Assembly: GCA_945860385.1 (NCBI GenBank)
Contig: CAMAQD010000005.1
Span: 83,682-147,681, forward strand
Reading direction: 5' to 3'
DNA from: Flavobacterium psychrophilum
GTDB lineage: Bacteria > Bacteroidota > Bacteroidia > Flavobacteriales > Flavobacteriaceae
DNA: 64,000 bases
The translations under genes and the position numbers were made by a program. Positions 1-64,000 of this stretch are shown in pieces; the stretch's first letter is position 1, and every line of letters begins with the position of its first letter. Below the pieces are notes generated by a model, which made no database searches, had not been told where the DNA came from, and was given only the letters and a program-made list of their open reading frames with translations.

Positions 1-13
1 AAGCAAATTTATA

Positions 14-547
14 ATGAAAAGAGAAGCTTTTCACATTGTTCCATTAAAATCAGAAGACGCTTTAAATCTCAATGAATTTATGGTTTCTAATGCGGAAAGA
101 TTTAGAAAATATTTTCCTAAAACTCTTTCGAGTAACTTGACTTTTGATGCTGCTGAAAGTTATATTTTGGATAAAATAGATGAATTTCAATCAAAATCTG
201 GTTTTACTTTTGTAATTAAAGAAAAAGCAACTCAAAATATAATTGGACTTGTTATTATAAAAAAATTGAATTGGGAAACCAAACAAGCTGAATTTGCTTA
301 TTGCATTGGTTCTGAATTTGAAGGAAAAGGTTTGACATCGTTTGCAGTAAAAGAAATGTCAAAATTTGCTTTTGAGGATTTGGGTTTGAAAACACTTCAA
401 ATCATTTCTCATAAAACTAATTTTGGAAGTATAAAAGTCGCTAAAAACTGTGGTTTTGTTTGGCAAAGAACATTACTAAACGAGTTTACTCCAACTTATG
501 AAGTTCCGTTAGATATGGAATTATATGAATTATATAATGAAAGATAA
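14..547 (+). CDS. GNAT-family N-acetyltransferase (RimJ/RimL type)
   Basis: A 177-residue protein of the size and layout of RimJ/RimL-type acetyltransferases, which move acetyl from acetyl-CoA to an amino group. The acetyl-CoA loop is visible as EFEGKGLTSFAVKEM in the middle of the protein. The C-terminal signature SIKVAKNCGFVWQRT matches the usual 'A..V.EK.GF' segment of the family. The substrate (ribosomal protein N-terminus, antibiotic or small amine) cannot be read from sequence. It overlaps the start of hemF by 11 bases, so the two are probably co-transcribed; any upstream genes lie outside the window. Confidence 0.85.
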   Translation: MKREAFHIVPLKSEDALNLNEFMVSNAERFRKYFPKTLSSNLTFDAAESYILDKIDEFQSKSGFTFVIKEKATQNIIGLVIIKKLNWETKQAEFAYCIGSEFEGKGLTSFAVKEMSKFAFEDLGLKTLQIISHKTNFGSIKVAKNCGFVWQRTLLNEFTPTYEVPLDMELYELYNER

Positions 548-1439
548 ATTTTATCAATACATACAAAACCTTCAAGACCAAATCTGTGCAGGATTGGAAA
601 ATGCTGATGGTTCAACTAAATTCCGCGAGGATATTTGGGAACGACCAGAAGGCGGAGGCGGACGAACACGTGTGATTGAAAACGGAGCAGTTTTCGAAAA
701 AGGCGGTGTCAATATTTCGGCAGTGCACGGAAAATTACCGGATTCGATGCAAAAATTGTTCAATGTGGGTGAAGCCGATTTTTTTGCCTGTGGATTGAGT
801 TTGGTTTTGCATCCAAAAAGTCCAATGGTGCCAACGGTTCACGCTAATTGGCGTTATTTTGAGATGTATGATGACAACGGAAACGTGATTCAGCAATGGT
901 TTGGTGGCGGACAAGATTTAACCCCTTATTATTTGTTTGAGGAAGATGCAATACACTTTCACCAAACCTGTAAAACGGCTTGTGACAAACACAATTTGGA
1001 GTTTTATCCAAAATATAAAAAACAATGTGATGCTTATTTTTGGAATGCACATCGAAATGAAGCTAGAGGAATAGGCGGATTATTTTTCGATTATTGCAAA
1101 GCAACTGACGAGATGTCAATGGAAAATTGGTTCAATTTTGTAACTGAAGTCGGAAATAGTTTCCTTGAAGCTTATGTTTTAATTGTTGAGAAGAGAAAAA
1201 ACATATTATATTCGGAAGCCAATAGAACTTGGCAGGAAATCCGTCGAGGTCGTTACGTCGAATTCAATTTGGTTCACGATAAAGGCACCTTGTTTGGATT
1301 GAAAACCAATGGTCGAATTGAGAGTATTCTGATGAGTTTGCCACCACACGTGCAGTGGGTTTATGACCATCATCCTGAAAAAGGAAGCGAAGAAGAAAAA
1401 CTAGTTACAACATTAGAGAATCCTAAAGAATGGGTATAA
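537..1439 (+). CDS. hemF: oxygen-dependent coproporphyrinogen III oxidase
   Basis: HemF oxidatively decarboxylates coproporphyrinogen III to protoporphyrinogen IX in the cytoplasm, using O2. Family landmarks are all present: ERPEGGGGRTRVIENG near the N-terminus, HANWRYFEMY, GGGQDLTPYY, NEARGIGGLFFDY and GRYVEFNLVHDKGT. The 300-residue length is normal. I chose the ATG at 537 (MKDKFYQ) over the in-frame ATG at 525, because homologues start there and the extra residues MNYI come from the overlapping upstream gene. The stop overlaps the start of the next gene by 10 bases. With hemB 1 kb downstream this is a heme-synthesis block. Confidence 0.96.
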   Translation: MKDKFYQYIQNLQDQICAGLENADGSTKFREDIWERPEGGGGRTRVIENGAVFEKGGVNISAVHGKLPDSMQKLFNVGEADFFACGLSLVLHPKSPMVPTVHANWRYFEMYDDNGNVIQQWFGGGQDLTPYYLFEEDAIHFHQTCKTACDKHNLEFYPKYKKQCDAYFWNAHRNEARGIGGLFFDYCKATDEMSMENWFNFVTEVGNSFLEAYVLIVEKRKNILYSEANRTWQEIRRGRYVEFNLVHDKGTLFGLKTNGRIESILMSLPPHVQWVYDHHPEKGSEEEKLVTTLENPKEWV

Positions 1440-2374
1440 AAACGTTTTACTTTATTGTGATTGGAGGAATTTTCGGCTGCTTTGCTCAAGAAAATTCTAC
1501 TCCTAATCCTTATTTTAAATCGTACGATGATAATGTGATTGCGAGTTTGTATTATTTGGATGTTTCCAATAATTTTCAATTTGTTACGACAAATTCAAGC
1601 GGAAAAAAAACTACTTTGGATTTAATTCCGAATCGTAGAGAACAAATAGGAGTAAGCGTTTCCTATAGATTTGTGGATATCTCTTATGGATTTTCACCAA
1701 AGTTTTTTGATGTAAATAAAGATAATGGTAATTCAAAACTGTTTAATATCAGTACCCGATTTATTGTAAAACAGTGGATGCAAACGATTAGTTTTATCAA
1801 CCAAACTGGATTTTATGTCGATTATGGCGCGATAACAGTACCTTTCACAGATATGAGGTCTACTAAAATAGGAGGAGTAACATCGTATATTTTTAATCCT
1901 AATTTTTCTTTTAAAACAATAGCTAATCAAAAACAATGGCAAACCAAGAGTTCGGGTAGTTTTATTCCAAATTTCGCTTTTTTTTATACCAATCTTGATT
2001 TGAACGATGGAAGTCCTGATACAAAAAGTAATATTTTTGAAATGACTATATCACCCTCGTATTATTATAATTTTGTAATCAATAACAAGTTTTTAATTTC
2101 AGCAGGACTGGCTATAGGAGGAGGAATTAGCAATATTGACAGTGATATTTCGGGTATTTTTGAATCGAATGCAAGTTTAAAAATGGGTTATAATACGGAT
2201 TCGTTTTTCTCATTCTTAAATGTTAATTATTTCGCTTTTGTTCAAAATAGTGAAGCCAAAATACAATTGAATGACAATGTTTCAACTTTAAATGTTTCAG
2301 TTGGATATCGATTTGAACCTCCAAAAAAAGTAAAAGAAGTATTTGAAACTGTTCATCAAAAGACAGGGCTTTAA
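1430..2374 (+). CDS. outer-membrane beta-barrel-like protein, DUF4421-type
   Basis: A 314-residue exported protein beginning with a hydrophobic signal segment (MGIKTFYFIVIGGIFGCFAQ). The mature part alternates hydrophobic and polar residues and ends in YRFEPPKK..., as expected for a beta-barrel. The segment after the signal (YFKSYDDNVIASLYYLD, then LIPNRREQIGVSVSYRFVDISYGFSP) resembles the Bacteroidota DUF4421 family; that assignment is from memory of the family pattern. Function is unknown. The start lies inside hemF, so translation may be coupled, but no direct role in heme metabolism can be seen. Confidence 0.75.
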   Translation: MGIKTFYFIVIGGIFGCFAQENSTPNPYFKSYDDNVIASLYYLDVSNNFQFVTTNSSGKKTTLDLIPNRREQIGVSVSYRFVDISYGFSPKFFDVNKDNGNSKLFNISTRFIVKQWMQTISFINQTGFYVDYGAITVPFTDMRSTKIGGVTSYIFNPNFSFKTIANQKQWQTKSSGSFIPNFAFFYTNLDLNDGSPDTKSNIFEMTISPSYYYNFVINNKFLISAGLAIGGGISNIDSDISGIFESNASLKMGYNTDSFFSFLNVNYFAFVQNSEAKIQLNDNVSTLNVSVGYRFEPPKKVKEVFETVHQKTGL

Positions 2375-2414
2375 TATTTTTTAATCATAAATTTACAATC
2401 TAAAACACAAAAAT

Positions 2415-3407
2415 ATGTTTCCACTAAACAGAAATAGAAGATTAAGAACCAATGAATCCATTCGTTCTCTCGTTCGTGAAACCTCATTAAGTCCAAACGA
2501 TTTTATGCTCCCAATGTTTGTTGCCGAAGGAAAAGACGTAAAAATTGCTATTGCATCGATGCCTGGAATCTATCGTCATTCGTTAGACAATACCGTCAAA
2601 GAAGTCAAAGAAGCTTGGGATTTGGGTATTAAAGCTGTCAATATTTATGTAAAAGTGAGCGAAAATTTGAAAGACAATTTAGGGGTCGAAGCATGGAACA
2701 AAGACGGATTAATGCAACAAACCATTCGCGCCATCAAAGACGCCGTTCCTGAAATGATTGTAATGCCAGACGTAGCCTTAGATCCTTATTCTATCTACGG
2801 TCACGACGGAATTATTAAAAACGGACAAATTATAAATGATGCCACAATCGAAGCCTTAACGCTAATGAGTTTAAGTCACGCCGAAGCCGGAGCCGATTTT
2901 GTTGCGCCAAGCGATATGATGGACGGTCGCGTGCTTGCCATTCGCAAAGCTTTGGAAGAAAATGGTCATCATAATGTGGGAATTATGAGTTACAGCGCCA
3001 AATATGCTTCGGCATTTTATGGCCCATTTCGCGATGCTTTAGACAGTGCTCCTGTCGATATGGAAAATGTTCCAAAAGACAAAAAAACCTACCAAATGGA
3101 TTATGCCAATCGCATTGAAGCCATCCGCGAAACATTGGACGATGTTGCCGAAGGAGCTGATATTGTAATGGTAAAGCCAGGAATGGCATACCTTGACATC
3201 GTTCGCGAAGTAAAAAATGTTGTTCACGTTCCTGTAGCAGTGTACCAAGTTTCTGGCGAATATGCAATGGTGAAAGCTTCTGCCGAAAGAGGTTGGCTTG
3301 ACCACGACCAAATTATGATCGAACAATTATATTGCATCAAACGAGCAGGCGCAAATATTATATCAACTTATTTTGCCAAAGAAGCGGCAAGACTTTTAAA
3401 TAAATAA
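2415..3407 (+). CDS. hemB: delta-aminolevulinic acid dehydratase (porphobilinogen synthase)
   Basis: HemB condenses two 5-aminolevulinate molecules to porphobilinogen. The two active-site lysine regions are clear: YSAKYASAFYGPFRDA and the Schiff-base lysine in MVKPGMAYLD. The metal-binding segment reads MPDVALDPYSIYGHDG, without the three cysteines of zinc-type enzymes, so this should be a magnesium-type HemB (inference from the family's known dichotomy). The 330-residue length is normal. The c-type cytochrome gene starts 3 bases after its stop, so the two are almost certainly one transcript. Confidence 0.97.
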   Translation: MFPLNRNRRLRTNESIRSLVRETSLSPNDFMLPMFVAEGKDVKIAIASMPGIYRHSLDNTVKEVKEAWDLGIKAVNIYVKVSENLKDNLGVEAWNKDGLMQQTIRAIKDAVPEMIVMPDVALDPYSIYGHDGIIKNGQIINDATIEALTLMSLSHAEAGADFVAPSDMMDGRVLAIRKALEENGHHNVGIMSYSAKYASAFYGPFRDALDSAPVDMENVPKDKKTYQMDYANRIEAIRETLDDVAEGADIVMVKPGMAYLDIVREVKNVVHVPVAVYQVSGEYAMVKASAERGWLDHDQIMIEQLYCIKRAGANIISTYFAKEAARLLNK

Positions 3408-3410
3408 TTC

Positions 3411-3812
3411 ATGAAAAAATTAATATTACCAATGTTATTTGCAGGAATGTTAGTTACAGTTTCTTGTAAAAAAGACGGTTCAGAAGAATCCTTTGGCAAA
3501 CCCGAAACAACAGAGGCAACAACCGAAGGTCAAAAACCTGAGGATTTGGGCAAAGAAATTTTTAACGGGAAAGGTGCTTGTATTGCTTGCCATAAACCCG
3601 ATGTAAAACTCGTTGGGCCAAGTTTACAGGACATAGCCAAAATCTATAAAGAAAAAAATGGAAATATGGTAACTTTCCTTAAAGGCGAAGGAGAACCCAT
3701 TGTTGACCCAACGCAATATGCGCTGATGAAACCTAATTTTGTCATAACAAAGACCTTTTCAGATGAAGAATTGAAAGCTTTGGAGGCTTATGTTTATTCC
3801 CATTTGAAATAA
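3411..3812 (+). CDS. c-type cytochrome lipoprotein
   Basis: A 133-residue lipoprotein precursor: MKKLILPMLFAGMLVTVSC gives a lipobox cysteine at residue 19. An acidic linker follows, then a single class I cytochrome c domain with heme-attachment motif CIACH and a candidate axial methionine in ALMKPNF. It resembles small electron carriers found in flavobacteria, but the redox partner is not evident. It lies directly behind hemB, a sensible pairing because the protein needs heme. A strong hairpin follows about 100 bases downstream. Confidence 0.9.
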   Translation: MKKLILPMLFAGMLVTVSCKKDGSEESFGKPETTEATTEGQKPEDLGKEIFNGKGACIACHKPDVKLVGPSLQDIAKIYKEKNGNMVTFLKGEGEPIVDPTQYALMKPNFVITKTFSDEELKALEAYVYSHLK

Positions 3813-3831
3813 TTTTATCTTATTTAGTTTT

Positions 3832-3909
3832 AGGAGCTATTTCCTGCTGTCCACTATATCTTTTGTGGCGAACACCGCCACAAAAGGATGCCGTTTCCAT
3901 CAGGGCTAA
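3832..3909. repeat. composite intergenic inverted repeat, short copy (conserved ends AGGAGCTA...GGGCTAA)
   Basis: A 78-base element starts AGGAGCTATTTCCTGCTGTCC and ends TTTCCATCAGGGCTAA. Its middle is a perfect 11-bp stem, CTTTTGTGGCG (3860-3870) against CGCCACAAAAG (3876-3886), with a 5-base loop. The copy at 20348-20493 has the same ends but a completely different, longer arm. See the finding. Confidence 0.7.
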
Positions 3910-3910
3910 A

Positions 3911-3940
3911 AAAACCATTTCAGTCGAGATGGTTTTGTTT
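3911..3940 (+). terminator. rho-independent terminator after the hemB-cytochrome unit
   Basis: AAAACCAT (3911-3918) pairs with ATGGTTTT (3929-3936) and is followed by GTTTTTT. It sits directly after the intergenic repeat and would end the heme-block transcript. Confidence 0.65.
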
Positions 3941-3954
3941 TTTAACAAATCTTT

Positions 3955-3990
3955 CTTTGCGAACTTTGTGCCTTCTTTGTGAACTTTGTG
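3955..3990 (+). repeat. degenerate tandem repeat, unit CTTTGTGAACTTTGTG-like
   Basis: The run CTTTGCGAACTTTGTGCC then CTTTGTGAACTTTGTG is two imperfect copies of one unit. Related copies lie upstream of dinB (57366-57403) and, inverted, after the fumarase gene (8724-8741). TTTG tetramers inside it could serve as the -33 element for ogt. Confidence 0.6.
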
Positions 3991-4001
3991 GTTAATTTTT
4001 T

Positions 4002-4009
4002 TACTTTTA
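4002..4009 (+). promoter_or_regulatory. candidate -7 box of ogt
   Basis: TACTTTTA is one base off the Bacteroidota consensus TAnnTTTG and ends 4 bases before the ATG, so the transcript would be nearly leaderless. Confidence 0.4.
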
Positions 4010-4013
4010 TAAT

Positions 4014-4484
4014 ATGGAAACCACTTACATCAAAACGGCTTTAGGAATTGCCAAAATAATAGGCGATGAAGAAGGTATTTCAGTTATTTCAGTATCCGAT
4101 GAAGGCGAAATTTCAGATTCTATTCCAAAAGTTTTGCAAGAAGCCGTTTCGCAACTCAACGACTATTTCGAGGGAAAAGGAACTGATTTCACTTTCAAAT
4201 TAAATCCATCTGGAACCGAATTTCAACAAAAAGTTTGGAAAGGGTTACTAGAAATTCCTTTCGGAAAAACAATATCTTATATGGAACTATCCAAGAAATT
4301 GGGAGATGTCAAAGCCATTCGAGCCGTGGCTTCGGCCAATGGGAAAAATCCGCTTTGGATTGTAGTTCCTTGTCACAGAGTCATTGGAACCGATGGTTCC
4401 CTAACCGGTTATGCTGGCGGATTGTGGCGAAAAAAGTGGTTGCTTGAACACGAAAACCCTACAAATCAAGTTAGTTTATTTTAG
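4014..4484 (+). CDS. ogt: methylated-DNA--protein-cysteine methyltransferase
   Basis: This suicide repair protein transfers the alkyl group from O6-alkylguanine to its own cysteine. The acceptor motif PCHRVIG is present, followed by the usual glycine-rich YAGGLWRKKWLLEHE end. The DNA-binding helix region is FGKTISYMELSKKLG. At 156 residues it is the short form without an Ada regulatory domain. It has its own candidate promoter just before the ATG, and the next gene (an exonuclease) is also nucleic-acid related. Confidence 0.95.
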   Translation: METTYIKTALGIAKIIGDEEGISVISVSDEGEISDSIPKVLQEAVSQLNDYFEGKGTDFTFKLNPSGTEFQQKVWKGLLEIPFGKTISYMELSKKLGDVKAIRAVASANGKNPLWIVVPCHRVIGTDGSLTGYAGGLWRKKWLLEHENPTNQVSLF

Positions 4485-4594
4485 GGAATGCAGAAATTGC
4501 ACGAATTTTCATTGATTTAAATTTAATTGCAAACAAAATTTGACTAAATTTAGAACTTCAAAAGTTTTTGAAATTTGTATTTAAATAAATCTTT

Positions 4595-5308
4595 ATGATA
4601 GAAAAAATCAACCTCAACAACATTCTGTTTCTTGACATCGAAACTGTTCCAGAAGTAGCTGATTTCAATTCTTTGGATGACGAAATGAAAGCACTTTGGG
4701 AACACAAAACCCAATACCAACGCAAAGACGAATACACCGCAGAGGATTTTTATGAACGAGCCGGAATTTGGGCAGAGTTCGGAAAAATTGTCTGCATTTC
4801 TGTGGGTTATTTTACTATCAAAGGGGATATTCGAAATTTTAGAGTGACATCCTTTTTTGGAGAAGAAAAGAAAATTCTTTACGATTTTATCAATCTTTTG
4901 AACAATCATTTCAATCAACCGCAACATGTTTTGTGTGGTCATAATGCCAAGGAATTCGACATTCCGTTTATTGCCCGCCGAATGATTATTAATAATATTG
5001 CCATTCCTAACAAGCTTAATTTATTTGGAAAAAAACCATGGGAAATTCCGCATCTCGACACTTTAGAATTGTGGAAGTTTGGTGATTATAAACATTTTAC
5101 TTCCTTGAAATTAATGTGTAAAGTGCTCGGAATTCCTTCCCCAAAAGGCGATATCGACGGCAGTCAAGTAGGTCACGTTTTTTATGTGGACAAGGACATT
5201 GACAGAATTGTGACCTATTGTGAAAAAGACACTATCGCCGTGGCGCAGATTTTCTTGCGTTTGCGACGGGAAGATTTGTTGATTGAAGAGGAAATTATTC
5301 ACGTTTAA
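4595..5308 (+). CDS. PolB-like DEDD-superfamily 3'-5' exonuclease
   Basis: A 237-residue predicted 3'-5' exonuclease with all three Exo motifs: Exo I FLDIETVPE (residues about 12-20), Exo II CGHNAKEFDIPFIARR, and Exo III YCEKDTIAVAQIF with tyrosine and aspartate correctly spaced. The motif set fits the stand-alone PolB-type exonucleases (DNA_pol_B_exo2-like) common in Bacteroidota. There is no polymerase domain. Substrate and partners are unknown; a proofreading or repair role is inferred from the fold and from lying next to ogt. Confidence 0.85.
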   Translation: MIEKINLNNILFLDIETVPEVADFNSLDDEMKALWEHKTQYQRKDEYTAEDFYERAGIWAEFGKIVCISVGYFTIKGDIRNFRVTSFFGEEKKILYDFINLLNNHFNQPQHVLCGHNAKEFDIPFIARRMIINNIAIPNKLNLFGKKPWEIPHLDTLELWKFGDYKHFTSLKLMCKVLGIPSPKGDIDGSQVGHVFYVDKDIDRIVTYCEKDTIAVAQIFLRLRREDLLIEEEIIHV

Positions 5309-5379
5309 AATTCTTTATTGACATCGGAATTGCTATTTGAGATTGCAATTGATTTATTACATTTACAAAAAAACAGATT

Positions 5380-6819
5380 ATGGTATTGAGCAGATTTTGG
5401 TTGGTAATTTTTATTTCTTCAATTGTATTTGTGATTTTCAGCTTATTTTCTGGTAACAGTTATACAATTGACAATGTTTTAAACGGAAAAAAAGACGATC
5501 CTATTCTGATTTCTGAAAAATATATGGATCAGATTCCTGCTTTTATAAAAGATAGCATCAATAAATCCGAAGACAAAACCTTTATTATCAACAGAGATAC
5601 ACTAAATGCCGACACTAGTTATGTGTATAAAAACAAAGTAGTGAAAATTTTTAGCGGTGTTCAAAAATCGGATGGTTTATTGCCCACTTGCAAAAGCACA
5701 TTACTTGATTTAATTCTGCCCCTTATGGCTTATTTGGCTTTTTTCTGTGGCTTGATGGAGCTTTTAATTATTTCTGGAGCCTCTGGAAAATTGGCTAAAG
5801 TATTGAGTCCCGTTTTTGTAAAAGTGTTTCCAAGTATTCCCAAAAATCATCCCTCAATTTCCTATATGACCTTAAACTTTTCTGCCAATTTCTTAGGATT
5901 GGATTCAGCTGCGACACCTTTTGGATTAAAAGCTATGGAAAGTTTGCAAGAACTAAATCCCGACAAAGATCGAGCAAGTGATGCTCAAATTATGTTTATG
6001 TGTTTGCACGCTTCGGGGCTAACTTTAATAGCAACTTCCATCATTGGCTATCGTGCTGCTGCTAATGCCAGCAATCCTGCCGATGTGATGTTACCTTGTA
6101 TAATAACTTCTTTTATTGGTACAATTGCAGCTTTTCTGATTGTTGGAATTAAACAAAAAATTAATTTCAAAAGCGCTTCTTTAGTTATCGGATTAATGGT
6201 CTTAATTGCTGCTATTGTTGGTTTGTTGATGTATGTAAATCATCTGGATTTAATTGGCAAAAACTATTTTACCTCCAATCTTTCGGCCTTAATATTGGTG
6301 GGAATTATTGTTTTTACTTTGATCTTTTCGTTTATCAAAGAGAAAAAATTCACAGAAGCCAATACGACTGTTTATGAAACCTTTGTGACAGGCGCCAATA
6401 ATGGAGTGAAAACCGGAGTGACCATTTTTCCTTATGTTTTGGGAATGTTGGTGGCCATTTCTTTATTCAGAAACAGTGGTTTGTTTGAAATTATTAGCAA
6501 TTGGATTGCTTTTGCTTTTTCGAATATGGGAGTAAGCAAAGAAATCACGGATGCTTTACCAGTAGCCATGCTACGACCTTTCAGTTCTGCGGGATCAAGA
6601 GGATTTTTGATAGATTCAATGAATACTTTTGGCGCCGATTCCATGACAGGAAGGTTAAGCAGTATTTTTCAATGTAGCGCGGAAAGTACTTTTTATGTGA
6701 TTGCGGTTTACTTTGGTTCTGTTAATATAAAAAACACCAGATATGCTTTGGGAACGATGCTTATAGTTGACTTGATTTGTGTGATCACAGCAATTTTTGT
6801 GGCGAGTTGGTTTTTTTAG
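5380..6819 (+). CDS. fused SpmA/SpmB-type nucleoside-recognition (Gate) membrane protein
   Basis: A 479-residue polytopic inner-membrane protein. The N-terminal part carries an SpmA-like half (LDSAATPFGLKAMESLQELNP; MCLHASGLTLIATSIIGYRA) and the C-terminal part an SpmB-like half (VTIFPYVLGMLVAISLFRNSG; MLRPFSSAGSRGF; STFYVIAVYFGSV). In Bacillus these are two separate spore-maturation proteins; here they are one chain. A non-lipidic extracytoplasmic insert of about 70 residues follows the first membrane segment. These Gate-family proteins are transporter-like with unknown substrate. Sporulation is not implied. Confidence 0.85.
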   Translation: MVLSRFWLVIFISSIVFVIFSLFSGNSYTIDNVLNGKKDDPILISEKYMDQIPAFIKDSINKSEDKTFIINRDTLNADTSYVYKNKVVKIFSGVQKSDGLLPTCKSTLLDLILPLMAYLAFFCGLMELLIISGASGKLAKVLSPVFVKVFPSIPKNHPSISYMTLNFSANFLGLDSAATPFGLKAMESLQELNPDKDRASDAQIMFMCLHASGLTLIATSIIGYRAAANASNPADVMLPCIITSFIGTIAAFLIVGIKQKINFKSASLVIGLMVLIAAIVGLLMYVNHLDLIGKNYFTSNLSALILVGIIVFTLIFSFIKEKKFTEANTTVYETFVTGANNGVKTGVTIFPYVLGMLVAISLFRNSGLFEIISNWIAFAFSNMGVSKEITDALPVAMLRPFSSAGSRGFLIDSMNTFGADSMTGRLSSIFQCSAESTFYVIAVYFGSVNIKNTRYALGTMLIVDLICVITAIFVASWFF

Positions 6820-6831
6820 AACTAAAAATTT

Positions 6832-7002
6832 ATGAGTCGTTTATTCAGAAAGTTAATTTTTTTGTGGGTTGGTAACATTTCTATGTGGTTTTATTATGGA
6901 GGTAATAAGAAGATGGAAGATGTTGCCAAAGACGATAATGAGATTCTAGGAATAGTGGTAACATTAATTTTGGGGTTTCTAATTTATTTTTCTTTTAAAT
7001 AA
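6832..7002 (+). CDS. small two-segment membrane protein, hypothetical
   Basis: A 56-codon frame starts MSRLFRKLIFLWVGNISMWF and ends VTLILGFLIYFSFK. It has a hydrophobic N-terminal stretch, a charged middle (KKMEDVAKDDNE) and a second hydrophobic stretch. It begins 12 bases after the SpmA/B fusion stop, in the same direction, which favours a real co-transcribed gene. No family is recognised. It could be a small accessory subunit of the preceding transporter-like protein, but that is only positional inference. Confidence 0.5.
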   Translation: MSRLFRKLIFLWVGNISMWFYYGGNKKMEDVAKDDNEILGIVVTLILGFLIYFSFK

Positions 7003-7041
7003 TTTATAACAATTCTAAAACAGAAGGTGAGATAAATCAGG

Positions 7042-7070
7042 TTTTGTTCCTTCTACAATTCTTATATTTG
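7042..7070 (+). promoter_or_regulatory. promoter of the fumarase gene
   Basis: A -33 TTTG (7042-7045) and -7 box TATATTTG (7063-7070) are separated by 17 bases, matching the Bacteroidota sigma-ABfr-type consensus. The ATG is 21 bases downstream of the box. Confidence 0.65.
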
Positions 7071-7091
7071 AAGTTCTAAAAAAAACTCACT

Positions 7092-8693
7092 ATGGACTTT
7101 ATATACCAGGATCCTTATCCAATTTTAAAAGACGATACCCAATATCGTAAAATCACTTCCGATTTTGTAAAAACAGAAAAATTAGGCGATAGAGAAATCT
7201 TGACCGTAGACCCAAAAGGTTTGGAATTGTTGGCTCAAGAAGCCTTGAAAGACGTTTCTTTTATGTTGAGAACTGCTCATCTAGAAAAGCTAAGAGCCAT
7301 TCTTGACGATCCCGAAGCGACAGACAACGACCGTTTTGTGGCTTACAATTTGTTGCAAAATGCAGTTGTGGCTATCGAAGGTGAATTGCCTTCTTGTCAA
7401 GACACCGGAACGGCGATTGTAATGGCCAAAAAAGGTGAAAATGTATATACGGGAGTCGATGATGCCGAATGGCTTTCAAAAGGTATTTTCAATACTTATC
7501 AAGAAAGAAATCTTCGGTATTCCCAAATTGTACCCATCAGTATGTTCGAAGAAAAAAACTCAGGTTCGAATCTTCCGGCGCAGATTGATATTTATGCCAA
7601 AAAAGGAGCTACTTATGAGTTCTTGTTTTTAGCAAAAGGCGGTGGCTCTGCCAATAAAACCTATTTGTACCAACAAACGAAATCGCTATTGAATGAAAAA
7701 TCAATGGACGCTTTTATTCGTGCTAAAATTATGGACTTGGGAACTTCAGCTTGTCCACCGTATCACCTGGCTTTAGTGATTGGAGGAACTTCAGCGGAAG
7801 CTAATTTGGCTACGGTTAAAAAAGCATCAGCGGGATATTTCGACCATTTGCCAACATCAGGAAATATGGCTGGTCAGGCTTTCCGTGATTTAGAATGTGA
7901 GAAAAGAGTTCAGCTAATCTGTCAACAAAGTGCTATTGGAGCACAATTTGGCGGTAAATATTTTACCCACGATGTCCGTGTAATTCGTTTGCCACGTCAC
8001 GCGGCTTCTTGTCCGGTTGGATTGGGAGTCTCCTGTTCGGCTGATAGAAATATAAAAGGAAAAATTACCAAAGACGGTATTTTTGTAGAGCAATTGGAAG
8101 TAAATCCAAAACGTTTGTTGCCAGAAACAGCACCACATTTGGAGCCTGCTGTCGAAATTGATTTGAACCAACCAATGGCTGAAATTCTTAAAAAATTGTC
8201 ACAATACCCAATCAAAACGCGTTTGAAACTAAACGGAACTTTGATTGTAGCCCGAGATATTGCCCACGCTAAAATCAAGGAATTATTGGATGCCGGTAAA
8301 CCAATGCCGGAATACTTCAAAAATCACCCAATCTATTATGCAGGACCTGCAAAAACACCGGAAGGAATGGCTTCGGGGAGTTTTGGACCGACAACGGCAG
8401 GTAGAATGGATGTTTACGTAGAGGAATTCCAAAAAAATGGCGGAAGTATGGTAATGCTTGCCAAAGGAAACAGAACCAAAGAAGTAAAAGACGCTTGTCA
8501 AAAATATGGTGGATTCTATTTGGGTTCCATTGGAGGGCCAGCAGCTATTTTGGCAAAAGAAAATATCCTTTCAGTCGAGATTGTTGATTTTGAAGAATTA
8601 GGAATGGAAGCTGTTCGTAAAATTACTATTAAAGATTTTCCGGCTTTTATTATCACGGATGATAAAGGAAATGATTTCTTTGAGAATTTGTAA
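7092..8693 (+). CDS. class I (iron-sulfur) fumarate hydratase
   Basis: This 533-residue enzyme interconverts fumarate and malate in the TCA cycle. Class I features are seen: [16 protein letters not shown] around the first cluster cysteine, [20 protein letters not shown], and [14 protein letters not shown] with further cysteines. The C-terminal beta domain contains [15 protein letters not shown] and [12 protein letters not shown]- and C-terminal (alpha/beta) parts are fused in one chain, as in E. coli FumA/FumB. A canonical promoter precedes it and a terminator follows, so it is probably monocistronic. Oxygen sensitivity is expected for this class. Confidence 0.95.
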
Positions 8694-8723
8694 AGTTTAA
8701 CAGAAAAGAACGCATTGTCTTTT

Positions 8724-8741
8724 CGCAAAGTTCGCAAAGTT
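8724..8741 (-). repeat. inverted copy of the CTTTGCGAACTTTGCG repeat
   Basis: CGCAAAGTTCGCAAAGTT is the reverse complement of the unit seen upstream of ogt and dinB. Here it lies just downstream of the fumarase stop, before the terminator. Confidence 0.5.
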
Positions 8742-8752
8742 TTATAATAACT

Positions 8753-8777
8753 AAACCGCCTTAATTGGGCGGTTTTT
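8753..8777 (+). terminator. terminator of the fumarase gene
   Basis: AAACCGCC (8753-8760) pairs with GGCGGTTT (8768-8775) across a 7-base loop and runs into a T tract. Confidence 0.85.
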
Positions 8778-8865
8778 GTTTTTTGAGATCTCTTTCAGAA
8801 AGCTTTATGGCAGTTTTTGAGTAGTTTTAGCCTTTCAAAGGCTTCAAGCTTTCGAGGTGATAATT

Positions 8866-9522
8866 CTAATTTTTCAAATCTTTAATTACTTTAAAAGCCA
8901 CATCTACTTCATCTTCGCTAACCAAAATAGTAAATTCGTTTGAAGTTGAAATTACTTCGTTAATGATGATTCCTTCCCAAGCCAAACGCTGGAAAATGAA
9001 ATAATAAATACCAGGAACCACTATGTTTTCTTTGGGTAATTTTACCGTAATCGAAGCCAGGTTTTCCAGTTTTTGAATTAATTTTTCGTTTACAAAATGC
9101 TTGTCAACAAGATGATTGACGCTATTGCTAACTACAATATTGGTTTCATTTACACCTCTTGATGATGTATAAAATATATCTGAAAAACTGTTGATGTCGG
9201 TAATTAAATCGGCCTGTTTGTTCAAGACAGTGTCCGAAGCTGCAAAAGTATAATCCGTCAATGAGGAGCGAACCGTGATTTCGCCAATGTTTTTTATAAC
9301 CTTATTAATTTTGTGATTGAGCCTAAAATCCAATTCTTCGGTGAGTCTTTTCAGCGCCATTACAACTGCACCTTGTTTGACTTCTTTGCCAAATTCAGAC
9401 TCCAATTCGACCATAATATTTCTGGACAATGAAGTCAAATTGATGATGCCTAGAGATAAAGCATTCAACAAAAATGGCTTTGTTTTGATGTAATTTTCTA
9501 CAATAGAAGAAACAGTTTTCAT
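8866..9522 (-). CDS. ACT-domain-like protein of unknown function
   Basis: A 218-residue cytoplasmic protein with no signal or membrane segment. The C-terminal third (KLENLASITVKLPKEN..., then QRLAWEGIIINEVISTSNEFTILVSEDE) reads like an ACT domain of the aspartokinase kind: beta strands around a helix with the 'GI.I..I.TS..E.S.LV' pattern. The N-terminal part is helical and may be winged-helix-like (NYIKTKPFLLNALSLGIINLTSLSRNIM). No catalytic domain is visible. A ligand-sensing role is possible but not shown. A canonical promoter lies about 100 bases upstream. Confidence 0.6.
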   Translation of the reverse strand: MKTVSSIVENYIKTKPFLLNALSLGIINLTSLSRNIMVELESEFGKEVKQGAVVMALKRLTEELDFRLNHKINKVIKNIGEITVRSSLTDYTFAASDTVLNKQADLITDINSFSDIFYTSSRGVNETNIVVSNSVNHLVDKHFVNEKLIQKLENLASITVKLPKENIVVPGIYYFIFQRLAWEGIIINEVISTSNEFTILVSEDEVDVAFKVIKDLKN

Positions 9523-9622
9523 TTTTTAGTTGTGTTAATTTTTAAGGAAATCACCGTTTTAATTAGGAAGATTTAAAATATTAAAGCTGTAATTCCTTAG
9601 ATTGTTGTTTGTAAACCGTTTG

Positions 9623-9654
9623 CAAATATAAATAAAAAAACAATTTGTTACAAA
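9623..9654 (-). promoter_or_regulatory. promoter of the ACT-like gene
   Basis: On the minus strand a TTTG (9651-9654) and TATATTTG (9623-9630) are 20 bases apart, giving a leader of about 100 bases before the ATG at 9522. Confidence 0.55.
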
Positions 9655-9674
9655 TCAAACAATAATAAATTTGG

Positions 9675-10034
9675 TTAAAAATGATAAAATGCATCAACTA
9701 GGTGTTCGATGACTAAAGATTTGCCTTCTTTGTGAACCGCAATAATATCAAAGCGCACCTCTATATCCAAATCATTTTTCACAACATACTCGTTTACGGC
9801 TTTAACCAAAAGCTGAATTTTCTTTGGTTTTACAAAGTCTTGAGGCAAACCAAAATCGAGTGAGGAGCGGGTTTTTACTTCAATAATGGCGAGAGTATTT
9901 TCTTTTTTGGCAATAATGTCGACTTCGGCTTTCTGGAAAGTCCAGTTCGTTTCCAGAATTTCATAACCGTTTTTCTGAAGGAATTCAACCGCCATTTCTT
10001 CTCCTAATTTTCCTAAATCGTTGTGTTCGGCCAT
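9675..10034 (-). CDS. yraN: YraN/UPF0102-family endonuclease-fold protein
   Basis: A 119-residue protein of normal family length. It has a PD-(D/E)xK-like core: LGEEMAVEFLQKNGYEILETNW, then EVDIIAKKENTLAIIEVKTRSS, in which Asp, Glu-x-Lys and the preceding Glu are the likely metal-binding set. The family is widespread and predicted to be a Holliday-junction-resolvase-like nuclease, but its cellular role is not settled. The next gene on the same strand is an LD-carboxypeptidase. Confidence 0.92.
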   Translation of the reverse strand: MAEHNDLGKLGEEMAVEFLQKNGYEILETNWTFQKAEVDIIAKKENTLAIIEVKTRSSLDFGLPQDFVKPKKIQLLVKAVNEYVVKNDLDIEVRFDIIAVHKEGKSLVIEHLVDAFYHF

Positions 10035-10037
10035 TTT

Positions 10038-10062
10038 AAAGTTAGAAGTTTCAAGTTAGAAG
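10038..10062. repeat. degenerate GTTAGAAGT-type intergenic repeat
   Basis: AAAGTTAGAAGTTTCAAGTTAGAAG contains two copies of a roughly 13-base unit. Its reverse complement (AACTTCTAACTT) is the unit of the repeat before pheS at 36837-36870. Confidence 0.5.
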
Positions 10063-10090
10063 CAGGAATCGTAAAGTTTGAAATTATTGG

Positions 10091-11092
10091 TTATTCAAAT
10101 ATTAGTTTTGAGGTTGTTGTGTTTAATTCCAATGAAACTTGTTTGCCAAAAATTAAGGCTCGGTTGTCTCGAAAATGACCTGCAGGAAAATTATAAAGCA
10201 CAGGAAACGAATATTCTTCGGTCACATCTTCGATAATTTGGTTGGCATTTTTCCCCCAAGGAATGTCGTTGTCTTTCATTTTGCTCATAGTGCCAACGAT
10301 TAAACCATTTAAATCCTCAAAGCAACCGCAACGTTTCAGGCTCATCATCATTCGGTCGATGTGGTACAAATATTCGTCTAAGTCTTCGATGAAAAGTATT
10401 TTTCCTTTGCAATCTATTTGTGCATTGGAACCCATAAGGCTGTATAAAATGGATAAATTCCCGCCCACAATTTCACCTTTGGCATTGCCAAGTCGGTTTG
10501 CAGCATCAAAGGGAATTTCATAATTCAGGCTTTCGCCAAAAAGGGATTGCCGCAAACTTTCTATCGATTCTGTGCTAGCTTTTCCAACTGTTATTGGCAT
10601 TGCTCCGTGAATAGTGGCAATATTTAAGTTGTTTATATAACTGTGAATTACGGTCACGTCGCTGAAGCCAACAATCCATTTTGGACTTTTTTTGAATTTT
10701 GTAAAATCTAATAAATCAATCATTCGAACCGTGCCATAACCACCACGCACACACCAAATGGCTTTGATATTTGGATTGTCTAATTGTTGCTGAAAATCCG
10801 CCGCTCGCTCCGCATCAGTTCCTGCCAATTGATTGTTGTCTAATCCAATAGTTTTACCAATTAGAACTTCAAGTCCCCAACTGTGCAATAAATCTATAGC
10901 CGGTTTCAAGTTATCGTCGATGTTTTTGCGAGCTGTACATACAATCGCTATTGTGTCTCCTTTTTGTAAACTTGGTGGAATTTTCATTGGTATTTGGGCT
11001 TGAATGTTGGAAAATGAAAAAACAAAAATAAGTATAAGAAGTCTATAAAAAACAGCGTTACCATTTATAAACAAAAATTGAATAGTACGCAT
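10091..11092 (-). CDS. LD-carboxypeptidase (peptidase S66), possibly exported
   Basis: S66 peptidases release the terminal D-Ala from murein tetrapeptides during peptidoglycan recycling. Visible landmarks are CVRGGYGTVRMIDLLDF, the nucleophile region GFSDVTVIHSYI, the catalytic Glu region LFIEDLDEYLYHIDRM and the catalytic His in FPAGHFRDNRAL. The 333-residue frame begins with about 33 extra residues containing a hydrophobic run (YRLLILIFVFSFSNIQAQ) that looks like a signal peptide. A shorter cytoplasmic form could start at the Met of MKIPPSLQKGD. Most characterised LdcA enzymes are cytoplasmic. Confidence 0.9.
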   Translation of the reverse strand: MRTIQFLFINGNAVFYRLLILIFVFSFSNIQAQIPMKIPPSLQKGDTIAIVCTARKNIDDNLKPAIDLLHSWGLEVLIGKTIGLDNNQLAGTDAERAADFQQQLDNPNIKAIWCVRGGYGTVRMIDLLDFTKFKKSPKWIVGFSDVTVIHSYINNLNIATIHGAMPITVGKASTESIESLRQSLFGESLNYEIPFDAANRLGNAKGEIVGGNLSILYSLMGSNAQIDCKGKILFIEDLDEYLYHIDRMMMSLKRCGCFEDLNGLIVGTMSKMKDNDIPWGKNANQIIEDVTEEYSFPVLYNFPAGHFRDNRALIFGKQVSLELNTTTSKLIFE

Positions 11093-11172
11093 ATTTATAA
11101 AATGTAAATTATTTTATTCTTTATTTTTCATGATGAATCTAATACAAATATATTTTTTTATTGTGAAGTAGC

Positions 11173-13137
11173 TTATTCTACCAAGATTTTTTTAACAATG
11201 AATTGTTCGCCCGAATTGATTTTGGCAAAATAGATTCCGGTAGGAAAATCAATGTTCAATTTGGTTTCGCCAATGAATTTTTGCTCCAATATTTTTGCTC
11301 CAATTGTATTGTATATTTCGATAGTTGCTTTCTCATTCAAACCAGAAATCGTAATTGATTTATGAGCAGGATTGGGATAAAGGTTTATTTTTAAATTGGC
11401 AAAATCATTGGTTGATAAATTGAAATGCCAGATTTGACCAGCTTTGGCACCCCAAATATAATTAGCCAAATCGGGATAATCAATAAATGGATTTCTGTTG
11501 ACTTGCCAAGTGTAAATATAATTATTTCGATTCATTTCAAAATCATCTGATTGGTCTAAAGTGTTCCAAGTCAACAAAGAAGCCAAATCGCCTAATTGAC
11601 CCACGGTAGTGTCAGCAATATCACCATCTACAACACTTAGCGCATTGTATCGAACTGCCATATAAAAAACGGAACGAGCTACGTCGCCTTTCCACGAACC
11701 CATAGTTCCGATAGGTCCGTTGTAGCCTGTTAATCCATAATCGTTATTACTTCGCAAACTGTTTTCGGCTCCGTCTTCGGCACGAAGGTGGTGCGCATCC
11801 GCGTGACCAGCAAGAATATCATCGGCATTGGTTGGCAACCAAACGTTTATTCCATCTGGAATACTTAGAGTTCCATCAGTATAGCCGCCACGTGATTGTG
11901 GATAAATGTGTTCGCGATTCCATTTTCCGGTATTGATTCCTGTATCCTGAAATTCTAGTTTGGAACGCGATTTTTCGACATACATCAGCCAAACTTCGTT
12001 GCTGTTCAAAGGGTTTTGATCTGCAGTTTTTAGAATGTCGATGATATCGCCATAATTGTGGGCATGAACTACGGCTGGATTGGCAATAATATCCTGAACG
12101 GCTTGTTTTAAGGCAGTTCCGGAAAGGCCTTCGAGAGTAGCATAATAGCCCGTAGGAGCGGTGCTGGAAACAATGCCGTAAGTTGGGTTTAAAGGAGTTC
12201 CAAAAGGAGCTACAGTAAAATCGTTGTCAATAATTCGTATTTCGATATTGTCATTAAGTCGCTTGTATTGAACTGGAATTGCGCCAATTTTTATTTTTAA
12301 AGTTTCATCTCCTTCATTCAAAACATCGTCCGTAAGAAAAATAGTTGTTGTAAAACTGTTGGAACCCGAAGGAATAAATACGGTGGTAATACCAGTAAAA
12401 TCTGCAGTAGTAAACGAAGAATTATTTAAAGTGAAAGTGAAAGTCAAATCACTGCTTACATTAGTTTGCGTGGTGAATGTTAAAGGAAAACTATCTCCTT
12501 CATTTTTGTCGGCGGTGTTGGTTGTAATTGTAATTCCGTTAAAGATGATGCCACTTCCATCATTGTTGGCGCCAGGAGTTGGGTTTTTAGTTTCGTAAGT
12601 TCCGTCGTTTTTTCTCTGAACGGATTGTGTGGTTTGAAGATTGTTTTGCCCTTCGTCGTACTGCACAGTAACTCCCAATAAATTCATTAAAGCTGTAGCA
12701 TCGGCATCTTTGGTGTCGTACATCAGTGCATTGATGAGATTCGTGGATGTTGCCAATGTGAATTCAGGGAAATCGGATGCGTTTCCTAAATAAATTGCAA
12801 TGCCATCGGCACCATTTTGGATAATATTATCTGCTACTATTTTGTCAGGAGCTGGAGAAATTAGTGCATTTCCAATGAGAATTATTCCGTTGGCATCTGT
12901 TGTCAATCCGTCTAAATCTAAGGTGTAATAACTTTGATTTGCTGTTGTAGAGGTGGCATTTCCGTTGAATAAAACCAATACATAACCGTCCAAGGGAAAA
13001 TATGGAACTGTCGATTTTAATTCGATAAATTCTCTATCGTCAGTACTTGGGGTATCGGAATCGATTTCGTTGATGACGATTTGAGCGGAGACAGTATAGC
13101 TAAAAATAAAAAGAAGTAGGACGAAGATATTTTTCAT
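11173..13137 (-). CDS. secreted endonuclease I with lamin-tail, Calx-beta and T9SS sorting domains
   Basis: A 654-residue multidomain exported nuclease. In order: signal peptide (MKNIFVLLLFIFSYTVSAQ), lamin-tail-like domain (about 20-130, starting IVINEIDSDTPSTDDREFIE), Calx-beta-like domain (about 195-305), endonuclease I domain (about 315-565) with the His-Me-finger core WNREHIYPQSRGG, and a C-terminal T9SS type A sorting domain (about 580-654, NLYPNPAHKSITISG ... GIYFAKINSGEQFIVKKILVE). It should be delivered to the cell surface or medium to cut DNA/RNA. It is the terminal gene of a DUF5689-lipoprotein/TonB-receptor cluster on the same strand. Confidence 0.93.
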   Translation of the reverse strand: MKNIFVLLLFIFSYTVSAQIVINEIDSDTPSTDDREFIELKSTVPYFPLDGYVLVLFNGNATSTTANQSYYTLDLDGLTTDANGIILIGNALISPAPDKIVADNIIQNGADGIAIYLGNASDFPEFTLATSTNLINALMYDTKDADATALMNLLGVTVQYDEGQNNLQTTQSVQRKNDGTYETKNPTPGANNDGSGIIFNGITITTNTADKNEGDSFPLTFTTQTNVSSDLTFTFTLNNSSFTTADFTGITTVFIPSGSNSFTTTIFLTDDVLNEGDETLKIKIGAIPVQYKRLNDNIEIRIIDNDFTVAPFGTPLNPTYGIVSSTAPTGYYATLEGLSGTALKQAVQDIIANPAVVHAHNYGDIIDILKTADQNPLNSNEVWLMYVEKSRSKLEFQDTGINTGKWNREHIYPQSRGGYTDGTLSIPDGINVWLPTNADDILAGHADAHHLRAEDGAENSLRSNNDYGLTGYNGPIGTMGSWKGDVARSVFYMAVRYNALSVVDGDIADTTVGQLGDLASLLTWNTLDQSDDFEMNRNNYIYTWQVNRNPFIDYPDLANYIWGAKAGQIWHFNLSTNDFANLKINLYPNPAHKSITISGLNEKATIEIYNTIGAKILEQKFIGETKLNIDFPTGIYFAKINSGEQFIVKKILVE

Positions 13138-13240
13138 TGGAATAGTTTAGTTAAAGATTACAAATTTAGGGATTAAATGAGTTTGTTATTGTTATGCTTT
13201 CTTAATTTTTTAGGTTGTTTTTCCGTAAAGAAGTATAATA

Positions 13241-13272
13241 AAAAAGGCCTCCGTGAATGTGGAAGCCTTTTT
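13241..13272 (-). terminator. terminator between the DUF5689 gene and the nuclease gene
   Basis: AAAAAGGC (13241-13248) pairs with GCCTTTTT (13265-13272), with TCC/GGA pairs inside. On the minus strand it ends in a T run, so it would at least attenuate read-through into the nuclease gene. Confidence 0.7.
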
Positions 13273-13291
13273 GAATTATTCTTTTAAAAAA

Positions 13292-14701
13292 TTAATTTAC
13301 GATTATATTATCTAATTGTAAGGTTGTAGTAAGCGCTGGAAAAGCGTTTGCATTTCCGGCATATTCAAATACAAAATATCCATTTCCGGTTACAGTTGCT
13401 GGAATGGCATAATTGCCACTTGCTACAAAAGTAGTTCCATAGCCAGAAGTAGGCGTTGTAGGAATAGTGAAATTGGAAGTGATATTGGTCATTTTTGTAA
13501 CATCTATTTTTCCACCTGCTGTATAATCAGCAGCGAGAACATAATATACTTTTAATACGGCTCCATTCCAGAATCCCATATTGGATCTAAATGAAAAAGC
13601 ACTTGCAGTAGTCATATTTACAGGGACAAATAAATAAGTATTGTTTGCTCCGCCTGAACCAAATGAAGTCATTTGGATGTATTTGTTTGAGCTAAAAGTT
13701 TTTACTTCCCAATATCTTGAACCAATTGCCGCATCATTGATATAATTTGGAAAATTAGTTTGTGACGGTGAAGAAACATAACTTTCGAAAGTTTCGTTTA
13801 CGGTTGCTGGGAAAACGGTAGAATTTGTACCAACAAGCGCAGGAGTATAATCTACCCTTGGATTTGGCATATCGACGTCGCGTTCGGTTCTCATTATAAT
13901 TTGAAAAGTAGAATTATATTTAGTCAATACACCTCTAATTTTTCCTTTACCTGTAGGAACTTTTTGACCAGCAAAATTCGCAAATCGGCTAGTTCTAATG
14001 GTTAATGTTTTTGCTCCGTCTGTTATATAAATACTGGAGTCAAAATCATCTGTTCTGTTCGAATCAAAGGTTCCACCAGCAGCTTCATCGGTAAATTGAA
14101 CATTGTCAATTTCGACTAAAGTATTCAAATAAGCATCAGCTACTTGAGCTAAAGTGATTTTGCGAACAATTGCATCTTCGCTTACTGCATCACATGAAGC
14201 AATGAGGTGTTTAGGATATTCTAGAGTAGGAAGTCTATCAACAGCATATTGTTCTGTTGGTGGAGCACCAAAAATTAATCCTACTCCAAAACTTGTTGGG
14301 TTTGCATAAGCTAAACCTTTCATTTTTAGAAACACTTTTTTTCCAGGCTGAAGGTTTTTGGCATAAAGATTTACTTCGTCGATCGAAAGATTAAATCCTT
14401 TTGAACCATCTACAGCTTGAAAATACATGCTTTTATAAAAATTCCCACCTTCGTCGCTAGAAACCACATAAGCTTCTATAATATCGTCGGTGGTATAAGT
14501 TGGTGTATTGGGAATTACGCTTGGTGGAGTTGCCACAGGATTTTTAGCGATTGTATAAATATCGGCAATTGTTTTGGTTTTGGTTAAACCCGGATTTACA
14601 CAGTCGCCAAATTGTGGAGTATCGTAAGTATCATTTACGCAACCAGAAAACAATCCGATTGATAGTACAACGATGAAGCTATTTTTAAATATATTTTTCA
14701 T
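13292..14701 (-). CDS. DUF5689-type surface lipoprotein
   Basis: A 469-residue lipoprotein: MKNIFKNSFIVVLSIGLFSGC ends in a lipobox cysteine at residue 21. The first half (IADIYTIAKN..., IIEAYVVSSDEGGNFYKSMYFQ, then NLQPGKKVFLKMKGLAY) has the OB-like pattern I associate with DUF5689. The second half (about 285-469) resembles a beta-sandwich binding domain (YWEVKTFSSNKYIQMTSFGSG). It lies 11 bases after the TonB receptor on the same strand. By analogy with SusC/SusD pairs, it could be the receptor's surface partner; there is no SusD homologue here. That role is inference. Confidence 0.82.
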   Translation of the reverse strand: MKNIFKNSFIVVLSIGLFSGCVNDTYDTPQFGDCVNPGLTKTKTIADIYTIAKNPVATPPSVIPNTPTYTTDDIIEAYVVSSDEGGNFYKSMYFQAVDGSKGFNLSIDEVNLYAKNLQPGKKVFLKMKGLAYANPTSFGVGLIFGAPPTEQYAVDRLPTLEYPKHLIASCDAVSEDAIVRKITLAQVADAYLNTLVEIDNVQFTDEAAGGTFDSNRTDDFDSSIYITDGAKTLTIRTSRFANFAGQKVPTGKGKIRGVLTKYNSTFQIIMRTERDVDMPNPRVDYTPALVGTNSTVFPATVNETFESYVSSPSQTNFPNYINDAAIGSRYWEVKTFSSNKYIQMTSFGSGGANNTYLFVPVNMTTASAFSFRSNMGFWNGAVLKVYYVLAADYTAGGKIDVTKMTNITSNFTIPTTPTSGYGTTFVASGNYAIPATVTGNGYFVFEYAGNANAFPALTTTLQLDNIIVN

Positions 14702-14712
14702 AAGGCTAATTC

Positions 14713-17472
14713 TTAAAAGTTTAAATAAACATTTACCATAAATGTTCTTCCGTATCCATAGAAATATTTTGGACCAAAAGAGCGAGTTGGCCCTTGATGA
14801 TCTTTATATAATTCGCTATACGAAGCGTTTCTTGCTTGCTCGAATCCGCCCGTTTTGTATTGAATGTCGAATACATTGTTGACATTGGCAAACAATCCTA
14901 AAGTTTTTTCTTTTATTCTCCAAGTTTTTCCTCCTACAAGATTAACAAGCGTGAAAGAATTGAATTTTTCTTGAGCCAAATAACTAGCTGCTGTTGCTGC
15001 ATCATAAGGAAAATTGGCCTCATCAGAATTTGTAATGAATTGTGATGTTCTAATTAGCGGCGCAACATCTAAATAATTATTAGACAAATAATTTACGTTG
15101 GCACTAATCCACCAAAATTTTGGATCACGATATTCTAGTCCTGCAGAATAGGCTTGTTGCGGCATTCCAGCTTGTTTATACCCTTCCATAGTGGCCTCGC
15201 CATTAAAAACATCTCCTACAGCTCCATCCGCTTTTATTACTAAATTTGGATTGTTGGTATAAGTGTATTCACCAAAAGCTGCTACTGCGGTGGCTTTGAT
15301 AGTAGAAGTTAATTGGTATTCTAAACCAGCTTCTAATCCTTTATTTCTTTTATTTTGACCAGAAACCACTTCCGAAACAAATTCGCCGTTTCCTACGCTA
15401 ATATTATCGGCATAATAAAATGAAATGTCGGTAGTGTTTTCGGTTTCATTGAAGTAAGCTGTAAAACGAGCTTTAAAACTTGGCATTCTGATGATATAAC
15501 TAGCATCAACACTTTTTATAGTTTCGTTTTTAATATCTTCAGTTGTAGCATTATTTAAACGAGCATTTGGAAAAACATCTTTGTGATTCGGGGCTTTTGT
15601 CATATATACTCCATTAAAATCTAGGAAATGTTGTCCTGTCAATTTATAAGTTGCTCCTCCTTTGAAACCAAAGTTGTCAAAGTTTAATTTTTCGCTTTTT
15701 CCAAATGAATTTTCTGGATAGTACCCGTTTTTGTATAAACCTTCTCTTTGATAGCTGCTTCTGGAAAAAGATTGTCCTAGATAAAAATCTACTTTATCAT
15801 AAGTAAATTTAAACTGGGTGAAAGCATCAATTCTAGTGGCATTTACATCATAATTATATCCATATTTGTCTCCAACACTAACAATTCTGTCTTGATTATT
15901 CAAATCAGAATGTTCTTCTCCTGGCAAAGTGCCAAAAGTGTTGATGTCATTATAAAAAGTTCCTCCTAATAAATCAATCAAATTTTTGAAATTGGATGAT
16001 TTTAATTTTGTAAAACTTCCTCCAGCATTCATCACGATATTATCGGCTAATTGAGAAGAAAGAATGGTATTGGCTACCATAGTTTTGTCATCGGTTCGGT
16101 CTTCGTATAAAACATAACGACTTCCGTTGGATAGGTTTTCATTGTTGATGCGATACATAGCTGTCCAATCCATTTGTGGATTAGCAAGAAAATTGGCTTT
16201 AACCTCTTCCGCAGCGGCAAAATCTGGAGTGTAAGTTGCTACATTGTTGCTGTACGAATACAGGGTAGTGTAATAACTTGGCAATTTTTTATAGTAATTT
16301 GGGTCAGGATTATCAGCTTTTTGAAAATCAACGCGGCTGTTTCCTATTTCTCCAAATTGGTATGAAAGATTGGTGTGAAGTTTAGTTTTAGAATTGAATT
16401 TCCAATAATGGCTTAATGTAAAGATAGGTTCTTCAACATCTTTTACTCTCGAATTTCTTTTCTCACCTTCTTGGTCACCCCAATACGAATTGTATTTAAA
16501 ATCTTTTAAATCGGTAACCTCTTGTGTATTAGGAGAATTTTTACCTCTTCGATTTTGAGCATAAATGGAAGTAAAGTTAATGCTATGATGGTCGTTTATT
16601 TTCTTTTCAATACTGGCAAACAAAGAGTTGGCGGCATAATCAGTTCCGTCAAAATAACCTTCTTGAGCCCATCTTCTACCACCAGAAACCACATAAGCCC
16701 AGCCGTTTTTGTCCATACCCGAGGCATAAGTTGCCATAGCTCTGTAACTGTAATTGGTGTTGGTTCCCAAGAATGAAATTCGTGATCCAGGTCGGTAAAT
16801 CGACGCTCTTGTCGAGATGTATTGGGTCCCTGCAACTCCCCCAAAAGTATAATCGGAAGGGGCAGAACCATTGGTAAATTCCTGATTTCGGGTGGCATCA
16901 TTTAATCCTCCCCAGTTGCTGTATTGCGGTCTTCCGTCAGACAATCGGTTCATTGAAACACCATTGATAAGGATATTCGAATATTCATTGTCTATACCAC
17001 GAACACTGAATCGGGCTTGTCCAAAATTGTAGGCTGCTGCCTGTAAAAAAATATCTTTCGAGGCTTGAAGTAATCCGGCAGTACTTTCGGAACCGCTATT
17101 GTCGTCGCTCAAATCATTATCGGTAATAGTTATCAAAGATAGCTGTTGCTCAGTTGTAATATCTTCTTCTAGAGTAACTGTGCCTAAATCTATTAATTGT
17201 CCTTCTGTAATTTCAGCTTGAAGCAATTGATCTTTGTATCCGATTGTTCGAATGCGTATTAATTGATTTCCAACTTCTACTTTGTCAAAAGCAAATTTTC
17301 CATTTGAATCTGTAAGTTGGGTTAAGTTTGTGTTTTGAACGGATACAATAACACTTTGCATTGGTTTTTGTGTTTTGGAATCGACGACTTTACCAGTAAA
17401 CCCGGTATTTGTTTGTCCAAAAGCAACCATTATTTGCAAGACAAATAACGCACTAAAAATAAAGTTTTTCAT
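14713..17472 (-). CDS. TonB-dependent outer-membrane receptor of the nuclease locus
   Basis: A 919-residue receptor. It has a signal peptide (MKNFIFSALFVLQIMVAFGQ), a carboxypeptidase-regulatory-like domain (about 22-95, TGFTGKVVDSKTQKPMQSV), a plug (about 125-235) with FSVRGIDNEYSNILINGVSMN and a long barrel ending in aromatic FMVNVYLNF. It imports an unidentified ligand using TonB energy. Its neighbours are a surface lipoprotein, a secreted endonuclease I and a divergent exported EEP nuclease, which suggests nucleic-acid fragments, nucleotides or released phosphate as substrate. That is contextual inference. Confidence 0.92.
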   Translation of the reverse strand: MKNFIFSALFVLQIMVAFGQTNTGFTGKVVDSKTQKPMQSVIVSVQNTNLTQLTDSNGKFAFDKVEVGNQLIRIRTIGYKDQLLQAEITEGQLIDLGTVTLEEDITTEQQLSLITITDNDLSDDNSGSESTAGLLQASKDIFLQAAAYNFGQARFSVRGIDNEYSNILINGVSMNRLSDGRPQYSNWGGLNDATRNQEFTNGSAPSDYTFGGVAGTQYISTRASIYRPGSRISFLGTNTNYSYRAMATYASGMDKNGWAYVVSGGRRWAQEGYFDGTDYAANSLFASIEKKINDHHSINFTSIYAQNRRGKNSPNTQEVTDLKDFKYNSYWGDQEGEKRNSRVKDVEEPIFTLSHYWKFNSKTKLHTNLSYQFGEIGNSRVDFQKADNPDPNYYKKLPSYYTTLYSYSNNVATYTPDFAAAEEVKANFLANPQMDWTAMYRINNENLSNGSRYVLYEDRTDDKTMVANTILSSQLADNIVMNAGGSFTKLKSSNFKNLIDLLGGTFYNDINTFGTLPGEEHSDLNNQDRIVSVGDKYGYNYDVNATRIDAFTQFKFTYDKVDFYLGQSFSRSSYQREGLYKNGYYPENSFGKSEKLNFDNFGFKGGATYKLTGQHFLDFNGVYMTKAPNHKDVFPNARLNNATTEDIKNETIKSVDASYIIRMPSFKARFTAYFNETENTTDISFYYADNISVGNGEFVSEVVSGQNKRNKGLEAGLEYQLTSTIKATAVAAFGEYTYTNNPNLVIKADGAVGDVFNGEATMEGYKQAGMPQQAYSAGLEYRDPKFWWISANVNYLSNNYLDVAPLIRTSQFITNSDEANFPYDAATAASYLAQEKFNSFTLVNLVGGKTWRIKEKTLGLFANVNNVFDIQYKTGGFEQARNASYSELYKDHQGPTRSFGPKYFYGYGRTFMVNVYLNF

Positions 17473-17523
17473 AAAGGTGATAAATTAATTCATATTGATA
17501 AGAAATAATAATTCTTAACGGTA

Positions 17524-17559
17524 CAAAGCTACATTTATAATTTTTATTATCTACTTTTG
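17524..17559. promoter_or_regulatory. divergent promoter pair between the TonB receptor and EEP nuclease genes
   Basis: A minus-strand -7 box TAGCTTTG (17524-17531) serves the TonB receptor and a plus-strand box TACTTTTG (17552-17559) serves the EEP nuclease. Only 20 bases separate them. A regulator bound here could control both arms at once. Confidence 0.55.
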
Positions 17560-17603
17560 TTGCTAAGTTTTTGTTAAATTTCACATTAAAATAATATCCC
17601 GTT

Positions 17604-18707
17604 ATGAGAATAAAAAAGGTAATTGCCATTTTGTTTGTTATATCTTCAATTTTTGGAGTCAATGCGCAACAAAAAAAATATGCTTTACGTACCGTTGCGT
17701 TTTATAATTTCGAAAATTTATTCGATACTATAAACAATCCAAATAATGATGAGGAATGGACACCAAAAGGACTTCAGCGTTGGACTTCATCAAAATACAA
17801 GCAAAAATTAGAAAACCTGTCGACAGTTTTAATGCAAATTGGCACGAATGACAAACAAAAAGAAGCACCAACTTTTATTGGAGCTTCTGAAATTGAAAAC
17901 CGAAATGTTCTCGAGGATTTAGTCAAACAATCCAATATTATTAAATATGATTACGGAATCGTACATTTTGATTCACCTGATAAAAGAGGAATTGATGTAG
18001 CCCTGTTGTATCAAAAGAAATATTTCAAACCTACAAGTTTCATCAACATTCCTTTGATAATTTATAGAGGGAATAGTAACGAAAAAGAGAAAGAAACTGA
18101 AGAAGAAAAATTAGACAAAGACAAAATAGAAACTTCTTATGACAACAGAGTTTACACCAGAGATATTCTCTTAGTAACCGGTTTTCTTGACGGAGAGGAA
18201 ATTAATATTATGGTCAATCATTGGCCCTCACGTTCAGGTGGTGAGAAAAAAAGCAGTCCATTTCGCGAAGCTGCAGGAAGATTGGCCAGAAAAACGATGG
18301 ATTCTATTTATAAAGTAAATCCCAATGCCAAAATTATTTTGATGGGAGATTTGAATGATGGAACTTACAACAAAAGCGTGAAAGTTGGAGTTGGAGCTAA
18401 ATTAAAAAAATCGGAAGTGCAACAATTTGGCGTTTACAATCCTTTCGAACAAATGTTTAAAGATGGAAATTCCACCTTGTTTTATAGAGATTCTGGAGAT
18501 ATTTTTGATCAAATCATGGTTTCAGAAACTTTGATAAAAGAGGATCGATCCACCTATCAATATTGGAAAGCAGGAATTTACAACAAGCCGTTTATGATCG
18601 AAAAATTTGGACGATATGCAGGCTATCCTTTACGACATTCGGAAAACGAAATAGGCTATAGCGACCACTTTCCGGTTTATATTTATTTGGTCAAAGAAGT
18701 TAAATAA
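17604..18707 (+). CDS. exported endonuclease/exonuclease/phosphatase (EEP) family protein
   Basis: A 367-residue protein with a signal peptide (KVIAILFVISSIFGVNAQ). The EEP fold is indicated by AFYNFENLFDTIN, the catalytic Glu in FIGASEIENRNVL, NIMVNHWPSRSGGE with Asn-His, IILMGDLNDG (Asp and Asn of the active site) and the C-terminal IGYSDHFPVYIYL (Asp-His). All catalytic positions look intact. Members cut DNA, RNA or phosphoesters; the exported form here would act in the periplasm or outside. It is divergent from the TonB receptor and followed at 15 bases by a small secreted protein. Confidence 0.92.
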   Translation: MRIKKVIAILFVISSIFGVNAQQKKYALRTVAFYNFENLFDTINNPNNDEEWTPKGLQRWTSSKYKQKLENLSTVLMQIGTNDKQKEAPTFIGASEIENRNVLEDLVKQSNIIKYDYGIVHFDSPDKRGIDVALLYQKKYFKPTSFINIPLIIYRGNSNEKEKETEEEKLDKDKIETSYDNRVYTRDILLVTGFLDGEEINIMVNHWPSRSGGEKKSSPFREAAGRLARKTMDSIYKVNPNAKIILMGDLNDGTYNKSVKVGVGAKLKKSEVQQFGVYNPFEQMFKDGNSTLFYRDSGDIFDQIMVSETLIKEDRSTYQYWKAGIYNKPFMIEKFGRYAGYPLRHSENEIGYSDHFPVYIYLVKEVK

Positions 18708-18722
18708 TTTAAAATTAATAAA

Positions 18723-19088
18723 ATGAAAAATATTCTATTCGTTTTCCTTGTAACATTTTCAATACATTGTTTTGCACAAGATACTATTACAACCACTAAA
18801 GTCAATGATTATATGGACAAAGAAGTTTGTGTACTAGGTAAAGTAGTCTCGTTTAAACTTGCTAGCGAGGGAAAATTTACCAATTACATCAACATCGACA
18901 AACCCTATCCAGAAAGTGTTTTTACGGTGGTAATTACTAACAATTATCTCGAAAAACTAAACATCAAAATCGAAGATTTGAAAGACAAAACCATATATAT
19001 AAAAGGTAAAATCACTACTTATAAAAACGACCCAAAACAAATTCCGCAAATTTTCAATCCGATAAGTATTGTGGTAAAAAAGGAGTGA
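18723..19088 (+). CDS. small secreted OB-fold-like protein
   Basis: A 121-residue exported protein with signal peptide MKNILFVFLVTFSIHCFAQ. The mature part (VNDYMDKEVCVLGKVVSFKLA ... YINIDKPYPESVFTVVI ... IEDLKDKTIYIKGKITTY) follows the strand order of small OB-fold domains: a 'V.G.V' first strand, a central 'IN.....P...F' and a closing 'I.VKG.I' strand. OB folds often bind nucleic acid, fitting its position directly after the EEP nuclease, but binding is not demonstrated. It is likely co-transcribed with that nuclease. Confidence 0.65.
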   Translation: MKNILFVFLVTFSIHCFAQDTITTTKVNDYMDKEVCVLGKVVSFKLASEGKFTNYINIDKPYPESVFTVVITNNYLEKLNIKIEDLKDKTIYIKGKITTYKNDPKQIPQIFNPISIVVKKE

Positions 19089-19412
19089 TTTTTTGTTTTC
19101 AAGTCACAAACATTTAAAATCACTAAGATAGTTGGATTAGTAAGGAATCTCCCTAAGCTTAATTTCCATCACTATTTTAATGGTTTTTAAAACCGAAGTT
19201 TTGTAGATTTCGAGTATACATTATTTTCAAAAACAATCAGGCATTTTAAATTAAGAAAGAATTAAGATTTTTATCTGTTTAAAACAATACTTTTGCCAAA
19301 AATTAAATTTTAGCATCCACAATGGACGATTATTATTCGAAGAGAACAAAATACAAACTGGAATAGTCGTTGCCTAATGTAAGCGATTTTCCTCAACACC
19401 TCGCATTGCATT
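19089..19412. other. 324-base intergenic region with the corA promoter
   Basis: The only signal I can support is a -7 box TACTTTTG at 19288-19295, giving a leader of roughly 110 bases before corA. No convincing coding frame is seen. I could not identify a known Mg-sensing leader structure, though a leader this long before corA leaves room for one. Confidence 0.45.
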
Positions 19413-20339
19413 ATGATTACGTATTACAAAAACAACAAAGGTTTAATCCAAACCGAAAATCGTGAAGAAAACTCCTGGATTAATGTAGTTTGTCCAACAA
19501 AAGAAGAAACCAGATTCCTGCTTAAAGAACTCCAAATTCCCGAAGATTTTTATAGCGATATCGAAGATATTGACGAACGACCTCGTATCGAAATCGAAAA
19601 CGGCTGGACGCTTATAATTCTACGAATTCCTTTCAAAAGCGAGGATCCAAAACTGCCGTTTAACACAGCACCACTAGGATTAATGTTTAAAAAAGATATT
19701 TTTATTTCGCTTTGTTTTCATCAAACCGACATCCTTTCTGATTTTGTTTTATATACCAAACGCAAGAAAATTTCAATCGAAAATGACTTCGATTTAGTAT
19801 TAAAATTACTGCTTTCCTCAAGCATTTGGTTCTTGAAATACCTAAAACAAATCAACCAAAGAATCAAACTTGCCGAAGACAACCTCGAAGAATCCATCAA
19901 AAACGAAGAGCTTCAAGCCCTGTGGCAAATAGAAAAATGTTTAGTCTTTTTTGTAACTTCACTGAAAGGCAATGATGTTTTATTCCGAAGAATCAAAAAT
20001 TTAAAAGCCCATCAAGACACTTACGACCCCGAATTGCTCGAAGATGTCGAAATCGAATTACGCCAAGCCGAGGAAACCACCAATATTTACAGCAACATCC
20101 TTACCGGGATGATGGATGCGTATGCCTCAGTAATTTCAAATAACTTAAACGTCATAATGAAAAGGCTCACATCCATATCGATTATTTTGATGATTCCCAC
20201 CGTAATCGCCAGTTTATACGGAATGAATGTACCCAATAATTTTCAGGAAAACCCTTATGGATTTTGGTTGGTATTGTCCATTTCGCTTATAGTTTCGGTT
20301 TTCGGAGTGTTATTGTTCAAGAAAAAAAATATGTTTTAG
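19413..20339 (+). CDS. corA: CorA-family divalent-metal (Mg2+/Co2+) transporter
   Basis: A 308-residue CorA-type channel. The large cytoplasmic N-terminal domain is followed by two C-terminal membrane segments; the signature YGMNVP sits at the end of TM1 (LTSISIILMIPTVIASLYGMN), and TM2 is FWLVLSISLIVSVFGVLLFKKK. The family forms pentamers that admit Mg2+ or Co2+ down the membrane potential. It has its own promoter and a long leader. A composite inverted repeat follows 8 bases after the stop. Confidence 0.93.
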   Translation: MITYYKNNKGLIQTENREENSWINVVCPTKEETRFLLKELQIPEDFYSDIEDIDERPRIEIENGWTLIILRIPFKSEDPKLPFNTAPLGLMFKKDIFISLCFHQTDILSDFVLYTKRKKISIENDFDLVLKLLLSSSIWFLKYLKQINQRIKLAEDNLEESIKNEELQALWQIEKCLVFFVTSLKGNDVLFRRIKNLKAHQDTYDPELLEDVEIELRQAEETTNIYSNILTGMMDAYASVISNNLNVIMKRLTSISIILMIPTVIASLYGMNVPNNFQENPYGFWLVLSISLIVSVFGVLLFKKKNMF

Positions 20340-20347
20340 ATTTTTTC

Positions 20348-20493
20348 AGGAGCTAATCCCGCTTTCCGTTAAAATCTTGTTCCATAAAGGCTATTTTTCT
20401 AAGCCAAAAAAGGAGCTTCCGCTGGTCGCTCTTTTTAGGCAAGAAAAAATTAGCCTTTCTTGTAACAAGGATTTCCACTTCACTCGGGGCTAA
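20348..20493. repeat. composite intergenic inverted repeat, long copy with nested arm
   Basis: This 146-base element begins AGGAGCTAATCCCGCTTTCC and ends GGATTTCCACTTCACTCGGGGCTAA, the same boundary motifs as at 3832-3909. The arms pair in layers: ATCTTGTT with AACAAGGAT, AAAGGCTA with TAGCCTTT, and an inner GCCAAAAAAGGAGC with GCTCTTTTTAGGC. The apex (AGGAGCTTCCGCTGGTC) repeats the head motif, as if one element were nested in another. Confidence 0.7.
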
Positions 20494-20560
20494 AAAACCT
20501 GACTACATTCTAAACCTTTAGGAAACTTTAGGTTTTCTTTACAATATCAAAGGAATACAA

Positions 20561-20568
20561 TATATTTG
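20561..20568 (+). promoter_or_regulatory. -7 box of the aldehyde dehydrogenase gene
   Basis: TATATTTG matches TAnnTTTG exactly and ends 36 bases before the ATG. No clear -33 TTTG is seen at the usual distance. Confidence 0.5.
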
Positions 20569-20604
20569 TAAATAAATATAACAATTCTAACTCATAAAGT
20601 TACA

Positions 20605-22158
20605 ATGATAACAACAGCAGATCAATTCGGAATGAAGGAAGCCTTATCGCAATTAGGCATAAAAATCATAAACGAAGGAACTTCAACAGGAATTCAGCAT
20701 TTTTCAAATGGAGAAATCCTAGATAGCCATTCGCCGGTTGACGGACAATTAATCGCTTCTGTAAAAACTACTTCCGCCACTGATTACGAAAAAGTAATGC
20801 AAACTGCCTCTGCAGCTTTCAAAACTTTTCGATTAATGCCGGCACCACAACGTGGCGAAATCGTGCGCCAGTTTGGAGATAAATTAAGAAAAAATAAGGA
20901 AGCATTAGGCAAATTGGTTTCCTACGAAATGGGAAAATCATTGCAGGAAGGCTATGGCGAAGTTCAGGAAATGATTGATATTTGTGATTTTGCCGTGGGA
21001 CTTTCGCGTCAATTGCACGGACTCACAATGCATTCAGAACGTCCAGGACATAGGATGTACGAACAATATCATGCAATGGGAATCGTTGGAATCATTTCGG
21101 CATTTAATTTTCCGGTTGCGGTTTGGGCTTGGAACACCTCTTTGGCTTGGATTTGTGGCGATGTTTGCGTCTGGAAACCATCAGAGAAAACACCTCTTTG
21201 TGGCATTGCTTGTCAAAACATTATAGCCGAAGTAATTAAAGAAAATAATTTACCAGAAGGAATTTCTTGCCTCATAAATGGCGATTATAAAGTGGGACAA
21301 TTAATGACAAATGATCAACGAGTTCCTTTAATTTCGGCTACAGGTTCTACCCGAATGGGGAAAATTGTGGCGCAATCAGTTGCCGCTAGATTAGGAAAAT
21401 CATTGCTCGAACTAGGAGGCAACAATGCGATAATTGTAACTCCTGATGCCGATATCAAAATGACCGTAATCGGAGCTGTTTTCGGAGCTGTAGGAACTGC
21501 AGGACAACGTTGCACATCAACCCGTCGTTTAATAATTCATGAAAGTATTTATGATAAAGTAAAAGAAGCTATAGTTTCGGCTTACGGCCAATTAAAAATA
21601 GGAAATCCACTGGACGAAAACAATCATGTTGGACCACTTATTGACCTAAAAGCTGTAGAAATGTATACTAATGCTTTATCAAAAGTGGTTGCCGAAGGCG
21701 GAAAACTTATCGTTCAAGGCGGAGTACTTGCGGGCAAAGGATACGAAAGTGGTTGCTATGTAAAACCAGCCATTGCAGAAGGAAAGAATTCATACGAAAT
21801 CGTGCAACACGAAACTTTTGCTCCTATATTGTATTTGTTGAAATATTCTGGTTCGATTGAAAATGCTATCGAAATTCAAAACGGAGTTGCTCAAGGATTA
21901 TCTTCAGCCATTATGACCAATAATTTGCGTGAAGCCGAACTTTTCTTGTCGGTAACGGGATCCGATTGTGGTATTGCCAATGTCAATATTGGAACATCCG
22001 GGGCAGAAATAGGAGGTGCTTTTGGAGGAGAAAAAGAAACAGGTGGCGGACGCGAATCCGGTTCCGATGCTTGGAAAATCTATATGCGTCGTCAAACCAA
22101 TACGATTAATTACACCACGAGTTTACCATTGGCACAAGGAATAAAATTTGATTTGTAA
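20605..22158 (+). CDS. ALDH7-type aldehyde dehydrogenase (aminoadipate-semialdehyde type)
   Basis: A 517-residue NAD(P)-dependent aldehyde dehydrogenase. Catalytic residues are visible: LLELGGNNAIIV (general base Glu) and GTAGQRCTSTRRLI (nucleophilic Cys), plus FNFPVAVWAWNTSLAW and the C-terminal FGGEKETGGGRESGSDAWKIYMRRQTN. The ending and the 'GQRCTSTRR' form place it in the ALDH7/antiquitin group, which oxidises alpha-aminoadipate semialdehyde in lysine breakdown; exact substrate is inference. It is monocistronic, ending at a strong bidirectional terminator. Confidence 0.9.
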   Translation: MITTADQFGMKEALSQLGIKIINEGTSTGIQHFSNGEILDSHSPVDGQLIASVKTTSATDYEKVMQTASAAFKTFRLMPAPQRGEIVRQFGDKLRKNKEALGKLVSYEMGKSLQEGYGEVQEMIDICDFAVGLSRQLHGLTMHSERPGHRMYEQYHAMGIVGIISAFNFPVAVWAWNTSLAWICGDVCVWKPSEKTPLCGIACQNIIAEVIKENNLPEGISCLINGDYKVGQLMTNDQRVPLISATGSTRMGKIVAQSVAARLGKSLLELGGNNAIIVTPDADIKMTVIGAVFGAVGTAGQRCTSTRRLIIHESIYDKVKEAIVSAYGQLKIGNPLDENNHVGPLIDLKAVEMYTNALSKVVAEGGKLIVQGGVLAGKGYESGCYVKPAIAEGKNSYEIVQHETFAPILYLLKYSGSIENAIEIQNGVAQGLSSAIMTNNLREAELFLSVTGSDCGIANVNIGTSGAEIGGAFGGEKETGGGRESGSDAWKIYMRRQTNTINYTTSLPLAQGIKFDL

Positions 22159-22173
22159 AGAAAAAATTCATAA

Positions 22174-22209
22174 AAAAAAGCGGCAAGATTTTCATCAAGC
22201 CGCTTTTTT
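22174..22209. terminator. bidirectional terminator
   Basis: AAAAAAGCGGC (22174-22184) pairs with GCCGCTTTTTT (22199-22209). It has A/T runs on both sides and lies between convergent genes, so it serves both. Confidence 0.9.
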
Positions 22210-22225
22210 GTTTGTTATAATCGTA

Positions 22226-22711
22226 CTAATCTAAATTGAACGAAGCTCCGATATTAAACGATGAGCCGTTATTGTATTTTGAAATAGCTTCAGAATCATA
22301 CTTTGCAAACGGAACTGAAAATTCAGTAAAAACTCCAAATCCTTCCGAGAAAAAATATCTTGCACCTAGATGTCCGCCAAAGTTTTTCAAACCTAAATTT
22401 AAACCAGGATACACATCAAATTTTGGAGAAACATTCATTACACTTCCTAAATTAGCATTAAATCTGGCCTTAGCATCAAAACGATATTCGGCATTTACGT
22501 CATTAATATTGCTTCCGCCCAATAAATAAGAGGAAAGAACACCAATCGAAAAGTTTTCGCCCAGTCCAAAATCAGCTATAGCTAAAATTCCAGAACCTCC
22601 ATTTTGCAAGGTCATACCAATGTTTAGTTTTGTATCTCCTTTTCCTTTAAAAGCTTGCGCATTTGCCATACAGATTGCACCTAGCATTACGATTGTAAAA
22701 ATTTTTTTCAT
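22226..22711 (-). CDS. small outer-membrane beta-barrel-like protein
   Basis: A 161-residue exported protein: signal peptide MKKIFTIVMLGAICMANAQA, then glycine-rich alternating strands (GSGILAIADFGLGENFSIGVLSSYLLGG; PGLNLGLKNFGGHLGARYFFSEGFGVFTEFS) ending SFNIGASFNLD. It looks like a small 8-stranded OmpA/W-like barrel and resembles a flavobacterial family I know as DUF6646, but I could not confirm that name. Function is unknown. A near-consensus promoter sits immediately upstream. Confidence 0.7.
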   Translation of the reverse strand: MKKIFTIVMLGAICMANAQAFKGKGDTKLNIGMTLQNGGSGILAIADFGLGENFSIGVLSSYLLGGSNINDVNAEYRFDAKARFNANLGSVMNVSPKFDVYPGLNLGLKNFGGHLGARYFFSEGFGVFTEFSVPFAKYDSEAISKYNNGSSFNIGASFNLD

Positions 22712-22727
22712 AATTATATTTTTTTTG

Positions 22728-22735
22728 CAAAGATA
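22728..22735 (-). promoter_or_regulatory. -7 box of the small barrel gene
   Basis: On the minus strand TATCTTTG fits TAnnTTTG and lies 16 bases upstream of the ATG at 22711, squeezed between it and the stop of the upstream phosphoesterase gene. Confidence 0.5.
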
Positions 22736-22741
22736 AGTATT

Positions 22742-23467
22742 TTAATTCCTCCCTTTTTCACTTGGGTATAAATTGGGTAAAGGTTCGCTTTGCCAAAACT
22801 CTTTTGTGTCCACATCCAGTATTGTTAATGGTCCTTTAAAAGCCGCTCCTGTGTCAATATTCCAAACGTTGACCATTTTGACCGGAATGGTTTTGCCAAT
22901 TCTGGAAACTGGCGTGTGACCAATGAAAACTTCTTCGTATAATGTGAATCGTTTTGGATACAACAAATCATTCTTTTTCATCTTTTTGTCCAATGCTAAT
23001 GCGGTTTCCCAAAGCGTTCTGTCCCAATAAAATAGCTCCGGAAAAAATTCATAAGCGACACCATTCATATTGGTAAAACCGGCGTGAATAAACAAACGAT
23101 TTTGTTCATCGAGATAATAATTCTCCAAAGATTTCAGGAAATTGATATGTTTTTGTTTGGTTTCGTTATTTATTTTAGTGTACGCCAAAACAGTTGATTC
23201 TCCGCCGTGTTTGTACCACATTGGGTTATCAATACTTTCGTCGAGCCATTTCAATAATAATTTGTCATGGTTGCCAAGGATGAAAATACAATTATGCGTC
23301 ATTTTCAATTCTATCAAATAATCAATCACTTGGGGCGATTGACTCCAGCCATCCACATAATCGCCTAGAAAAATTAATGTATCTTTTGGGGTAACATTGG
23401 CTCTTTCCATAATTTGGTGCAAAGCACGCAAACCACCGTGAATGTCGCCGATAACTAGTGTTCTCAT
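22742..23467 (-). CDS. calcineurin-like metallophosphoesterase (PPP-type phosphatase)
   Basis: A 241-residue phosphoesterase with the full metal-binding series: GDIHGG at the N-terminus, GDYVDGW, GNHD, a histidine in LFIHAGF and another in GHTP. This order is typical of bacterial serine/threonine phosphatases of the PrpA/ApaH-like group. I chose the start at MRTLVIGDIHGG (23467) because the motif normally lies within the first ten residues; longer frames from 23491 add MMCNKKNK and would overlap the upstream gene. It follows the AlbA_2 gene by 10 bases and is likely co-transcribed. Protein or dinucleotide substrate is unresolved. Confidence 0.9.
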   Translation of the reverse strand: MRTLVIGDIHGGLRALHQIMERANVTPKDTLIFLGDYVDGWSQSPQVIDYLIELKMTHNCIFILGNHDKLLLKWLDESIDNPMWYKHGGESTVLAYTKINNETKQKHINFLKSLENYYLDEQNRLFIHAGFTNMNGVAYEFFPELFYWDRTLWETALALDKKMKKNDLLYPKRFTLYEEVFIGHTPVSRIGKTIPVKMVNVWNIDTGAAFKGPLTILDVDTKEFWQSEPLPNLYPSEKGRN

Positions 23468-23477
23468 TTTGTTTTTT

Positions 23478-24617
23478 TTATTGCACATCATACTTCATTT
23501 TCCTCAAAATCCGCAAGGCTTCTTTAAAGGACAAATATACAGAAGTGAAAGGTTTCAAAAGCGTTTTGGCGTCAATCAATTTTTGCTTGGCATCTTCAAA
23601 TCCGTTGAGGTAACAAATCATAAATGTCGAGGGCAAATTTTCTAAATCTTTCTGTTCCCGCTCGGTTAACGAAAGCCCTTTTTGGAGTTTGTTCAGCAAA
23701 GAAATATTAGAATTATAAATATGGAACAACATTTTTCGGTTGAATTCCGGCGGTTGAAAAAGAATTTCATGATCAATTTTATAATAGCCGTTATCGTGAA
23801 AATAAATGGTTTGTTTTTCTAAAGGATAAAAACTCGTTTTGTCATTCAAACCCAAAGGAACATATTCGATAATCGTAAAAGAATCTTCGTCAAAAGTTAT
23901 CGTCACCACATCTTGAGCCGAATAAAAAAGCTTGATTTGCTCGTTAATCAGTTCAATATCAACCCTTGAAAGAAAGGTTGTGTCTCTTGATTTTTTAGGA
24001 ACGCCAGCCCAACAAATAACAAATAATTCTTTGAAAACCTTGTATTTTGGCGCCATATCTTTGTGCCGAAAATTCATAAAATCAATCACGCCATCTAGAG
24101 TATAACCAATACTATTTCTGGAATTATTTTCAATACCAATGACGGTTTCCGTGTTTTGATAATTTTTCTCAATTTCCTCTTCAACTGGAACGGTGTTGCT
24201 TCCTCGACGAATAAAAACGCTATTGGCAGGAATCGTATGAATGCCTTTTTTGAAATGCGAAGTTTTGCTTTTTGCTTTTATGGTAACCAATCCCACCACT
24301 TTATCTTTAGGCAAATTGGGGAACGGCACATTCTCATATTGAATTTTCGGAGGATTTTCGAGATAGGCATTGACCAAATTCTGAATCCGACTGTCGTCAA
24401 AAAAATCGTCACCTACAATTTCGTTATCATGATCTTCGACACCCACAACAATATAGGAATTATTGGCAGGGTTCGAGTTGGATAAAGCACAAATGTGTTT
24501 CAAGAATTTCGCTTTTCCTTCACGCGAATGCAAGTTCAATTGGCGTTTCTTGTCATAAAAACTGCTCTCATCATTGTGAGCCAATAGGTTTTTGATAAGC
24601 AGCCGTTTGTTAATCAC
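23478..24617 (-). CDS. AlbA_2 (Schlafen-type) putative DNA/ATP-binding protein
   Basis: A 379-residue cytoplasmic protein. The N-terminal half has the AlbA_2 pattern: EGKAKFLKHICALSNSNPANNSYIVVGVEDHDNEIVGDD, then PFPNLPKDKVVGLVTIKAKS, and NSVFIRRGSNTVPVEEEI at the end of the domain (about residue 165). The C-terminal half is unfamiliar, with strands and a helical tail (LLKPFTSVYLSFKEALRILRKMKYD). Bacteroidota carry many such proteins, annotated as ATP-binding or transcriptional regulators. Paired with a phosphatase, a regulatory role is plausible but unproven. Confidence 0.75.
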   Translation of the reverse strand: MINKRLLIKNLLAHNDESSFYDKKRQLNLHSREGKAKFLKHICALSNSNPANNSYIVVGVEDHDNEIVGDDFFDDSRIQNLVNAYLENPPKIQYENVPFPNLPKDKVVGLVTIKAKSKTSHFKKGIHTIPANSVFIRRGSNTVPVEEEIEKNYQNTETVIGIENNSRNSIGYTLDGVIDFMNFRHKDMAPKYKVFKELFVICWAGVPKKSRDTTFLSRVDIELINEQIKLFYSAQDVVTITFDEDSFTIIEYVPLGLNDKTSFYPLEKQTIYFHDNGYYKIDHEILFQPPEFNRKMLFHIYNSNISLLNKLQKGLSLTEREQKDLENLPSTFMICYLNGFEDAKQKLIDAKTLLKPFTSVYLSFKEALRILRKMKYDVQ

Positions 24618-24660
24618 TTTGTTTTAGGAATTTTGATTTGGGATTTGAAACGTATACTAC

Positions 24661-25422
24661 TTAAATATCTAAAGAGCGATTTACAATTGTTGCTGAGGCT
24701 TGAGCGGTTGGGAGAATAAGTAAGTCTGCAATATTTACATGATAAGGTCTTGAAATCACAAAATGAATTACATCGGCAATATCCTCTGGTGTCAAGGGTT
24801 TTAGGCCTTTATAAGTATTGTCAGCTTTGTCTTTGTCGCCTTTGAAACGCACTTCGCTAAACTCGGTTTCGACCATTCCCGGATGAATGGCTCCCACTCT
24901 AATTCCAAAGGGATTCAAGTCTATTCGCATACTTTTATTAAGGGCATCAACAGCAAATTTTGAAGCGCAATACACATTTCCGTTCGGATACACCTCTTTT
25001 CCGGCAATGGAGCCAATGTTGATAATATGACCTGATTTTTGTTCAATCATTTTTGGAATTACAGCTTTCGAAACATACAAAAGTCCTTTTACATTGATGT
25101 CGATCATAGCATCCCAATCGTCTAAATCGCCATCTTGTATTGGACTTAAACCGTGTGCATTTCCAGCATTATTTATCAAAACATCAATTTTAGAAAAGGC
25201 AGAAGGCAAAGAACTAATGCTTTCAAAAACTGCTTTTTTATCCCGAACATCAAAGCATAAAGTATGGATTTCAGTAAATTCAGAAAGTTCTTTTTTTAGC
25301 GCTATCAATCGTTCTTCTCTTCGGCCACAAAGGATAATTTTATAATTATTTTGGGCCAATATTCTTGCAGTTGCTCTTCCAATTCCGCTTGTTGCTCCTG
25401 TTACTAGGGCTATTTTACTCAT
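24661..25422 (-). CDS. short-chain dehydrogenase/reductase (YdfG-like)
   Basis: A 253-residue classical SDR. The nucleotide-binding motif is TGATSGIGRATA at the N-terminus, followed by NNAG (NAGNAHG) and the catalytic Ser, Tyr-x-x-x-Lys (IINIGSIAGKEVYPNGNVYCASKFAVD). CGRREERL after the second strand predicts an NADP(H) preference. It resembles YdfG-type 3-hydroxy acid dehydrogenases (GMVETEFSEVRFKGD and the C-terminal HVNIADLLILPTAQ), but the substrate is inference. It stands alone on the minus strand. Confidence 0.9.
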   Translation of the reverse strand: MSKIALVTGATSGIGRATARILAQNNYKIILCGRREERLIALKKELSEFTEIHTLCFDVRDKKAVFESISSLPSAFSKIDVLINNAGNAHGLSPIQDGDLDDWDAMIDINVKGLLYVSKAVIPKMIEQKSGHIINIGSIAGKEVYPNGNVYCASKFAVDALNKSMRIDLNPFGIRVGAIHPGMVETEFSEVRFKGDKDKADNTYKGLKPLTPEDIADVIHFVISRPYHVNIADLLILPTAQASATIVNRSLDI

Positions 25423-25588
25423 AATTTATTTTTTTAAACAGTATTTGTTATTTTTTTTGGCTTTACAATTAATCGCCTTGGTTTTAATTTTAATAATTTA
25501 AACCATTTAGAAAATTAAGTGTCATTAAGGCTTAATTTACTTAATTTCTTATTGTTTTTAATTTAATGTTTTATTTTTTAAATAAATT

Positions 25589-26461
25589 TTATGGAACTGG
25601 ATTTCCAACACTTTCTGTCCAAAATGCAAACCAATCTTCTAATTCCATTTCAACTGTTGTAGCTTTCATCAAATTAGAAATTCTGCTTTTATCGGCTGTG
25701 CCAAAAACAGGTAAAATTCCAGCCGGATGTTTTAAAATCCAAGCTAGAAGCAAAACATCAATTTCCACATTGTATTTTGTTGAAAGTGTTGTTGCTAATT
25801 TTTTAACTCGAATAGATTTTTCATCATTTTTTTTGAAGACACTACCCAGCGGTGACCAAGACATTGGTTGAATTTTGTTACGTTGCATATGGTCTAAACT
25901 TCCGTCGAGCATCGGTTCTAAATGGGTGACTGAAAACTCTATTTGGTTGAAATTAATTTTCGTTTTGGTCTGAATTAAATCCGTTTGGCTCGGAGTGAAA
26001 TTCGAAACACCAAAATCCAGAATTTTTCCTTCGGATTTAAGTTTTTCAATCGCTTCGGCAATCTCGTCAACTTTCATAAGCGGACTTGGTCGATGCAACA
26101 AAAACAAATCCAGATACTCTGTTTTCAAATTTCTCAAAGAGTTTTCCGCTGACCAAATGATGTGTGATTTCGAATAGTCGTAGTGATGGATTTTAGTATT
26201 TCTGTTTGCGGTTGGTAATTGAATGCCACATTTTGAAATCAGTTGAATGTCTTCTCTTTTAATTTGGCTTTCGCCAAAAGCGTTCCCGAAATCGGCCTCG
26301 TTGGTGTACCCACCATAAATATCAGCATGATCAAAGGTGGTAATTCCGATTTCAAGACAGGAATTCATTAAATCAATCATCTGATTTTTGTCCAGATTCT
26401 TACCCCAAATTCCCCAAGTCATCGTGCCAGCTATAATTTTTGAAAAAGGTATTTTTGTCAT
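25589..26461 (-). CDS. aldo/keto reductase (YdhF-like)
   Basis: A 290-residue NADPH-dependent reductase with the AKR barrel and tetrad: Asp and Tyr in FDHADIYGGY, Lys in LISKCGIQ, His in LFLLHRPSPLM. GVSNFTPSQ and LLAWILKHPAGILPVFGT are further family hallmarks. It resembles the YdhF group, with MTWGIWGKN near the N-terminus. Substrate is unknown. It is divergent from moxR across 213 bases that hold no identified gene. Confidence 0.9.
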   Translation of the reverse strand: MTKIPFSKIIAGTMTWGIWGKNLDKNQMIDLMNSCLEIGITTFDHADIYGGYTNEADFGNAFGESQIKREDIQLISKCGIQLPTANRNTKIHHYDYSKSHIIWSAENSLRNLKTEYLDLFLLHRPSPLMKVDEIAEAIEKLKSEGKILDFGVSNFTPSQTDLIQTKTKINFNQIEFSVTHLEPMLDGSLDHMQRNKIQPMSWSPLGSVFKKNDEKSIRVKKLATTLSTKYNVEIDVLLLAWILKHPAGILPVFGTADKSRISNLMKATTVEMELEDWFAFWTESVGNPVP

Positions 26462-26674
26462 TAGTTTTAATTGTATAAAATTAGTGGTGGATTCTTAATT
26501 TTGAAGTGTTTTTTTTTGAAAGTCTAAATTTATGAAAATAGTATCATAAAACATCCTTAAAATTCAGTGTTTGTGAGAAGTTTTAACCATTTTTTAACAT
26601 CTTACTTCTAAAAAAAAATTCAATTTGCACCATCAAAATAAACGAACACAGTTTAAGGTAATTAAAATACTAAA

Positions 26675-27679
26675 ATGGAAGAAAATACAAGTACTTTGGA
26701 CATTAGAGCCATCAATGAAAAGATAGAAAGAGAAAGCGCTTTTATCGATTTGCTTACAATGGAAATGAATAAAGTAATCGTAGGTCAAAAACATATGATC
26801 GAGCGATTATTAATTGGACTTTTAGGGCAGGGACATATCTTACTTGAAGGGGTTCCCGGATTGGCAAAAACATTAGCGATAAACACTTTGGCGCAAGCCG
26901 TTCACGGTTCGTTTAGCAGAATCCAGTTTACACCAGATTTATTGCCAGCCGATGTTGTGGGAACCATGATTTACAACATTAAATCCAATGAATTTTCTAT
27001 AAAAAAAGGACCCATTTTCGCCAATTTCGTTCTTGCTGATGAGATTAACCGTGCGCCTGCCAAAGTGCAATCCGCATTATTAGAAGCGATGCAGGAAAAA
27101 CAAGTAACTATTGGAGACACTACTTTTAAATTAGACAAACCTTTTTTAGTTTTAGCAACTCAAAATCCAATCGAGCAAGAAGGAACTTATCCTTTACCAG
27201 AAGCGCAAGTCGATCGTTTTATGTTGAAAACCGTGATTGATTATCCAAAAATGGAGGACGAAAGAATGGTGGTTCGTCAAAACCTAAAAGGGAATTACGA
27301 AAAAGTAAATCCGGTAGTTTCTGTAGAACAGATTTTACGGGCACAAGAAGCGGTTCGTGAAGTTTATATGGACGAAAAAATCGAAAAATATATTCTTGAT
27401 ATCGTTTTTGCCACTCGTTATCCAGAGAAATATAAATTAGCTGATTTGAAACCGCTCATCAGTTTCGGAGCTTCACCACGTGGAAGTATCAACTTGGCCA
27501 ATGCAGCAAAATGTTATGCTTTTATCAAACGTCGTGGGTATGTAATTCCAGAAGATGTTCGCGCAGTAGTTCATGATGTGTTGCGTCACAGAATTGGAAT
27601 CACTTACGAAGCCGAAGCCGAAAATATCACCTCGGTTGATATCATCAACAAAATCGTAAACGAGATTGAAGTACCGTAA
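26675..27679 (+). CDS. MoxR-family AAA+ ATPase
   Basis: First gene of the Bat operon. The 334-residue AAA+ protein has Walker A GVPGLAKT (residues 59-66), Walker B VLADEIN (about 119-125) and the MoxR signature ATQNPIEQEGTYPLPEAQVDRFM. MoxR ATPases act as chaperones that, with von Willebrand A proteins, mature or insert metal centres or assemble envelope complexes. The C-terminal lid (FGASPRGSINLANAAKCYAFIKRRGYVIPEDV) is intact. Followed by DUF58 and the bat genes in conserved order. Confidence 0.95.
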   Translation: MEENTSTLDIRAINEKIERESAFIDLLTMEMNKVIVGQKHMIERLLIGLLGQGHILLEGVPGLAKTLAINTLAQAVHGSFSRIQFTPDLLPADVVGTMIYNIKSNEFSIKKGPIFANFVLADEINRAPAKVQSALLEAMQEKQVTIGDTTFKLDKPFLVLATQNPIEQEGTYPLPEAQVDRFMLKTVIDYPKMEDERMVVRQNLKGNYEKVNPVVSVEQILRAQEAVREVYMDEKIEKYILDIVFATRYPEKYKLADLKPLISFGASPRGSINLANAAKCYAFIKRRGYVIPEDVRAVVHDVLRHRIGITYEAEAENITSVDIINKIVNEIEVP

Positions 27680-27681
27680 AT

Positions 27682-27756
27682 CAGATTGCAGATTTCAGAT
27701 GGCAGAAAATGCATCAATCTGAAATCTGCATTCTGCAATCTGCAACCTGCAATCTG
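27682..27756. repeat. fold-back CAGATTGCAGATTT repeat within the Bat operon
   Basis: CAGATTGCAGATTTCAGAT (27682-27700) pairs with ATCTGAAATCTGCA..ATCTG (27717-27742) except for a 7-base insertion, and further TGCAATCTG units follow. The unit recurs at 35692-35748. The hairpin sits between moxR and the DUF58 gene. Confidence 0.7.
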
Positions 27757-27761
27757 AAGCA

Positions 27762-28625
27762 ATGGAAACAAAAGACCTCTTAAAAAAAGTACGAAAAATA
27801 GAAATCAAAACCCGAAGATTGAGCGATCATATCTTTTCGGGTGAATACCACACTTCTTTCAAAGGTCGCGGAATGACTTTTAGCGAAGTGCGTCCGTATC
27901 AATATGGCGATGATATTCGTGCGATTGACTGGAACGTGACGGCTCGTTACAACGAAGCTCACGTCAAAGTTTTCGAGGAAGAACGCGAATTGACGATGAT
28001 GTTAATGGTAGATATTTCGGGTTCAGAAAGTTTTGGTTCAAAAAACCAATTCAAAAAAGATATTGTTACCGAAATTGCTGCAACAATGGCGTTTTCGGCC
28101 ACACAAAATAATGATAAAATCGGGTTGATTTTGTTTTCGGATCAAATCGAATTATACATTCCACCAAAAAAAGGGCGTTCTCACGTTTTGAGAATCATTC
28201 GGGAATTGATAGAATTTGAACCTAAAAGTCACAAAACGGATATTGCCCAAGCCTTAAAATTCTTGTCTAGCACGCAAAAAAAGAAAGCAATTGTATTTGT
28301 AATTTCTGATTTCATTTCTGAAGATTACGAGCATACATTGAAAATAGCTTCCAAAAAACATGATATTACAGGTATTCGAGTGTATGACATTCGTGAAGAA
28401 AAAATGCCAAATTTAGGAATGGTTTCTATGCTTGATGCCGAAACTGGCGAAACACAATTGATCAATACAGGTTCAAAATCAGTGCGAATCAATTACGAAA
28501 AATATTATCAAGAGAAGCTGAAATATTTCAAGGAAACGTTTAGTAAGTCTGGTGCAGGCGTTGTAAACACCAGAGTTGACGAAAGTTATGTAACAAAATT
28601 ATTAGGCTATTTTAAATCGAGATAA
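27762..28625 (+). CDS. DUF58 protein of the Bat operon (von Willebrand A-like fold)
   Basis: A 287-residue cytoplasmic protein of the usual DUF58 type. The diagnostic segment is FSEVRPYQYGDDIRAIDWNVTARYNEAHVKVFEEERE (about 41-77), followed by a VWA-like core beginning MMLMVDISGSESFG with a DxSxS metal site, and ISDFIS. It is the standard partner of MoxR: the ATPase and DUF58 protein are nearly always adjacent. The 82-base gap from moxR is filled by a fold-back repeat. Confidence 0.93.
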   Translation: METKDLLKKVRKIEIKTRRLSDHIFSGEYHTSFKGRGMTFSEVRPYQYGDDIRAIDWNVTARYNEAHVKVFEEERELTMMLMVDISGSESFGSKNQFKKDIVTEIAATMAFSATQNNDKIGLILFSDQIELYIPPKKGRSHVLRIIRELIEFEPKSHKTDIAQALKFLSSTQKKKAIVFVISDFISEDYEHTLKIASKKHDITGIRVYDIREEKMPNLGMVSMLDAETGETQLINTGSKSVRINYEKYYQEKLKYFKETFSKSGAGVVNTRVDESYVTKLLGYFKSR

Positions 28626-28667
28626 GAATTTTAGATTGAATCAAAATCAAAAGTTCCCCAAACAAGA

Positions 28668-30293
28668 ATGAAAAAAATACTATTATACTTTCTGTTTACC
28701 ACCGCTGTTTTTGCACAACAAAAACAAGTGACAACCAGTATTGATACTACCAAAAATAAAATTGGAGCCGAGTTTAAACTTACATTGAAAACCAATGTCG
28801 ATACGTTGTCGAAAGTGGTTTTTCCTAATGCAAAAAACTTTGGATCACTCGAAGTTATAATGTCCTATCCAATTGATACGATTCGGAAAAATGACCGTTA
28901 TGAACTAATCAAAAAATACGGCTTGACCCAATTTGATTCCGGGAAATACACGATTCCGAGCATAAAAATTTTGATTAACACAAAAGCATTTTTATCCGAT
29001 TCAATAAAAGTTGAAGTTGCCAATGTGCAAGTGGATACCTTGAAACAAAAAATGTACGACATCAAGGATATTGCTCCGGCAAATGGCGGCATTGGAGATT
29101 GGTGGAAATATCTATTGATTTTACTACTCGTTGCAGGTATTGGAGCCTTTATTTATTGGTACATTAAAAAGAGACAAAAGGAAAAAATAGAAGAAGAAAT
29201 TTATAAAACTCCTATAGAAAAGGCGACAAGTTTACTAAACAATCTGGAGAAAAAGGAACTTTGGCAACAAGGCGAAGTTAAAGAATATTATAGCCAATTA
29301 ACGGACATTGTTAGAAATTATATCGAAGAAGCGATAGAGATTCCAGCAATGGAAAGCACCACTTCGGAGCTGATAGAAGGGCTTAAAATCGCTTCTCAGA
29401 AAAAGAAAATGAAGCTTTCGCAAGAAACAATCGATAATTTATTTGTAGTTTTAAAACAAGCCGATTTAGTAAAATTTGCCAAGTCAAAACCACTAGATTT
29501 TGAAATCACTGAAGATCGAAAAAAGTTAGAAAGAGCCATCGTTACTTTAGACAAAGCCATTCCGGTTGTAGTTGAAAATGCAGATGAAATGTTGCTTAAT
29601 GAAATGCAACGTCAGGAACAATTGAAACGAGAACTGCAAAAAAAGAAAAAAGCCCGCATTATGACTGTTGCCGGTGCTACTGTGGGACTTATTTTTGGAA
29701 TATTTATTTTCTTGGTTATGACCAAAGGTTTTGATTATGTAAAAGACAACATCTTGGGCAGTCAAACAAAAGAATTGCTCGAAGGCGATTGGATAAAAAG
29801 TGAATACGGGAATCCAATAGTGAGAATTGAAACTCCAAAAGTCCTTAAAAGAATAGATTTGACAAAATCATTGCCTCAAAACGGAATGGCTTTGATTAAG
29901 GATATGCAGTCGTTCGCTTACGGAAGTTTTATAGACAATTTTTATATTATGGTTTCGACAATCAGTTTCAAACAAGAAACCCAAATGGATTTGTCAAAAT
30001 CATTAGAAGGTTCTATAAAAATGATGGAATCGCAGGGAGGTCAAAATATGATTGTAAAACAGGAAGATTTTGAAACCAAAGAAGGCATTAAAGGCATCAA
30101 AGGATATGGTACTTTTTCTAAAATAAATGAGTTGACCAAATCGAGTACCAAAATATATTACGAAATTTTATTATTTAGCCAAAGCGGTGGTTTGCAACAA
30201 ATCATCATTTTGCATGAAGAAGGCGATAAATATGCCAATGAAATTTCAGATCGAATTTTGACCTCAGTTGAACTTCAAAATACCGAACAATAA
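28668..30293 (+). CDS. Bat-operon membrane protein with BatD-like N-terminus
   Basis: A 541-residue protein: signal peptide (KKILLYFLFTTAVFAQQ), an extracytoplasmic beta domain (about 20-135) with BatD-like features, TM1 (WWKYLLILLLVAGIGAFIYW, about 145), a cytoplasmic helical part (IEKATSLLNNLEKKELWQQGEVKEYYSQL ... IPAMESTTSELIEGL) as in BatD/DUF4381 proteins, TM2 (TVAGATVGLIFGIFIFLVM, about 340), and an outer ~190-residue tail of unknown type. The stop and the batA start share one base (TAATG). It is the least understood member of the operon. Confidence 0.75.
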   Translation: MKKILLYFLFTTAVFAQQKQVTTSIDTTKNKIGAEFKLTLKTNVDTLSKVVFPNAKNFGSLEVIMSYPIDTIRKNDRYELIKKYGLTQFDSGKYTIPSIKILINTKAFLSDSIKVEVANVQVDTLKQKMYDIKDIAPANGGIGDWWKYLLILLLVAGIGAFIYWYIKKRQKEKIEEEIYKTPIEKATSLLNNLEKKELWQQGEVKEYYSQLTDIVRNYIEEAIEIPAMESTTSELIEGLKIASQKKKMKLSQETIDNLFVVLKQADLVKFAKSKPLDFEITEDRKKLERAIVTLDKAIPVVVENADEMLLNEMQRQEQLKRELQKKKKARIMTVAGATVGLIFGIFIFLVMTKGFDYVKDNILGSQTKELLEGDWIKSEYGNPIVRIETPKVLKRIDLTKSLPQNGMALIKDMQSFAYGSFIDNFYIMVSTISFKQETQMDLSKSLEGSIKMMESQGGQNMIVKQEDFETKEGIKGIKGYGTFSKINELTKSSTKIYYEILLFSQSGGLQQIIILHEEGDKYANEISDRILTSVELQNTEQ

Positions 30294-31294
30294 TGGGAAA
30301 ATTAACTTTTTTGAACCCAGAATTTTTTTGGCTTTTTCTTTTGATTCCAATTGCTGTAGCATGGATTTATTGGAAAAGAAAGGAACAATCGGCAACTTTG
30401 AAGATGAGTTCAACACAAGGATTCAAAGGATCAAGTTCTTTGGCAACAAGGTTAAAGCCACTTTTGAACGTCTTGCGAATATTGGCGTTAAGCTCTTTGA
30501 TTATTGCAATGGCAAGACCAAGAACTGTTGATGTTAGCAATCAAACCAAAACTACAAGAGGAATTGATATAGTGATGGCAATGGACGTTTCTGGAAGTAT
30601 GCTTGCCAAGGATTTAAGGCCAAACAGAATGGAAGCGCTTAAAGATGTCGCTGCTGATTTTGTCGAAGAACGACCAAATGACCGAATTGGACTGGTGGTT
30701 TATGCTTCTGAAGCGTATACAAAAACACCTGTAACAAGCGATAAAGCTGTTGTTTTAGAAGCCATAAAAAGCATAAAATACGACCAAGTTTTACAAGACG
30801 GAACAGGAATTGGAATGGGATTGGCTACAGCTGTAAATCGATTAAAGGATAGCAAAGCTAAAAGTAAAGTTATTATTTTGTTGACAGATGGTGTAAACAA
30901 TGCTGGTTTTATTGAACCTGAAACGGCTGCTGATATTGCCAAACAATACGGAATAAAAGTATACACAATAGGAATTGGAACAAACGGAATGGCAGAATCT
31001 CCGTATGCACTTTCGCCAAACGGACAAATTTTATTCCAAATGATGAAGGTAGAAATTGATGAGCAATTGTTGAAAAATATTGCCAGAAAAACGGAAGGAA
31101 AGTATTTTAGGGCAACGAGCAATAGTAAACTAGCCGAAATTTATGCTTCGATTAATAAACTAGAAACTACTGAAATCAAAGAATTAAGATTTTATGATTT
31201 TGACGAAAAATACAGACCCTTTGTTTGGCTAGCAGGGTTTTTGCTTTTGTTGGAATTAGGATTACGAAACACGGTTTACAGGAGTTTTATTTAA
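30293..31294 (+). CDS. batA: BatA, VWA-domain membrane protein
   Basis: A 333-residue protein with an N-terminal membrane segment (FFWLFLLIPIAVAWIYWKRKE), a second around 55-75, a central von Willebrand A domain with MIDAS motif MAMDVSGSM (DxSxS) and downstream TDGVNNAG, and a C-terminal membrane segment (FVWLAGFLLLLELGLR). BatA and BatB are the VWA pair of the Bacteroides aerotolerance operon, linked to oxidative-stress tolerance in that genus. Coupled translationally to the previous gene. Confidence 0.93.
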   Translation: MGKLTFLNPEFFWLFLLIPIAVAWIYWKRKEQSATLKMSSTQGFKGSSSLATRLKPLLNVLRILALSSLIIAMARPRTVDVSNQTKTTRGIDIVMAMDVSGSMLAKDLRPNRMEALKDVAADFVEERPNDRIGLVVYASEAYTKTPVTSDKAVVLEAIKSIKYDQVLQDGTGIGMGLATAVNRLKDSKAKSKVIILLTDGVNNAGFIEPETAADIAKQYGIKVYTIGIGTNGMAESPYALSPNGQILFQMMKVEIDEQLLKNIARKTEGKYFRATSNSKLAEIYASINKLETTEIKELRFYDFDEKYRPFVWLAGFLLLLELGLRNTVYRSFI

Positions 31295-31300
31295 ACAAAA

Positions 31301-32335
31301 ATGGAATTAGACGAATCAAAATATTTATACCTTCTTTTTATAGTACCCATTTTGGTGCTGCTTTTTCTATACAATCAATATTGGAAAAGAAAAAAACAGC
31401 GCGAATTTGGTGATTTAGATTTGGTTAAAAAACTAAGTCCGGAAAAATCAGTTTTTAAACCTATTTTAAAATTGGTTGTCATACTTCTGGCCTTGGTTGG
31501 ATTGATTTTTGGATTGGTAAATCCAAAAATTGGCACCAAAATGGAAACCGTAAAACGAGAAGGAATCGACATCGTTTTTGCAATGGATGTTTCCAAAAGT
31601 ATGCTTGCTGAAGATGTGGCACCAAGCCGATTGGAAAAAAGCAAACAAATCGTATCACAAATCATCAATCAATTGGGTAGCGACCGAATAGGAATTGTGG
31701 CTTACGCTGGAAGTGCCTTTCCTGTTTTACCAATAACCACAGATTATGGGGTGGCAAAAATGTTTCTTCAAAGTATGAATACTGACATTGTTTCTTCAAA
31801 TGGAACTTCGCTGGACGAAGCCATAAAGATGTCGGCAACCTATTTCGACGAAAAAAGCAAAACCAGCAAATTATTGATTCTAATTTCTGACGGAGAAGAT
31901 CATTCAGAAGGGGCAGAAGATGCCGCTGAAGAAGCAAATAAGTTGGGAATGAAAATCATCACTATTGGTATCGGAACTGAAAAAGGAAGTACAATTCCAC
32001 TCAGAGTTAATGGAGTAGTCGAAAGTTTTAAAAGAGACAACAACAATGAAGTGGTAATAACAAAATTAAATAAGGAAGGTTTAACCATTATTGCAAAAGC
32101 CACAAAAGGAGGATATGTTGACGGAAATAATACAAAAGTAGTTTTGGATTATGTAAAAAATGCCCTCGACAATATTCAAAAAACGGAATTCGAATCAACC
32201 CAAATGGCTAATTTTCAATCTCAATTTCAATGGTTTTTGGGTTTTGCATTTGTGTTGTTGTTTCTGGACGTTTTCCTTTTGGAAAGAAAGACAAAATGGG
32301 TTCAAAAGTTGAATTTATTTAACGAAAAAGAATAA
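31301..32335 (+). CDS. batB: BatB, VWA-domain membrane protein
   Basis: A 344-residue paralogue of BatA: N-terminal membrane segments (YLYLLFIVPILVLLFLY; LKLVVILLALVGLIFGLV), VWA domain with VFAMDVSKSMLAED (DxSxS) and LILISDGEDHSEGAED, and C-terminal membrane anchor (FQWFLGFAFVLLFLDVFLLERK). The MIDAS site is complete, so metal binding is expected. Starts 6 bases after batA and its stop overlaps batC by one base, showing a tight operon. Confidence 0.93.
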   Translation: MELDESKYLYLLFIVPILVLLFLYNQYWKRKKQREFGDLDLVKKLSPEKSVFKPILKLVVILLALVGLIFGLVNPKIGTKMETVKREGIDIVFAMDVSKSMLAEDVAPSRLEKSKQIVSQIINQLGSDRIGIVAYAGSAFPVLPITTDYGVAKMFLQSMNTDIVSSNGTSLDEAIKMSATYFDEKSKTSKLLILISDGEDHSEGAEDAAEEANKLGMKIITIGIGTEKGSTIPLRVNGVVESFKRDNNNEVVITKLNKEGLTIIAKATKGGYVDGNNTKVVLDYVKNALDNIQKTEFESTQMANFQSQFQWFLGFAFVLLFLDVFLLERKTKWVQKLNLFNEKE

Positions 32336-33096
32336 TGAAAAATTATATTTTATATATTTTCCTAACACTTTCTTTTGCTGTTTCAGCTCAAGAGAAAGAC
32401 AAAACTTTGCCAAAAGCGAACGACGAATATGCTCAAAAGAAATTTGTTGAAGCAGAAGCTAATTACAGGATTTCCCACTCAAAATTTCCTAAAAGAACCG
32501 TTGCTCCATATAATTTAGGAAATGCAATTTACAAACAAAATCAAACTGCAGAAGCCAAATTTGCTTATGCAACAGCATTGAAAAGTACAAAATCGCGAGT
32601 TCAAAAACATAAAGTTTATCACAACTTGGGAAATGTTTTTATGAAAGAAAAAAATTATTCAAATGCGGTCGAAGCATATAAAAATGCTTTACGAAACAAA
32701 CCGTCGGATGAAGAAACACGGTATAATTATGCTTTGGCTAAGCAGAAACTAAAAGAAAATCCACCAAAAGACGATAAGAATAAAGACAAAAATAAAGACA
32801 AGGACAAAGACAAAAAAGACGATAAAAAAGACGGAGAAAAAGACAAGAAGGATCAAGATAAAAAAGACGATAAGAAAGACGGCGATAAAGACAAAAAGGA
32901 CAATAAAGGAGATCAAGATAAAAAAGACGAAAAACCAAAAGATGAAGGAAAGCCAAAACCAATGCCTGGCGGGATTTCTAAACAAAGAACCGAAAATCTT
33001 TTGGATGCCGTTAATAACGAAGAAAAGAAGATTCAAGACAAGGTAAATGCCCAAAAAGTAAAAGGAAAACCAATTCAGACGGAGAAAGATTGGTAA
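32335..33096 (+). CDS. batC: BatC, TPR protein with Lys/Asp-rich low-complexity tail
   Basis: A 253-residue exported protein (signal MKNYILYIFLTLSFAVSAQ) with TPR-like repeats (FVEAEANYRISHSKFP ... APYNLGNAIYKQNQTAEAKFAYATAL ... VYHNLGNVFMKEKNYSNAVEAYKNAL). A long K/D/E/Q-rich run follows, about residues 142-208, built of degenerate DKKD, KDKDK and DKKDG units. The tail GGISKQRTENLLDAVNNEEKKIQDKVNAQK is conserved in BatC proteins. TPRs suggest scaffolding of the BatA/B complex. The low-complexity DNA could vary in length between strains. Confidence 0.9.
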   Translation: MKNYILYIFLTLSFAVSAQEKDKTLPKANDEYAQKKFVEAEANYRISHSKFPKRTVAPYNLGNAIYKQNQTAEAKFAYATALKSTKSRVQKHKVYHNLGNVFMKEKNYSNAVEAYKNALRNKPSDEETRYNYALAKQKLKENPPKDDKNKDKNKDKDKDKKDDKKDGEKDKKDQDKKDDKKDGDKDKKDNKGDQDKKDEKPKDEGKPKPMPGGISKQRTENLLDAVNNEEKKIQDKVNAQKVKGKPIQTEKDW

Positions 33097-33116
33097 TTCA
33101 ATTAGAATAAAACAAA

Positions 33117-34877
33117 ATGAAAAAATTCATATTAGCGATAGTTTTAATAACGTGTAATTCACTTTTAGCTCAAGTACAATTTGAAGCAAAAGTGAGTAAA
33201 ACCACACTTGGACTAAACGAAAGACTGCGCGTTGATTTTGTAATGAATATGGACGGCGACAACTTTAATCAACCTTCTTTTGAAGGATTTAGAGTTATCG
33301 CAGGACCAAGCCAGCAAGTAAGTCAGTCATGGGTAAATGGGAAAAGTTCTTTCGAAAAAATTTATTCCTATTATCTTTTGCCCAATCAAAAAGGGAATCT
33401 GATTATAAGGCAAGCATCCATTGAATATAATGGTCAAATTTATAAAACATCCCCAATTAAAATCACAGTCACTAATGCGGTGCAAGAGGCGAGAAACCCA
33501 GATGATGTACCTCAGGTTTCTGCTGATGATAATTTGTATTTAGTAGCCGATATTTCCAAAACAAACCCATATATCAACGAGCCCATTACGGTAGTTTACA
33601 AATTATATTTCAGTTACAATATTGGAATCACAAATTGGAGGGAGTTAGACAAGCCCAAATACAATGATTTTTGGAGTCAAAACATCGATATCAAACAACT
33701 CGTTGGCGAAGAAGGAATGTTTAAAGGCGAGAAATACCGTTTTGTAGTCCTTCGAAAAACAGTTTTGTATCCTCAAAAATCAGGTAAACTCGTGATTGAA
33801 CCTTTGTCATTAGATATTGATGTGCAATTGCCCACCAATCGTAGAGATATGTTTGGACGTGTTGTGGTTGCTAATGACAACAAAAGAGTTTCAGCTGGAG
33901 CCAAAACAATTTTAGTTAAAGCACTTCCCGAGACTGGAAAACCAGCTGATTTTTCAGGAGCTGTGGGTAAATTCGATTTTAAAGTAACTCCTTCGAAAAC
34001 AAATTTAAAAAACGGAGAAAGTCTTGATTTATTGGTTACTGTGACTGGCAGCGGAAATATGAAGTTGTTTAATTTGCCAAAACCTGTCGTTCCCAATTCA
34101 CTCGAAATGTACGACCCTGTGCATACGGAAAAAGTAAATACCAACTTATCTGGAATGTCTGGGAAAATTGCGGATAGTTACACGATTATACCACAATTTA
34201 AAGGAAATTACCCAATAAAACCAATGCAGTTTTCATACTTTGATTTGGGTTCAGGGAAATACAAAACAATAACTTCACCAGAAATTATGGTCAACGTTTT
34301 GGATGGTCCTTCTGTTAATGATCAAGTAGCAACAACCCAATCAGGAACGTCTAAAAATGTAATTTCAGGCACAGAACAATTCAAATACATTAAGTTGAAA
34401 AGCAATCTTGTTTCAATGAAAGAAGACGATTTTTTTGGGTCAACAACTTTTTATAGTTTATTGTTTTTACCTTTTTTAATATTACCATTAATAGTGCTAT
34501 TCAAAAAGAAAAAAGAAGCTATCAACAGTGATGTTTTCGGAAACCGAATCAAAATGAACAACCGTTTGGCTAAAAAATATTTATCAGAAGCCAAAAAACA
34601 AATCAACAACAAAGAGCCTTTTTATGTAGCTTTAGAAAAAGCGATGCACAATTTCTTGAAAGCCAAGTTGCACATCGAAACCACGGATATGAGTAAAAGC
34701 AACATTCAACAACTCTTAGCGTCAAGAAATGCAAATCCTCAAACCATAACTGATTTCATCACCCTGACTGAAAATTGCGAATTGGCTCGTTTTGCACAAT
34801 CATCAGGCACAGCTATTCAACAGGATTTTGACAAAGCAGTGGAAATAATTTCGGATTTAGAAAAACAAATCTCTTAA
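33117..34877 (+). CDS. batD: BatD, oxygen-tolerance beta-domain membrane protein
   Basis: A 586-residue exported protein (signal MKKFILAIVLITCNSLLAQ). It has BatD repeats of beta-sandwich type: VSKTTLGLNERLRVDFVMNM, FEGFRVIAGPSQQVSQSWVNG, a second set VADISKTNPYINEPITVVYKLYF, and VTPSKTNLKNGESLDLLVTVTGSGN. A late membrane segment (FYSLLFLPFLILPLIVLFKKK, about 445-465) and a cytoplasmic helical tail follow. It is a core Bat component whose biochemical role is unknown. Confidence 0.93.
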   Translation: MKKFILAIVLITCNSLLAQVQFEAKVSKTTLGLNERLRVDFVMNMDGDNFNQPSFEGFRVIAGPSQQVSQSWVNGKSSFEKIYSYYLLPNQKGNLIIRQASIEYNGQIYKTSPIKITVTNAVQEARNPDDVPQVSADDNLYLVADISKTNPYINEPITVVYKLYFSYNIGITNWRELDKPKYNDFWSQNIDIKQLVGEEGMFKGEKYRFVVLRKTVLYPQKSGKLVIEPLSLDIDVQLPTNRRDMFGRVVVANDNKRVSAGAKTILVKALPETGKPADFSGAVGKFDFKVTPSKTNLKNGESLDLLVTVTGSGNMKLFNLPKPVVPNSLEMYDPVHTEKVNTNLSGMSGKIADSYTIIPQFKGNYPIKPMQFSYFDLGSGKYKTITSPEIMVNVLDGPSVNDQVATTQSGTSKNVISGTEQFKYIKLKSNLVSMKEDDFFGSTTFYSLLFLPFLILPLIVLFKKKKEAINSDVFGNRIKMNNRLAKKYLSEAKKQINNKEPFYVALEKAMHNFLKAKLHIETTDMSKSNIQQLLASRNANPQTITDFITLTENCELARFAQSSGTAIQQDFDKAVEIISDLEKQIS

Positions 34878-34947
34878 ACATAAAGGGAAAATATCATATA
34901 GTAAAACAAGCTTTGGACTATTGCGTCTTTGCTGTAAAAAAATAATA

Positions 34948-35691
34948 ATGAAAAAGTTCCTTATATTATTCCTTCTAACAACTCAATTTTTCTACGCCCA
35001 AACTGGCTTTGAAAAAGGAAATGACTTGTACCAAAAAGGGAAATACGAACAAGCCATTTCGGAATACGAAAGCATTTTGGCGAGCAAAAAACATTCTCCG
35101 GAATTGTATTTCAATCTTGGAAATTGCTATTATAAATTGAATAAAGTAGCACCGGCTATTTACAATTATGAAAAAGCATTAGTACTTAATCCAGATGACG
35201 CTGAGATAACAAACAATCTTAAATTTGCTCAAAAAATGCAAATCGATGAGATTAAAGTCGTTCCGCAAGTTGGTTTTTCAAAAATGGTACACGACTTTAC
35301 TTCGATTTTTCATTACAATACTTGGGCTTGGATTTCGGTTGGGTTTTCGATACTATTTTTATTCTGTTTCTCAGGCTATTATTTTTCTCGACTTACTTTC
35401 TCAAAAAGGATCTTTTTCATCGGAATGTTTGTCTTACTTTTTCTGCTTTTGATAAGTGTTTCTTCGGCAATTTCAGAGAAAGATCATTATGAAAGTGAAA
35501 AACCAGCTATCGTTTTTGCTGAAATGGTTTTGGTAAAAAGTGAGCCACAAAACGCTAGTAATACCGTCTTTACCCTTCACGAAGGAACCAAAGTTTTTGT
35601 TTTAGAAACACTGGAAAACTGGAAAAAAATTCAATTAACCGATGGAACTGAAGGTTGGATTGAGAAAACTGCGATTAAGGAAGTGAAATAG
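34948..35691 (+). CDS. batE: BatE, TPR and SH3-like envelope protein
   Basis: A 247-residue protein starting with a signal peptide (MKKFLILFLLTTQFFYAQ). I chose the ATG at 34948; an upstream TTG frame from 34921 adds nine non-signal-like residues. Two TPRs follow (FEKGNDLYQKGKYEQAISEYESIL, ELYFNLGNCYYKLNKVAPAIYNYEKAL), then two membrane segments (about 125-145 and 155-175) and a C-terminal SH3-like domain (VLVKSEPQNASNTVFTLHEGTKVFVLE ... DGTEGWIEKTAIKEV). It is the last gene of the operon and ends at the fold-back repeat shared with convergent cvpA. Confidence 0.9.
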   Translation: MKKFLILFLLTTQFFYAQTGFEKGNDLYQKGKYEQAISEYESILASKKHSPELYFNLGNCYYKLNKVAPAIYNYEKALVLNPDDAEITNNLKFAQKMQIDEIKVVPQVGFSKMVHDFTSIFHYNTWAWISVGFSILFLFCFSGYYFSRLTFSKRIFFIGMFVLLFLLLISVSSAISEKDHYESEKPAIVFAEMVLVKSEPQNASNTVFTLHEGTKVFVLETLENWKKIQLTDGTEGWIEKTAIKEVK

Positions 35692-35748
35692 ATTGCAGAT
35701 TTCAGGTTGCAGATTTCAGACTATTGCAATCTGCAATCTGCCACCTGC
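35692..35748. repeat. fold-back ATTGCAGATTTCAG repeat between convergent genes
   Basis: ATTGCAGATTTCAGG, then TTGCAGATTTCAG, faces TTGCAATCTGCAATCTGCC in inverted orientation. The repeat fills the whole gap between the batE stop and the cvpA stop and could fold into a hairpin on either strand, so it may act as a bidirectional terminator. Confidence 0.7.
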
Positions 35749-36252
35749 TTACTTCTTCTTCAAATCTTCATACCATTTTTCAATCGAAGGATAAATGAAT
35801 CCTGCCGTTTGTTGAATAGGCCGATAAAATATTGACTTGTCTAAAGTTTCTTTTTTGGCAATGATATTATTGAAATTTATTTTTTCGAAAAGGTTTAAAA
35901 AGACACTCAGAATTAATATTGTTTTTAATAGTCTAAAAAAGCCACCACCAAGCTTGTTTATTACTCCTAATTGGGCAAAATCAGCAATGCTGGTAAGGAA
36001 TTTTGCCAAAAGCGAAATAGCGACAACCACGACTAGAAAAGTGATTATAAAGGCTGTAATTTGAATGGTTGTTGGATTCCAATGTACAAATCCTGACAAC
36101 ATTACTCTAGCTAAAAACGAAAATTTTATGGCAATATAAATTCCTAAAATCAAAGAAATTAGCGAAGCCAACTCTACAAAAAGTCCATTTTTTATGCCTT
36201 TAAACAAACCTATAACGAGTATAACACCCAAAATAATATCTAAAAAACTCAT
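35749..36252 (-). CDS. CvpA-family membrane protein
   Basis: A 167-residue inner-membrane protein with the CvpA layout: IILGVILVIGLFKGIKNGLFVELASLISLILGIYIAI as TM1-2, a third segment TIQITAFIITFLVVVVAISLL, and the conserved LGVINKLGGGFFRLLKTILILSVFL near TM4. CvpA was first described for colicin V production in E. coli and is now tied to envelope or bile-stress phenotypes. The function here is inferred from family only. Convergent with the Bat operon. Confidence 0.88.
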   Translation of the reverse strand: MSFLDIILGVILVIGLFKGIKNGLFVELASLISLILGIYIAIKFSFLARVMLSGFVHWNPTTIQITAFIITFLVVVVAISLLAKFLTSIADFAQLGVINKLGGGFFRLLKTILILSVFLNLFEKINFNNIIAKKETLDKSIFYRPIQQTAGFIYPSIEKWYEDLKKK

Positions 36253-36310
36253 TTTATGATTTTTGAAGTTCGAAAGACAAATATAAAAGAATATTCCATT
36301 TTCAACTTCT

Positions 36311-36318
36311 TATATTTG
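36311..36318 (+). promoter_or_regulatory. -7 box upstream of the 118-residue hypothetical
   Basis: TATATTTG fits the consensus and lies 108 bases before the ATG at 36427. The leader contains TTTTAGATT/AATCTAAAAT units that can fold back on each other and TTAATACT copies just before the start. Confidence 0.45.
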
Positions 36319-36426
36319 CCAAAATAAATTTAGAGTTATGATTGTAGATTTTAGATTAAAAAAATTTGCAATCTAAAATTATAAATCAGTCTTAATACTT
36401 AATACTCAAATCTTAATACTATTTTA

Positions 36427-36783
36427 ATGTCAAGAGATATACAACTGAAAGAACGCTGGGAACAGCTTGTTAACATACTTTCCAACCAATTTTCGCAAGG
36501 CGAAGACCTCGATTTGGACGCTATTATTTATTTAATAGGTGTGCAAGAACTCGGGAAAGTACATAAAACCTTCGAAAAAGACGAAAAACTCAACCTGATG
36601 CACATCGCCATTTGCCGATTATTAGAACCTTACGGGTTTTATGAATTCGAATTCTTCGACGAAGAAGGTTGGCCACATTACACTGTAAAAGAGGAGTTAC
36701 CAGCTTTGAAAGCTGGCGAACAATCGGTTTTGATGAAAGAAGCCATTGTCAATTATTTTATAGAAAAAGAGCTTATTGATTGA
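36427..36783 (+). CDS. conserved hypothetical protein, Bacteroidota type
   Basis: A 118-residue soluble acidic protein (MSRDIQLKERWEQLVNILSNQF at the start). Central features are LDLDAIIYLIGVQELGKVHKTFEKDEKLNLMHIAICRLLEPYGFYEFEFFDEEGWPHY, then VKEELPAL and a helical end. I recognise it as a widespread small Bacteroidota protein without known function. There is no signal, membrane segment or catalytic motif. It is followed by a degenerate repeat and then pheS, each with its own promoter signal. Confidence 0.7.
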   Translation: MSRDIQLKERWEQLVNILSNQFSQGEDLDLDAIIYLIGVQELGKVHKTFEKDEKLNLMHIAICRLLEPYGFYEFEFFDEEGWPHYTVKEELPALKAGEQSVLMKEAIVNYFIEKELID

Positions 36784-36836
36784 TGATTTCAGATTATCGA
36801 ATACATATTTACGATTTTATGGCAGATGTTTAGAAA

Positions 36837-36870
36837 AACTTCTAACTTCTAACTTTTAACTTCCAACTTT
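36837..36870. repeat. AACTTCTAACTT tandem repeat before pheS
   Basis: AACTTCTAACTTCTAACTT, then TTAACTTCCAACTTT, is about four degenerate copies of a 7-8 base unit. It lies immediately upstream of the pheS -7 box. The inverse orientation occurs at 10038-10062. Confidence 0.6.
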
Positions 36871-36874
36871 TGCT

Positions 36875-36882
36875 TAAATTTG
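36875..36882 (+). promoter_or_regulatory. -7 box of pheS
   Basis: TAAATTTG is an exact TAnnTTTG match and ends 16-22 bases before the candidate ATGs. The AACTT repeat occupies the -33 region. Confidence 0.55.
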
Positions 36883-36904
36883 CACTCTCAATTATTGGAT
36901 GAAA

Positions 36905-37924
36905 ATGATAGACAAGATAAAAGAATATATTGGCGAAGCACAGGCTTTTTCAACACAAAACTCAGCAGAACTAGAAGCATTTAGAATCAAATTTCTGGGA
37001 AGTAAAGGACTTTTAAAAGATTTTTTCGCCGAATTCAAAAACGTGCCAAATGATCAAAAAAAGGAATTTGGGCAAGTAATCAATTTACTAAAATCCTCAG
37101 CCGAAGAAAAAGTAAAATCCATTCAGGAATCTTTAGAAAGTAAAGAAGAAAGCAAAGGATTTTATGGCGATTTGACTCGTTCTCCAGAACCGGTAATTAT
37201 TGGTTCACGTCATCCGATATCATTGGTAAAAAACCAAATTATTGACATCTTTTCGAACGTTGGATTCAATGTTTCCGAAGGTCCGGAAATTGAGGATGAT
37301 TGGCATAATTTTACTGCATTAAATTTGCCAGAATATCATCCGGCACGTGATATGCAGGACACATTTTTCATCCAAACCAATCCCGATATTTTGTTGCGCA
37401 CGCACACTTCATCCGTGCAAGTGCGGTATATGGAAAATAACAAACCGCCGATTCGTACCATTTCTCCGGGAAGAGTTTTCCGTAATGAAGCCGTTTCGTC
37501 ACGTTCGCACTGTATTTTCCACCAAGTCGAAGGATTGTACATTGACAAAAACGTTTCCTTTGCTGATTTGAAGCAAACCCTACTATATTTCACTAAAGAG
37601 ATGTTCGGAAAATCAAAAATCCGTCTTCGTCCATCGTATTTTCCATTCACTGAACCAAGTGCCGAAATAGATATTTATTGGGGTTTAAAAACTGAAACTG
37701 ATTACCGAATCACCAAAGGAACAGGTTGGTTAGAAATAGGTGGTTGCGGAATGGTCGATCCCAATGTTTTGAAAAATTGCAATATCAATCCAGAAGAATA
37801 CACCGGTTTTGCCTTTGGAATGGGAATCGAAAGAATTGCGATGTTGTTATACCAAATTGGCGATATCCGAATGTTTTACGAAAATGACATTCGCTTCTTA
37901 GAACAATTCAAAGCGAGTATATAA
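36905..37924 (+). CDS. pheS: phenylalanine--tRNA ligase alpha subunit
   Basis: PheS is the catalytic subunit of the alpha2beta2 enzyme charging tRNA-Phe. Class II motifs are present: motif 1 region HPISLVKNQIIDIFSNVGF, motif 2 RTHTSSVQVRYM with SPGRVFRNEAVSSRSHCIFHQVEG, and motif 3 GFAFGMGIERIAMLLYQIGDIR. The N-terminal coiled-coil is seen (RIKFLGSKGLLKDFFAEFKNVP). ATGs occur at 36899 and 36905; MIDKIKEY fits the family better. pheT is not adjacent, so the two subunits are encoded separately here. Confidence 0.96.
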   Translation: MIDKIKEYIGEAQAFSTQNSAELEAFRIKFLGSKGLLKDFFAEFKNVPNDQKKEFGQVINLLKSSAEEKVKSIQESLESKEESKGFYGDLTRSPEPVIIGSRHPISLVKNQIIDIFSNVGFNVSEGPEIEDDWHNFTALNLPEYHPARDMQDTFFIQTNPDILLRTHTSSVQVRYMENNKPPIRTISPGRVFRNEAVSSRSHCIFHQVEGLYIDKNVSFADLKQTLLYFTKEMFGKSKIRLRPSYFPFTEPSAEIDIYWGLKTETDYRITKGTGWLEIGGCGMVDPNVLKNCNINPEEYTGFAFGMGIERIAMLLYQIGDIRMFYENDIRFLEQFKASI

Positions 37925-37941
37925 TTTTACCAAAATAACAC

Positions 37942-37974
37942 AAACCTCAAAGTGTTTTAAACCTTTGAGGTTTT
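37942..37974 (+). terminator. terminator of pheS
   Basis: AAACCTCAAAG (37942-37952) pairs exactly with CTTTGAGGTTT (37963-37973) and is followed by a short T-rich tail ten bases before the next ATG. Confidence 0.8.
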
Positions 37975-37983
37975 GCTTTAAAT

Positions 37984-38391
37984 ATGAAAAAAGACATAAT
38001 CATCCCCGAAGTAGAAAATGTTTTCCTCGCCGCAGTCCAGGAATGGAGCGACGACTTTATGGAAAAAGTTTGGTACATCTACTTAGTAAACGATAGTGAT
38101 TTCAAATTGGATAGCGTAATGGTTGTCTCCAAAGCTTTTGGAACTATTGACGGTGAAATGAAAAAAACATCACTTTTGCGTCACGCATTTATAGAAGTTC
38201 CAGCAGTTACTTTCGTGAAAGTCGAAATGTTGGAAAAAAGTGTTTTGCTACTCAACAACGAGTTTATGGTTACTTTCTTTATTGGTAACACATTATACGA
38301 CAGAAAATACATTTTTAAAGCCAACTCTATCACTCCAGATTATGTAGAGGAAGTGCCACTTTTATTTATTGATGGAGTTATAGTGAGGTAA
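37984..38391 (+). CDS. conserved hypothetical protein
   Basis: A 135-residue soluble protein starting MKKDIIIPEVENVFLAAVQE. It has an alternating strand pattern (WYIYLVNDSDFKLDSVMVVSKAFG; FIEVPAVTFVKVEMLEKSVLLLNNEFMVTFFIGNTLYDRKYIFK) suggesting a beta-sandwich, and ends in VPLLFIDGVIVR. It is recognisable as a Bacteroidota-specific protein, function unknown. It follows pheS after a terminator, so its expression may depend on read-through or its own promoter. Its last 30 bases overlap the convergent small membrane gene. Confidence 0.7.
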   Translation: MKKDIIIPEVENVFLAAVQEWSDDFMEKVWYIYLVNDSDFKLDSVMVVSKAFGTIDGEMKKTSLLRHAFIEVPAVTFVKVEMLEKSVLLLNNEFMVTFFIGNTLYDRKYIFKANSITPDYVEEVPLLFIDGVIVR

Positions 38392-38610
38392 ATCAAGATC
38401 ACTTTCACTTTTAATTTTTTTCTTCCAACTAAAATAACCCACTATAAATATACCAGTTGTCACAAAAAAGAAAATTCTCAAGAAATTTTTTCTGGACAAA
38501 AAAGCATCTTCAAAAGACATTTCAATCGTGTCTAAAACAGCCATAAGAAGTGAAATCATAAATCCCCAAATCAACCCTTTTTTAAGTTGAAATTTCCATC
38601 TTTCGCTCAT
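38362..38610 (-). CDS. small membrane protein, copy A (paralogue of 38791-39027)
   Basis: An 82-residue protein, MSERWKFQLKKGLIWGF at the start, with two membrane segments (about 12-27 and 45-62, ending GYFSWKKK) and a polar tail. The first 27 bases are identical to copy B at 38791-39027; after that the DNA diverges strongly although layout is kept (GL..G..., IVGYFSWK versus VIGYFMWK). It follows a gpsA 3'-end remnant with one base between stop and start, the same spacing copy B has to intact gpsA. Function unknown. Confidence 0.7.
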   Translation of the reverse strand: MSERWKFQLKKGLIWGFMISLLMAVLDTIEMSFEDAFLSRKNFLRIFFFVTTGIFIVGYFSWKKKIKSESDLDLPHYNSINK

Positions 38611-38611
38611 A

Positions 38612-38773
38612 TCAATCCAATTTTTCTGTTAATTTTTTAAATACAGATTTTGCTGATTTCCCTTCATATAAAATGCTGTAAACCGCATCTATAATTGGAG
38701 TTTCTGCACCATAATCCAAGTTGAGGTTGTAGGCGCTTTTAGTAGCATAATAGCCTTCAGCAACCAAACTCAT
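38612..38773 (-). pseudogene. duplicated 3' end of gpsA (53 codons)
   Basis: Reading from an ATG at 38773, this encodes MSLVAEGYYATKSAYNLNLD ... FKKLTEKLD, identical to the last 53 residues of intact gpsA except Leu for Met at position 3. Over 162 bases I count about 12 differences (roughly 93 percent identity), nearly all silent. Similarity stops at the ATG on one side and 27 bases into the downstream small gene on the other. The fragment lacks all of the NAD-binding domain, so it cannot be an active enzyme. Confidence 0.9.
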
Positions 38774-38790
38774 TTGATTTTTTAATTATG

Positions 38791-39027
38791 CTATTTATCC
38801 TTTTCAAATATTGTTTTCCAAGAATTATTTTTTTCATCTTGACCTTTCCACATAAAATATCCAATAACAAAAACTCCAACTAAAATATTTGTTAGTATTC
38901 TAATATAAAATTTTGTCGAGCTAAATTGATCTTCCAACGACTTCTCATCCATTAAAGACATCATAAATGTGAAAACAAGTCCAAATATTAATCCAGATCT
39001 AAGTTGAAATTTCCATCTTTCGCTCAT
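38791..39027 (-). CDS. small membrane protein, copy B, coupled to gpsA
   Basis: A 78-residue protein (MSERWKFQLRSGLIFGLVFTFMMSLMD) with two membrane segments and a charged tail (WKGQDEKNNSWKTIFEKDK). It starts one base after the gpsA stop, so it is translated from the gpsA message. It is a diverged relative of copy A at 38362-38610. No family is recognised. Its linkage to gpsA (phospholipid precursor synthesis) hints at a membrane role, but only by position. Confidence 0.7.
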   Translation of the reverse strand: MSERWKFQLRSGLIFGLVFTFMMSLMDEKSLEDQFSSTKFYIRILTNILVGVFVIGYFMWKGQDEKNNSWKTIFEKDK

Positions 39028-39028
39028 A

Positions 39029-40024
39029 TCAATCCAATTTTTCTGTTAATTTTTTAAACACAGATTTTGCTGATTTTCCTTCATATAGGATGCTATAAAC
39101 CGCATCTATAATTGGGGTTTCAGCACCATAATCCAAGTTGAGGTTGTAGGCACTCTTAGTGGCATAATAGCCTTCGGCAACCATACTCATTTCCATCATT
39201 GCAGATTTTACAGTATAACCTTTTCCAATCATATTCCCGAACATTCTGTTTCTTGAAAAAATAGAATAACCCGTTACCAATAAATCGCCCAAATAAGCCG
39301 AATCATTAATGTTGCGTTTCATTTTATGGACTTTCTTAATGAATTTTTTCATCTCTCGAATACCATTACTCATCAAAACTGATTGAAAGTTATCACCATA
39401 ACCCAATCCGTGAGCCATTCCTGCTGCAATAGCATAAATATTCTTGAGCATTGCTGCATATTCGGTTCCAATAATATCATCAGAGATTTTGGTTTTGATA
39501 TAATTTCCAGATAAATTTTTGGCCACGATTTTAGCTTTTTTAGCATCGCCACAAGCAATGGTAAGATAGGACAAACGTTCCAAAGCTACTTCTTCGGCGT
39601 GACAAGGACCGGTAATTACACCAATATTTTCAAATGGAATATTGTAAGTTTTGTTGAAATGTTCGCCAACAATCAAGCTAGTTTCGGGAACGATTCCTTT
39701 GATGGCCGAGAAAATAACTTTGCCCTCCAAACTTGCGGTTAATTTTTCTAATTCGCCACTCAAAAAGGCTGAAGGAATTGCAAAAATGATATAATCAGCG
39801 TAAGTAACTGCTTCATTAATATCACTTGTAAGTTTTAATTTTTTTACGTCAAATTCTACAGAACTTAGGTAATTGGGATTGTGATGGTGTGTTTTGATAT
39901 GTTCAATGGCATCTTCATTTCGCATGTACCAAGTAATTTCCTGAAGGTTTACGCATAACATTTTAGCAATTGCAGTTGCCCAACTTCCGCCACCAATTAC
40001 GGAAAATTTTAAATTTTCGGCCAT
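39029..40024 (-). CDS. gpsA: glycerol-3-phosphate dehydrogenase [NAD(P)+]
   Basis: GpsA reduces dihydroxyacetone phosphate to sn-glycerol 3-phosphate for phospholipid synthesis. Features: NAD(P)-binding VIGGGSWATAIAKML at the N-terminus, FAIPSAFLSGEL, KGIVPETSLIVGEHF, GPCHAEEVALE, the catalytic lysine in AAMLKNIYAIAAGMAHGLGYGDN, and MSNGIREMKKF. I chose the ATG at 40024 (MAENLKFSVIGGG); an upstream TTG at 40045 lies inside the -7 box, so cannot be translated from that promoter. Its 3' end is partly duplicated downstream. Confidence 0.96.
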   Translation of the reverse strand: MAENLKFSVIGGGSWATAIAKMLCVNLQEITWYMRNEDAIEHIKTHHHNPNYLSSVEFDVKKLKLTSDINEAVTYADYIIFAIPSAFLSGELEKLTASLEGKVIFSAIKGIVPETSLIVGEHFNKTYNIPFENIGVITGPCHAEEVALERLSYLTIACGDAKKAKIVAKNLSGNYIKTKISDDIIGTEYAAMLKNIYAIAAGMAHGLGYGDNFQSVLMSNGIREMKKFIKKVHKMKRNINDSAYLGDLLVTGYSIFSRNRMFGNMIGKGYTVKSAMMEMSMVAEGYYATKSAYNLNLDYGAETPIIDAVYSILYEGKSAKSVFKKLTEKLD

Positions 40025-40042
40025 TTTTTTATTAGATTTAAT

Positions 40043-40071
40043 CAAAAGTACTTAAAAATTCATCAATAAAG
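40043..40071 (-). promoter_or_regulatory. promoter of gpsA
   Basis: The minus strand carries TACTTTTG (40043-40050), an exact TAnnTTTG, 18 bases before the ATG at 40024, with a TTTTGC about 21 bases upstream as a possible -33 element. Confidence 0.6.
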
Positions 40072-40159
40072 CAAAATCAAAGCATAGAAAATATCTTAAA
40101 AACAGTATTAATCAATTTTTTTTAATTTCACACAATATGTTTATTTTTTATACGTTATG

Positions 40160-40269
40160 TAATTTTAGAAATTGGTTATTTCTAAAATTATGAGGTTGAA
40201 TTAGTTAGTTTTGTTTTAGTAATTTTGAAAAGAGGCGCGCTTAAAGGTAGTTTAAGAACGCCTTTTTTG
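40160..40269 (+). other. two consecutive hairpins, the second terminator-like
   Basis: Hairpin 1 is a perfect 13-bp stem, TAATTTTAGAAAT (40160-40172) with ATTTCTAAAATTA (40178-40190), loop TGGTT. Hairpin 2 pairs AGGCG (40233-40237) and CTTAAA with TTTAAG and CGCCT (40259-40263), then TTTTTTG on the plus strand. Both flanking genes are on the minus strand, so hairpin 2 may end yqhD, or the pair may belong to an unannotated plus-strand RNA. Confidence 0.4.
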
Positions 40270-40273
40270 TTTT

Positions 40274-41437
40274 CTAATAGCTCATTTCAACTATTGATCT
40301 AACTTTTTCTAAGGTAATATTTTGTTTTTCACCGAATACTTTCCAACCTCTTTCTTCAAAACGGTTTACAATAAAATCAGCGGTTTTTGCGTAATCTTTG
40401 GTGCAATCAGATAATTTGGTTTGCATTCCCATTGTATGAAAGAAGTTAACTGTTTTGTTGATGGCTTCATTGGCAATTTCGTCATCAGTTCCAGTTAAAT
40501 TAAATATACGTTTTCCGTATTGTGCTAATTTTCCTTTTTTGGTTTCAAACATCACACGATATAAATTTGGTCCTATTATAGCCAAACTTCTGGCGTGATC
40601 AATTCCATACAAAGCAGTCAATTCGTGACCAATCTTGTGGGTTGTCCAATCAGAAGGAACTCCTTTTTGGATTAAACCATTTAAAGCCATCGTGCAACTC
40701 CACATAAAATTGGAAGCCAAAGCATAATCTGTTGGATTTTCAACCACTTCCGGACCAACTTGGATTAAGGTTTGTAAAATGCTTTCTGCAATTCGGTCTT
40801 GAAGATAGCCTTCGTGCGGATAAGTCAAATATTGTTCTAAAACATGTGTGTATGCATCAACAACACCATTTTGCAATTGTCTTTTTGGTAAAGAAGCAAT
40901 TACGGTTGGATCACAAATAGAAAATTTTGGAAACAAAGCAGATCCGCCGAAATCTAATTTTTCCTGAGTAGCATCAATCGTAACCACTGAACCGGAATTC
41001 ATCTCGCTTCCCGTTGCCGGCAAAGTCAAAACAGTACCGAATGGAACTACTTTAGAAACTTCTTTAAAAATAATTCTTTTTTGGAGAATATCTATCGGAT
41101 TTCCTTCGAAAAGTGATGCTGCTGACATAAATTTTACACCGTCAATGACGCTTCCTCCACCAACGGCAAGAAGGAAATCGATTTTCCGTTCCCCAATAAT
41201 TTCAACAGCTTTCATCAATGTTTCAAAACGCGGATTGGCTTCAATACCACCAAATTCGATTATTTCAAAACCCGATAATGCGGTAGTAACTTGTTCGTAA
41301 ATTCCATTTTTGAAAATGCTTCCGCCACCGTAAGCGAGCAATATTTTGGAACCAAAAGGAACCAAAGTGGATAATTTTTCTATTTGTCCTTTTCCAAAAA
41401 CCAATTGTGTGGGATTGTATAATTCGAAATTTAACAT
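40274..41437 (-). CDS. yqhD: YqhD-type NADPH-dependent aldehyde reductase (iron-containing ADH family)
   Basis: A 387-residue protein aligning by eye with E. coli YqhD along its length: LVFGKGQIEKL, LLAYGGGSIFKNG, FGGIEANPRFETLMKAVE, DFLLAVGGGSVIDGVKF, LTLPATGSEMNSGSVV, the metal-site stretch NGVVDAYTHVLEQY and IGHELTALYGIDHARSLAI. YqhD reduces short-chain and lipid-peroxidation-derived aldehydes with NADPH. It starts 3 bases after the DJ-1-like gene on the same strand, so both are one operon, plausibly for reactive-carbonyl detoxification. Confidence 0.94.
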   Translation of the reverse strand: MLNFELYNPTQLVFGKGQIEKLSTLVPFGSKILLAYGGGSIFKNGIYEQVTTALSGFEIIEFGGIEANPRFETLMKAVEIIGERKIDFLLAVGGGSVIDGVKFMSAASLFEGNPIDILQKRIIFKEVSKVVPFGTVLTLPATGSEMNSGSVVTIDATQEKLDFGGSALFPKFSICDPTVIASLPKRQLQNGVVDAYTHVLEQYLTYPHEGYLQDRIAESILQTLIQVGPEVVENPTDYALASNFMWSCTMALNGLIQKGVPSDWTTHKIGHELTALYGIDHARSLAIIGPNLYRVMFETKKGKLAQYGKRIFNLTGTDDEIANEAINKTVNFFHTMGMQTKLSDCTKDYAKTADFIVNRFEERGWKVFGEKQNITLEKVRSIVEMSY

Positions 41438-41440
41438 CGT

Positions 41441-42211
41441 TTATTTTTTAGCGTTTAATTGTTTTAATATTTTTTCGGCAACCAGTTTAGAAGAAGCAGG
41501 ATTTTGTCCGGTAATTAGCAAACCATCTTCCACGGCATAAGGCTGCCAATCTCCAACTTTACTGTAAGAAGCTCCGTTTTGTTGTAAAACATCTTCCAGC
41601 AAAAATGGAACAATTTTGGTCAAACCAACCGCTTCTTCTTCAGTATTGGAAAAGCCAGTTACTTTTTTTCCTTTAACCAAATATTCACCATTAATTTTCA
41701 CATTTTTAAGAGCTCCAGGTGCGTGACAAACAAAACCAACTGGTTTGTTGTTCGTATAAAACGCTGCAATCAAAGCTGCTGAATTTGTATCTTCGGCCAA
41801 ATCCCAAAGTGGTCCGTGACCTCCGGGATAAAAAACGGCATCGTAATCTGCCTGATTCACGTCGGATAATTTTTTGGTGTTTTTTAGTTTTTCAAGAAGT
41901 ACCGTGTCGTTGTCAAATCTTTTGGTATCTTCTGTCGCTGCCGATGGATCTTCACTTTTTGGATCAATTGGAGGCTGTCCACCAAGTGGAGTGACAATGT
42001 CGATTATAACTCCTTCATCTGCCAAAGCGTAATATGGCGCAGCCAATTCTTCTGTCCAAAATCCTGTTTTTTCTCCTGTGTTGCCCAATTTATCGTGACT
42101 AGTAACAACAAATAATACTTTTTTCATACTTTTTTTATTTTGTTTTTGCGCAGTTGCTGTTAGGCAATTCGCAGTTAATATAATAATTACAATCAATGCT
42201 ATTTTCTTCAT
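41441..42211 (-). CDS. exported DJ-1/PfpI (Hsp31-like) family protein
   Basis: A 256-residue type 1 glutamine-amidotransferase-fold protein. The nucleophile elbow is GFVCHAPGAL, the acidic residue lies in GFWTEELAAPYY, and YPGGHGPLWDLAED matches Hsp31/glyoxalase-III-like members. Unusually, it begins with a signal-peptide-like run (MKKIALIVIIILTANCLTATAQ); an internal Met at residue 29 would give a cytosolic form. The -7 box 18 bases upstream of 42211 supports the longer, exported start. Operon partner of yqhD. Protein deglycase or glyoxalase activity is inference. Confidence 0.88.
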   Translation of the reverse strand: MKKIALIVIIILTANCLTATAQKQNKKSMKKVLFVVTSHDKLGNTGEKTGFWTEELAAPYYALADEGVIIDIVTPLGGQPPIDPKSEDPSAATEDTKRFDNDTVLLEKLKNTKKLSDVNQADYDAVFYPGGHGPLWDLAEDTNSAALIAAFYTNNKPVGFVCHAPGALKNVKINGEYLVKGKKVTGFSNTEEEAVGLTKIVPFLLEDVLQQNGASYSKVGDWQPYAVEDGLLITGQNPASSKLVAEKILKQLNAKK

Positions 42212-42228
42212 AACGAATATTGTTTATG

Positions 42229-42236
42229 CAAAATTA
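42229..42236 (-). promoter_or_regulatory. -7 box of the DJ-1/yqhD operon
   Basis: On the minus strand TAATTTTG fits TAnnTTTG and lies 18 bases upstream of the first ATG. It favours the signal-peptide-bearing start. Confidence 0.5.
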
Positions 42237-42310
42237 GGTTGAATATATTGGTATCGAAGGTTATTTACCACAAGTTTGTGATAAGTAATTTTTCAAAAGC
42301 AGTTTGGAGG

Positions 42311-42424
42311 TTACTTCTTGTATAAATTATTTTGGTCTACACATTCCCAAACTTTTGCAGGTAAAAAGGAACGAATATTTTTCAGGTGTCTTTTATTTTT
42401 TGACTGGATATCGATGAAAGTTCA
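42311..42424 (-). other. possible gene remnant, about 37 codons
   Basis: A minus-strand frame, without a start codon, reads TFIDIQSKNKRHLKNIRSFL then PAKVWECVDQNNLYKK and a stop. The composition (Trp, Cys, Pro, His) is richer than random AT-rich frames nearby. It may be the degraded C-terminus of a lost gene. No family recognised; chance is possible. Confidence 0.2.
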
Positions 42425-42498
42425 TCTAAAGGGCTAATATTTTAAGTAATTTAGACTATTTTGGTTATAGTGAAAATTTAAAACTGGCAACTGAAAAT

Positions 42499-43062
42499 TT
42501 AAAATTTGTAAATTTCATTTGGATTCACGCAATAATCCAGTTTCACATCACTTTCAAAAACATCTTCGATTTTTTCTTCGGCTTCAAAAAAGGAAAGTCC
42601 AATTTTGATAGTTTCGGGTTTGCATTCCTTTAAGAATTTATCATAAAAACCTTTGCCATAACCTGCTCGATGACCTGTTTTGTCGAAGGCTAAAAGTGGC
42701 ACAAAAACCACATCAATTTTAGTGCTTGGAACTTCTATTCCATCAATGGGTTCTGGAATATTGTATTGGTTTTTCTTGATTTTGGTATTGTCGGTCAAAA
42801 GAAAATGGGTCATTTCTCGGGTTTCGAAATCACTTTTTGAAATGATGATTTCTTTGTCTTTGCCAGAAAGCAAGTGCAAAATATATTCTGTGTTGACTTC
42901 CTTATGTTCTGTAATGGAAAAGAAAATATGAAAATAATTTTTGTCCCAAATTGGAAGGGTCAGCACTTTATTGGCAATAGCCAAACTCATTTCCTCCAAA
43001 TCATTTTCGGAAAGTTCGTTCCGTAAGGCTTTGTATTTATGCCGTAACTCTTTTTTAAGCAT
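42499..43062 (-). CDS. 5-formyltetrahydrofolate cyclo-ligase
   Basis: A 187-residue enzyme that converts 5-formyl-THF to 5,10-methenyl-THF using ATP. Signatures: KKELRHKYKALRNELSENDLEEMSLAI at the N-terminus, FFSITEHKEVNTEYIL, FVPLLAFDKTGHRAGYGKGFYDKFL (substrate and ATP site) and IGLSFFEAEEKI. Length is normal. Its start overlaps the end of the upstream PLP decarboxylase by 8 bases, so the two are translationally coupled. Confidence 0.94.
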   Translation of the reverse strand: MLKKELRHKYKALRNELSENDLEEMSLAIANKVLTLPIWDKNYFHIFFSITEHKEVNTEYILHLLSGKDKEIIISKSDFETREMTHFLLTDNTKIKKNQYNIPEPIDGIEVPSTKIDVVFVPLLAFDKTGHRAGYGKGFYDKFLKECKPETIKIGLSFFEAEEKIEDVFESDVKLDYCVNPNEIYKF

Positions 43063-44293
43063 TGATAGTGGCTTTCAAGTCATTGATAAACGATGTTAAA
43101 TGTTGCACTTCTACGTGATCCATTAGTACAATTTTATACCATTTATTGCCTTGATGGTGTTGTTGAGGAATTAAATCAAATTTTTCAGCGATTTCCTCAG
43201 AAATATATTGCGAATGAATGGTTACAATATTCATAAAAGGCTCTCGGAAATAGGTGATGTTCAATTCGTCTAGTTCGTGACACAAAAACTGGGTTCGCAT
43301 CTGCAAAATACTCACTTTTTCGAACCAACCAAATGGCCCATAAGTAAATAAAATCATCCAAACCGCTATAGCATTCGCACCGGAACGGCTTCCGCAAAGT
43401 GTTAAATCCATTCCTTCGACATATTCGGCTTCTTTAGTCAAAACGTTTTCAATGAGTCCTTTTCTACAAACAAAAACACCTGTTCCATAAGGCGATTGCA
43501 ACATTTTATGGGCATCAATGGTGATGGAACTAATCTTTGGATTACTGAAATTAATAGTGGATTTCTGGTTGCTAAACGGATATACAAAACCGCCGTAAGC
43601 TCCGTCAATATGCAGTTTGTATTCGGCTTCATGTTTTTCTAAAATCGAAGTGTAATCATCAGGATTGTCAACAGAACCAAACATTGTTGTTCCCATATTG
43701 GCAACAGCGATAAAATATTTTTTTCCGTTTTCTTTGGCTTTAATAATTTCATTTTCTAAAGCCAGTTTGTCGATTTCTCTTTTTTCGAAAGAAACAGGAA
43801 TTTTCAACCAATCTAACATTAAAACATTGGCACCTTTTGCTATAGAATAGTGTGTGTCTTCAGAAGCTAAGATGGCGATTTCGTCTAGTTTAGCTGCTTT
43901 TTTATGCATAAAAAAATTGCGGTACATCCACAAAGCTTGAATGTTTGCTTCAGTTCCTCCGGGAGAAATATAGCCGTCAATCGAATCCGGCTCTGCTTTA
44001 AAAATATCTATTGCAATTACATTTAACACTTCGCGCTCAATTTCCTGAGTTCCCTTAAAAGCTTTTTCAGAAGTGCCCAAGGTGTGGCAACCAATGTGAT
44101 TTGGATTTGCTACATAAGTCTGCAATATTGGCGCATCTTTCAAAAATGGCGCATCGTCATAAAATACTTTCCCATCCAGTTTTGAAGCGGGATAACCTAA
44201 AGAAGCGTCCTTAGAAAAATTTACATTTTCATCTAGAGCGCTTTGAATTCTATTTTTTCGTTCTTCTTGCGAGAGTTTTTTCCAGTAAATCAT
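43055..44293 (-). CDS. group II pyridoxal-phosphate-dependent decarboxylase
   Basis: A 412-residue PLP enzyme. The Schiff-base lysine lies in SITIDAHKMLQSPYGTGVFVC, the cofactor-holding region in HIDGAYGGFVYPF, and YISPGGTEANIQALWMYRNFF at the N-terminal part resembles bacterial histidine/glutamate/tyrosine decarboxylases. ASEDTHYSIAKGANVL carries the histidine that stacks on PLP. The product amine cannot be assigned. It overlaps the folate cyclo-ligase gene and is divergent from uvrC. Confidence 0.85.
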   Translation of the reverse strand: MIYWKKLSQEERKNRIQSALDENVNFSKDASLGYPASKLDGKVFYDDAPFLKDAPILQTYVANPNHIGCHTLGTSEKAFKGTQEIEREVLNVIAIDIFKAEPDSIDGYISPGGTEANIQALWMYRNFFMHKKAAKLDEIAILASEDTHYSIAKGANVLMLDWLKIPVSFEKREIDKLALENEIIKAKENGKKYFIAVANMGTTMFGSVDNPDDYTSILEKHEAEYKLHIDGAYGGFVYPFSNQKSTINFSNPKISSITIDAHKMLQSPYGTGVFVCRKGLIENVLTKEAEYVEGMDLTLCGSRSGANAIAVWMILFTYGPFGWFEKVSILQMRTQFLCHELDELNITYFREPFMNIVTIHSQYISEEIAEKFDLIPQQHHQGNKWYKIVLMDHVEVQHLTSFINDLKATINA

Positions 44294-44391
44294 TATTATA
44301 CTTTTTTAGACAAATATAAATCTAATAATCTTTATGGATGTTATAATTTTCTGAATTTGGAACTTGATGTTTTTCAGGCTAACTTTGTTTT

Positions 44392-46185
44392 ATGAACAAC
44401 CCAACTCTAGAACTCCAAATTCAAACCTTGCCAGACGGTCCTGGAGTCTATCAATATTACGATAAAGAAGGGAAGATTTTGTATGTGGGCAAAGCCAAAA
44501 ATCTTAAAAAAAGGGTTTCTTCCTATTTTAATAAAATTCATGATACGGCCAAAACGAATGTCTTGGTCAAGAAGATTGTAACCTTAAAACACATCGTTGT
44601 TCCCACCGAAACAGATGCGCTTTTATTGGAAAACAACCTCATAAAAACACTTATGCCACGGTACAATGTCTTGTTGCGTGACGACAAAAGTTATCCTTGG
44701 ATTTGCATCAAAAAAGAACCTTTCTCTCGAATATTCTCTACCAGAAGATTAATCAAGGACGGCTCAGAATATTTTGGTCCTTATACGAGTTTCAAGACCG
44801 TGAGCACCATTCTGGAACTGATAAAAGAATTGTATCCGCTGAGAACTTGCAATTATGATTTGAGCAAATCGAATATTGAAAGCGGAAAATTCAAAGTGTG
44901 TCTGGAATATCATATCGGGAATTGCAAAGGGCCTTGCGAAGGTTTTGAATCTTTGGAAAATTATCAAAAACAAGTCGATGCTATTCGAGAAATTCTGAAA
45001 GGAAACTTCAAGGAATCGATGAAAGATTTTAGAAAAGTGATGACCGATTTGGCGAGTAAAATGCATTTTGAAGAAGCTCAAAAAATCAAGGAGAAAATCG
45101 AAGTTCTCGAAAATTACCAATCGCGTTCGACAATTGTAAATCCAAAAATAACGAATATCGACGTGTTTTCGATAGTTTCAGATGAAAGTGCTGCTTTTGT
45201 CAACTTTCTACAAATTTCGCACGGTTCGATTATTCGTTCGCACACTATGGAAATCAAAAAGAAACTCGACGAAACCGACGAAGAATTATTGGAATTGGCA
45301 ATCATCGAACTTCGGGAACGTTTTCAATTATTGTCCAGAGAAATTATTGTTCCGTTTGAAGTGGAAGTCGGCGAAAACATTAAAGTTACCGTTCCACAAT
45401 TAGGCGACAAAAAACATATTTTGGATTTATCCATTCGCAACGCCAAGTTTTATCGAATCGAACAATTAAAACAACTGCAAATCGTGGATCCAGATCGTCA
45501 CGCCAACCGAATTATGGCACAAATGCAAAAAGATTTGCGATTGCCAGTTGAACCGCGACACATCGAATGTTTTGATAATTCGAATATTCAGGGAACTAAT
45601 CCTGTGGCGGCTTGCGTAGTTTTTAAAGACGGAAAACCCAGCAAAAAAGACTATCGCCATTTCAATATAAAAACTGTCGAAGGTCCAGACGATTTTGCTT
45701 CGATGACCGAAGTGGTGTACAGAAGATACAAACGATTATTGGACGAAAACGAACCTTTGCCTCAGCTCATTATCATTGATGGAGGAAAAGGACAATTGTC
45801 ATCTGCGTTGAAAAGTATTGATGAATTGGGTTTGCGTGGAAAAATCACGATAATTGGCATTGCCAAAAGATTGGAAGAATTATTTTATCCAGGCGATTCA
45901 ATTCCGTTGTATCTGGACAAAAAATCCGAAACATTGAAAGTTATTCAGCAATTGCGAAACGAAGCGCACCGTTTTGGGATTACTCATCACCGGGATAAAA
46001 GGAGTAAAGCAGCATTGAATTCTTCGATAGAAAGTATTCCCGGAATTGGTGAAAAGACGATGCTTACGTTGATTCAACATTTTAAAAGTGTTAAAAGATT
46101 GAAATTAGCCACTGAAAAAGATATTTCTGAAGTTATAGGTATATCAAAAGCCAAAAAAATTACCGACTTTTACAAAACCAATTAG
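44392..46185 (+). CDS. uvrC: excinuclease ABC subunit C
   Basis: UvrC makes both incisions in nucleotide excision repair. The 597-residue protein is complete: GIY-YIG nuclease (GVYQYYDKEGKILYVGKAKNLKKRV, residues about 14-95), UVR interaction motif (FRKVMTDLASKMHFEEAQKIKEKIEVLE, about 205), RNase H-like endonuclease (IECFDNSNIQGTNPVAACVVF; LIIIDGGKGQLSSA; HRFGITHHRDKRSK) and C-terminal helix-hairpin-helix (SIPGIGEKTMLTLIQHFKSV). It lies 9 bases ahead of the patatin gene on the same strand. Confidence 0.97.
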   Translation: MNNPTLELQIQTLPDGPGVYQYYDKEGKILYVGKAKNLKKRVSSYFNKIHDTAKTNVLVKKIVTLKHIVVPTETDALLLENNLIKTLMPRYNVLLRDDKSYPWICIKKEPFSRIFSTRRLIKDGSEYFGPYTSFKTVSTILELIKELYPLRTCNYDLSKSNIESGKFKVCLEYHIGNCKGPCEGFESLENYQKQVDAIREILKGNFKESMKDFRKVMTDLASKMHFEEAQKIKEKIEVLENYQSRSTIVNPKITNIDVFSIVSDESAAFVNFLQISHGSIIRSHTMEIKKKLDETDEELLELAIIELRERFQLLSREIIVPFEVEVGENIKVTVPQLGDKKHILDLSIRNAKFYRIEQLKQLQIVDPDRHANRIMAQMQKDLRLPVEPRHIECFDNSNIQGTNPVAACVVFKDGKPSKKDYRHFNIKTVEGPDDFASMTEVVYRRYKRLLDENEPLPQLIIIDGGKGQLSSALKSIDELGLRGKITIIGIAKRLEELFYPGDSIPLYLDKKSETLKVIQQLRNEAHRFGITHHRDKRSKAALNSSIESIPGIGEKTMLTLIQHFKSVKRLKLATEKDISEVIGISKAKKITDFYKTN

Positions 46186-46194
46186 CAAATCAAA

Positions 46195-48396
46195 ATGAGA
46201 AAGTTTGCCTTGTTTGTTTTTCTTTTAGTTACATCTCAGGCGTCTTTTTCACAAGACACCATAAAAAAACCGAAAATTGGATTGGTTTTGAGTGGTGGCG
46301 GGGCAAAAGGTTTTGCTCACGTTGGAGTGTTAAAAGTTTTAGAACAAGCAGGAATTAAAATAGATTACATTGGCGGAACCAGTATGGGTGCTGTTGTTGG
46401 GGGACTTTATGCCTCAGGTTATAATGCTGCACAACTCGATTCGATTGTAACGGTAACTAATTTTGATAATTTATTAATTGATTATGTTCCCCGTTCCTCT
46501 AAAAGCTTTTATGAAAAGAGGAATGATGAGCTGTATGCTTTGGTACTGCCTTTCAATAATTTCAAAATAGGAGTTCCGCAAAGCCTTTCTAAAGGAATGT
46601 TTAACTACAATTTTTTTAATCGACTTACTTTGCACGCAAGACATGTTCGGGATTTTAATCAATTTCCAATTCCCTTTTTGTGTATTGCGACCGACATTGA
46701 AATAGGAAAGCAAGTAGTATTAGATAAAGGTGTTTTAGCCCAAGCATTAATAGCAAGTTCGGCGTTGCCTTCTGTTTTTTCTCCAGTAATACTTGACGGA
46801 AAATTATTGGTTGATGGAGGTGTTAACAACAATTATCCCATCGAAGAAATTAGGAAATTGGGCGCCGACATCATCATTGGTGTTGATGTTCAAAGTGGAT
46901 TGCGAGATAAAGACCAACTTCAAGACGCTACTAAAATTTTATTTCAAATCACCAATTTTCAGATGATTGAAAAAATGGATGCCAATGCTAAAAATACAGA
47001 TATTTATATTAAACCGGATATCAAAAATATTGGGGCAGTATCTTTTGAAAAGGCTAAAGAAATTATTCTGAGAGGCGAAGAAGCTGCATTTACAGTTTAT
47101 GAGCAGTTAAATAAGTTAGCCAATACATCAAATCCATATCAAAAACCAAAACTAAAAATAGAATCAGATAGTTTGCATATTAAGAACATTGAATGCAATA
47201 ATTTAGACAATTATTCAAAGGCATATATTGAAGGAAAATTAAAGTTTAAATCGGGCTCAAAAATTAAGTACAAGGATTTAGAAACAGGGATTAATAATAT
47301 TGATGGCACTCATAATTTTGGGACAGTAATTTATTCCTTAGAACCTAATGGAGAAGGAGACGATTTAATTTTGAACCTGATTGAAAATCCTGTAAAAACG
47401 TATTTAAAATTTGGATTGCATTATGATGGACTTTATAAAAGTGCGTTATTGGCCAATATTACCAATAAAAACACTCTTTTTAAGAACGATGTTGCTTCAT
47501 TCGATTTGATTATTGGCGATAATGTGCGTTATAATTTAGATTATTATATTGATAATGGATACAATTTGAGTGTTGGATTTAAATCCCAATTGAATCAATT
47601 TAATAAAAATGTAACTAAAGAAATTAGTAGCCTGTCCATTGATCCATCGGTAAATTCTATAAGTATAAATTTTTTAGACCTTACAAATCAGTTGTATTTT
47701 CAATCCATATTTGCACAAAAATTTCTAATAGGATTAGGTTTGGAGTATAAATATTTAAATATAAGTTCCGAAACAATTGCTAATTCAAACCCGGTAATTG
47801 ACCGAAGTAAATATGGAAGTGTTTTTGGATATATGAAATATGATTCTTTTGACAATCAATATTTTCCAACGAAAGGATGGTATTTCAACGGAGAAATCCA
47901 TAATTATTTATTATCCACGAATTATACTGGAGAATTCAATCCTTTTTCGATAGCTAAAGCTGATGCAGGAATTGCCTTCAAAATTTTAAAAAAGGCAACT
48001 GTAAAAATTCAAACCGAAGCTGGTTTCTCCATTGGAGATGAAAGTGTGCCTTATTTTGATTTTGTTTTGGGAGGTTTCGGTTTTATTCCTGTTAATAATT
48101 TCAGACCTTTTTATGGATATGATTTTTTGAGTGTTGCTGGAGATAGTTATCTAAAATCTTCTCTTTCTATTGATTATGAAATTTTTAAGAAAAACCATTT
48201 GAACTTTTCGGCCAATTATGCCAATATTGAAAATAATCTTTTTGATTCATTGGATTGGATTTCACTACCAAAATATTCGGGATATGCACTAGGATATGGG
48301 TTAGAAACAATAATTGGTCCTGTTGAAGTAAAATATTCTTGGTCGCCCGAAACAAGCATTGGATATACTTGGTTTAGCATTGGATTTTGGTTTTAA
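46195..48396 (+). CDS. patatin-like phospholipase fused to POTRA and outer-membrane barrel (type Vd-like)
   Basis: A 733-residue protein: signal peptide (KFALFVFLLVTSQASFSQD), patatin domain (about 28-230) with oxyanion loop LSGGGAKGFAHVGVL, nucleophile GTSMGAVVGG and catalytic Asp in DGGVNNNYP. A POTRA-like segment (about 320-400) and a C-terminal barrel of the BamA/TpsB type follow, ending YTWFSIGFWF. This architecture matches PlpD-type (type Vd) self-secreted phospholipases, though in Bacteroidota the passenger may stay attached. Ser-Asp dyad is intact. Confidence 0.9.
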   Translation: MRKFALFVFLLVTSQASFSQDTIKKPKIGLVLSGGGAKGFAHVGVLKVLEQAGIKIDYIGGTSMGAVVGGLYASGYNAAQLDSIVTVTNFDNLLIDYVPRSSKSFYEKRNDELYALVLPFNNFKIGVPQSLSKGMFNYNFFNRLTLHARHVRDFNQFPIPFLCIATDIEIGKQVVLDKGVLAQALIASSALPSVFSPVILDGKLLVDGGVNNNYPIEEIRKLGADIIIGVDVQSGLRDKDQLQDATKILFQITNFQMIEKMDANAKNTDIYIKPDIKNIGAVSFEKAKEIILRGEEAAFTVYEQLNKLANTSNPYQKPKLKIESDSLHIKNIECNNLDNYSKAYIEGKLKFKSGSKIKYKDLETGINNIDGTHNFGTVIYSLEPNGEGDDLILNLIENPVKTYLKFGLHYDGLYKSALLANITNKNTLFKNDVASFDLIIGDNVRYNLDYYIDNGYNLSVGFKSQLNQFNKNVTKEISSLSIDPSVNSISINFLDLTNQLYFQSIFAQKFLIGLGLEYKYLNISSETIANSNPVIDRSKYGSVFGYMKYDSFDNQYFPTKGWYFNGEIHNYLLSTNYTGEFNPFSIAKADAGIAFKILKKATVKIQTEAGFSIGDESVPYFDFVLGGFGFIPVNNFRPFYGYDFLSVAGDSYLKSSLSIDYEIFKKNHLNFSANYANIENNLFDSLDWISLPKYSGYALGYGLETIIGPVEVKYSWSPETSIGYTWFSIGFWF

Positions 48397-48557
48397 TCAT
48401 TAAAGTTCAAGAAAAAAAATTGTGAAGAAAATAGAAAAAACAGAAATTTTTTATATTATATAAAAAAATAACCTAAAATTAGTTTATGTCTTTTCAATCA
48501 ATATGTTAAACTTTATTTTTATTAAATTTTTATTAAAACCTATGATACCTTTGCAGC

Positions 48558-48672
48558 TGCAAAATTGGAAGGGGTGGTTCCCTTCTGCTTTTCATATAAA
48601 TTTCATAGTTTATATTTTTTTTGGTTAGTTAATAGCATGAATTCTCAGTCATTAATTTGACTGAGTTTTTTT
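48558..48672 (+). ncRNA. candidate ~115-nt small RNA, unassigned family
   Basis: An exact -7 box TACCTTTG (48546-48553) would start a transcript near 48558. It would contain hairpin GAAGGG (48568-48573)/CCCTTC (48580-48585), loop GTGGTT, then an A/T-rich linker, and end at terminator CTCAGTCA/TGACTGAG plus T7. The terminator also holds a 7-codon frame, MNSQSLI. It lacks SRP, 6S, tmRNA or RNase P hallmarks. No clear -33 element is seen. Confidence 0.35.
48644..48672 (+). terminator. strong terminator before the DUF3108 gene
   Basis: CTCAGTCA (48644-48651) pairs with TGACTGAG (48658-48665), loop TTAATT, followed by seven T. It ends either the patatin message or the candidate small RNA. Confidence 0.85.
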
Positions 48673-48687
48673 GTTTTAATATATTTG
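48656..48687 (+). promoter_or_regulatory. promoter of the DUF3108 gene
   Basis: TTTG (48656-48659) and TATATTTG (48680-48687), separated by 20 bases, fit the Bacteroidota consensus. The -33 element lies inside the preceding terminator hairpin. Confidence 0.5.
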
Positions 48688-48731
48688 GAACAAAATTTGC
48701 ATTTGCAGTAAATCAATAGTTAAATAAAAAA

Positions 48732-49514
48732 ATGAAAAAATTAATTCTATTATTTATATTTACTGCGACAGTTGGTTTTACAACGCAAAGAGAATCCTCA
48801 TACGATGTAGGCGAACGATTTATATTCAGGATAAATTACGGTTTTTTAAGTGCAGGTTATGCCACATTAGAAGTAAATGAAACCGAGCTTAATAAAAAAA
48901 ACGTTTTTCACGTTGTAGGCAAAGGGTATACAACCGGAATGTCTCGCTTTTTTTTTAAAGTCGATGATACTTATGAAAGTTACATAGATAAGGAGACGGG
49001 AAACCCATATCAATACGTTAGAAAAATTGACGAAGGCGGTTATACCAAAAATCAGGAAGGATTTTTTAATCAAACAGAAAATAAAGTTTTAGTAAAGGAT
49101 TACAAACACAATACCGAAAAGACGTTTGTTATTCCTAAAAACACTCAGGACATTTTGTCGTCTTTTTATTATTTGCGAAATTATCCCAATGTAGACAAAC
49201 TGAAAGCAGGAGAGTCCGTGGCTATCGACATGTTTTTTGATGATAAAACTACCAAATTTAGGTTAAAGTTTATAGGTCGTGAAGATATTAGAACTAAATT
49301 TGGGATTATTTCGGCAATGATTTTTAGACCATTAGTTCAAACTGGACGTGTTTTTAAAGAAGAAGAAAGTTTAACCATTTGGATATCAGACGACGAAAAC
49401 CGAGTTCCGGTTCGTGTAAAAGCAAGTTTATTGGTAGGTTCCATAAAAGCCGATTTAGACAGTTACAAAGGGTTAAAACATCCTTTTAAGGTTAAAAAAA
49501 ATAAGCGCGATTAA
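48732..49514 (+). CDS. DUF3108 domain-containing exported protein
   Basis: A 260-residue protein with a weak signal segment (KKLILLFIFTATVGFTTQ). The body matches DUF3108: YDVGERFIFRINYGFLSAGYATLEV, RFFFKVDDTYESYIDKETGNPYQYVRKIDEGGY, and a closing TIWISDDENRVPVRVKASLLVGSIKADLDSYKG. The family probably forms a periplasmic beta-barrel or sandwich and has no proven activity. It is upstream of an M23 peptidase lipoprotein on the same strand, so an envelope role is reasonable. Confidence 0.9.
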   Translation: MKKLILLFIFTATVGFTTQRESSYDVGERFIFRINYGFLSAGYATLEVNETELNKKNVFHVVGKGYTTGMSRFFFKVDDTYESYIDKETGNPYQYVRKIDEGGYTKNQEGFFNQTENKVLVKDYKHNTEKTFVIPKNTQDILSSFYYLRNYPNVDKLKAGESVAIDMFFDDKTTKFRLKFIGREDIRTKFGIISAMIFRPLVQTGRVFKEEESLTIWISDDENRVPVRVKASLLVGSIKADLDSYKGLKHPFKVKKNKRD

Positions 49515-49610
49515 TGATAAATCCAAATTTCATTTGATTTTAAAACAGGGTTATATTCAGATTAAATCCCGAAAATGGTTTGAAATAAATAATGGAATAA
49601 TATATTTAAT

Positions 49611-50825
49611 TTGAAAAAAGTATTTTTATTTAGCATCCTTTTGTTATCAATATTTTCTTGTAAACAAACTGAGCCTCAGAGCATCACTACAGACCAAGTA
49701 TCATCAAAAAAGATAGAACAATTTGGGTTTGATTTCAACGATTTTAATGTTTTTCGAGACACCATAAGAAGAGGAGACACTTTCGGGAGTATCATAGAAA
49801 ATCAAAATCTGGGAGACAAACAAGTGTATGAAATCATATCAAAAATAAAGGATAGTTTTGATGTGAGGACCATTCGAATCGGAAAAACATATACTTTTCT
49901 GCGTTCAAAAGATCGGTACAAAAAACTACAATATGTAATTTATCAACCTGACAGAGCTAATTATTATATTATAGACTTTAAAGATTCGGTTACTGTGTCA
50001 AAAGTTAGAAGGCCCGTTCGCATTAAAAAGAGGACTATAGCCGGAGAATTAAAGGGTTCCTTTTCAGAAGAATTACAAAGGCAAAAAGTTGATCCGGCTT
50101 TAGCAAATAAATTAATCAAAGTTTATGCTTGGTCTATCGATTTTTTTAAGTTAAAAAAAGGCGATCAATTTGGTGTTATTTTTACCGAAAGATATGTTGA
50201 TGATACCATTTATGATGGTGTGGACAGTTTGAGTGCCGCCTTTTTTGAATACAAAGGCAAAATGGTTTATGCTTTTCCTTTTGCTCAAAACGAAGGAGGA
50301 AAAATAGATTATTATGACGAAAATGGAAAAGCACTCAAGAATTTTTTCCTAAAATCACCTCTGAAATACGCCAATATTACATCACGTTTCTCCAGAAGTA
50401 GATTTCATCCTGTACAAATGATGTGGAAAGCACATAAAGGAACTGATTATGCTGCACCAACCGGAACGCCAATTATGACAACGGCATCAGGAATTGTCGA
50501 GCAAACCGGTTACACCGCCGGAAACGGGAATTTTGTAAAAGTAAAACACGACAGAACGTATTCTACACAGTATTTACATATGTCTAGAATTTTAGTTCGC
50601 CGAGGTCAACGAGTTACTCAAGGAAGTGTTATAGGCAGAGTTGGAAGCACAGGATTAGCCACAGGACCGCACGTTTGTTATCGATTTTGGAAAAACGGAG
50701 TACAAGTAGATGCTTTAAGATTAAAACTGCCCAACTCTCAACCTATGGAATCGAAAAATCTACCCAGATTTAAACAACAAATCGAACCTTTAAAATGGGA
50801 ATTAGATAGCGTCGCAAATCTGTAA
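49611..50825 (+). CDS. M23-family peptidoglycan peptidase lipoprotein with a Cys at the HxH site
   Basis: A 404-residue lipoprotein (KKVFLFSILLLSIFSC, lipobox Cys 17). Translation must begin at TTG: no in-frame ATG gives the signal peptide. The N-terminal part is LysM-like/OapA-like (IIRRGDTFGSIIENQNL region about 50-110), the C-terminal part an M23 domain with H275 and D279 (AHKGTDYAAPTGTPI), His in QYLHMSRI, and GPHVCYRF at the usual GPHLHYE site. Thus the last zinc-ligand His is Cys356. Such GPHxCxRFWKNG forms appear to be a Bacteroidota subtype. Confidence 0.9.
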   Translation: MKKVFLFSILLLSIFSCKQTEPQSITTDQVSSKKIEQFGFDFNDFNVFRDTIRRGDTFGSIIENQNLGDKQVYEIISKIKDSFDVRTIRIGKTYTFLRSKDRYKKLQYVIYQPDRANYYIIDFKDSVTVSKVRRPVRIKKRTIAGELKGSFSEELQRQKVDPALANKLIKVYAWSIDFFKLKKGDQFGVIFTERYVDDTIYDGVDSLSAAFFEYKGKMVYAFPFAQNEGGKIDYYDENGKALKNFFLKSPLKYANITSRFSRSRFHPVQMMWKAHKGTDYAAPTGTPIMTTASGIVEQTGYTAGNGNFVKVKHDRTYSTQYLHMSRILVRRGQRVTQGSVIGRVGSTGLATGPHVCYRFWKNGVQVDALRLKLPNSQPMESKNLPRFKQQIEPLKWELDSVANL

Positions 50826-50871
50826 ATAGGAATAATTACTTTTTCTTAATCTAAAGATGTGAAAAGCATGG

Positions 50872-50900
50872 TTTGTTTAAAAACAAAAAATGTAAATTTG
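50872..50900 (+). promoter_or_regulatory. promoter of pgi
   Basis: TTTG (50872-50875) and TAAATTTG (50893-50900) with 17 bases between match the consensus, with the ATG 23 bases on. The same spacing is seen at the fumarase gene. Confidence 0.65.
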
Positions 50901-50923
50901 CACTTTCTAAAATAAAAGCAATT

Positions 50924-52567
50924 ATGGCATTACATAACACAAACCCAACGAATACATTAGCTTGGCAAAAACTTCAGAAACATTTTCAGGAAATGCATAA
51001 TGTTTCTATGTCAACGCTATTTGATAAAGACCAAACCAGAACTTCGCAATTTCATATTCAATGGAATGATTTTTTGATTGATTATTCAAAAAACATCATC
51101 AATAAAGAAACACTAGATTTATTGCTGGAATTAGCAAATGAAACGCAATTGAAAGCCGCAATTTCTCAATATTTTGATGGCGATATCATAAATCAAACCG
51201 AAAATCGCGCTGTGTTACATACCGCTTTGCGTGCCAAAGAAACAGCAATCATAAAAGTAGACGGAGAAAATGTAATTCCTGAAGTTTTTGAAGTAAAAAG
51301 TAAAATCAAAAACTTTACCAATGAGGTGGTTAATGGCGACCGCAAAGGATTTACCGGAAAACCATTTACCGACATTGTAAATATTGGAATTGGTGGTTCA
51401 GACCTTGGCCCAGCAATGGTTGTCGAAGCGTTGCAATATTATAAAAATCATTTAAACGTTCATTTTGTATCGAATGTAGATGGCGATCACGTAAACGAAA
51501 TCATAAAAAAATTAAACCCTGAAACGACACTTTTTGTCATTGTTTCTAAAACGTTTACCACTCAGGAAACATTGACCAATTCGGAAACCATCAGAGAATG
51601 GTTTTTGAAGTCGGCTTCGCAAGAAGACGTTGCCAAACATTTTGTAGCTGTTTCGACCAATATTCAGAGAGTAACCGAATTTGGAATAAATCCAGACAAT
51701 GTTTTTCCAATGTGGGACTGGGTTGGAGGACGATTTTCGCTTTGGAGCGCCGTAGGACTTTCGATAAGTTTGGCTGTTGGTTATGATAATTATAATGAAT
51801 TATTGAATGGAGCCAACGAAATGGATGAGCATTTCAAAACCGAAGATTTTGATAAAAACATTCCTATAGTTTTGGCTTTGCTTAGTATTTGGTATAACAA
51901 CTTTTTTGGTTCAGAAAGCGAAGCCTTAATTCCTTACAGTCAATATTTGCAAAAATTAGCTCCTTACTTACAACAAGGGTTTATGGAAAGCAACGGAAAA
52001 AGTGTCGATCGTGACGGAAATCCTGTAGGTTATCAAACCGGAACAATTATTTGGGGAGAACCAGGAACCAATTCGCAACACGCCTTTTTTCAATTAATTC
52101 ATCAAGGAACAAAACTGATTCCAACCGATTTTATTGGATTTGTAAAACCATTGTATGGTAATGAAGACCATCACGACAAATTGATGTCTAACTTTTTTGC
52201 ACAAACTGAAGCTTTAATGCACGGAAAATCAGCAGCCAAAGTACAAGCCGAATTCATTAAGCAAGGACTTTCAGAAGAGAAAGCAAAATTTCTTTTACCT
52301 TTTAAAGTTTTTGCGGGCAACAAACCTACAAATACTATTTTAATTCAAAAATTGACGCCTAGAGCATTGGGATCTTTGGTAGCAATGTATGAACACAAGA
52401 TTTTTGTACAAGGAATTATCTGGAACATTTTTAGTTATGACCAATGGGGCGTTGAACTTGGTAAACAATTGGCCAGTTCAATTCTTGAGGAAATAGACAC
52501 GAAAAATGTTAATTCTCACGATAGTTCCACCGAGTTTTTATTAAATCATTTTTTGAAAAATAAATAA
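50924..52567 (+). CDS. pgi: glucose-6-phosphate isomerase
   Basis: Pgi interconverts glucose-6-phosphate and fructose-6-phosphate. Signatures seen: [53 protein letters not shown], the catalytic Glu/His region [18 protein letters not shown], and the C-terminal [29 protein letters not shown] chose the ATG at 50924 (MALHNTN): the frame extends upstream to a TTG, but that would start inside the promoter. Length 547 is normal. Terminator follows. Confidence 0.97.
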
Positions 52568-52898
52568 TATTTTATTTTATTTTAAAGATTAACTACTACA
52601 AAGTGAACCTTGATTTTTTAAAAAGTCAAGGTTTTTTCAAAAACAGGATTCTTAGATTACTGTTTTTCACTACTTTATATGCTGTTTTAGCCACTTATTT
52701 ATCAACAATTGTTATGAAATGGTTGTGGACTATTAGTCTATATATCAGTTTTTTAAGTTTTTTTTATCTAACATATTCTCAGCAAAAAGTGATATTTGTT
52801 AATAATCCAATATTGAAAAATATTTTATTAACATTACGTTAACATATAAATCGATAAAATGTTAGAATTTTGCCAAAAATTACTAAACTAAAACAAAC
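52568..52898. other. 331-base intergenic region between pgi and the TonB receptor
   Basis: It holds the pgi terminator, then an A/T-rich stretch with a hydrophobic frame I do not accept as a gene. GTTAGAATTTTGCC about 40 bases before the receptor ATG (52899) loosely resembles a -7 box but has two extra bases between TA and TTTG. Confidence 0.5.
52606..52636 (+). terminator. terminator of pgi
   Basis: AACCTTGA (52606-52613) pairs with TCAAGGTT (52626-52633), strengthened by inner T/A pairing, and ends in a T run. Confidence 0.85.
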
Positions 52899-55622
52899 AT
52901 GAAAACAATTAAAAATTGGGTACTTTCTGGATTACTATTTATGGTAGTTTCGACGGTATTTTCGCAAGGAAAAATCACAGGAACAATCACTGATGGTCAA
53001 AATTCTTTGCCTGGAACAAATGTTGCTATAAAGGGTACGAAAACCGGAGCATCGACAGATTTTGATGGTAAATTTACAATTAATACAACTGCTAACTCAG
53101 GAGAATTAGTTATTTCTTTTATTGGTTATGATGCCAAAACTGTAAAATTTACTGTTGCTAACGGTGGAACGACAAATTTAGGAACAATCGTTTTGACTGC
53201 AACCTCTAATGAATTAAGCGAAGTTGTGGTAACATCTGGAGTTATAGATGTTGCAAAAGACAGAAAGACGCCTGTGGCAGTTTCTACTATTAAAGCATCA
53301 GAAATTCAGGAAAAATTAGGAACTCAGGAATTTCCTGAAATTTTAGCTAATACACCTTCTGTATATGTTACAAAAGCAGGTGGAGGTTTTGGAGATTCAA
53401 GAATTAACATTCGTGGTTTCGATCAAAGAAACGTGGCTGTTATGATTAACGGTGTTCCTGTAAATGATATGGAAAATTCAGCAGTTTATTGGAGCAACTG
53501 GGCAGGATTGTCTGATGTTACTTCTGCAATGCAGGTGCAAAGAGGATTAGGTTCTTCTAAACTAGCTATTTCTTCTGTAGGAGGAACAATTAATGTTATA
53601 ACAAGAACATCCGATATGAAAGAGGGTGGAGCAGTTTCAACAGGTTTTGGTAATGCCAATTATTTGAAAGTGCAAGGATCTTACAATACAGGTCTTATGA
53701 AAAATGGTTTTTCAGCTTCTGTTTTGTTAAGTTCTACAACAGGTAATGGATATGCTGATGGAACTCAGTTTGAAGGAAAAAATTACTTTATTGCTTTCGG
53801 TTACAAACCAAATGCTAAGCACGATTTCCAATTTACTTTTACAGGTGCTCCTCAATGGCACAATCAAAGAAGTTTTGCAAATCCAATTTCAGATTATTTG
53901 AAATATGGTAGCAATGGCGAACCCAACATAAAATATAGTTCTGACTGGGGTTATTTGAAGGGAGAACAGTACGCTTGGACAAGAAATTTCTATCACAAGC
54001 CGGTAATGTCTTTCAACTGGGATTATAAAATTAGTGAAAAATCAAAATTATCATCTGTAGCGTATGCCTCTTGGGGTCGTGGTGGAGGAACAGGAAACAT
54101 TGGAAAAAGCCCTTTCGCTTACAAAACAGCTAATGGATTAGTTCCTTTTGATGATTTTGTTGCATTCAACAGAGGAACCTATACTTTCGCTACAGGACAA
54201 AGTACAACAAACCTTGGAACTCCATTAAAACCAAGTACAGCAACTGGTCACGTAGGGGAATATGTAACCAATAGATCAACTGGGTTTACAAGAAGAGCTT
54301 CTATAAATTCTCACGACTGGTATGGAGCCGTAATTGATTTTAATACAAAATTGACTGAAAAATTAATTCTTGATTTTGGAATCGATGCTAGAACTTATGT
54401 CGGATACCACTTCAGAAATATTAATGATAGATTGGGTGCAGATGTTTATTATGATAATACAAATGAAAACTTCAAACCAGCAGGTCGTTATTTATATGAA
54501 ACTTATTCAGCTTCTCCAAGCTTCAATCCTTGGACAGATGTTAAAAACCAAGAAAAAATTGAATACAACAATAATGGATATGTAAGATGGTATGGTGCTT
54601 TTACACAATTAGAATATTCTACTGAAAAACTTTCAGCCTTTTTCCAAGGTTCGGTATCACAGCAAGGATTTAAAAGAGAGGACACCTTTATTTATTTAAC
54701 AACAAATCCTCTTTACAAAACTGGTTACGAGAACATTCTTGGTGGTAACCTAAAAGGTGGAGTAAACTATAATATCAACGAACAACAAAATGTGTTTATC
54801 AATTCAGGGTATTATTCAAAACAACCAAATTTCACCGCTGTTTATCCAAACAACAAATCTATTGTTGGTGAAAATTTAACAAACGAAAAAATATTTGGTT
54901 TAGAAGCAGGATATGGTTTCCGTTCAAGAATGTTTAATGCTAAATTAAATTTATACTACACTTCTTGGAAAGACAGATATCAAAGAGCTACTGATAGTGA
55001 TATAACTAACGTTGGTGGTTATCTTGACTACACGGGTATTACAGAAATTCACTCTGGTGTTGAGTTAGAAATGAATGCAAGACCATTGCCTAAATTAAAT
55101 ATTAATGCTATGATTTCTGTGGGAGATTGGACTTATAAAGGAAACTCTAACAGTAACAGATATGATGCAAATAACGAGCCTTTAAGCGGAACTAAAACTT
55201 TATATTTAGATGGTTTAAAAGTAGGTGATGCTGCGCAAACAACAGCAAGTTTAGGAGCTTCTTATGAGGTTGTAACACGGGTATCTTTTGATGCAAATTA
55301 CAGAGTAGCTCAGAAATTATATGCTTCAATCGATGCTGCTAAATTTACTACTGAAGTAAATGATGGTACATTAGAATTGCCTTCTTACGGCTTGATGGAT
55401 GCAGGATTCTCATACAAAATGTTAGTTGGTAAAAATAAAAGTGATTCAGTTAATTTCAGAATAAATGTGAATAACGTTTTAGATGAAGTTTATATTTCTG
55501 AATCAAGAACTAATAATTTCACTACTCCAACAAGTAAAAATTATAATGGAGTTAATGTTACTAACCAAGTTTACTTCGGTTTTGGAAGAACTTGGAACTT
55601 TAGTTTACGTTACAATTTCTAA
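52899..55622 (+). CDS. TonB-dependent outer-membrane receptor
   Basis: A 907-residue receptor with signal peptide (WVLSGLLFMVVSTVFSQG), carboxypeptidase-regulatory-like domain (about 25-100, KITGTITDGQNSLPGTNVAIKG), plug (about 110-245) with INIRGFDQRNVAVMINGVPVN, and a barrel ending YFGFGRTWNFSLRYNF. The motif YWSNWAGL also appears (as YSNWGGL) in the receptor at 14713-17472, so both belong to one subfamily. There is no SusD, lipoprotein or enzyme neighbour to hint at the substrate. Strong terminator follows. Confidence 0.92.
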   Translation: MKTIKNWVLSGLLFMVVSTVFSQGKITGTITDGQNSLPGTNVAIKGTKTGASTDFDGKFTINTTANSGELVISFIGYDAKTVKFTVANGGTTNLGTIVLTATSNELSEVVVTSGVIDVAKDRKTPVAVSTIKASEIQEKLGTQEFPEILANTPSVYVTKAGGGFGDSRINIRGFDQRNVAVMINGVPVNDMENSAVYWSNWAGLSDVTSAMQVQRGLGSSKLAISSVGGTINVITRTSDMKEGGAVSTGFGNANYLKVQGSYNTGLMKNGFSASVLLSSTTGNGYADGTQFEGKNYFIAFGYKPNAKHDFQFTFTGAPQWHNQRSFANPISDYLKYGSNGEPNIKYSSDWGYLKGEQYAWTRNFYHKPVMSFNWDYKISEKSKLSSVAYASWGRGGGTGNIGKSPFAYKTANGLVPFDDFVAFNRGTYTFATGQSTTNLGTPLKPSTATGHVGEYVTNRSTGFTRRASINSHDWYGAVIDFNTKLTEKLILDFGIDARTYVGYHFRNINDRLGADVYYDNTNENFKPAGRYLYETYSASPSFNPWTDVKNQEKIEYNNNGYVRWYGAFTQLEYSTEKLSAFFQGSVSQQGFKREDTFIYLTTNPLYKTGYENILGGNLKGGVNYNINEQQNVFINSGYYSKQPNFTAVYPNNKSIVGENLTNEKIFGLEAGYGFRSRMFNAKLNLYYTSWKDRYQRATDSDITNVGGYLDYTGITEIHSGVELEMNARPLPKLNINAMISVGDWTYKGNSNSNRYDANNEPLSGTKTLYLDGLKVGDAAQTTASLGASYEVVTRVSFDANYRVAQKLYASIDAAKFTTEVNDGTLELPSYGLMDAGFSYKMLVGKNKSDSVNFRINVNNVLDEVYISESRTNNFTTPTSKNYNGVNVTNQVYFGFGRTWNFSLRYNF

Positions 55623-55641
55623 AAGAAATTTAATAAATTTT

Positions 55642-55678
55642 AAAAAACGGCATCGCTTCATTGCAGATGCCGTTTTTT
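55642..55678 (+). terminator. terminator of the TonB receptor gene
   Basis: AAAAAACGGCATC (55642-55654) pairs with GATGCCGTTTTTT (55666-55678), with an 11-base loop and long T run. Confidence 0.9.
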
Positions 55679-55695
55679 TTTATCCTTTTTTTATT

Positions 55696-55703
55696 TATAT
55701 TTG
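55696..55703 (+). promoter_or_regulatory. -7 box of the 141-residue membrane protein gene
   Basis: TATATTTG is an exact TAnnTTTG match, 19 bases before the ATG at 55723 and immediately after the preceding terminator. Confidence 0.5.
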
Positions 55704-55722
55704 TTAAAACAAAAAATATTTT

Positions 55723-56148
55723 ATGTACGAAATCATTCAAAAATTGCATTCTTGGTGGGCTTATTTAGCCTTTTTATTATTGGTAATTGCTGTTGTCAAT
55801 TCCTTTATGGGCTTATTTTCTAAAAAAGAATTTACCTCAAAAGACAGGAAAATTGCACTGTTTGCCTTAGCAGCAATACACACCCAATTATTAATAGGTA
55901 TAATTGTTTATTTCGTTTCTCCACTAGGATTTGCTTCATTAGGGCAAATGAAAGACGCAGCCTTGAGATTAACTTCTTTGGAACATCCATTGATGAACTT
56001 AATTGGGATTACCTTAATTACCATTGGCTGGATGAAACATAAAAAATTAACTACCAGCAAATCGAAGTTCAAGACTTTTTCTATCTATTACGGTTTGGGA
56101 TTAGTTCTTATTTTGAGTAAAATCCCCTGGGGATCGTGGTTCAACTAA
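55723..56148 (+). CDS. four-helix membrane protein, possible cytochrome-b-like
   Basis: A 141-residue integral membrane protein with four hydrophobic segments (about 13-30, 45-67, 84-102, 120-136). Histidines lie near several of them: KLHSWWAYLAF, AAIHTQLLIGII, LEHPLMNLIGI and WMKHKK. That pattern resembles small heme-b membrane proteins but no clear family signature is seen. It is monocistronic: promoter and terminator flank it closely. Function unknown. Confidence 0.65.
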   Translation: MYEIIQKLHSWWAYLAFLLLVIAVVNSFMGLFSKKEFTSKDRKIALFALAAIHTQLLIGIIVYFVSPLGFASLGQMKDAALRLTSLEHPLMNLIGITLITIGWMKHKKLTTSKSKFKTFSIYYGLGLVLILSKIPWGSWFN

Positions 56149-56153
56149 TAATC

Positions 56154-56178
56154 AAAAGTCCTGAAAGGGACTTTTTTT
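56154..56178 (+). terminator. terminator of the membrane protein gene
   Basis: AAAAGTCC (56154-56161), loop TGAAAG, then GGACTTTT (56168-56175) and more T. Confidence 0.85.
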
Positions 56179-56224
56179 ACCTAGGCATGGTTTTTGCTAA
56201 ATGGAGTTTAACTAAAAGTTTATT

Positions 56225-56812
56225 ATGCAATCAAAGAGTCAAAAACACCAAAAAAGTAATTTTATAAACTGGAGTAAAAAAGTCTTAACACTTTTTATCT
56301 CCATTGCCTTTCTTGGAATAGTAATTGGGCAAACGGCAAATAAAGAAAAAAATAAGAACCTAAAATATAAGGATAGCCTAGCTAAAAGCAAATCTGCGAT
56401 TGCAAAAACCGAAAAAATGTTGGCGATTGATACAGTCAAAAGAAACAAACCTTTATTCGATCAACAAGAAGTTATTATAGACAGTTTGTTTCTGGGCACA
56501 GGAACATTTAAATTTTATAAAAAAAATGCGCACGCCTCCTATTATGCCGATAAATTCCACAATCATAAAACAGCAAGTGGAAAAAAATACGATAAAAATA
56601 AATTTTCTGCAGCACATAAAAGATTACCCTTTGGAACTATTGTAAAAGTCACCAATGAAGCCAACGGAAAATCAGTAATGGTAGAAGTTAATGATAGAGG
56701 TCCATTCGTAAGATCTAGAGAAATTGATCTATCGAAACGGGCTTTTATGGAAATTACAGGTAATAAATCCTCAGGGAATATGAAAGTAACTCTGGAAATA
56801 CTTCAAAAATAA
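56225..56812 (+). CDS. RlpA-like double-psi beta-barrel protein (septal ring lytic transglycosylase family)
   Basis: A 195-residue exported protein. A membrane/signal segment (VLTLFISIAFLGIVIGQ, about 21-37) follows a polar start; a charged helix (KEKNKNLKYKDSLAKSKSAI) leads to the RlpA domain (about 100-195): HASYYADKFHNHKTASGKKYD, LPFGTIVKVTNEANGKSVMVEVNDRGPF, and EIDLSKRAFMEI. The Asp in NDRGP and the ASG segment are the conserved active-site positions. RlpA cleaves naked glycan strands; activity here is family inference. No SPOR domain. Confidence 0.9.
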   Translation: MQSKSQKHQKSNFINWSKKVLTLFISIAFLGIVIGQTANKEKNKNLKYKDSLAKSKSAIAKTEKMLAIDTVKRNKPLFDQQEVIIDSLFLGTGTFKFYKKNAHASYYADKFHNHKTASGKKYDKNKFSAAHKRLPFGTIVKVTNEANGKSVMVEVNDRGPFVRSREIDLSKRAFMEITGNKSSGNMKVTLEILQK

Positions 56813-56815
56813 GCA

Positions 56816-57283
56816 TTACCATTTTTTGTAAGGATTCTTGCTTAAATAGGAATTATAATACCGAATGTCATTGGTCACTTCTTTTCCAAGCCAGTTTGGT
56901 TTTTCAAAAACTTCGGTTTCTGAATTCAATTCAATTTCGGCCATAATCAGGTCTTCATTTTCTCCATAAAATTCGTCAATTTCAAAAACATGATTCCCCA
57001 TTTTTACCTCAAAACGGGTTTTATCGATTACGCCTTCCTCACATAATTGCAGTAATTCTGCAGCTTCATTTACAGGTATTTCTTTTTCCCATTCAAAACG
57101 CGACAACCCCGACTCATTTGAGGCTGCTTTTATGGTCAAGAATCCTTTATTTCCTTTTATGCGAACACGAACTGTCCTTCCGGGAGCGGAGCTCAAATAA
57201 CCCTGTGAAATTCGATTTTGAGTAAATGCTTCAGTTTTGAAGGCATTAGAGGTGACGAGAAATTTTCTTTCTATTTCAATCAT
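56816..57283 (-). CDS. CYTH-domain protein (triphosphate tunnel metalloenzyme)
   Basis: A 155-residue protein with the ExExK signature (MIEIERKFLVTS) at its N-terminus, followed by basic and acidic strands (RTVRVRIKGNKGFLTIKAAS; FEWEKEIPVNEA; VFEIDEFYGENEDLIMAEIEL) typical of the eight-stranded tunnel. Bacterial members of this size are often inorganic triphosphatases, others are class IV adenylate cyclases. I chose the ATG at 57283; a longer frame from 57325 would translate a repeat sequence. Convergent with the RlpA gene with 3 bases between stops. Confidence 0.92.
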   Translation of the reverse strand: MIEIERKFLVTSNAFKTEAFTQNRISQGYLSSAPGRTVRVRIKGNKGFLTIKAASNESGLSRFEWEKEIPVNEAAELLQLCEEGVIDKTRFEVKMGNHVFEIDEFYGENEDLIMAEIELNSETEVFEKPNWLGKEVTNDIRYYNSYLSKNPYKKW

Positions 57284-57286
57284 TTT

Positions 57287-57311
57287 GTCATTGCGAGGCA
57301 GGAAGCAATCT
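57287..57311. repeat. GTCATTGCGAGG-type dispersed repeat
   Basis: TGTCATTGCGAGGCAGGAAGCAATC is an imperfect palindrome (ATTGC...GCAAT). I recognise it as a short repeat that recurs between genes in several unrelated bacteria. A single copy is seen in this window. Confidence 0.55.
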
Positions 57312-57365
57312 TTTGAAACTGCCACTGGTTTTTATTTATTTATATTTCCTTTTCAAATTTACAAA

Positions 57366-57403
57366 ATCTTCGTGAATCTCTGTAGCCTCTTTGTGAATCT
57401 CTG
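57366..57403 (+). repeat. CTTTGTGAATCTCTGTG-type tandem repeat before dinB
   Basis: AATCTTCGTGAATCTCTGTAGCC and CTTTGTGAATCTCTGTG are two copies of the unit also found before ogt (3955-3990). Confidence 0.6.
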
Positions 57404-57416
57404 TGTAATAAATTTA

Positions 57417-57424
57417 TAAATTTG
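57417..57424 (+). promoter_or_regulatory. -7 box of dinB
   Basis: TAAATTTG is an exact consensus match and ends 4 bases before the ATG, implying a leaderless or nearly leaderless message. A TTTG in the repeat (57390-57393) is 23 bases upstream. Confidence 0.55.
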
Positions 57425-57428
57425 CTAT

Positions 57429-58511
57429 ATGCCAGAAACTATTCCAAATAGAAAAATCATACACATCGATATGGATGCTTTTTTTGCTTCGGTAGAGCAA
57501 ATGGATAATCCTGCTTTGCGCGGAAAACCCATTGCGGTTGGTGGTGCCGAAAATCGAGGCGTCGTAGCTGCTGCTAGTTATGAAGCTAGAAAATTTGGAG
57601 TCCGAAGTGCTATTAGCGGGGTTTTGGCCAAAAGAAATTGTCCTGATTTAATCTTTGTCCGACCTCGATTTGAGCGCTACAAAGAAATATCGAATAAAAT
57701 TCAGAAGATTTTTCATGAATATACCGATTTGGTCGAACCATTGTCTCTTGATGAAGCCTATCTTGATGTTACTACAAACAAAAAAGGAAATCCAAGTGCT
57801 ACTCTATTGGCACAAGAAATCCGTTTGCGAATTCTGAACGAGGTTGGCTTGACAGCTTCGGCTGGGATTTCGGTTAATAAATTTGTAGCTAAAATGGCCA
57901 GTGATTTCAATAAACCCAACGGTCAAAAAACGGTTAATCCTGATGAGGTTCTTTCTTTTTTGGAGGTGTTACCCATTAGGAAATTTTATGGAGTTGGAAA
58001 AGTGACCACCGAAAAAATGTACCAATTAGGTATTTTCACAGGCTTGGAATTAAAAAGCAAATCGTTAGAATTCCTTGAGAAGCATTTTGGAAAATCAGGG
58101 AACTTCTATTATAATGTCGTGCGAGGGATTCACAATAGTGAAGTAAAATCAGATAGAATTACAAAATCAGTGGCCGCCGAACATACTTTTAATGTTAATT
58201 TATCTTCTGAAATTTTCATGATGGAACAATTAGAAAATATTGCAAATTCATTGGAAAAAAGATTAAAGAAACACCATATAGCAGGCAAAACGGTTACTTT
58301 AAAAATTAAATACAGCGATTTTACCCAACAAACTCGTAGCAAAACTTTACCTTATTTTATTTCTGACAAAGGATTGATTTTGGAAACAGTGAAAGAACTT
58401 TTATACCAAGAACGAATGAAAGATTCTGTAAGATTGCTTGGAATTTCACTAAGTAATTTGAATACTGAAGAAAAAAAGACGGTCGTTGTGCAGTTGAAAT
58501 TTGCCTTTTAA
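57429..58511 (+). CDS. dinB: DNA polymerase IV (Y-family translesion polymerase)
   Basis: A 360-residue Y-family polymerase. Metal-binding residues are seen in HIDMDAFFASVEQ and in PLSLDEAYLDVT (Asp-Glu); PIAVGGAENRGVVAAASYEARKFGVRS is the finger region, SAGISVNKFVAKMASDFNKPNG the palm-thumb region. The little-finger domain runs through HIAGKTVTLKIKYSDFTQQTRS. The end VVVQLKFAF is short for Pol IV; a beta-clamp motif of the usual QxxLF kind is not obvious. A bidirectional terminator follows. Confidence 0.95.
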   Translation: MPETIPNRKIIHIDMDAFFASVEQMDNPALRGKPIAVGGAENRGVVAAASYEARKFGVRSAISGVLAKRNCPDLIFVRPRFERYKEISNKIQKIFHEYTDLVEPLSLDEAYLDVTTNKKGNPSATLLAQEIRLRILNEVGLTASAGISVNKFVAKMASDFNKPNGQKTVNPDEVLSFLEVLPIRKFYGVGKVTTEKMYQLGIFTGLELKSKSLEFLEKHFGKSGNFYYNVVRGIHNSEVKSDRITKSVAAEHTFNVNLSSEIFMMEQLENIANSLEKRLKKHHIAGKTVTLKIKYSDFTQQTRSKTLPYFISDKGLILETVKELLYQERMKDSVRLLGISLSNLNTEEKKTVVVQLKFAF

Positions 58512-58516
58512 TAAAA

Positions 58517-58538
58517 AACCACGCCCGAAAGCGTGGTT
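58517..58538. terminator. bidirectional terminator between dinB and the Bax1-like gene
   Basis: AACCACGC (58517-58524), loop CCGAAA, GCGTGGTT (58531-58538). The A run on the left gives a U tail on the minus strand, so it best serves the minus-strand gene. Confidence 0.8.
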
Positions 58539-58558
58539 ATATCACTTGAAAAATTAAT

Positions 58559-59329
58559 TTATTTTCGGTTGAGCTTAGATAGCAATCTTAAAAACTCAAT
58601 GTACAACCATACTAAGGTGATTATTAATCCCATTGCGGCAAACCATTCCATAAATTTTGGCATCTTTTGTTCTACTCCTTTTTCCATTCGGTCAAAGTCC
58701 AAAAACAAATTTAATGCTGCAACAACAATTACAAAAACACTGATGCCAATACTCATCATAGAATTGCCATAATGAACGGGCATAAAGCTGGTAAACATAG
58801 ACAACAACCAAGAAATTAAATAGTAAGTAGCAATAGCAAGGGTTGCTGCTACTACGACTGATTTAAATTGTTCGGTAACTTTTACAATTTTAAATTTATA
58901 CAATCCCAAACAAACTGCAAAAGTAACGAATGTAGCTCCAACAGCCTGAATTACAATTCCAGGATATTTAGCTTCAAATATAGCGGAAACTCCACCAATA
59001 AACAATCCTTCGAATAAGGCGTATCCAGGAGCTAAAACTGGCGAATATTGAGGTTTGAATGCTGCAATTACAACCAATATTAATCCTACGATTGCGCCAC
59101 CAATTGTTGGTAACATTGGATTCATCCCGTTAAAAGCCATCCACCAAACCACGATGGCTGATGCTGTAAGCATTAGAAATAAAATTAAAGTTTTATTGAT
59201 TGTTCCTGCCAATGTCATGTCTTGGTTATAATCAATAAGCATTGCGTTATGCACTTTCCCATCAGCTGATGATGATGTTGCCGAAAATGATTTATTGTTT
59301 AAAAACGGATTTTTAGATTCGAATGCCAT
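58559..59329 (-). CDS. Bax inhibitor-1/YccA-type membrane protein
   Basis: A 256-residue protein with a polar N-terminus of about 45 residues and seven hydrophobic segments, as in YccA/YetJ (BI-1) proteins. Segments include TLILFLMLTASAIVVWWMAF, LPTIGGAIVGLILVVIAAF, APGYALFEGLFIGGVSAIFEAKYPG (conserved loop) and the C-terminal MGLIITLVWLYIEFLRLLSKL. Bacterial YetJ is a pH-sensitive calcium leak and YccA modulates FtsH; the role here is unknown. Stands alone with a terminator on both sides. Confidence 0.92.
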   Translation of the reverse strand: MAFESKNPFLNNKSFSATSSSADGKVHNAMLIDYNQDMTLAGTINKTLILFLMLTASAIVVWWMAFNGMNPMLPTIGGAIVGLILVVIAAFKPQYSPVLAPGYALFEGLFIGGVSAIFEAKYPGIVIQAVGATFVTFAVCLGLYKFKIVKVTEQFKSVVVAATLAIATYYLISWLLSMFTSFMPVHYGNSMMSIGISVFVIVVAALNLFLDFDRMEKGVEQKMPKFMEWFAAMGLIITLVWLYIEFLRLLSKLNRK

Positions 59330-59381
59330 ACTTTTTCAAATTTAGTTTTACCAAAGATAGTTTAAAATTTAAATTATGCAC

Positions 59382-59420
59382 AAAAAAAATCCGCCAAGAA
59401 TATTGCTAAAATGGCGGATT
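59382..59420 (-). terminator. terminator of pyk
   Basis: On the minus strand AATCCGCCA (59412-59420 complement) pairs with TGGCGGATT (59389-59396 side), followed by a run of eight T. Confidence 0.85.
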
Positions 59421-59443
59421 AATTAGGTTATTAATTGGTTGAA

Positions 59444-60874
59444 TTATAAAATTTCAGAAACTCTTAAAGTATTAACCATTCCTTTATCTTTTAATGGCAT
59501 TGCAGCCAAATTAATAAGATATTCTCCTTTAGTGACATACCCTTTTTCTCTTGCGATTTCATTTACATCCGCTATAGTATCATCGGTACTTTTCATTTTG
59601 TCATAAAAAAAAGATTTTACACCCCACAGCAAATTGAGTTGCGTAAGGATTCTTTTATTAGATGTAAAGACAAGAATATGAGCAGACGGTCTCCAAGCTG
59701 AAATTTGGAAAGCGGTATATCCACTATTTGTCAAAGTACAAATGGCTTTTGCTTCAATAATATTAGCTGTAAGCGCTGCGTGATGGCAAATCGTTTTGGT
59801 AATAAAACGGTTTGTTCTTACTTGTGGAGTATTTTGTGGTACTTTGATTAGCGGAGAATCCTCCACTGCTTCAATGATTTGAGTCATTTTTTCGATAACC
59901 TGAACAGGATAAAGACCCGCAGCCGTTTCACCTGAAAGCATAACAGCGTCAGCTCCATCCATTACGGAGTTCGCGACATCATTTACTTCAGCACGCGTTG
60001 GTGTCAGGCTAGTAATCATGGTTTCCATCATTTGGGTGGCCACAATTACTGGAATTCGAGCAGTTTTTGCTCTAAGAATCAATTGTTTTTGTACTAGAGG
60101 TACTTCATGTGCAGGAAGTTCAACACCTAAATCACCACGAGCCACCATTAAAGCATCACAATAAGCAACAATTTTATCAATATTTTTGAGCGCTTCCGGC
60201 ATTTCTATTTTGGCAATAATAGGAATTTTTTCGTCTGAATACTTTGCAATCAATTCTTGTAAATCTTGTAAATCTCTAGGTGTTTTCACAAAAGAAAGGG
60301 CTATCCAATCCACTTTTTGCTCAATAGCAAAAATAGCGTCAGCAATATCTTTTTCGGTTAAAGCAGGAAGCGATATTTTTGTGTTAGGAAGATTGACTCC
60401 TTTTTTGGATTTCAATTCTCCACCCTGAATTACTTTAGCTAATACTTCCGATTTTTTGTCGGTTTCAATAATTTCAAATATAAGTTTACCATCATCAAGT
60501 AGAATGCGCTCTCCAGGATTCACATCGTTTGGAAAGTTTTGGTACTTCATGAAGACTTTTTTAGCAGTTCCAATAATGTCTTCGGCAGTTGTAAACGTAA
60601 TTAAATCACCATCATTTACAACCACACCATCTTCCATAATTCCTACGCGAAGTTTTGGACCTTGTAAATCTCCCAAAATTGCTGTGGTGTAACCAAACTC
60701 TTCGTTAAGTTCTCTAATTAGTGCGATTCTTTCCTTTACATCATTATAATCAGCATGCGAAAAATTGATTCTAAACACGTTTACACCTGCGTCAATCATA
60801 TCCTTTATGATTTCTCTTGTACTACATGCAGGCCCAAGAGTGGCTACAATTTTTGTTTTTTTGTTTGTTGACAT
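59444..60874 (-). CDS. pyk: pyruvate kinase
   Basis: Pyruvate kinase makes pyruvate and ATP from phosphoenolpyruvate. The 476-residue chain shows KIVATLGPACSTREIIKDMIDAGVNVFRINFSHAD, ILGDLQGPKLRVG, the catalytic region PIIAKIEMPEALKNIDKIV, VARGDLGVELP, ATQMMETMITSLTPTRAEVNDVANSVMDGADAVMLSGETA and the C-terminal domain. No phosphotransferase-like extra domain. It is followed 5 bases upstream (in transcript order, preceded) by the IPExxxVDY gene, a linkage usual in flavobacteria. Confidence 0.97.
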   Translation of the reverse strand: MSTNKKTKIVATLGPACSTREIIKDMIDAGVNVFRINFSHADYNDVKERIALIRELNEEFGYTTAILGDLQGPKLRVGIMEDGVVVNDGDLITFTTAEDIIGTAKKVFMKYQNFPNDVNPGERILLDDGKLIFEIIETDKKSEVLAKVIQGGELKSKKGVNLPNTKISLPALTEKDIADAIFAIEQKVDWIALSFVKTPRDLQDLQELIAKYSDEKIPIIAKIEMPEALKNIDKIVAYCDALMVARGDLGVELPAHEVPLVQKQLILRAKTARIPVIVATQMMETMITSLTPTRAEVNDVANSVMDGADAVMLSGETAAGLYPVQVIEKMTQIIEAVEDSPLIKVPQNTPQVRTNRFITKTICHHAALTANIIEAKAICTLTNSGYTAFQISAWRPSAHILVFTSNKRILTQLNLLWGVKSFFYDKMKSTDDTIADVNEIAREKGYVTKGEYLINLAAMPLKDKGMVNTLRVSEIL

Positions 60875-60879
60875 TGATA

Positions 60880-61368
60880 TTAAAAAATTAAATTATTTTT
60901 CGATTTTATTTTGTGTGTATCAACAGAATAGGCTGTCGATATGTTTTCAATTGTATTCAATAGAAGCTGAATTTCTTTGATGTCCATCACTTCTTCTGTG
61001 TTTTCTATTTTTAAAAAATAATCTACTTTTTTAAATTCAGGAAGTAAAAACACCTTAGTTGACACTTCCATATTTAGATTTGAAAATAGATTTTGATTGT
61101 TATCCCTTTTCTGTTGAATTACTTCATTTTTGTTTTGAATCAAATTCCAAGAAATTTCTTTTTCTTTATCATAATAATAAAATCTAGAGAATTTTGTCTC
61201 TCCTTCTTTTATATTTATATGAATTTCATTCTTATTACTACTTAAATTTATGGGCAGTTTTTGATTGATAAAATAGGCTAATCTATAATCTTCTAATGAA
61301 GTATGAATAGCCACTAGTTGATAATTAATTTCGTCAAAATCATCAAAATCTAATTTATGAACAGCCAT
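60880..61368 (-). CDS. IPExxxVDY-family protein
   Basis: A 162-residue soluble protein. The naming motif appears as LPEFKKVDYFLKI (Leu for the first Ile) in the C-terminal third; the N-terminal signature is LDFDDFDEINYQLVAIHTSLEDYRLAYFINQKLP. The family is limited to Bacteroidota and has no known function, but sits next to pyk and rnc as here. The start codon ATG at 61368 fits the conserved N-terminus. It ends 6 bases before pyk, so the two form one transcript. Confidence 0.85.
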   Translation of the reverse strand: MAVHKLDFDDFDEINYQLVAIHTSLEDYRLAYFINQKLPINLSSNKNEIHINIKEGETKFSRFYYYDKEKEISWNLIQNKNEVIQQKRDNNQNLFSNLNMEVSTKVFLLPEFKKVDYFLKIENTEEVMDIKEIQLLLNTIENISTAYSVDTHKIKSKNNLIF

Positions 61369-61481
61369 TTTATTGAAAAAATAAGGTGTAAAGATACCAT
61401 TTCTATTGTAGCATTGACTTCTAAAAAAGCATGTTTTTTCTAATTGAAAAACGAAAACGTTGTAAATTAAAGAAATTTCAC

Positions 61482-62222
61482 CTATTTAGCATCGATTTTT
61501 TTTTGAAACGCAAAATAGGCTCTTTGCGAGGCTTTTTCTTCTGCTTTCTTTTTTGAAGTTGCTCGGGCTTTTGCAATAACTTTATCGTCAATGCTCAGTT
61601 TTACACCAAAGAAACGTTGTCCATCAATACCGTTATCTTCAAAAATATCATAATGAAATTGTTTTTTTTCTTTCTGACACCATTCAATCAACAAGCTTTT
61701 ATAACTGATTACTTTTCCTTCCAATCGAGCAATATCTACATAAGGATTAACGACACTTTTTTGAATAAACTTTTCGCAATATTCATATCCTCGATCCAGA
61801 TAAATGGCACCAACCAAAGATTCAAAAATATTGCCGTGAATATTTTCTCCAAAATGTTGTACAGGAACTTTGCTGTCTATGAAACGAACTAAATTTAAAT
61901 CTTTCCCAAGTTCGTTTAAGTGTTCTCTACTTACGATTTTGGATCGCATTTTGGTTAAGTAACCTTCGTCGCCAGCAGGTACTTTATTGAATAAATGCGC
62001 TGCAATCACGGAACTTAACATGGCATCTCCAAGAAATTCTAATCGTTCGTAACTAAAAGCATTTCCTTTTTCGTCTTGTTTATTTGAAGAGCGATGTGTG
62101 AATGCTTTTTTAAAATACTCCAGATTAATGGGGACAAAACCTAGTATTTCGCTGATAGCATCAAAAAAAATCCCGTCTTCAAGAGAACGGGATTTTGAAA
62201 ATATTTTTCTAATTAGTCTCAT
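61482..62222 (-). CDS. rnc: ribonuclease III
   Basis: RNase III cleaves double-stranded RNA, including rRNA precursors. Signature ERLEFLGDAMLSSVIA is present, followed by the second acidic site NIFESLVGAIYLDRGYEY and a C-terminal dsRNA-binding domain (SYKSLLIEWCQKEKKQFHYDI ... AKARATSKKKAEEKASQRAY). I chose the ATG at 62222, 8 bases after the fabF stop; the frame from TTG at 62261 would overlap fabF and add 13 residues. Length 246 is normal. Confidence 0.95.
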   Translation of the reverse strand: MRLIRKIFSKSRSLEDGIFFDAISEILGFVPINLEYFKKAFTHRSSNKQDEKGNAFSYERLEFLGDAMLSSVIAAHLFNKVPAGDEGYLTKMRSKIVSREHLNELGKDLNLVRFIDSKVPVQHFGENIHGNIFESLVGAIYLDRGYEYCEKFIQKSVVNPYVDIARLEGKVISYKSLLIEWCQKEKKQFHYDIFEDNGIDGQRFFGVKLSIDDKVIAKARATSKKKAEEKASQRAYFAFQKKIDAK

Positions 62223-62230
62223 TCTAAGAA

Positions 62231-63484
62231 TTAGATGTCTAATTTTTTTACTAAAACGCAAGCATTGTGACCTCCAAAACCAAAAGTATTGCTCATCAAA
62301 ACTTTTACATCTCTTTTCTGAGCTACATTAAAAGTAAAGTTCAATTTAGAATCGATGCTTTCATCATCGGTAAAATGATTTATCGTTGGAGGAATAATTC
62401 CGTGTTTTATAGAGAGTATAGAAGATATGGTTTCTATTACACCAGCTGCTCCAAGTAAATGACCAGTCATTGATTTTGTGGAATTCAAATTCATGGTATA
62501 GGCATGTTCTCCAAAAACGTGCAAAATAGCTTTAGATTCGGCTATATCTCCAAGAGGCGTTGACGTTCCGTGCATATTTACACCATCAACATCTGTAGGA
62601 CTCAGGCCAGCATCTCTGAGGCAATTGAGCATTACTGCTTTTGCTCCCAAACCTTCCGGATGAGGAGCTGTAATATGATAGGCATCGGCAGACATTCCGC
62701 CTCCTCCAATTTCGCAATATATTTTTGCGCCACGGGCTACTGCATGTTCGTACTCTTCAAGAATTAAAGTTCCGGCTCCTTCACCAAGCACAAAACCATC
62801 TCGGTCTTTATCCATAGGTCTGGAAGCTGTTGTTGGGTCATCATTTCTGGTTGACAATGCGTGCATTGCATTAAATCCACCCATTCCTGCAATTGTTACT
62901 GCGGCTTCTGAACCACCCGTTACCATTGCATCAGCCTGACCCAATCGAATGTAATTGAAGGCATCAATAATAGCATTTGTAGAGGAAGCACAAGCAGAAA
63001 CAGTTGTGAAGTTTGGACCTCTGAATCCGTATTTGATTGAAATGTGACCACCAGCAATATCGGCAATCATTTTTGGTATAAAAAAAGGATTGAATCGAGG
63101 TGTTCCATCTCCTTTGGCAAAATCAAGCATTTCATTTTGAAAAGTTTCTAGTCCGCCAATTCCTGAACCCCAGATAACACCAATTCTGTCTTTGTCTAAT
63201 TTTTCAAGATCAAAACCTGCGTCTTTTACAGCTTCTTCTGCGGTTACGATAGCATATTGTGCATATCGGTCCATTTTTCGGGCTTCTTTTCGGTCTATAA
63301 AATCTTCAACATTGAAGTTTTTTACTTCGCAAGCAAATTGGGTTTTGTGCTTTGAAGCATCATAATGAGTTATTGTTGCGGCACCACTAACACCGTTAAT
63401 AAGGCCATTCCAGTACTCTTGTACATTATTTCCTATAGGAGTAAGCGCTCCTAAGCCAGTTACTACAACTCTCTTTAATACCAT
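62231..63484 (-). CDS. fabF: 3-oxoacyl-[acyl-carrier-protein] synthase II
   Basis: FabF elongates acyl-ACP by condensing it with malonyl-ACP. The Cys-His-His triad is complete: Cys in TTVSACASSTNAI, His in NMHGTSTPLGDIAE and His in SMTGHLLGAAGVIE, with NTFGFGGHNACVLV at the C-terminus. The 417-residue length is normal. It lies between acpP and rnc on the same strand, the standard order in Bacteroidota. A 240-base gap with an internal repeat separates it from acpP. Confidence 0.97.
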   Translation of the reverse strand: MVLKRVVVTGLGALTPIGNNVQEYWNGLINGVSGAATITHYDASKHKTQFACEVKNFNVEDFIDRKEARKMDRYAQYAIVTAEEAVKDAGFDLEKLDKDRIGVIWGSGIGGLETFQNEMLDFAKGDGTPRFNPFFIPKMIADIAGGHISIKYGFRGPNFTTVSACASSTNAIIDAFNYIRLGQADAMVTGGSEAAVTIAGMGGFNAMHALSTRNDDPTTASRPMDKDRDGFVLGEGAGTLILEEYEHAVARGAKIYCEIGGGGMSADAYHITAPHPEGLGAKAVMLNCLRDAGLSPTDVDGVNMHGTSTPLGDIAESKAILHVFGEHAYTMNLNSTKSMTGHLLGAAGVIETISSILSIKHGIIPPTINHFTDDESIDSKLNFTFNVAQKRDVKVLMSNTFGFGGHNACVLVKKLDI

Positions 63485-63675
63485 AACCTACGGTTTTTAT
63501 CTATTTTCAACAAATAAAACCCACGCTTTCTTATCTGTAATAGTACTACAAAAGAGACATGGGTAATTTTATTTTAAATATTGTTTTGATTGAAATTCAA
63601 TCGAACTTTAGTTTTAAAAATAATAACACCCAATATTTAATATATCCTAGTTTTCAAAAAGCAAATCCCAAAAGC

Positions 63676-63716
63676 TGGAATTTGGAATTTTAAAATTTGG
63701 AATTTTAAAATTGGGT
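63676..63716. repeat. TGGAATTTTAAAAT tandem repeat between acpP and fabF
   Basis: CTGGAATTTGGAATTTTAAAATTTGGAATTTTAAAATTGGG contains two 15-base units (TTGGAATTTTAAAAT), each palindromic in the centre (AATTTTAAAATT). A weaker relative (GAAAATTTAAAACTGG..., GAAAATTTAAAATTTG) occurs at 42471-42512. Confidence 0.6.
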
Positions 63717-63724
63717 GTTTTTTA

Positions 63725-63961
63725 TTATTTCTTAGCTTCTTCGATATAAGAAATCGCCTGACCTACGGTAGCAATATTTTCAGCTTGGTCGTCTGGAATT
63801 TGAATATCAAATTCTTTTTCGAATTCCATGATAAGTTCTACTGTGTCTAATGAATCAGCTCCTAAATCATTAGTGAAGCTAGCTTCTGTTACAACTTCGT
63901 TTTCGTCAACGCCTAATTTGTCTACGATAATCGCTTTTACTCTTGATGCAATGTCTGACAT
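63725..63961 (-). CDS. acpP: acyl carrier protein
   Basis: A 78-residue acidic carrier protein with the phosphopantetheine serine in [16 protein letters not shown]. Start [20 protein letters not shown] and the end [11 protein letters not shown] are typical. It carries growing acyl chains in fatty-acid synthesis and is first in the acpP-fabF-rnc cluster. An exact -7 box lies upstream at the edge of the window. Confidence 0.97.
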
Positions 63962-63991
63962 AATCTTTAATTTTAAAATTTAATTTGTTGG

Positions 63992-63999
63992 CAAAAATA
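63992..63999 (-). promoter_or_regulatory. -7 box of the acpP-fabF-rnc unit
   Basis: On the minus strand TATTTTTG fits TAnnTTTG, 30 bases before the acpP ATG. Any -33 element would lie beyond the window. Confidence 0.5.
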
Positions 64000-64000
64000 A

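Follow-up and report, generated by a model that had tools for sequence, protein, structure and literature searches.

The window, a 64,000-nucleotide stretch of a Flavobacterium psychrophilum contig, contains two copies of Flavo-1 (RF01705). Flavo-1 is probably an old, non-autonomous and modular intergenic repeat, a hairpin similar in kind to ERIC and BOX, in which copies exchange arms with one another. The family itself was already known; what is new is its behaviour between genomes. At orthologous sites, common descent is evident in the flanks and outer ends, slight in the inner core and not detectable in the arm. A single Flavo-1 hairpin combines outer ends bound to the locus, a conserved core (internal loops of purines plus short helices that covary) and, at the apex, an arm of one of the palindrome types that recur in the family. 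That arms are replaced at kept sites is more easily reconciled with a modular DNA repeat than with an ordinary small-RNA gene.

Two Flavo-1 copies in the window

Both elements matched the RF01705 covariance model on the minus strand, the short copy at 3836-3911 (81.2 bits, E 2.2e-16) and the long copy at 20351-20495 (50.2 bits, E 7.1e-8). Both scores exceed the gathering score of 42 bits, and the matches cover all 76 model positions. Chance is excluded, and the observation of the initial annotation, two elements with both ends in common and Flavo-1 as a model to compare them with, is confirmed. The short copy scored 74.0 bits against a covariance model built in this analysis. Both copies are intergenic, the short one lying behind the cytochrome c ORF at 3411-3812 and the long one beginning 9 bp past the stop codon of the corA ORF. 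The features are as follows.

3411..3812, plus strand: cytochrome c domain protein (PF00034, E 2e-8), gene upstream of the short copy
3833..3908, minus strand: short Flavo-1 copy, 76 bp, with class I ends and an 11-bp apical palindrome
3899..3908, minus strand: outer 5' end (constant end) of the short copy, TAGCCCTGAT; columns invariant or covarying family-wide
3886..3898, minus strand: 5' core of the short copy, GGAAACGGCATCC, with purine internal loops; subtype without AAATCC; read directly
3861..3885, minus strand: interchangeable arm of the short copy, TTTTGTGGCG-GTGTT-CGCCACAAAA; read directly
3833..3860, minus strand: 3' core GATATAGTGGAC and outer 3' end AGCAGGAAATAGCTCC (constant end) of the short copy
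19413..20339, plus strand: CorA-like transporter (PF01544, E 5e-50), gene upstream of the long copy
20349..20492, minus strand: long Flavo-1 copy, 144 bp, with class I ends, of the long-arm class
20377..20468, minus strand: long interchangeable arm, nested variable stems with constant internal loops (TTTTTTCTTG / TTAGAAAAA)
20413..20431, minus strand: conserved apex of the long-arm class, GAGCGACCAGCGGAAGCTC; consensus GAGCGACCNNNGGAAGCTC in long copies

The strong inverted repeats noticed earlier were found again as an 11-bp perfect apical palindrome in the short copy and several nested stems in the long one, with fold z-scores for the two elements of -2.6 to -4.3 as RNA and -3.7 to -5.8 as DNA, and their central arms are indeed unrelated to each other. 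The 5'-core subtype without AAATCC was seen in 8 of 32 aligned Flavo-1 copies, the short copy being counted among the 8, and the site of the short copy carries different arms in five other genomes. For the long arm, the structure was taken from a consensus fold of an alignment of 7 long copies; L322 has the long-arm apex with one stem pair compensated, and the length class of about 144 bp also occurs in other genomes. The initial annotation had likened the apex of the long copy, which it saw as a repeat of the head motif, to an inserted second element. This nesting was rejected: the apex (GAGCTTCCGCTGGTCGCTC, 20413-20431) only resembles the head motif, and long copies from other loci and genomes share it, in the form GAGCGACCNNNGGAAGCTC on the other strand, as a conserved feature of the long-arm class.

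Size, spread and orientation of the family

Between 5 and 147 copies were detected in each of 18 Flavobacterium genomes, the number of scored candidates being capped at 150 per genome, and at least one match was present in 96 of 149 genomes of the bacterial family. A search of phage and plasmid records with the 76-bp query returned no relatives at E 1e-5. The copies are intergenic, numerous, found in both orientations, hairpin-forming and without a gene of their own, as in ERIC- or BOX-like repeats. Some copies have outer ends of a second class, GCGTGAGGGAT...AGCCCGACC. This class and the long-arm class match only RF01705 despite arms or ends that the model does not describe, and they extend the family past the 76-position Rfam model.

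Copies showed random replichore orientation (115:117, pooled over 7 genomes). This count took all listed copies of two genomes, G176 and G201, plus the above-cut-off copies of five others (35/45, 17/21, 17/22, 12/13 and 11/12 copies), and used rounded genome lengths and a terminus assumed to lie opposite dnaA; G088 and G115 were omitted, their copies being spread over several contigs. A replication-strand bias seen in the 22 best-scoring G176 copies (5:17, p 0.017) was dropped because of the pooled result. Relative to genes, sense:antisense counts for the Rfam strand in tandem-gene contexts were 24:30 in the first set (p 0.50), 12:26 in G176 (p 0.034) and 11:22 in G201 (p 0.08), so that orientation is weakly biased or not biased at all.

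Rfam lists RF01705 under the type sRNA gene. The 2010 publication of Flavo-1 presented it as probably an RNA, with the entry "RNA? y, cis-reg? n", and stated no function (Weinberg et al, 2010; PMC2864571). In the relevant excerpt of a transcriptome study (PMC9723704), Flavo-1 hits lie in sense, in antisense and also outside transcribed regions, and its function could not be read from position. The initial annotation had suggested a structured RNA with a free arm. Family alignments bear out that the ends are constant, the arm free and the stems covarying; RNA status is not established, given the many copies, their occurrence in either orientation to genes and replication, and the hits in all contexts in that excerpt.

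Sites are inherited while arms change

At many loci, the position of a copy and its orientation have been passed on over long periods. Both flanks were common to 72 cross-genome pairs at 32 sites, with the same orientation in 70 of the 72, in a set whose loci were picked for the presence of Flavo-1 and whose reach does not extend to sites lacking it in one genome. The alternative suggestion of a non-autonomous mobile element thus stands in part: copy numbers speak for past spread, but many copies are fixed in site between species. When syntenic gaps were compared with relatives at several sites, no precise empty site was found, the element-less genomes differing beyond the element.

For a part-by-part comparison, 21 of the 59 G176 copies found an ortholog among 49 of the 81 G201 copies, the latter being the best-scoring except two (one adjoining another copy, and L325, a long-arm copy). 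Of 27 flank-matched pairs, the 21 that were kept were matched on both sides in 18 instances and on one in 3 (L363/L424, L370/L398, L388/L417); the six dropped pairs (L354/L395, L354/L397, L378/L424, L387/L393, L389/L395, L389/L397) had a single flank, with a match that was short or to several loci. All 21 pairs were used, ortholog against random, with 58 of the 59 G176 copies split into parts (L391 was left out). Identity in orthologs and random pairs was 0.62/0.57 and 0.69/0.58 for the 35-bp flanks, and 0.86/0.74 and 0.80/0.68 for the outer ends (permutation p <=0.0004 for both parts). Arm identity was 0.54 in orthologs and 0.50 at random (permutation p 0.15), and the cores gave permutation p 0.30 (5') and 0.09 (3'), with some descent signal in the 3' core by rank test (p 0.027). 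The arm and inner core have therefore lost a descent signal that the bordering intergenic DNA still carries, although for arms, which are short and variable in length, this signal is low rather than proven zero. The flank signal persisted in flanks without an open frame (5', 12 pairs, p 0.033; 3', 14 pairs, p <0.0001), the arms of the same pairs giving p 0.19 (5' set) and 0.30 (3' set).

More than one arm class was present at 22 of the 32 orthologous sites. Where the flanks were at least 88% identical, arm identity reached 0.85 in 5/5 pairs, compared with 7/65 among less similar pairs; in 26 of these 65 the two arms belong to the same class, A and B being frequent classes, and classes A to E are rough pattern classes with some misfits. 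A clean swap was seen at a single site represented by L194, L346 and L429, where the core sequences are identical and the arms differ (GGCGGTGTTCGCC in L194 and L346, CACGCTTTTTTTTGGCGTG in L429). At another site, a long arm in L322 corresponds to a short arm in L416. Arms were retained clearly in L363/L424 and partly in L343/L423. Recurrent arm types are common to unrelated sites, and the arm repertoires of G176 (36 best-scoring copies) and G201 (49 copies) differ (p 0.0015). The nearest inner sequence was closer within the genome than across genomes for G176 (0.815 vs 0.763, p 1.3e-5), with no such advantage for G201 (0.831 vs 0.823, p 0.23).

Pairing and covariation

Covarying helices surround the conserved purine loops. 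In a nearly complete G176 alignment (57 rows from 56 of the 59 copies), 98.0% of 1062 cells in the helices were paired, with 249 double-sided changes. G-U cells numbered 26 against these 249, compared with 43 against 108 double changes in the SRP RNA of relatives (one invariant U-G pair excluded), a comparison that sets Flavo-1 paralogs against orthologs of another family. The first alignment, composed largely of best-scoring copies, had 8 G-U in 1726 cells. Since the nearly complete set is less extreme, the G-U shortage was not accepted as proof of DNA-level pairing and was kept only as support.

Proposed mechanism and alternative explanations

We infer that the arm would be replaced by ectopic gene conversion or template switching between copies within one genome, for which the ends and the two conserved halves of the core, of about 13 nt each, would serve as priming sequence. 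The whole hairpin would be copied as one unit, so that stems would stay paired and double changes would arise with few G-U intermediates. No donor-recipient pair was caught among the copies compared, and no machinery was found. We think that Flavo-1 acts mainly as a DNA-level repeat that is passively transcribed, rather than as a dedicated sRNA gene; the core and the pairing are retained at many sites, and selection on some function could be involved. An unlikely variant would make the loci fixed docking sites, at which a putative core-recognising machinery actively and specifically replaces the apical hairpin as a cassette ("hairpin-homing"), genome-favoured arms spreading through inherited sites and RNA-like covariation being a by-product.

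It is unlikely that Flavo-1 is instead a cis-acting RNA element of UTRs, whose core is read in the mRNA by a protein or nuclease and whose arm is constrained by pairing alone. Strict, covarying pairing and the cores kept at orthologous sites would agree with this, as would the finding that 31 of the 43 tandem-context G176 copies lie no more than 61 bp from the stop codon of the gene upstream. The same contexts, however, hold both orientations, and purine loops are missing from the reverse strand; the Rfam strand is, if anything, antisense to tandem genes (26:12 in G176, 22:11 in G201, 30:24 in the first set), hits in the PMC9723704 excerpt fall in sense, in antisense and outside transcribed regions, and an arm with less descent signal than its intergenic flanks is not readily explained by free drift. 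In a further, quite improbable reading, the arm simply evolves fast by mutation, slippage and compensation under a pairing-only constraint, and copies do not exchange arms. This reading accommodates the many arms that are AT-rich palindromes, the arm descent signal that is low but not demonstrated to be zero (p 0.15), and the 26 of 65 distant pairs with a rough arm class in common; it sits poorly with recurrent arm types at unrelated sites, outright switches of type and length at orthologous sites (L322/L416, long vs short), arms bordered on both sides by sequence with descent signal, and genome-specific repertoires.

A REP-like element moved by a Y1 (RAYT) transposase is very improbable, even though Flavo-1 is an intergenic hairpin of high copy number and PF01797 is present in 14 of the 18 Flavobacterium genomes. 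At E 0.001, PF01797 had no match in G008, G013, G014 and G016, which are drafts or MAGs in which a gene may have been missed; the first three have 54, 147 and 65 Flavo-1 copies and G016 has 5. Replichore bias is absent, many copies are sedentary and the GTAG/CGTC tags are practically absent from the ends (GTAG 0, CTAC 4, CGTC 1 and GACG 2 near the ends of 90 copies). Neither the PF01797 distribution nor the end tags supported RAYT as the mobiliser.

If the arm is exchanged between copies, as the modular-repeat reading holds, the covariation of Flavo-1 is partly a record of whole-palindrome copying, and covariation alone would then be no proof of an RNA gene in repeat families. Arm exchange is directly testable by tracking arms in closely related strains.

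Comparison with known systems

The ERIC sequences of enterobacteria are, like Flavo-1, long imperfect palindromes that are intergenic and present in many copies. To our knowledge, no mobilising enzyme is known for ERIC, as for Flavo-1, and we know of no exchangeable arm in ERIC, in which Flavo-1 differs. REP/REPIN sequences with RAYT transposases are likewise high-copy extragenic palindromes; Flavo-1 is unlike them in that PF01797 was not found in several Flavo-1-rich genomes and that the tags are rare near its ends (GTAG 0/90, CGTC 1/90). Both window elements have the same strand and core structure as the Flavo-1 RNA of RF01705. Relative to Flavo-1 as described in PMC2864571, the copies here behave as a dispersed repeat and add the long-arm class and the second outer-end class. 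A similar architecture is that of BOX in Streptococcus pneumoniae, for which PMC3049150 describes interspersed hairpins whose end modules, boxA and boxC, are constant and whose middle, boxB, varies, and orthologous inserts that vary in size between strains. BOX variation lies in the number of tandem boxB units, whereas the middle of Flavo-1 is swapped for a different palindrome; the likeness considered here is one of architecture.

Identity and spread of the window elements

Both intergenic elements of the window are members of a known family, Flavo-1 (Rfam RF01705), a hairpin repeat with constant outer ends, a conserved core and an interchangeable apical arm. The initial annotation had proposed this comparison, and each element matched the family model:

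3833–3908, minus strand: short Flavo-1 copy (RF01705, 81.2 bits)
20349–20492, minus strand: long Flavo-1 copy (RF01705, 50.2 bits)

In the Rfam scan, Flavo-1 was the only family to reach its gathering score anywhere in the window. The short copy is preceded by a cytochrome c gene and followed by a methylguanine methyltransferase gene, while the long copy lies between corA (before) and an aldehyde dehydrogenase gene (after). Flavo-1 was present in 18/18 Flavobacterium genomes, with at least 5 to at least 147 matches per genome, and in at least 96 of 149 Flavobacteriaceae genomes (at least 90 above the cut-off); these are lower bounds because at most 150 and 29 candidates per genome, respectively, were scored.

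In genome G017, many copies (L143–L180) are embedded in longer mosaics with common flanks (...CTTATGAAAACGGATGCCC before, ...AAAGATTTGGTTTTATCATAGAAATCGGAATGACAAA behind), and near-identical copies point to recent spread there. In G018, L107 and L183, 2.6 kb apart with about 110 bp of 5′ flank in common, represent a local duplication carrying the element.

Structure and gene context

On its own strand, Flavo-1 opens with the outer end TAGCCC-N-GAT, followed by the core, ATCC and the arm, after which come GAT, the 3′ core, AGC-N-GG and TAGCTCC. The core combines short covarying helices with purine internal loops. Across 94 copies (87 distinct, mostly the best-scoring), 99.6% of 1726 cells were paired and 249 carried changes on both sides. 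A nearly complete set from genome G176 (57 rows from 56/59 copies, one row being a reverse-strand hit) had 98.0% of 1062 cells paired, 249 double changes and 26 G-U cells, and pairing in shuffles and slid structures was far below that of this alignment. As a control, the SRP RNA of relatives (33 pairs x 25 sequences) held 68 G-U cells, a single invariant pair accounting for 25.

Orientation was unbiased relative to replication (115:117). With genes called by a simple open-frame script, sense:antisense counts between tandem genes were 24:30 in a first set of 90 copies (binomial p = 0.50), 12:26 in G176 (p = 0.034) and 11:22 in genome G201 (p = 0.08), the latter two not being independent because some sites are common to both genomes. 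Divergent:convergent contexts numbered 11:3 in G176, 12:2 in G201 and 11:16 in the first set, which had no divergent excess.

Recurrent arm types include CGG-N-GTTCG palindromes, T-runs with CTTTA, a short CACGCTTTTTTGCGTG and a long arm of ~92 nt, among others. The long type (window 20349–20492, L003, L237, L321–L325, L391) has constant internal loops, the apex GAGCGACCNNNGGAAGCTC and covarying stems. A second end class, seen in 12 G176 copies, keeps the core but has different outer ends, GCGT(G/T/A)AGGGAT and AGCCCGACC or a near variant. When ten loci of this class and six long-arm loci were scanned against Rfam, only Flavo-1 matched such elements, with one of the ten (L388) under its gathering score. 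A weak stray AsrC match at L381 was located outside the element. Outer ends GCGTGAGGGAT...AGCCCGACC were seen around the Flavo-1 core, or a reduced form of it, at L367, L371, L376–L381, L386, L388–L390, L446, L447 and L452; these elements have an additional hairpin arm ahead of GGTCACGC, resembling a two-way terminator in L446, L447 and L452.

Inherited sites

Many Flavo-1 sites are inherited. Among 30 loci compared at the short-copy site, the methyltransferase gene follows the cytochrome gene in 13. Four of these (L236, L237, L238, L241) hold an element that agrees with the window in position and orientation, one (L248) holds a remnant, and eight (L231, L233, L234, L242, L246, L247, L252, L260) have no element, some of these gaps containing another gene. 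An element also precedes the methyltransferase gene in L244, where no cytochrome gene was detected. The arms of L236, L237, L238, L241 and L244 differ from one another and from the window's. Among the 25 loci listed downstream of corA, the window and L003 have a long copy, L001 has an altered long one, and L018 and L019 have short copies; L008 and L009 retain remnants, and no element could be recognised in others such as L002, L006, L020, L022 and L023. A site from G018, compared over 30 loci, carries an element in five genomes, each with a different arm (L201, L203, L206, L208, L213), and a remnant in L217.

Pooling fetched loci that carry Flavo-1, both flanks matched in 72 cross-genome pairs at 32 distinct sites, with the same orientation in 70/72. 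The two reversals (L110/L361, L085/L347) may reflect palindrome inversion or independent arrival. In the gap that L174 occupies in G017, the relatives L442–L444 hold other repeat-like or spacer sequence, flanked by matching terminator-like arms.

Arm replacement

We compared G176 (59 copies) with G201 (49/81 copies), keeping 21 orthologous pairs.

Identity by segment (flanks of 35 bp), orthologous/random pairs (permutation p)
5′ flank: 0.619/0.571 (0.0004)
5′ end: 0.864/0.736 (<0.0001)
5′ core: 0.721/0.701 (0.30)
Arm: 0.539/0.497 (0.15)
3′ core: 0.737/0.679 (0.09; rank test 0.027)
3′ end: 0.795/0.684 (<0.0001)
3′ flank: 0.691/0.580 (<0.0001)

Flanks and ends thus retain a signal of common descent that the middle hardly shows. 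Some flanks extend into genes; when only pairs whose flank held no open frame were counted, the signal persisted, with identity of 0.607 vs 0.577 for the 5′ flank (12 pairs, p = 0.033; arms p = 0.19) and 0.702 vs 0.593 for the 3′ flank (14 pairs, p < 0.0001; arms p = 0.30). Two G176/G201 pairs, L363/L424 and L343/L423, clearly or partly retained the arm. Among pooled pairs, arm identity was at least 0.85 in 5/5 with flanks of at least 88% and in 7/65 less similar pairs, 26 of which had a rough arm class in common; 22/32 orthologous sites held more than one class. Arm repertoires differed between G176 and G201 at comparable score ranks (p = 0.0015), and inner sequences were closer within than across genomes for G176 (p = 1.3e-5) but not for G201 (p = 0.23).

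The comparisons show Flavo-1 to be a modular hairpin at inherited sites, with a descent signal weak or missing in the arm and inner core. We infer that copies exchange sequence at the core, through either gene conversion or template switching. For REP sequences, Higgins reportedly raised gene conversion in 1988. No mobilising enzyme was found; PF01797, the Y1 (RAYT) transposase profile, had no match in four of 18 genomes, three of them copy-rich.

Comparison with earlier descriptions

Flavo-1 is listed as probably an RNA, not cis-regulatory, of Bacteroidetes (Weinberg et al, 2010; PMC2864571), and F. psychrophilum matches seemingly lie sense or antisense to transcribed regions, many falling in none (PMC9723704). 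The available literature on Flavo-1 or RF01705, in which subscription journals are sparsely covered, yielded no description of arm exchange. Within the reach of these searches, three features add to the family as described so far: the probable arm exchange, the long-arm class and the second end class.
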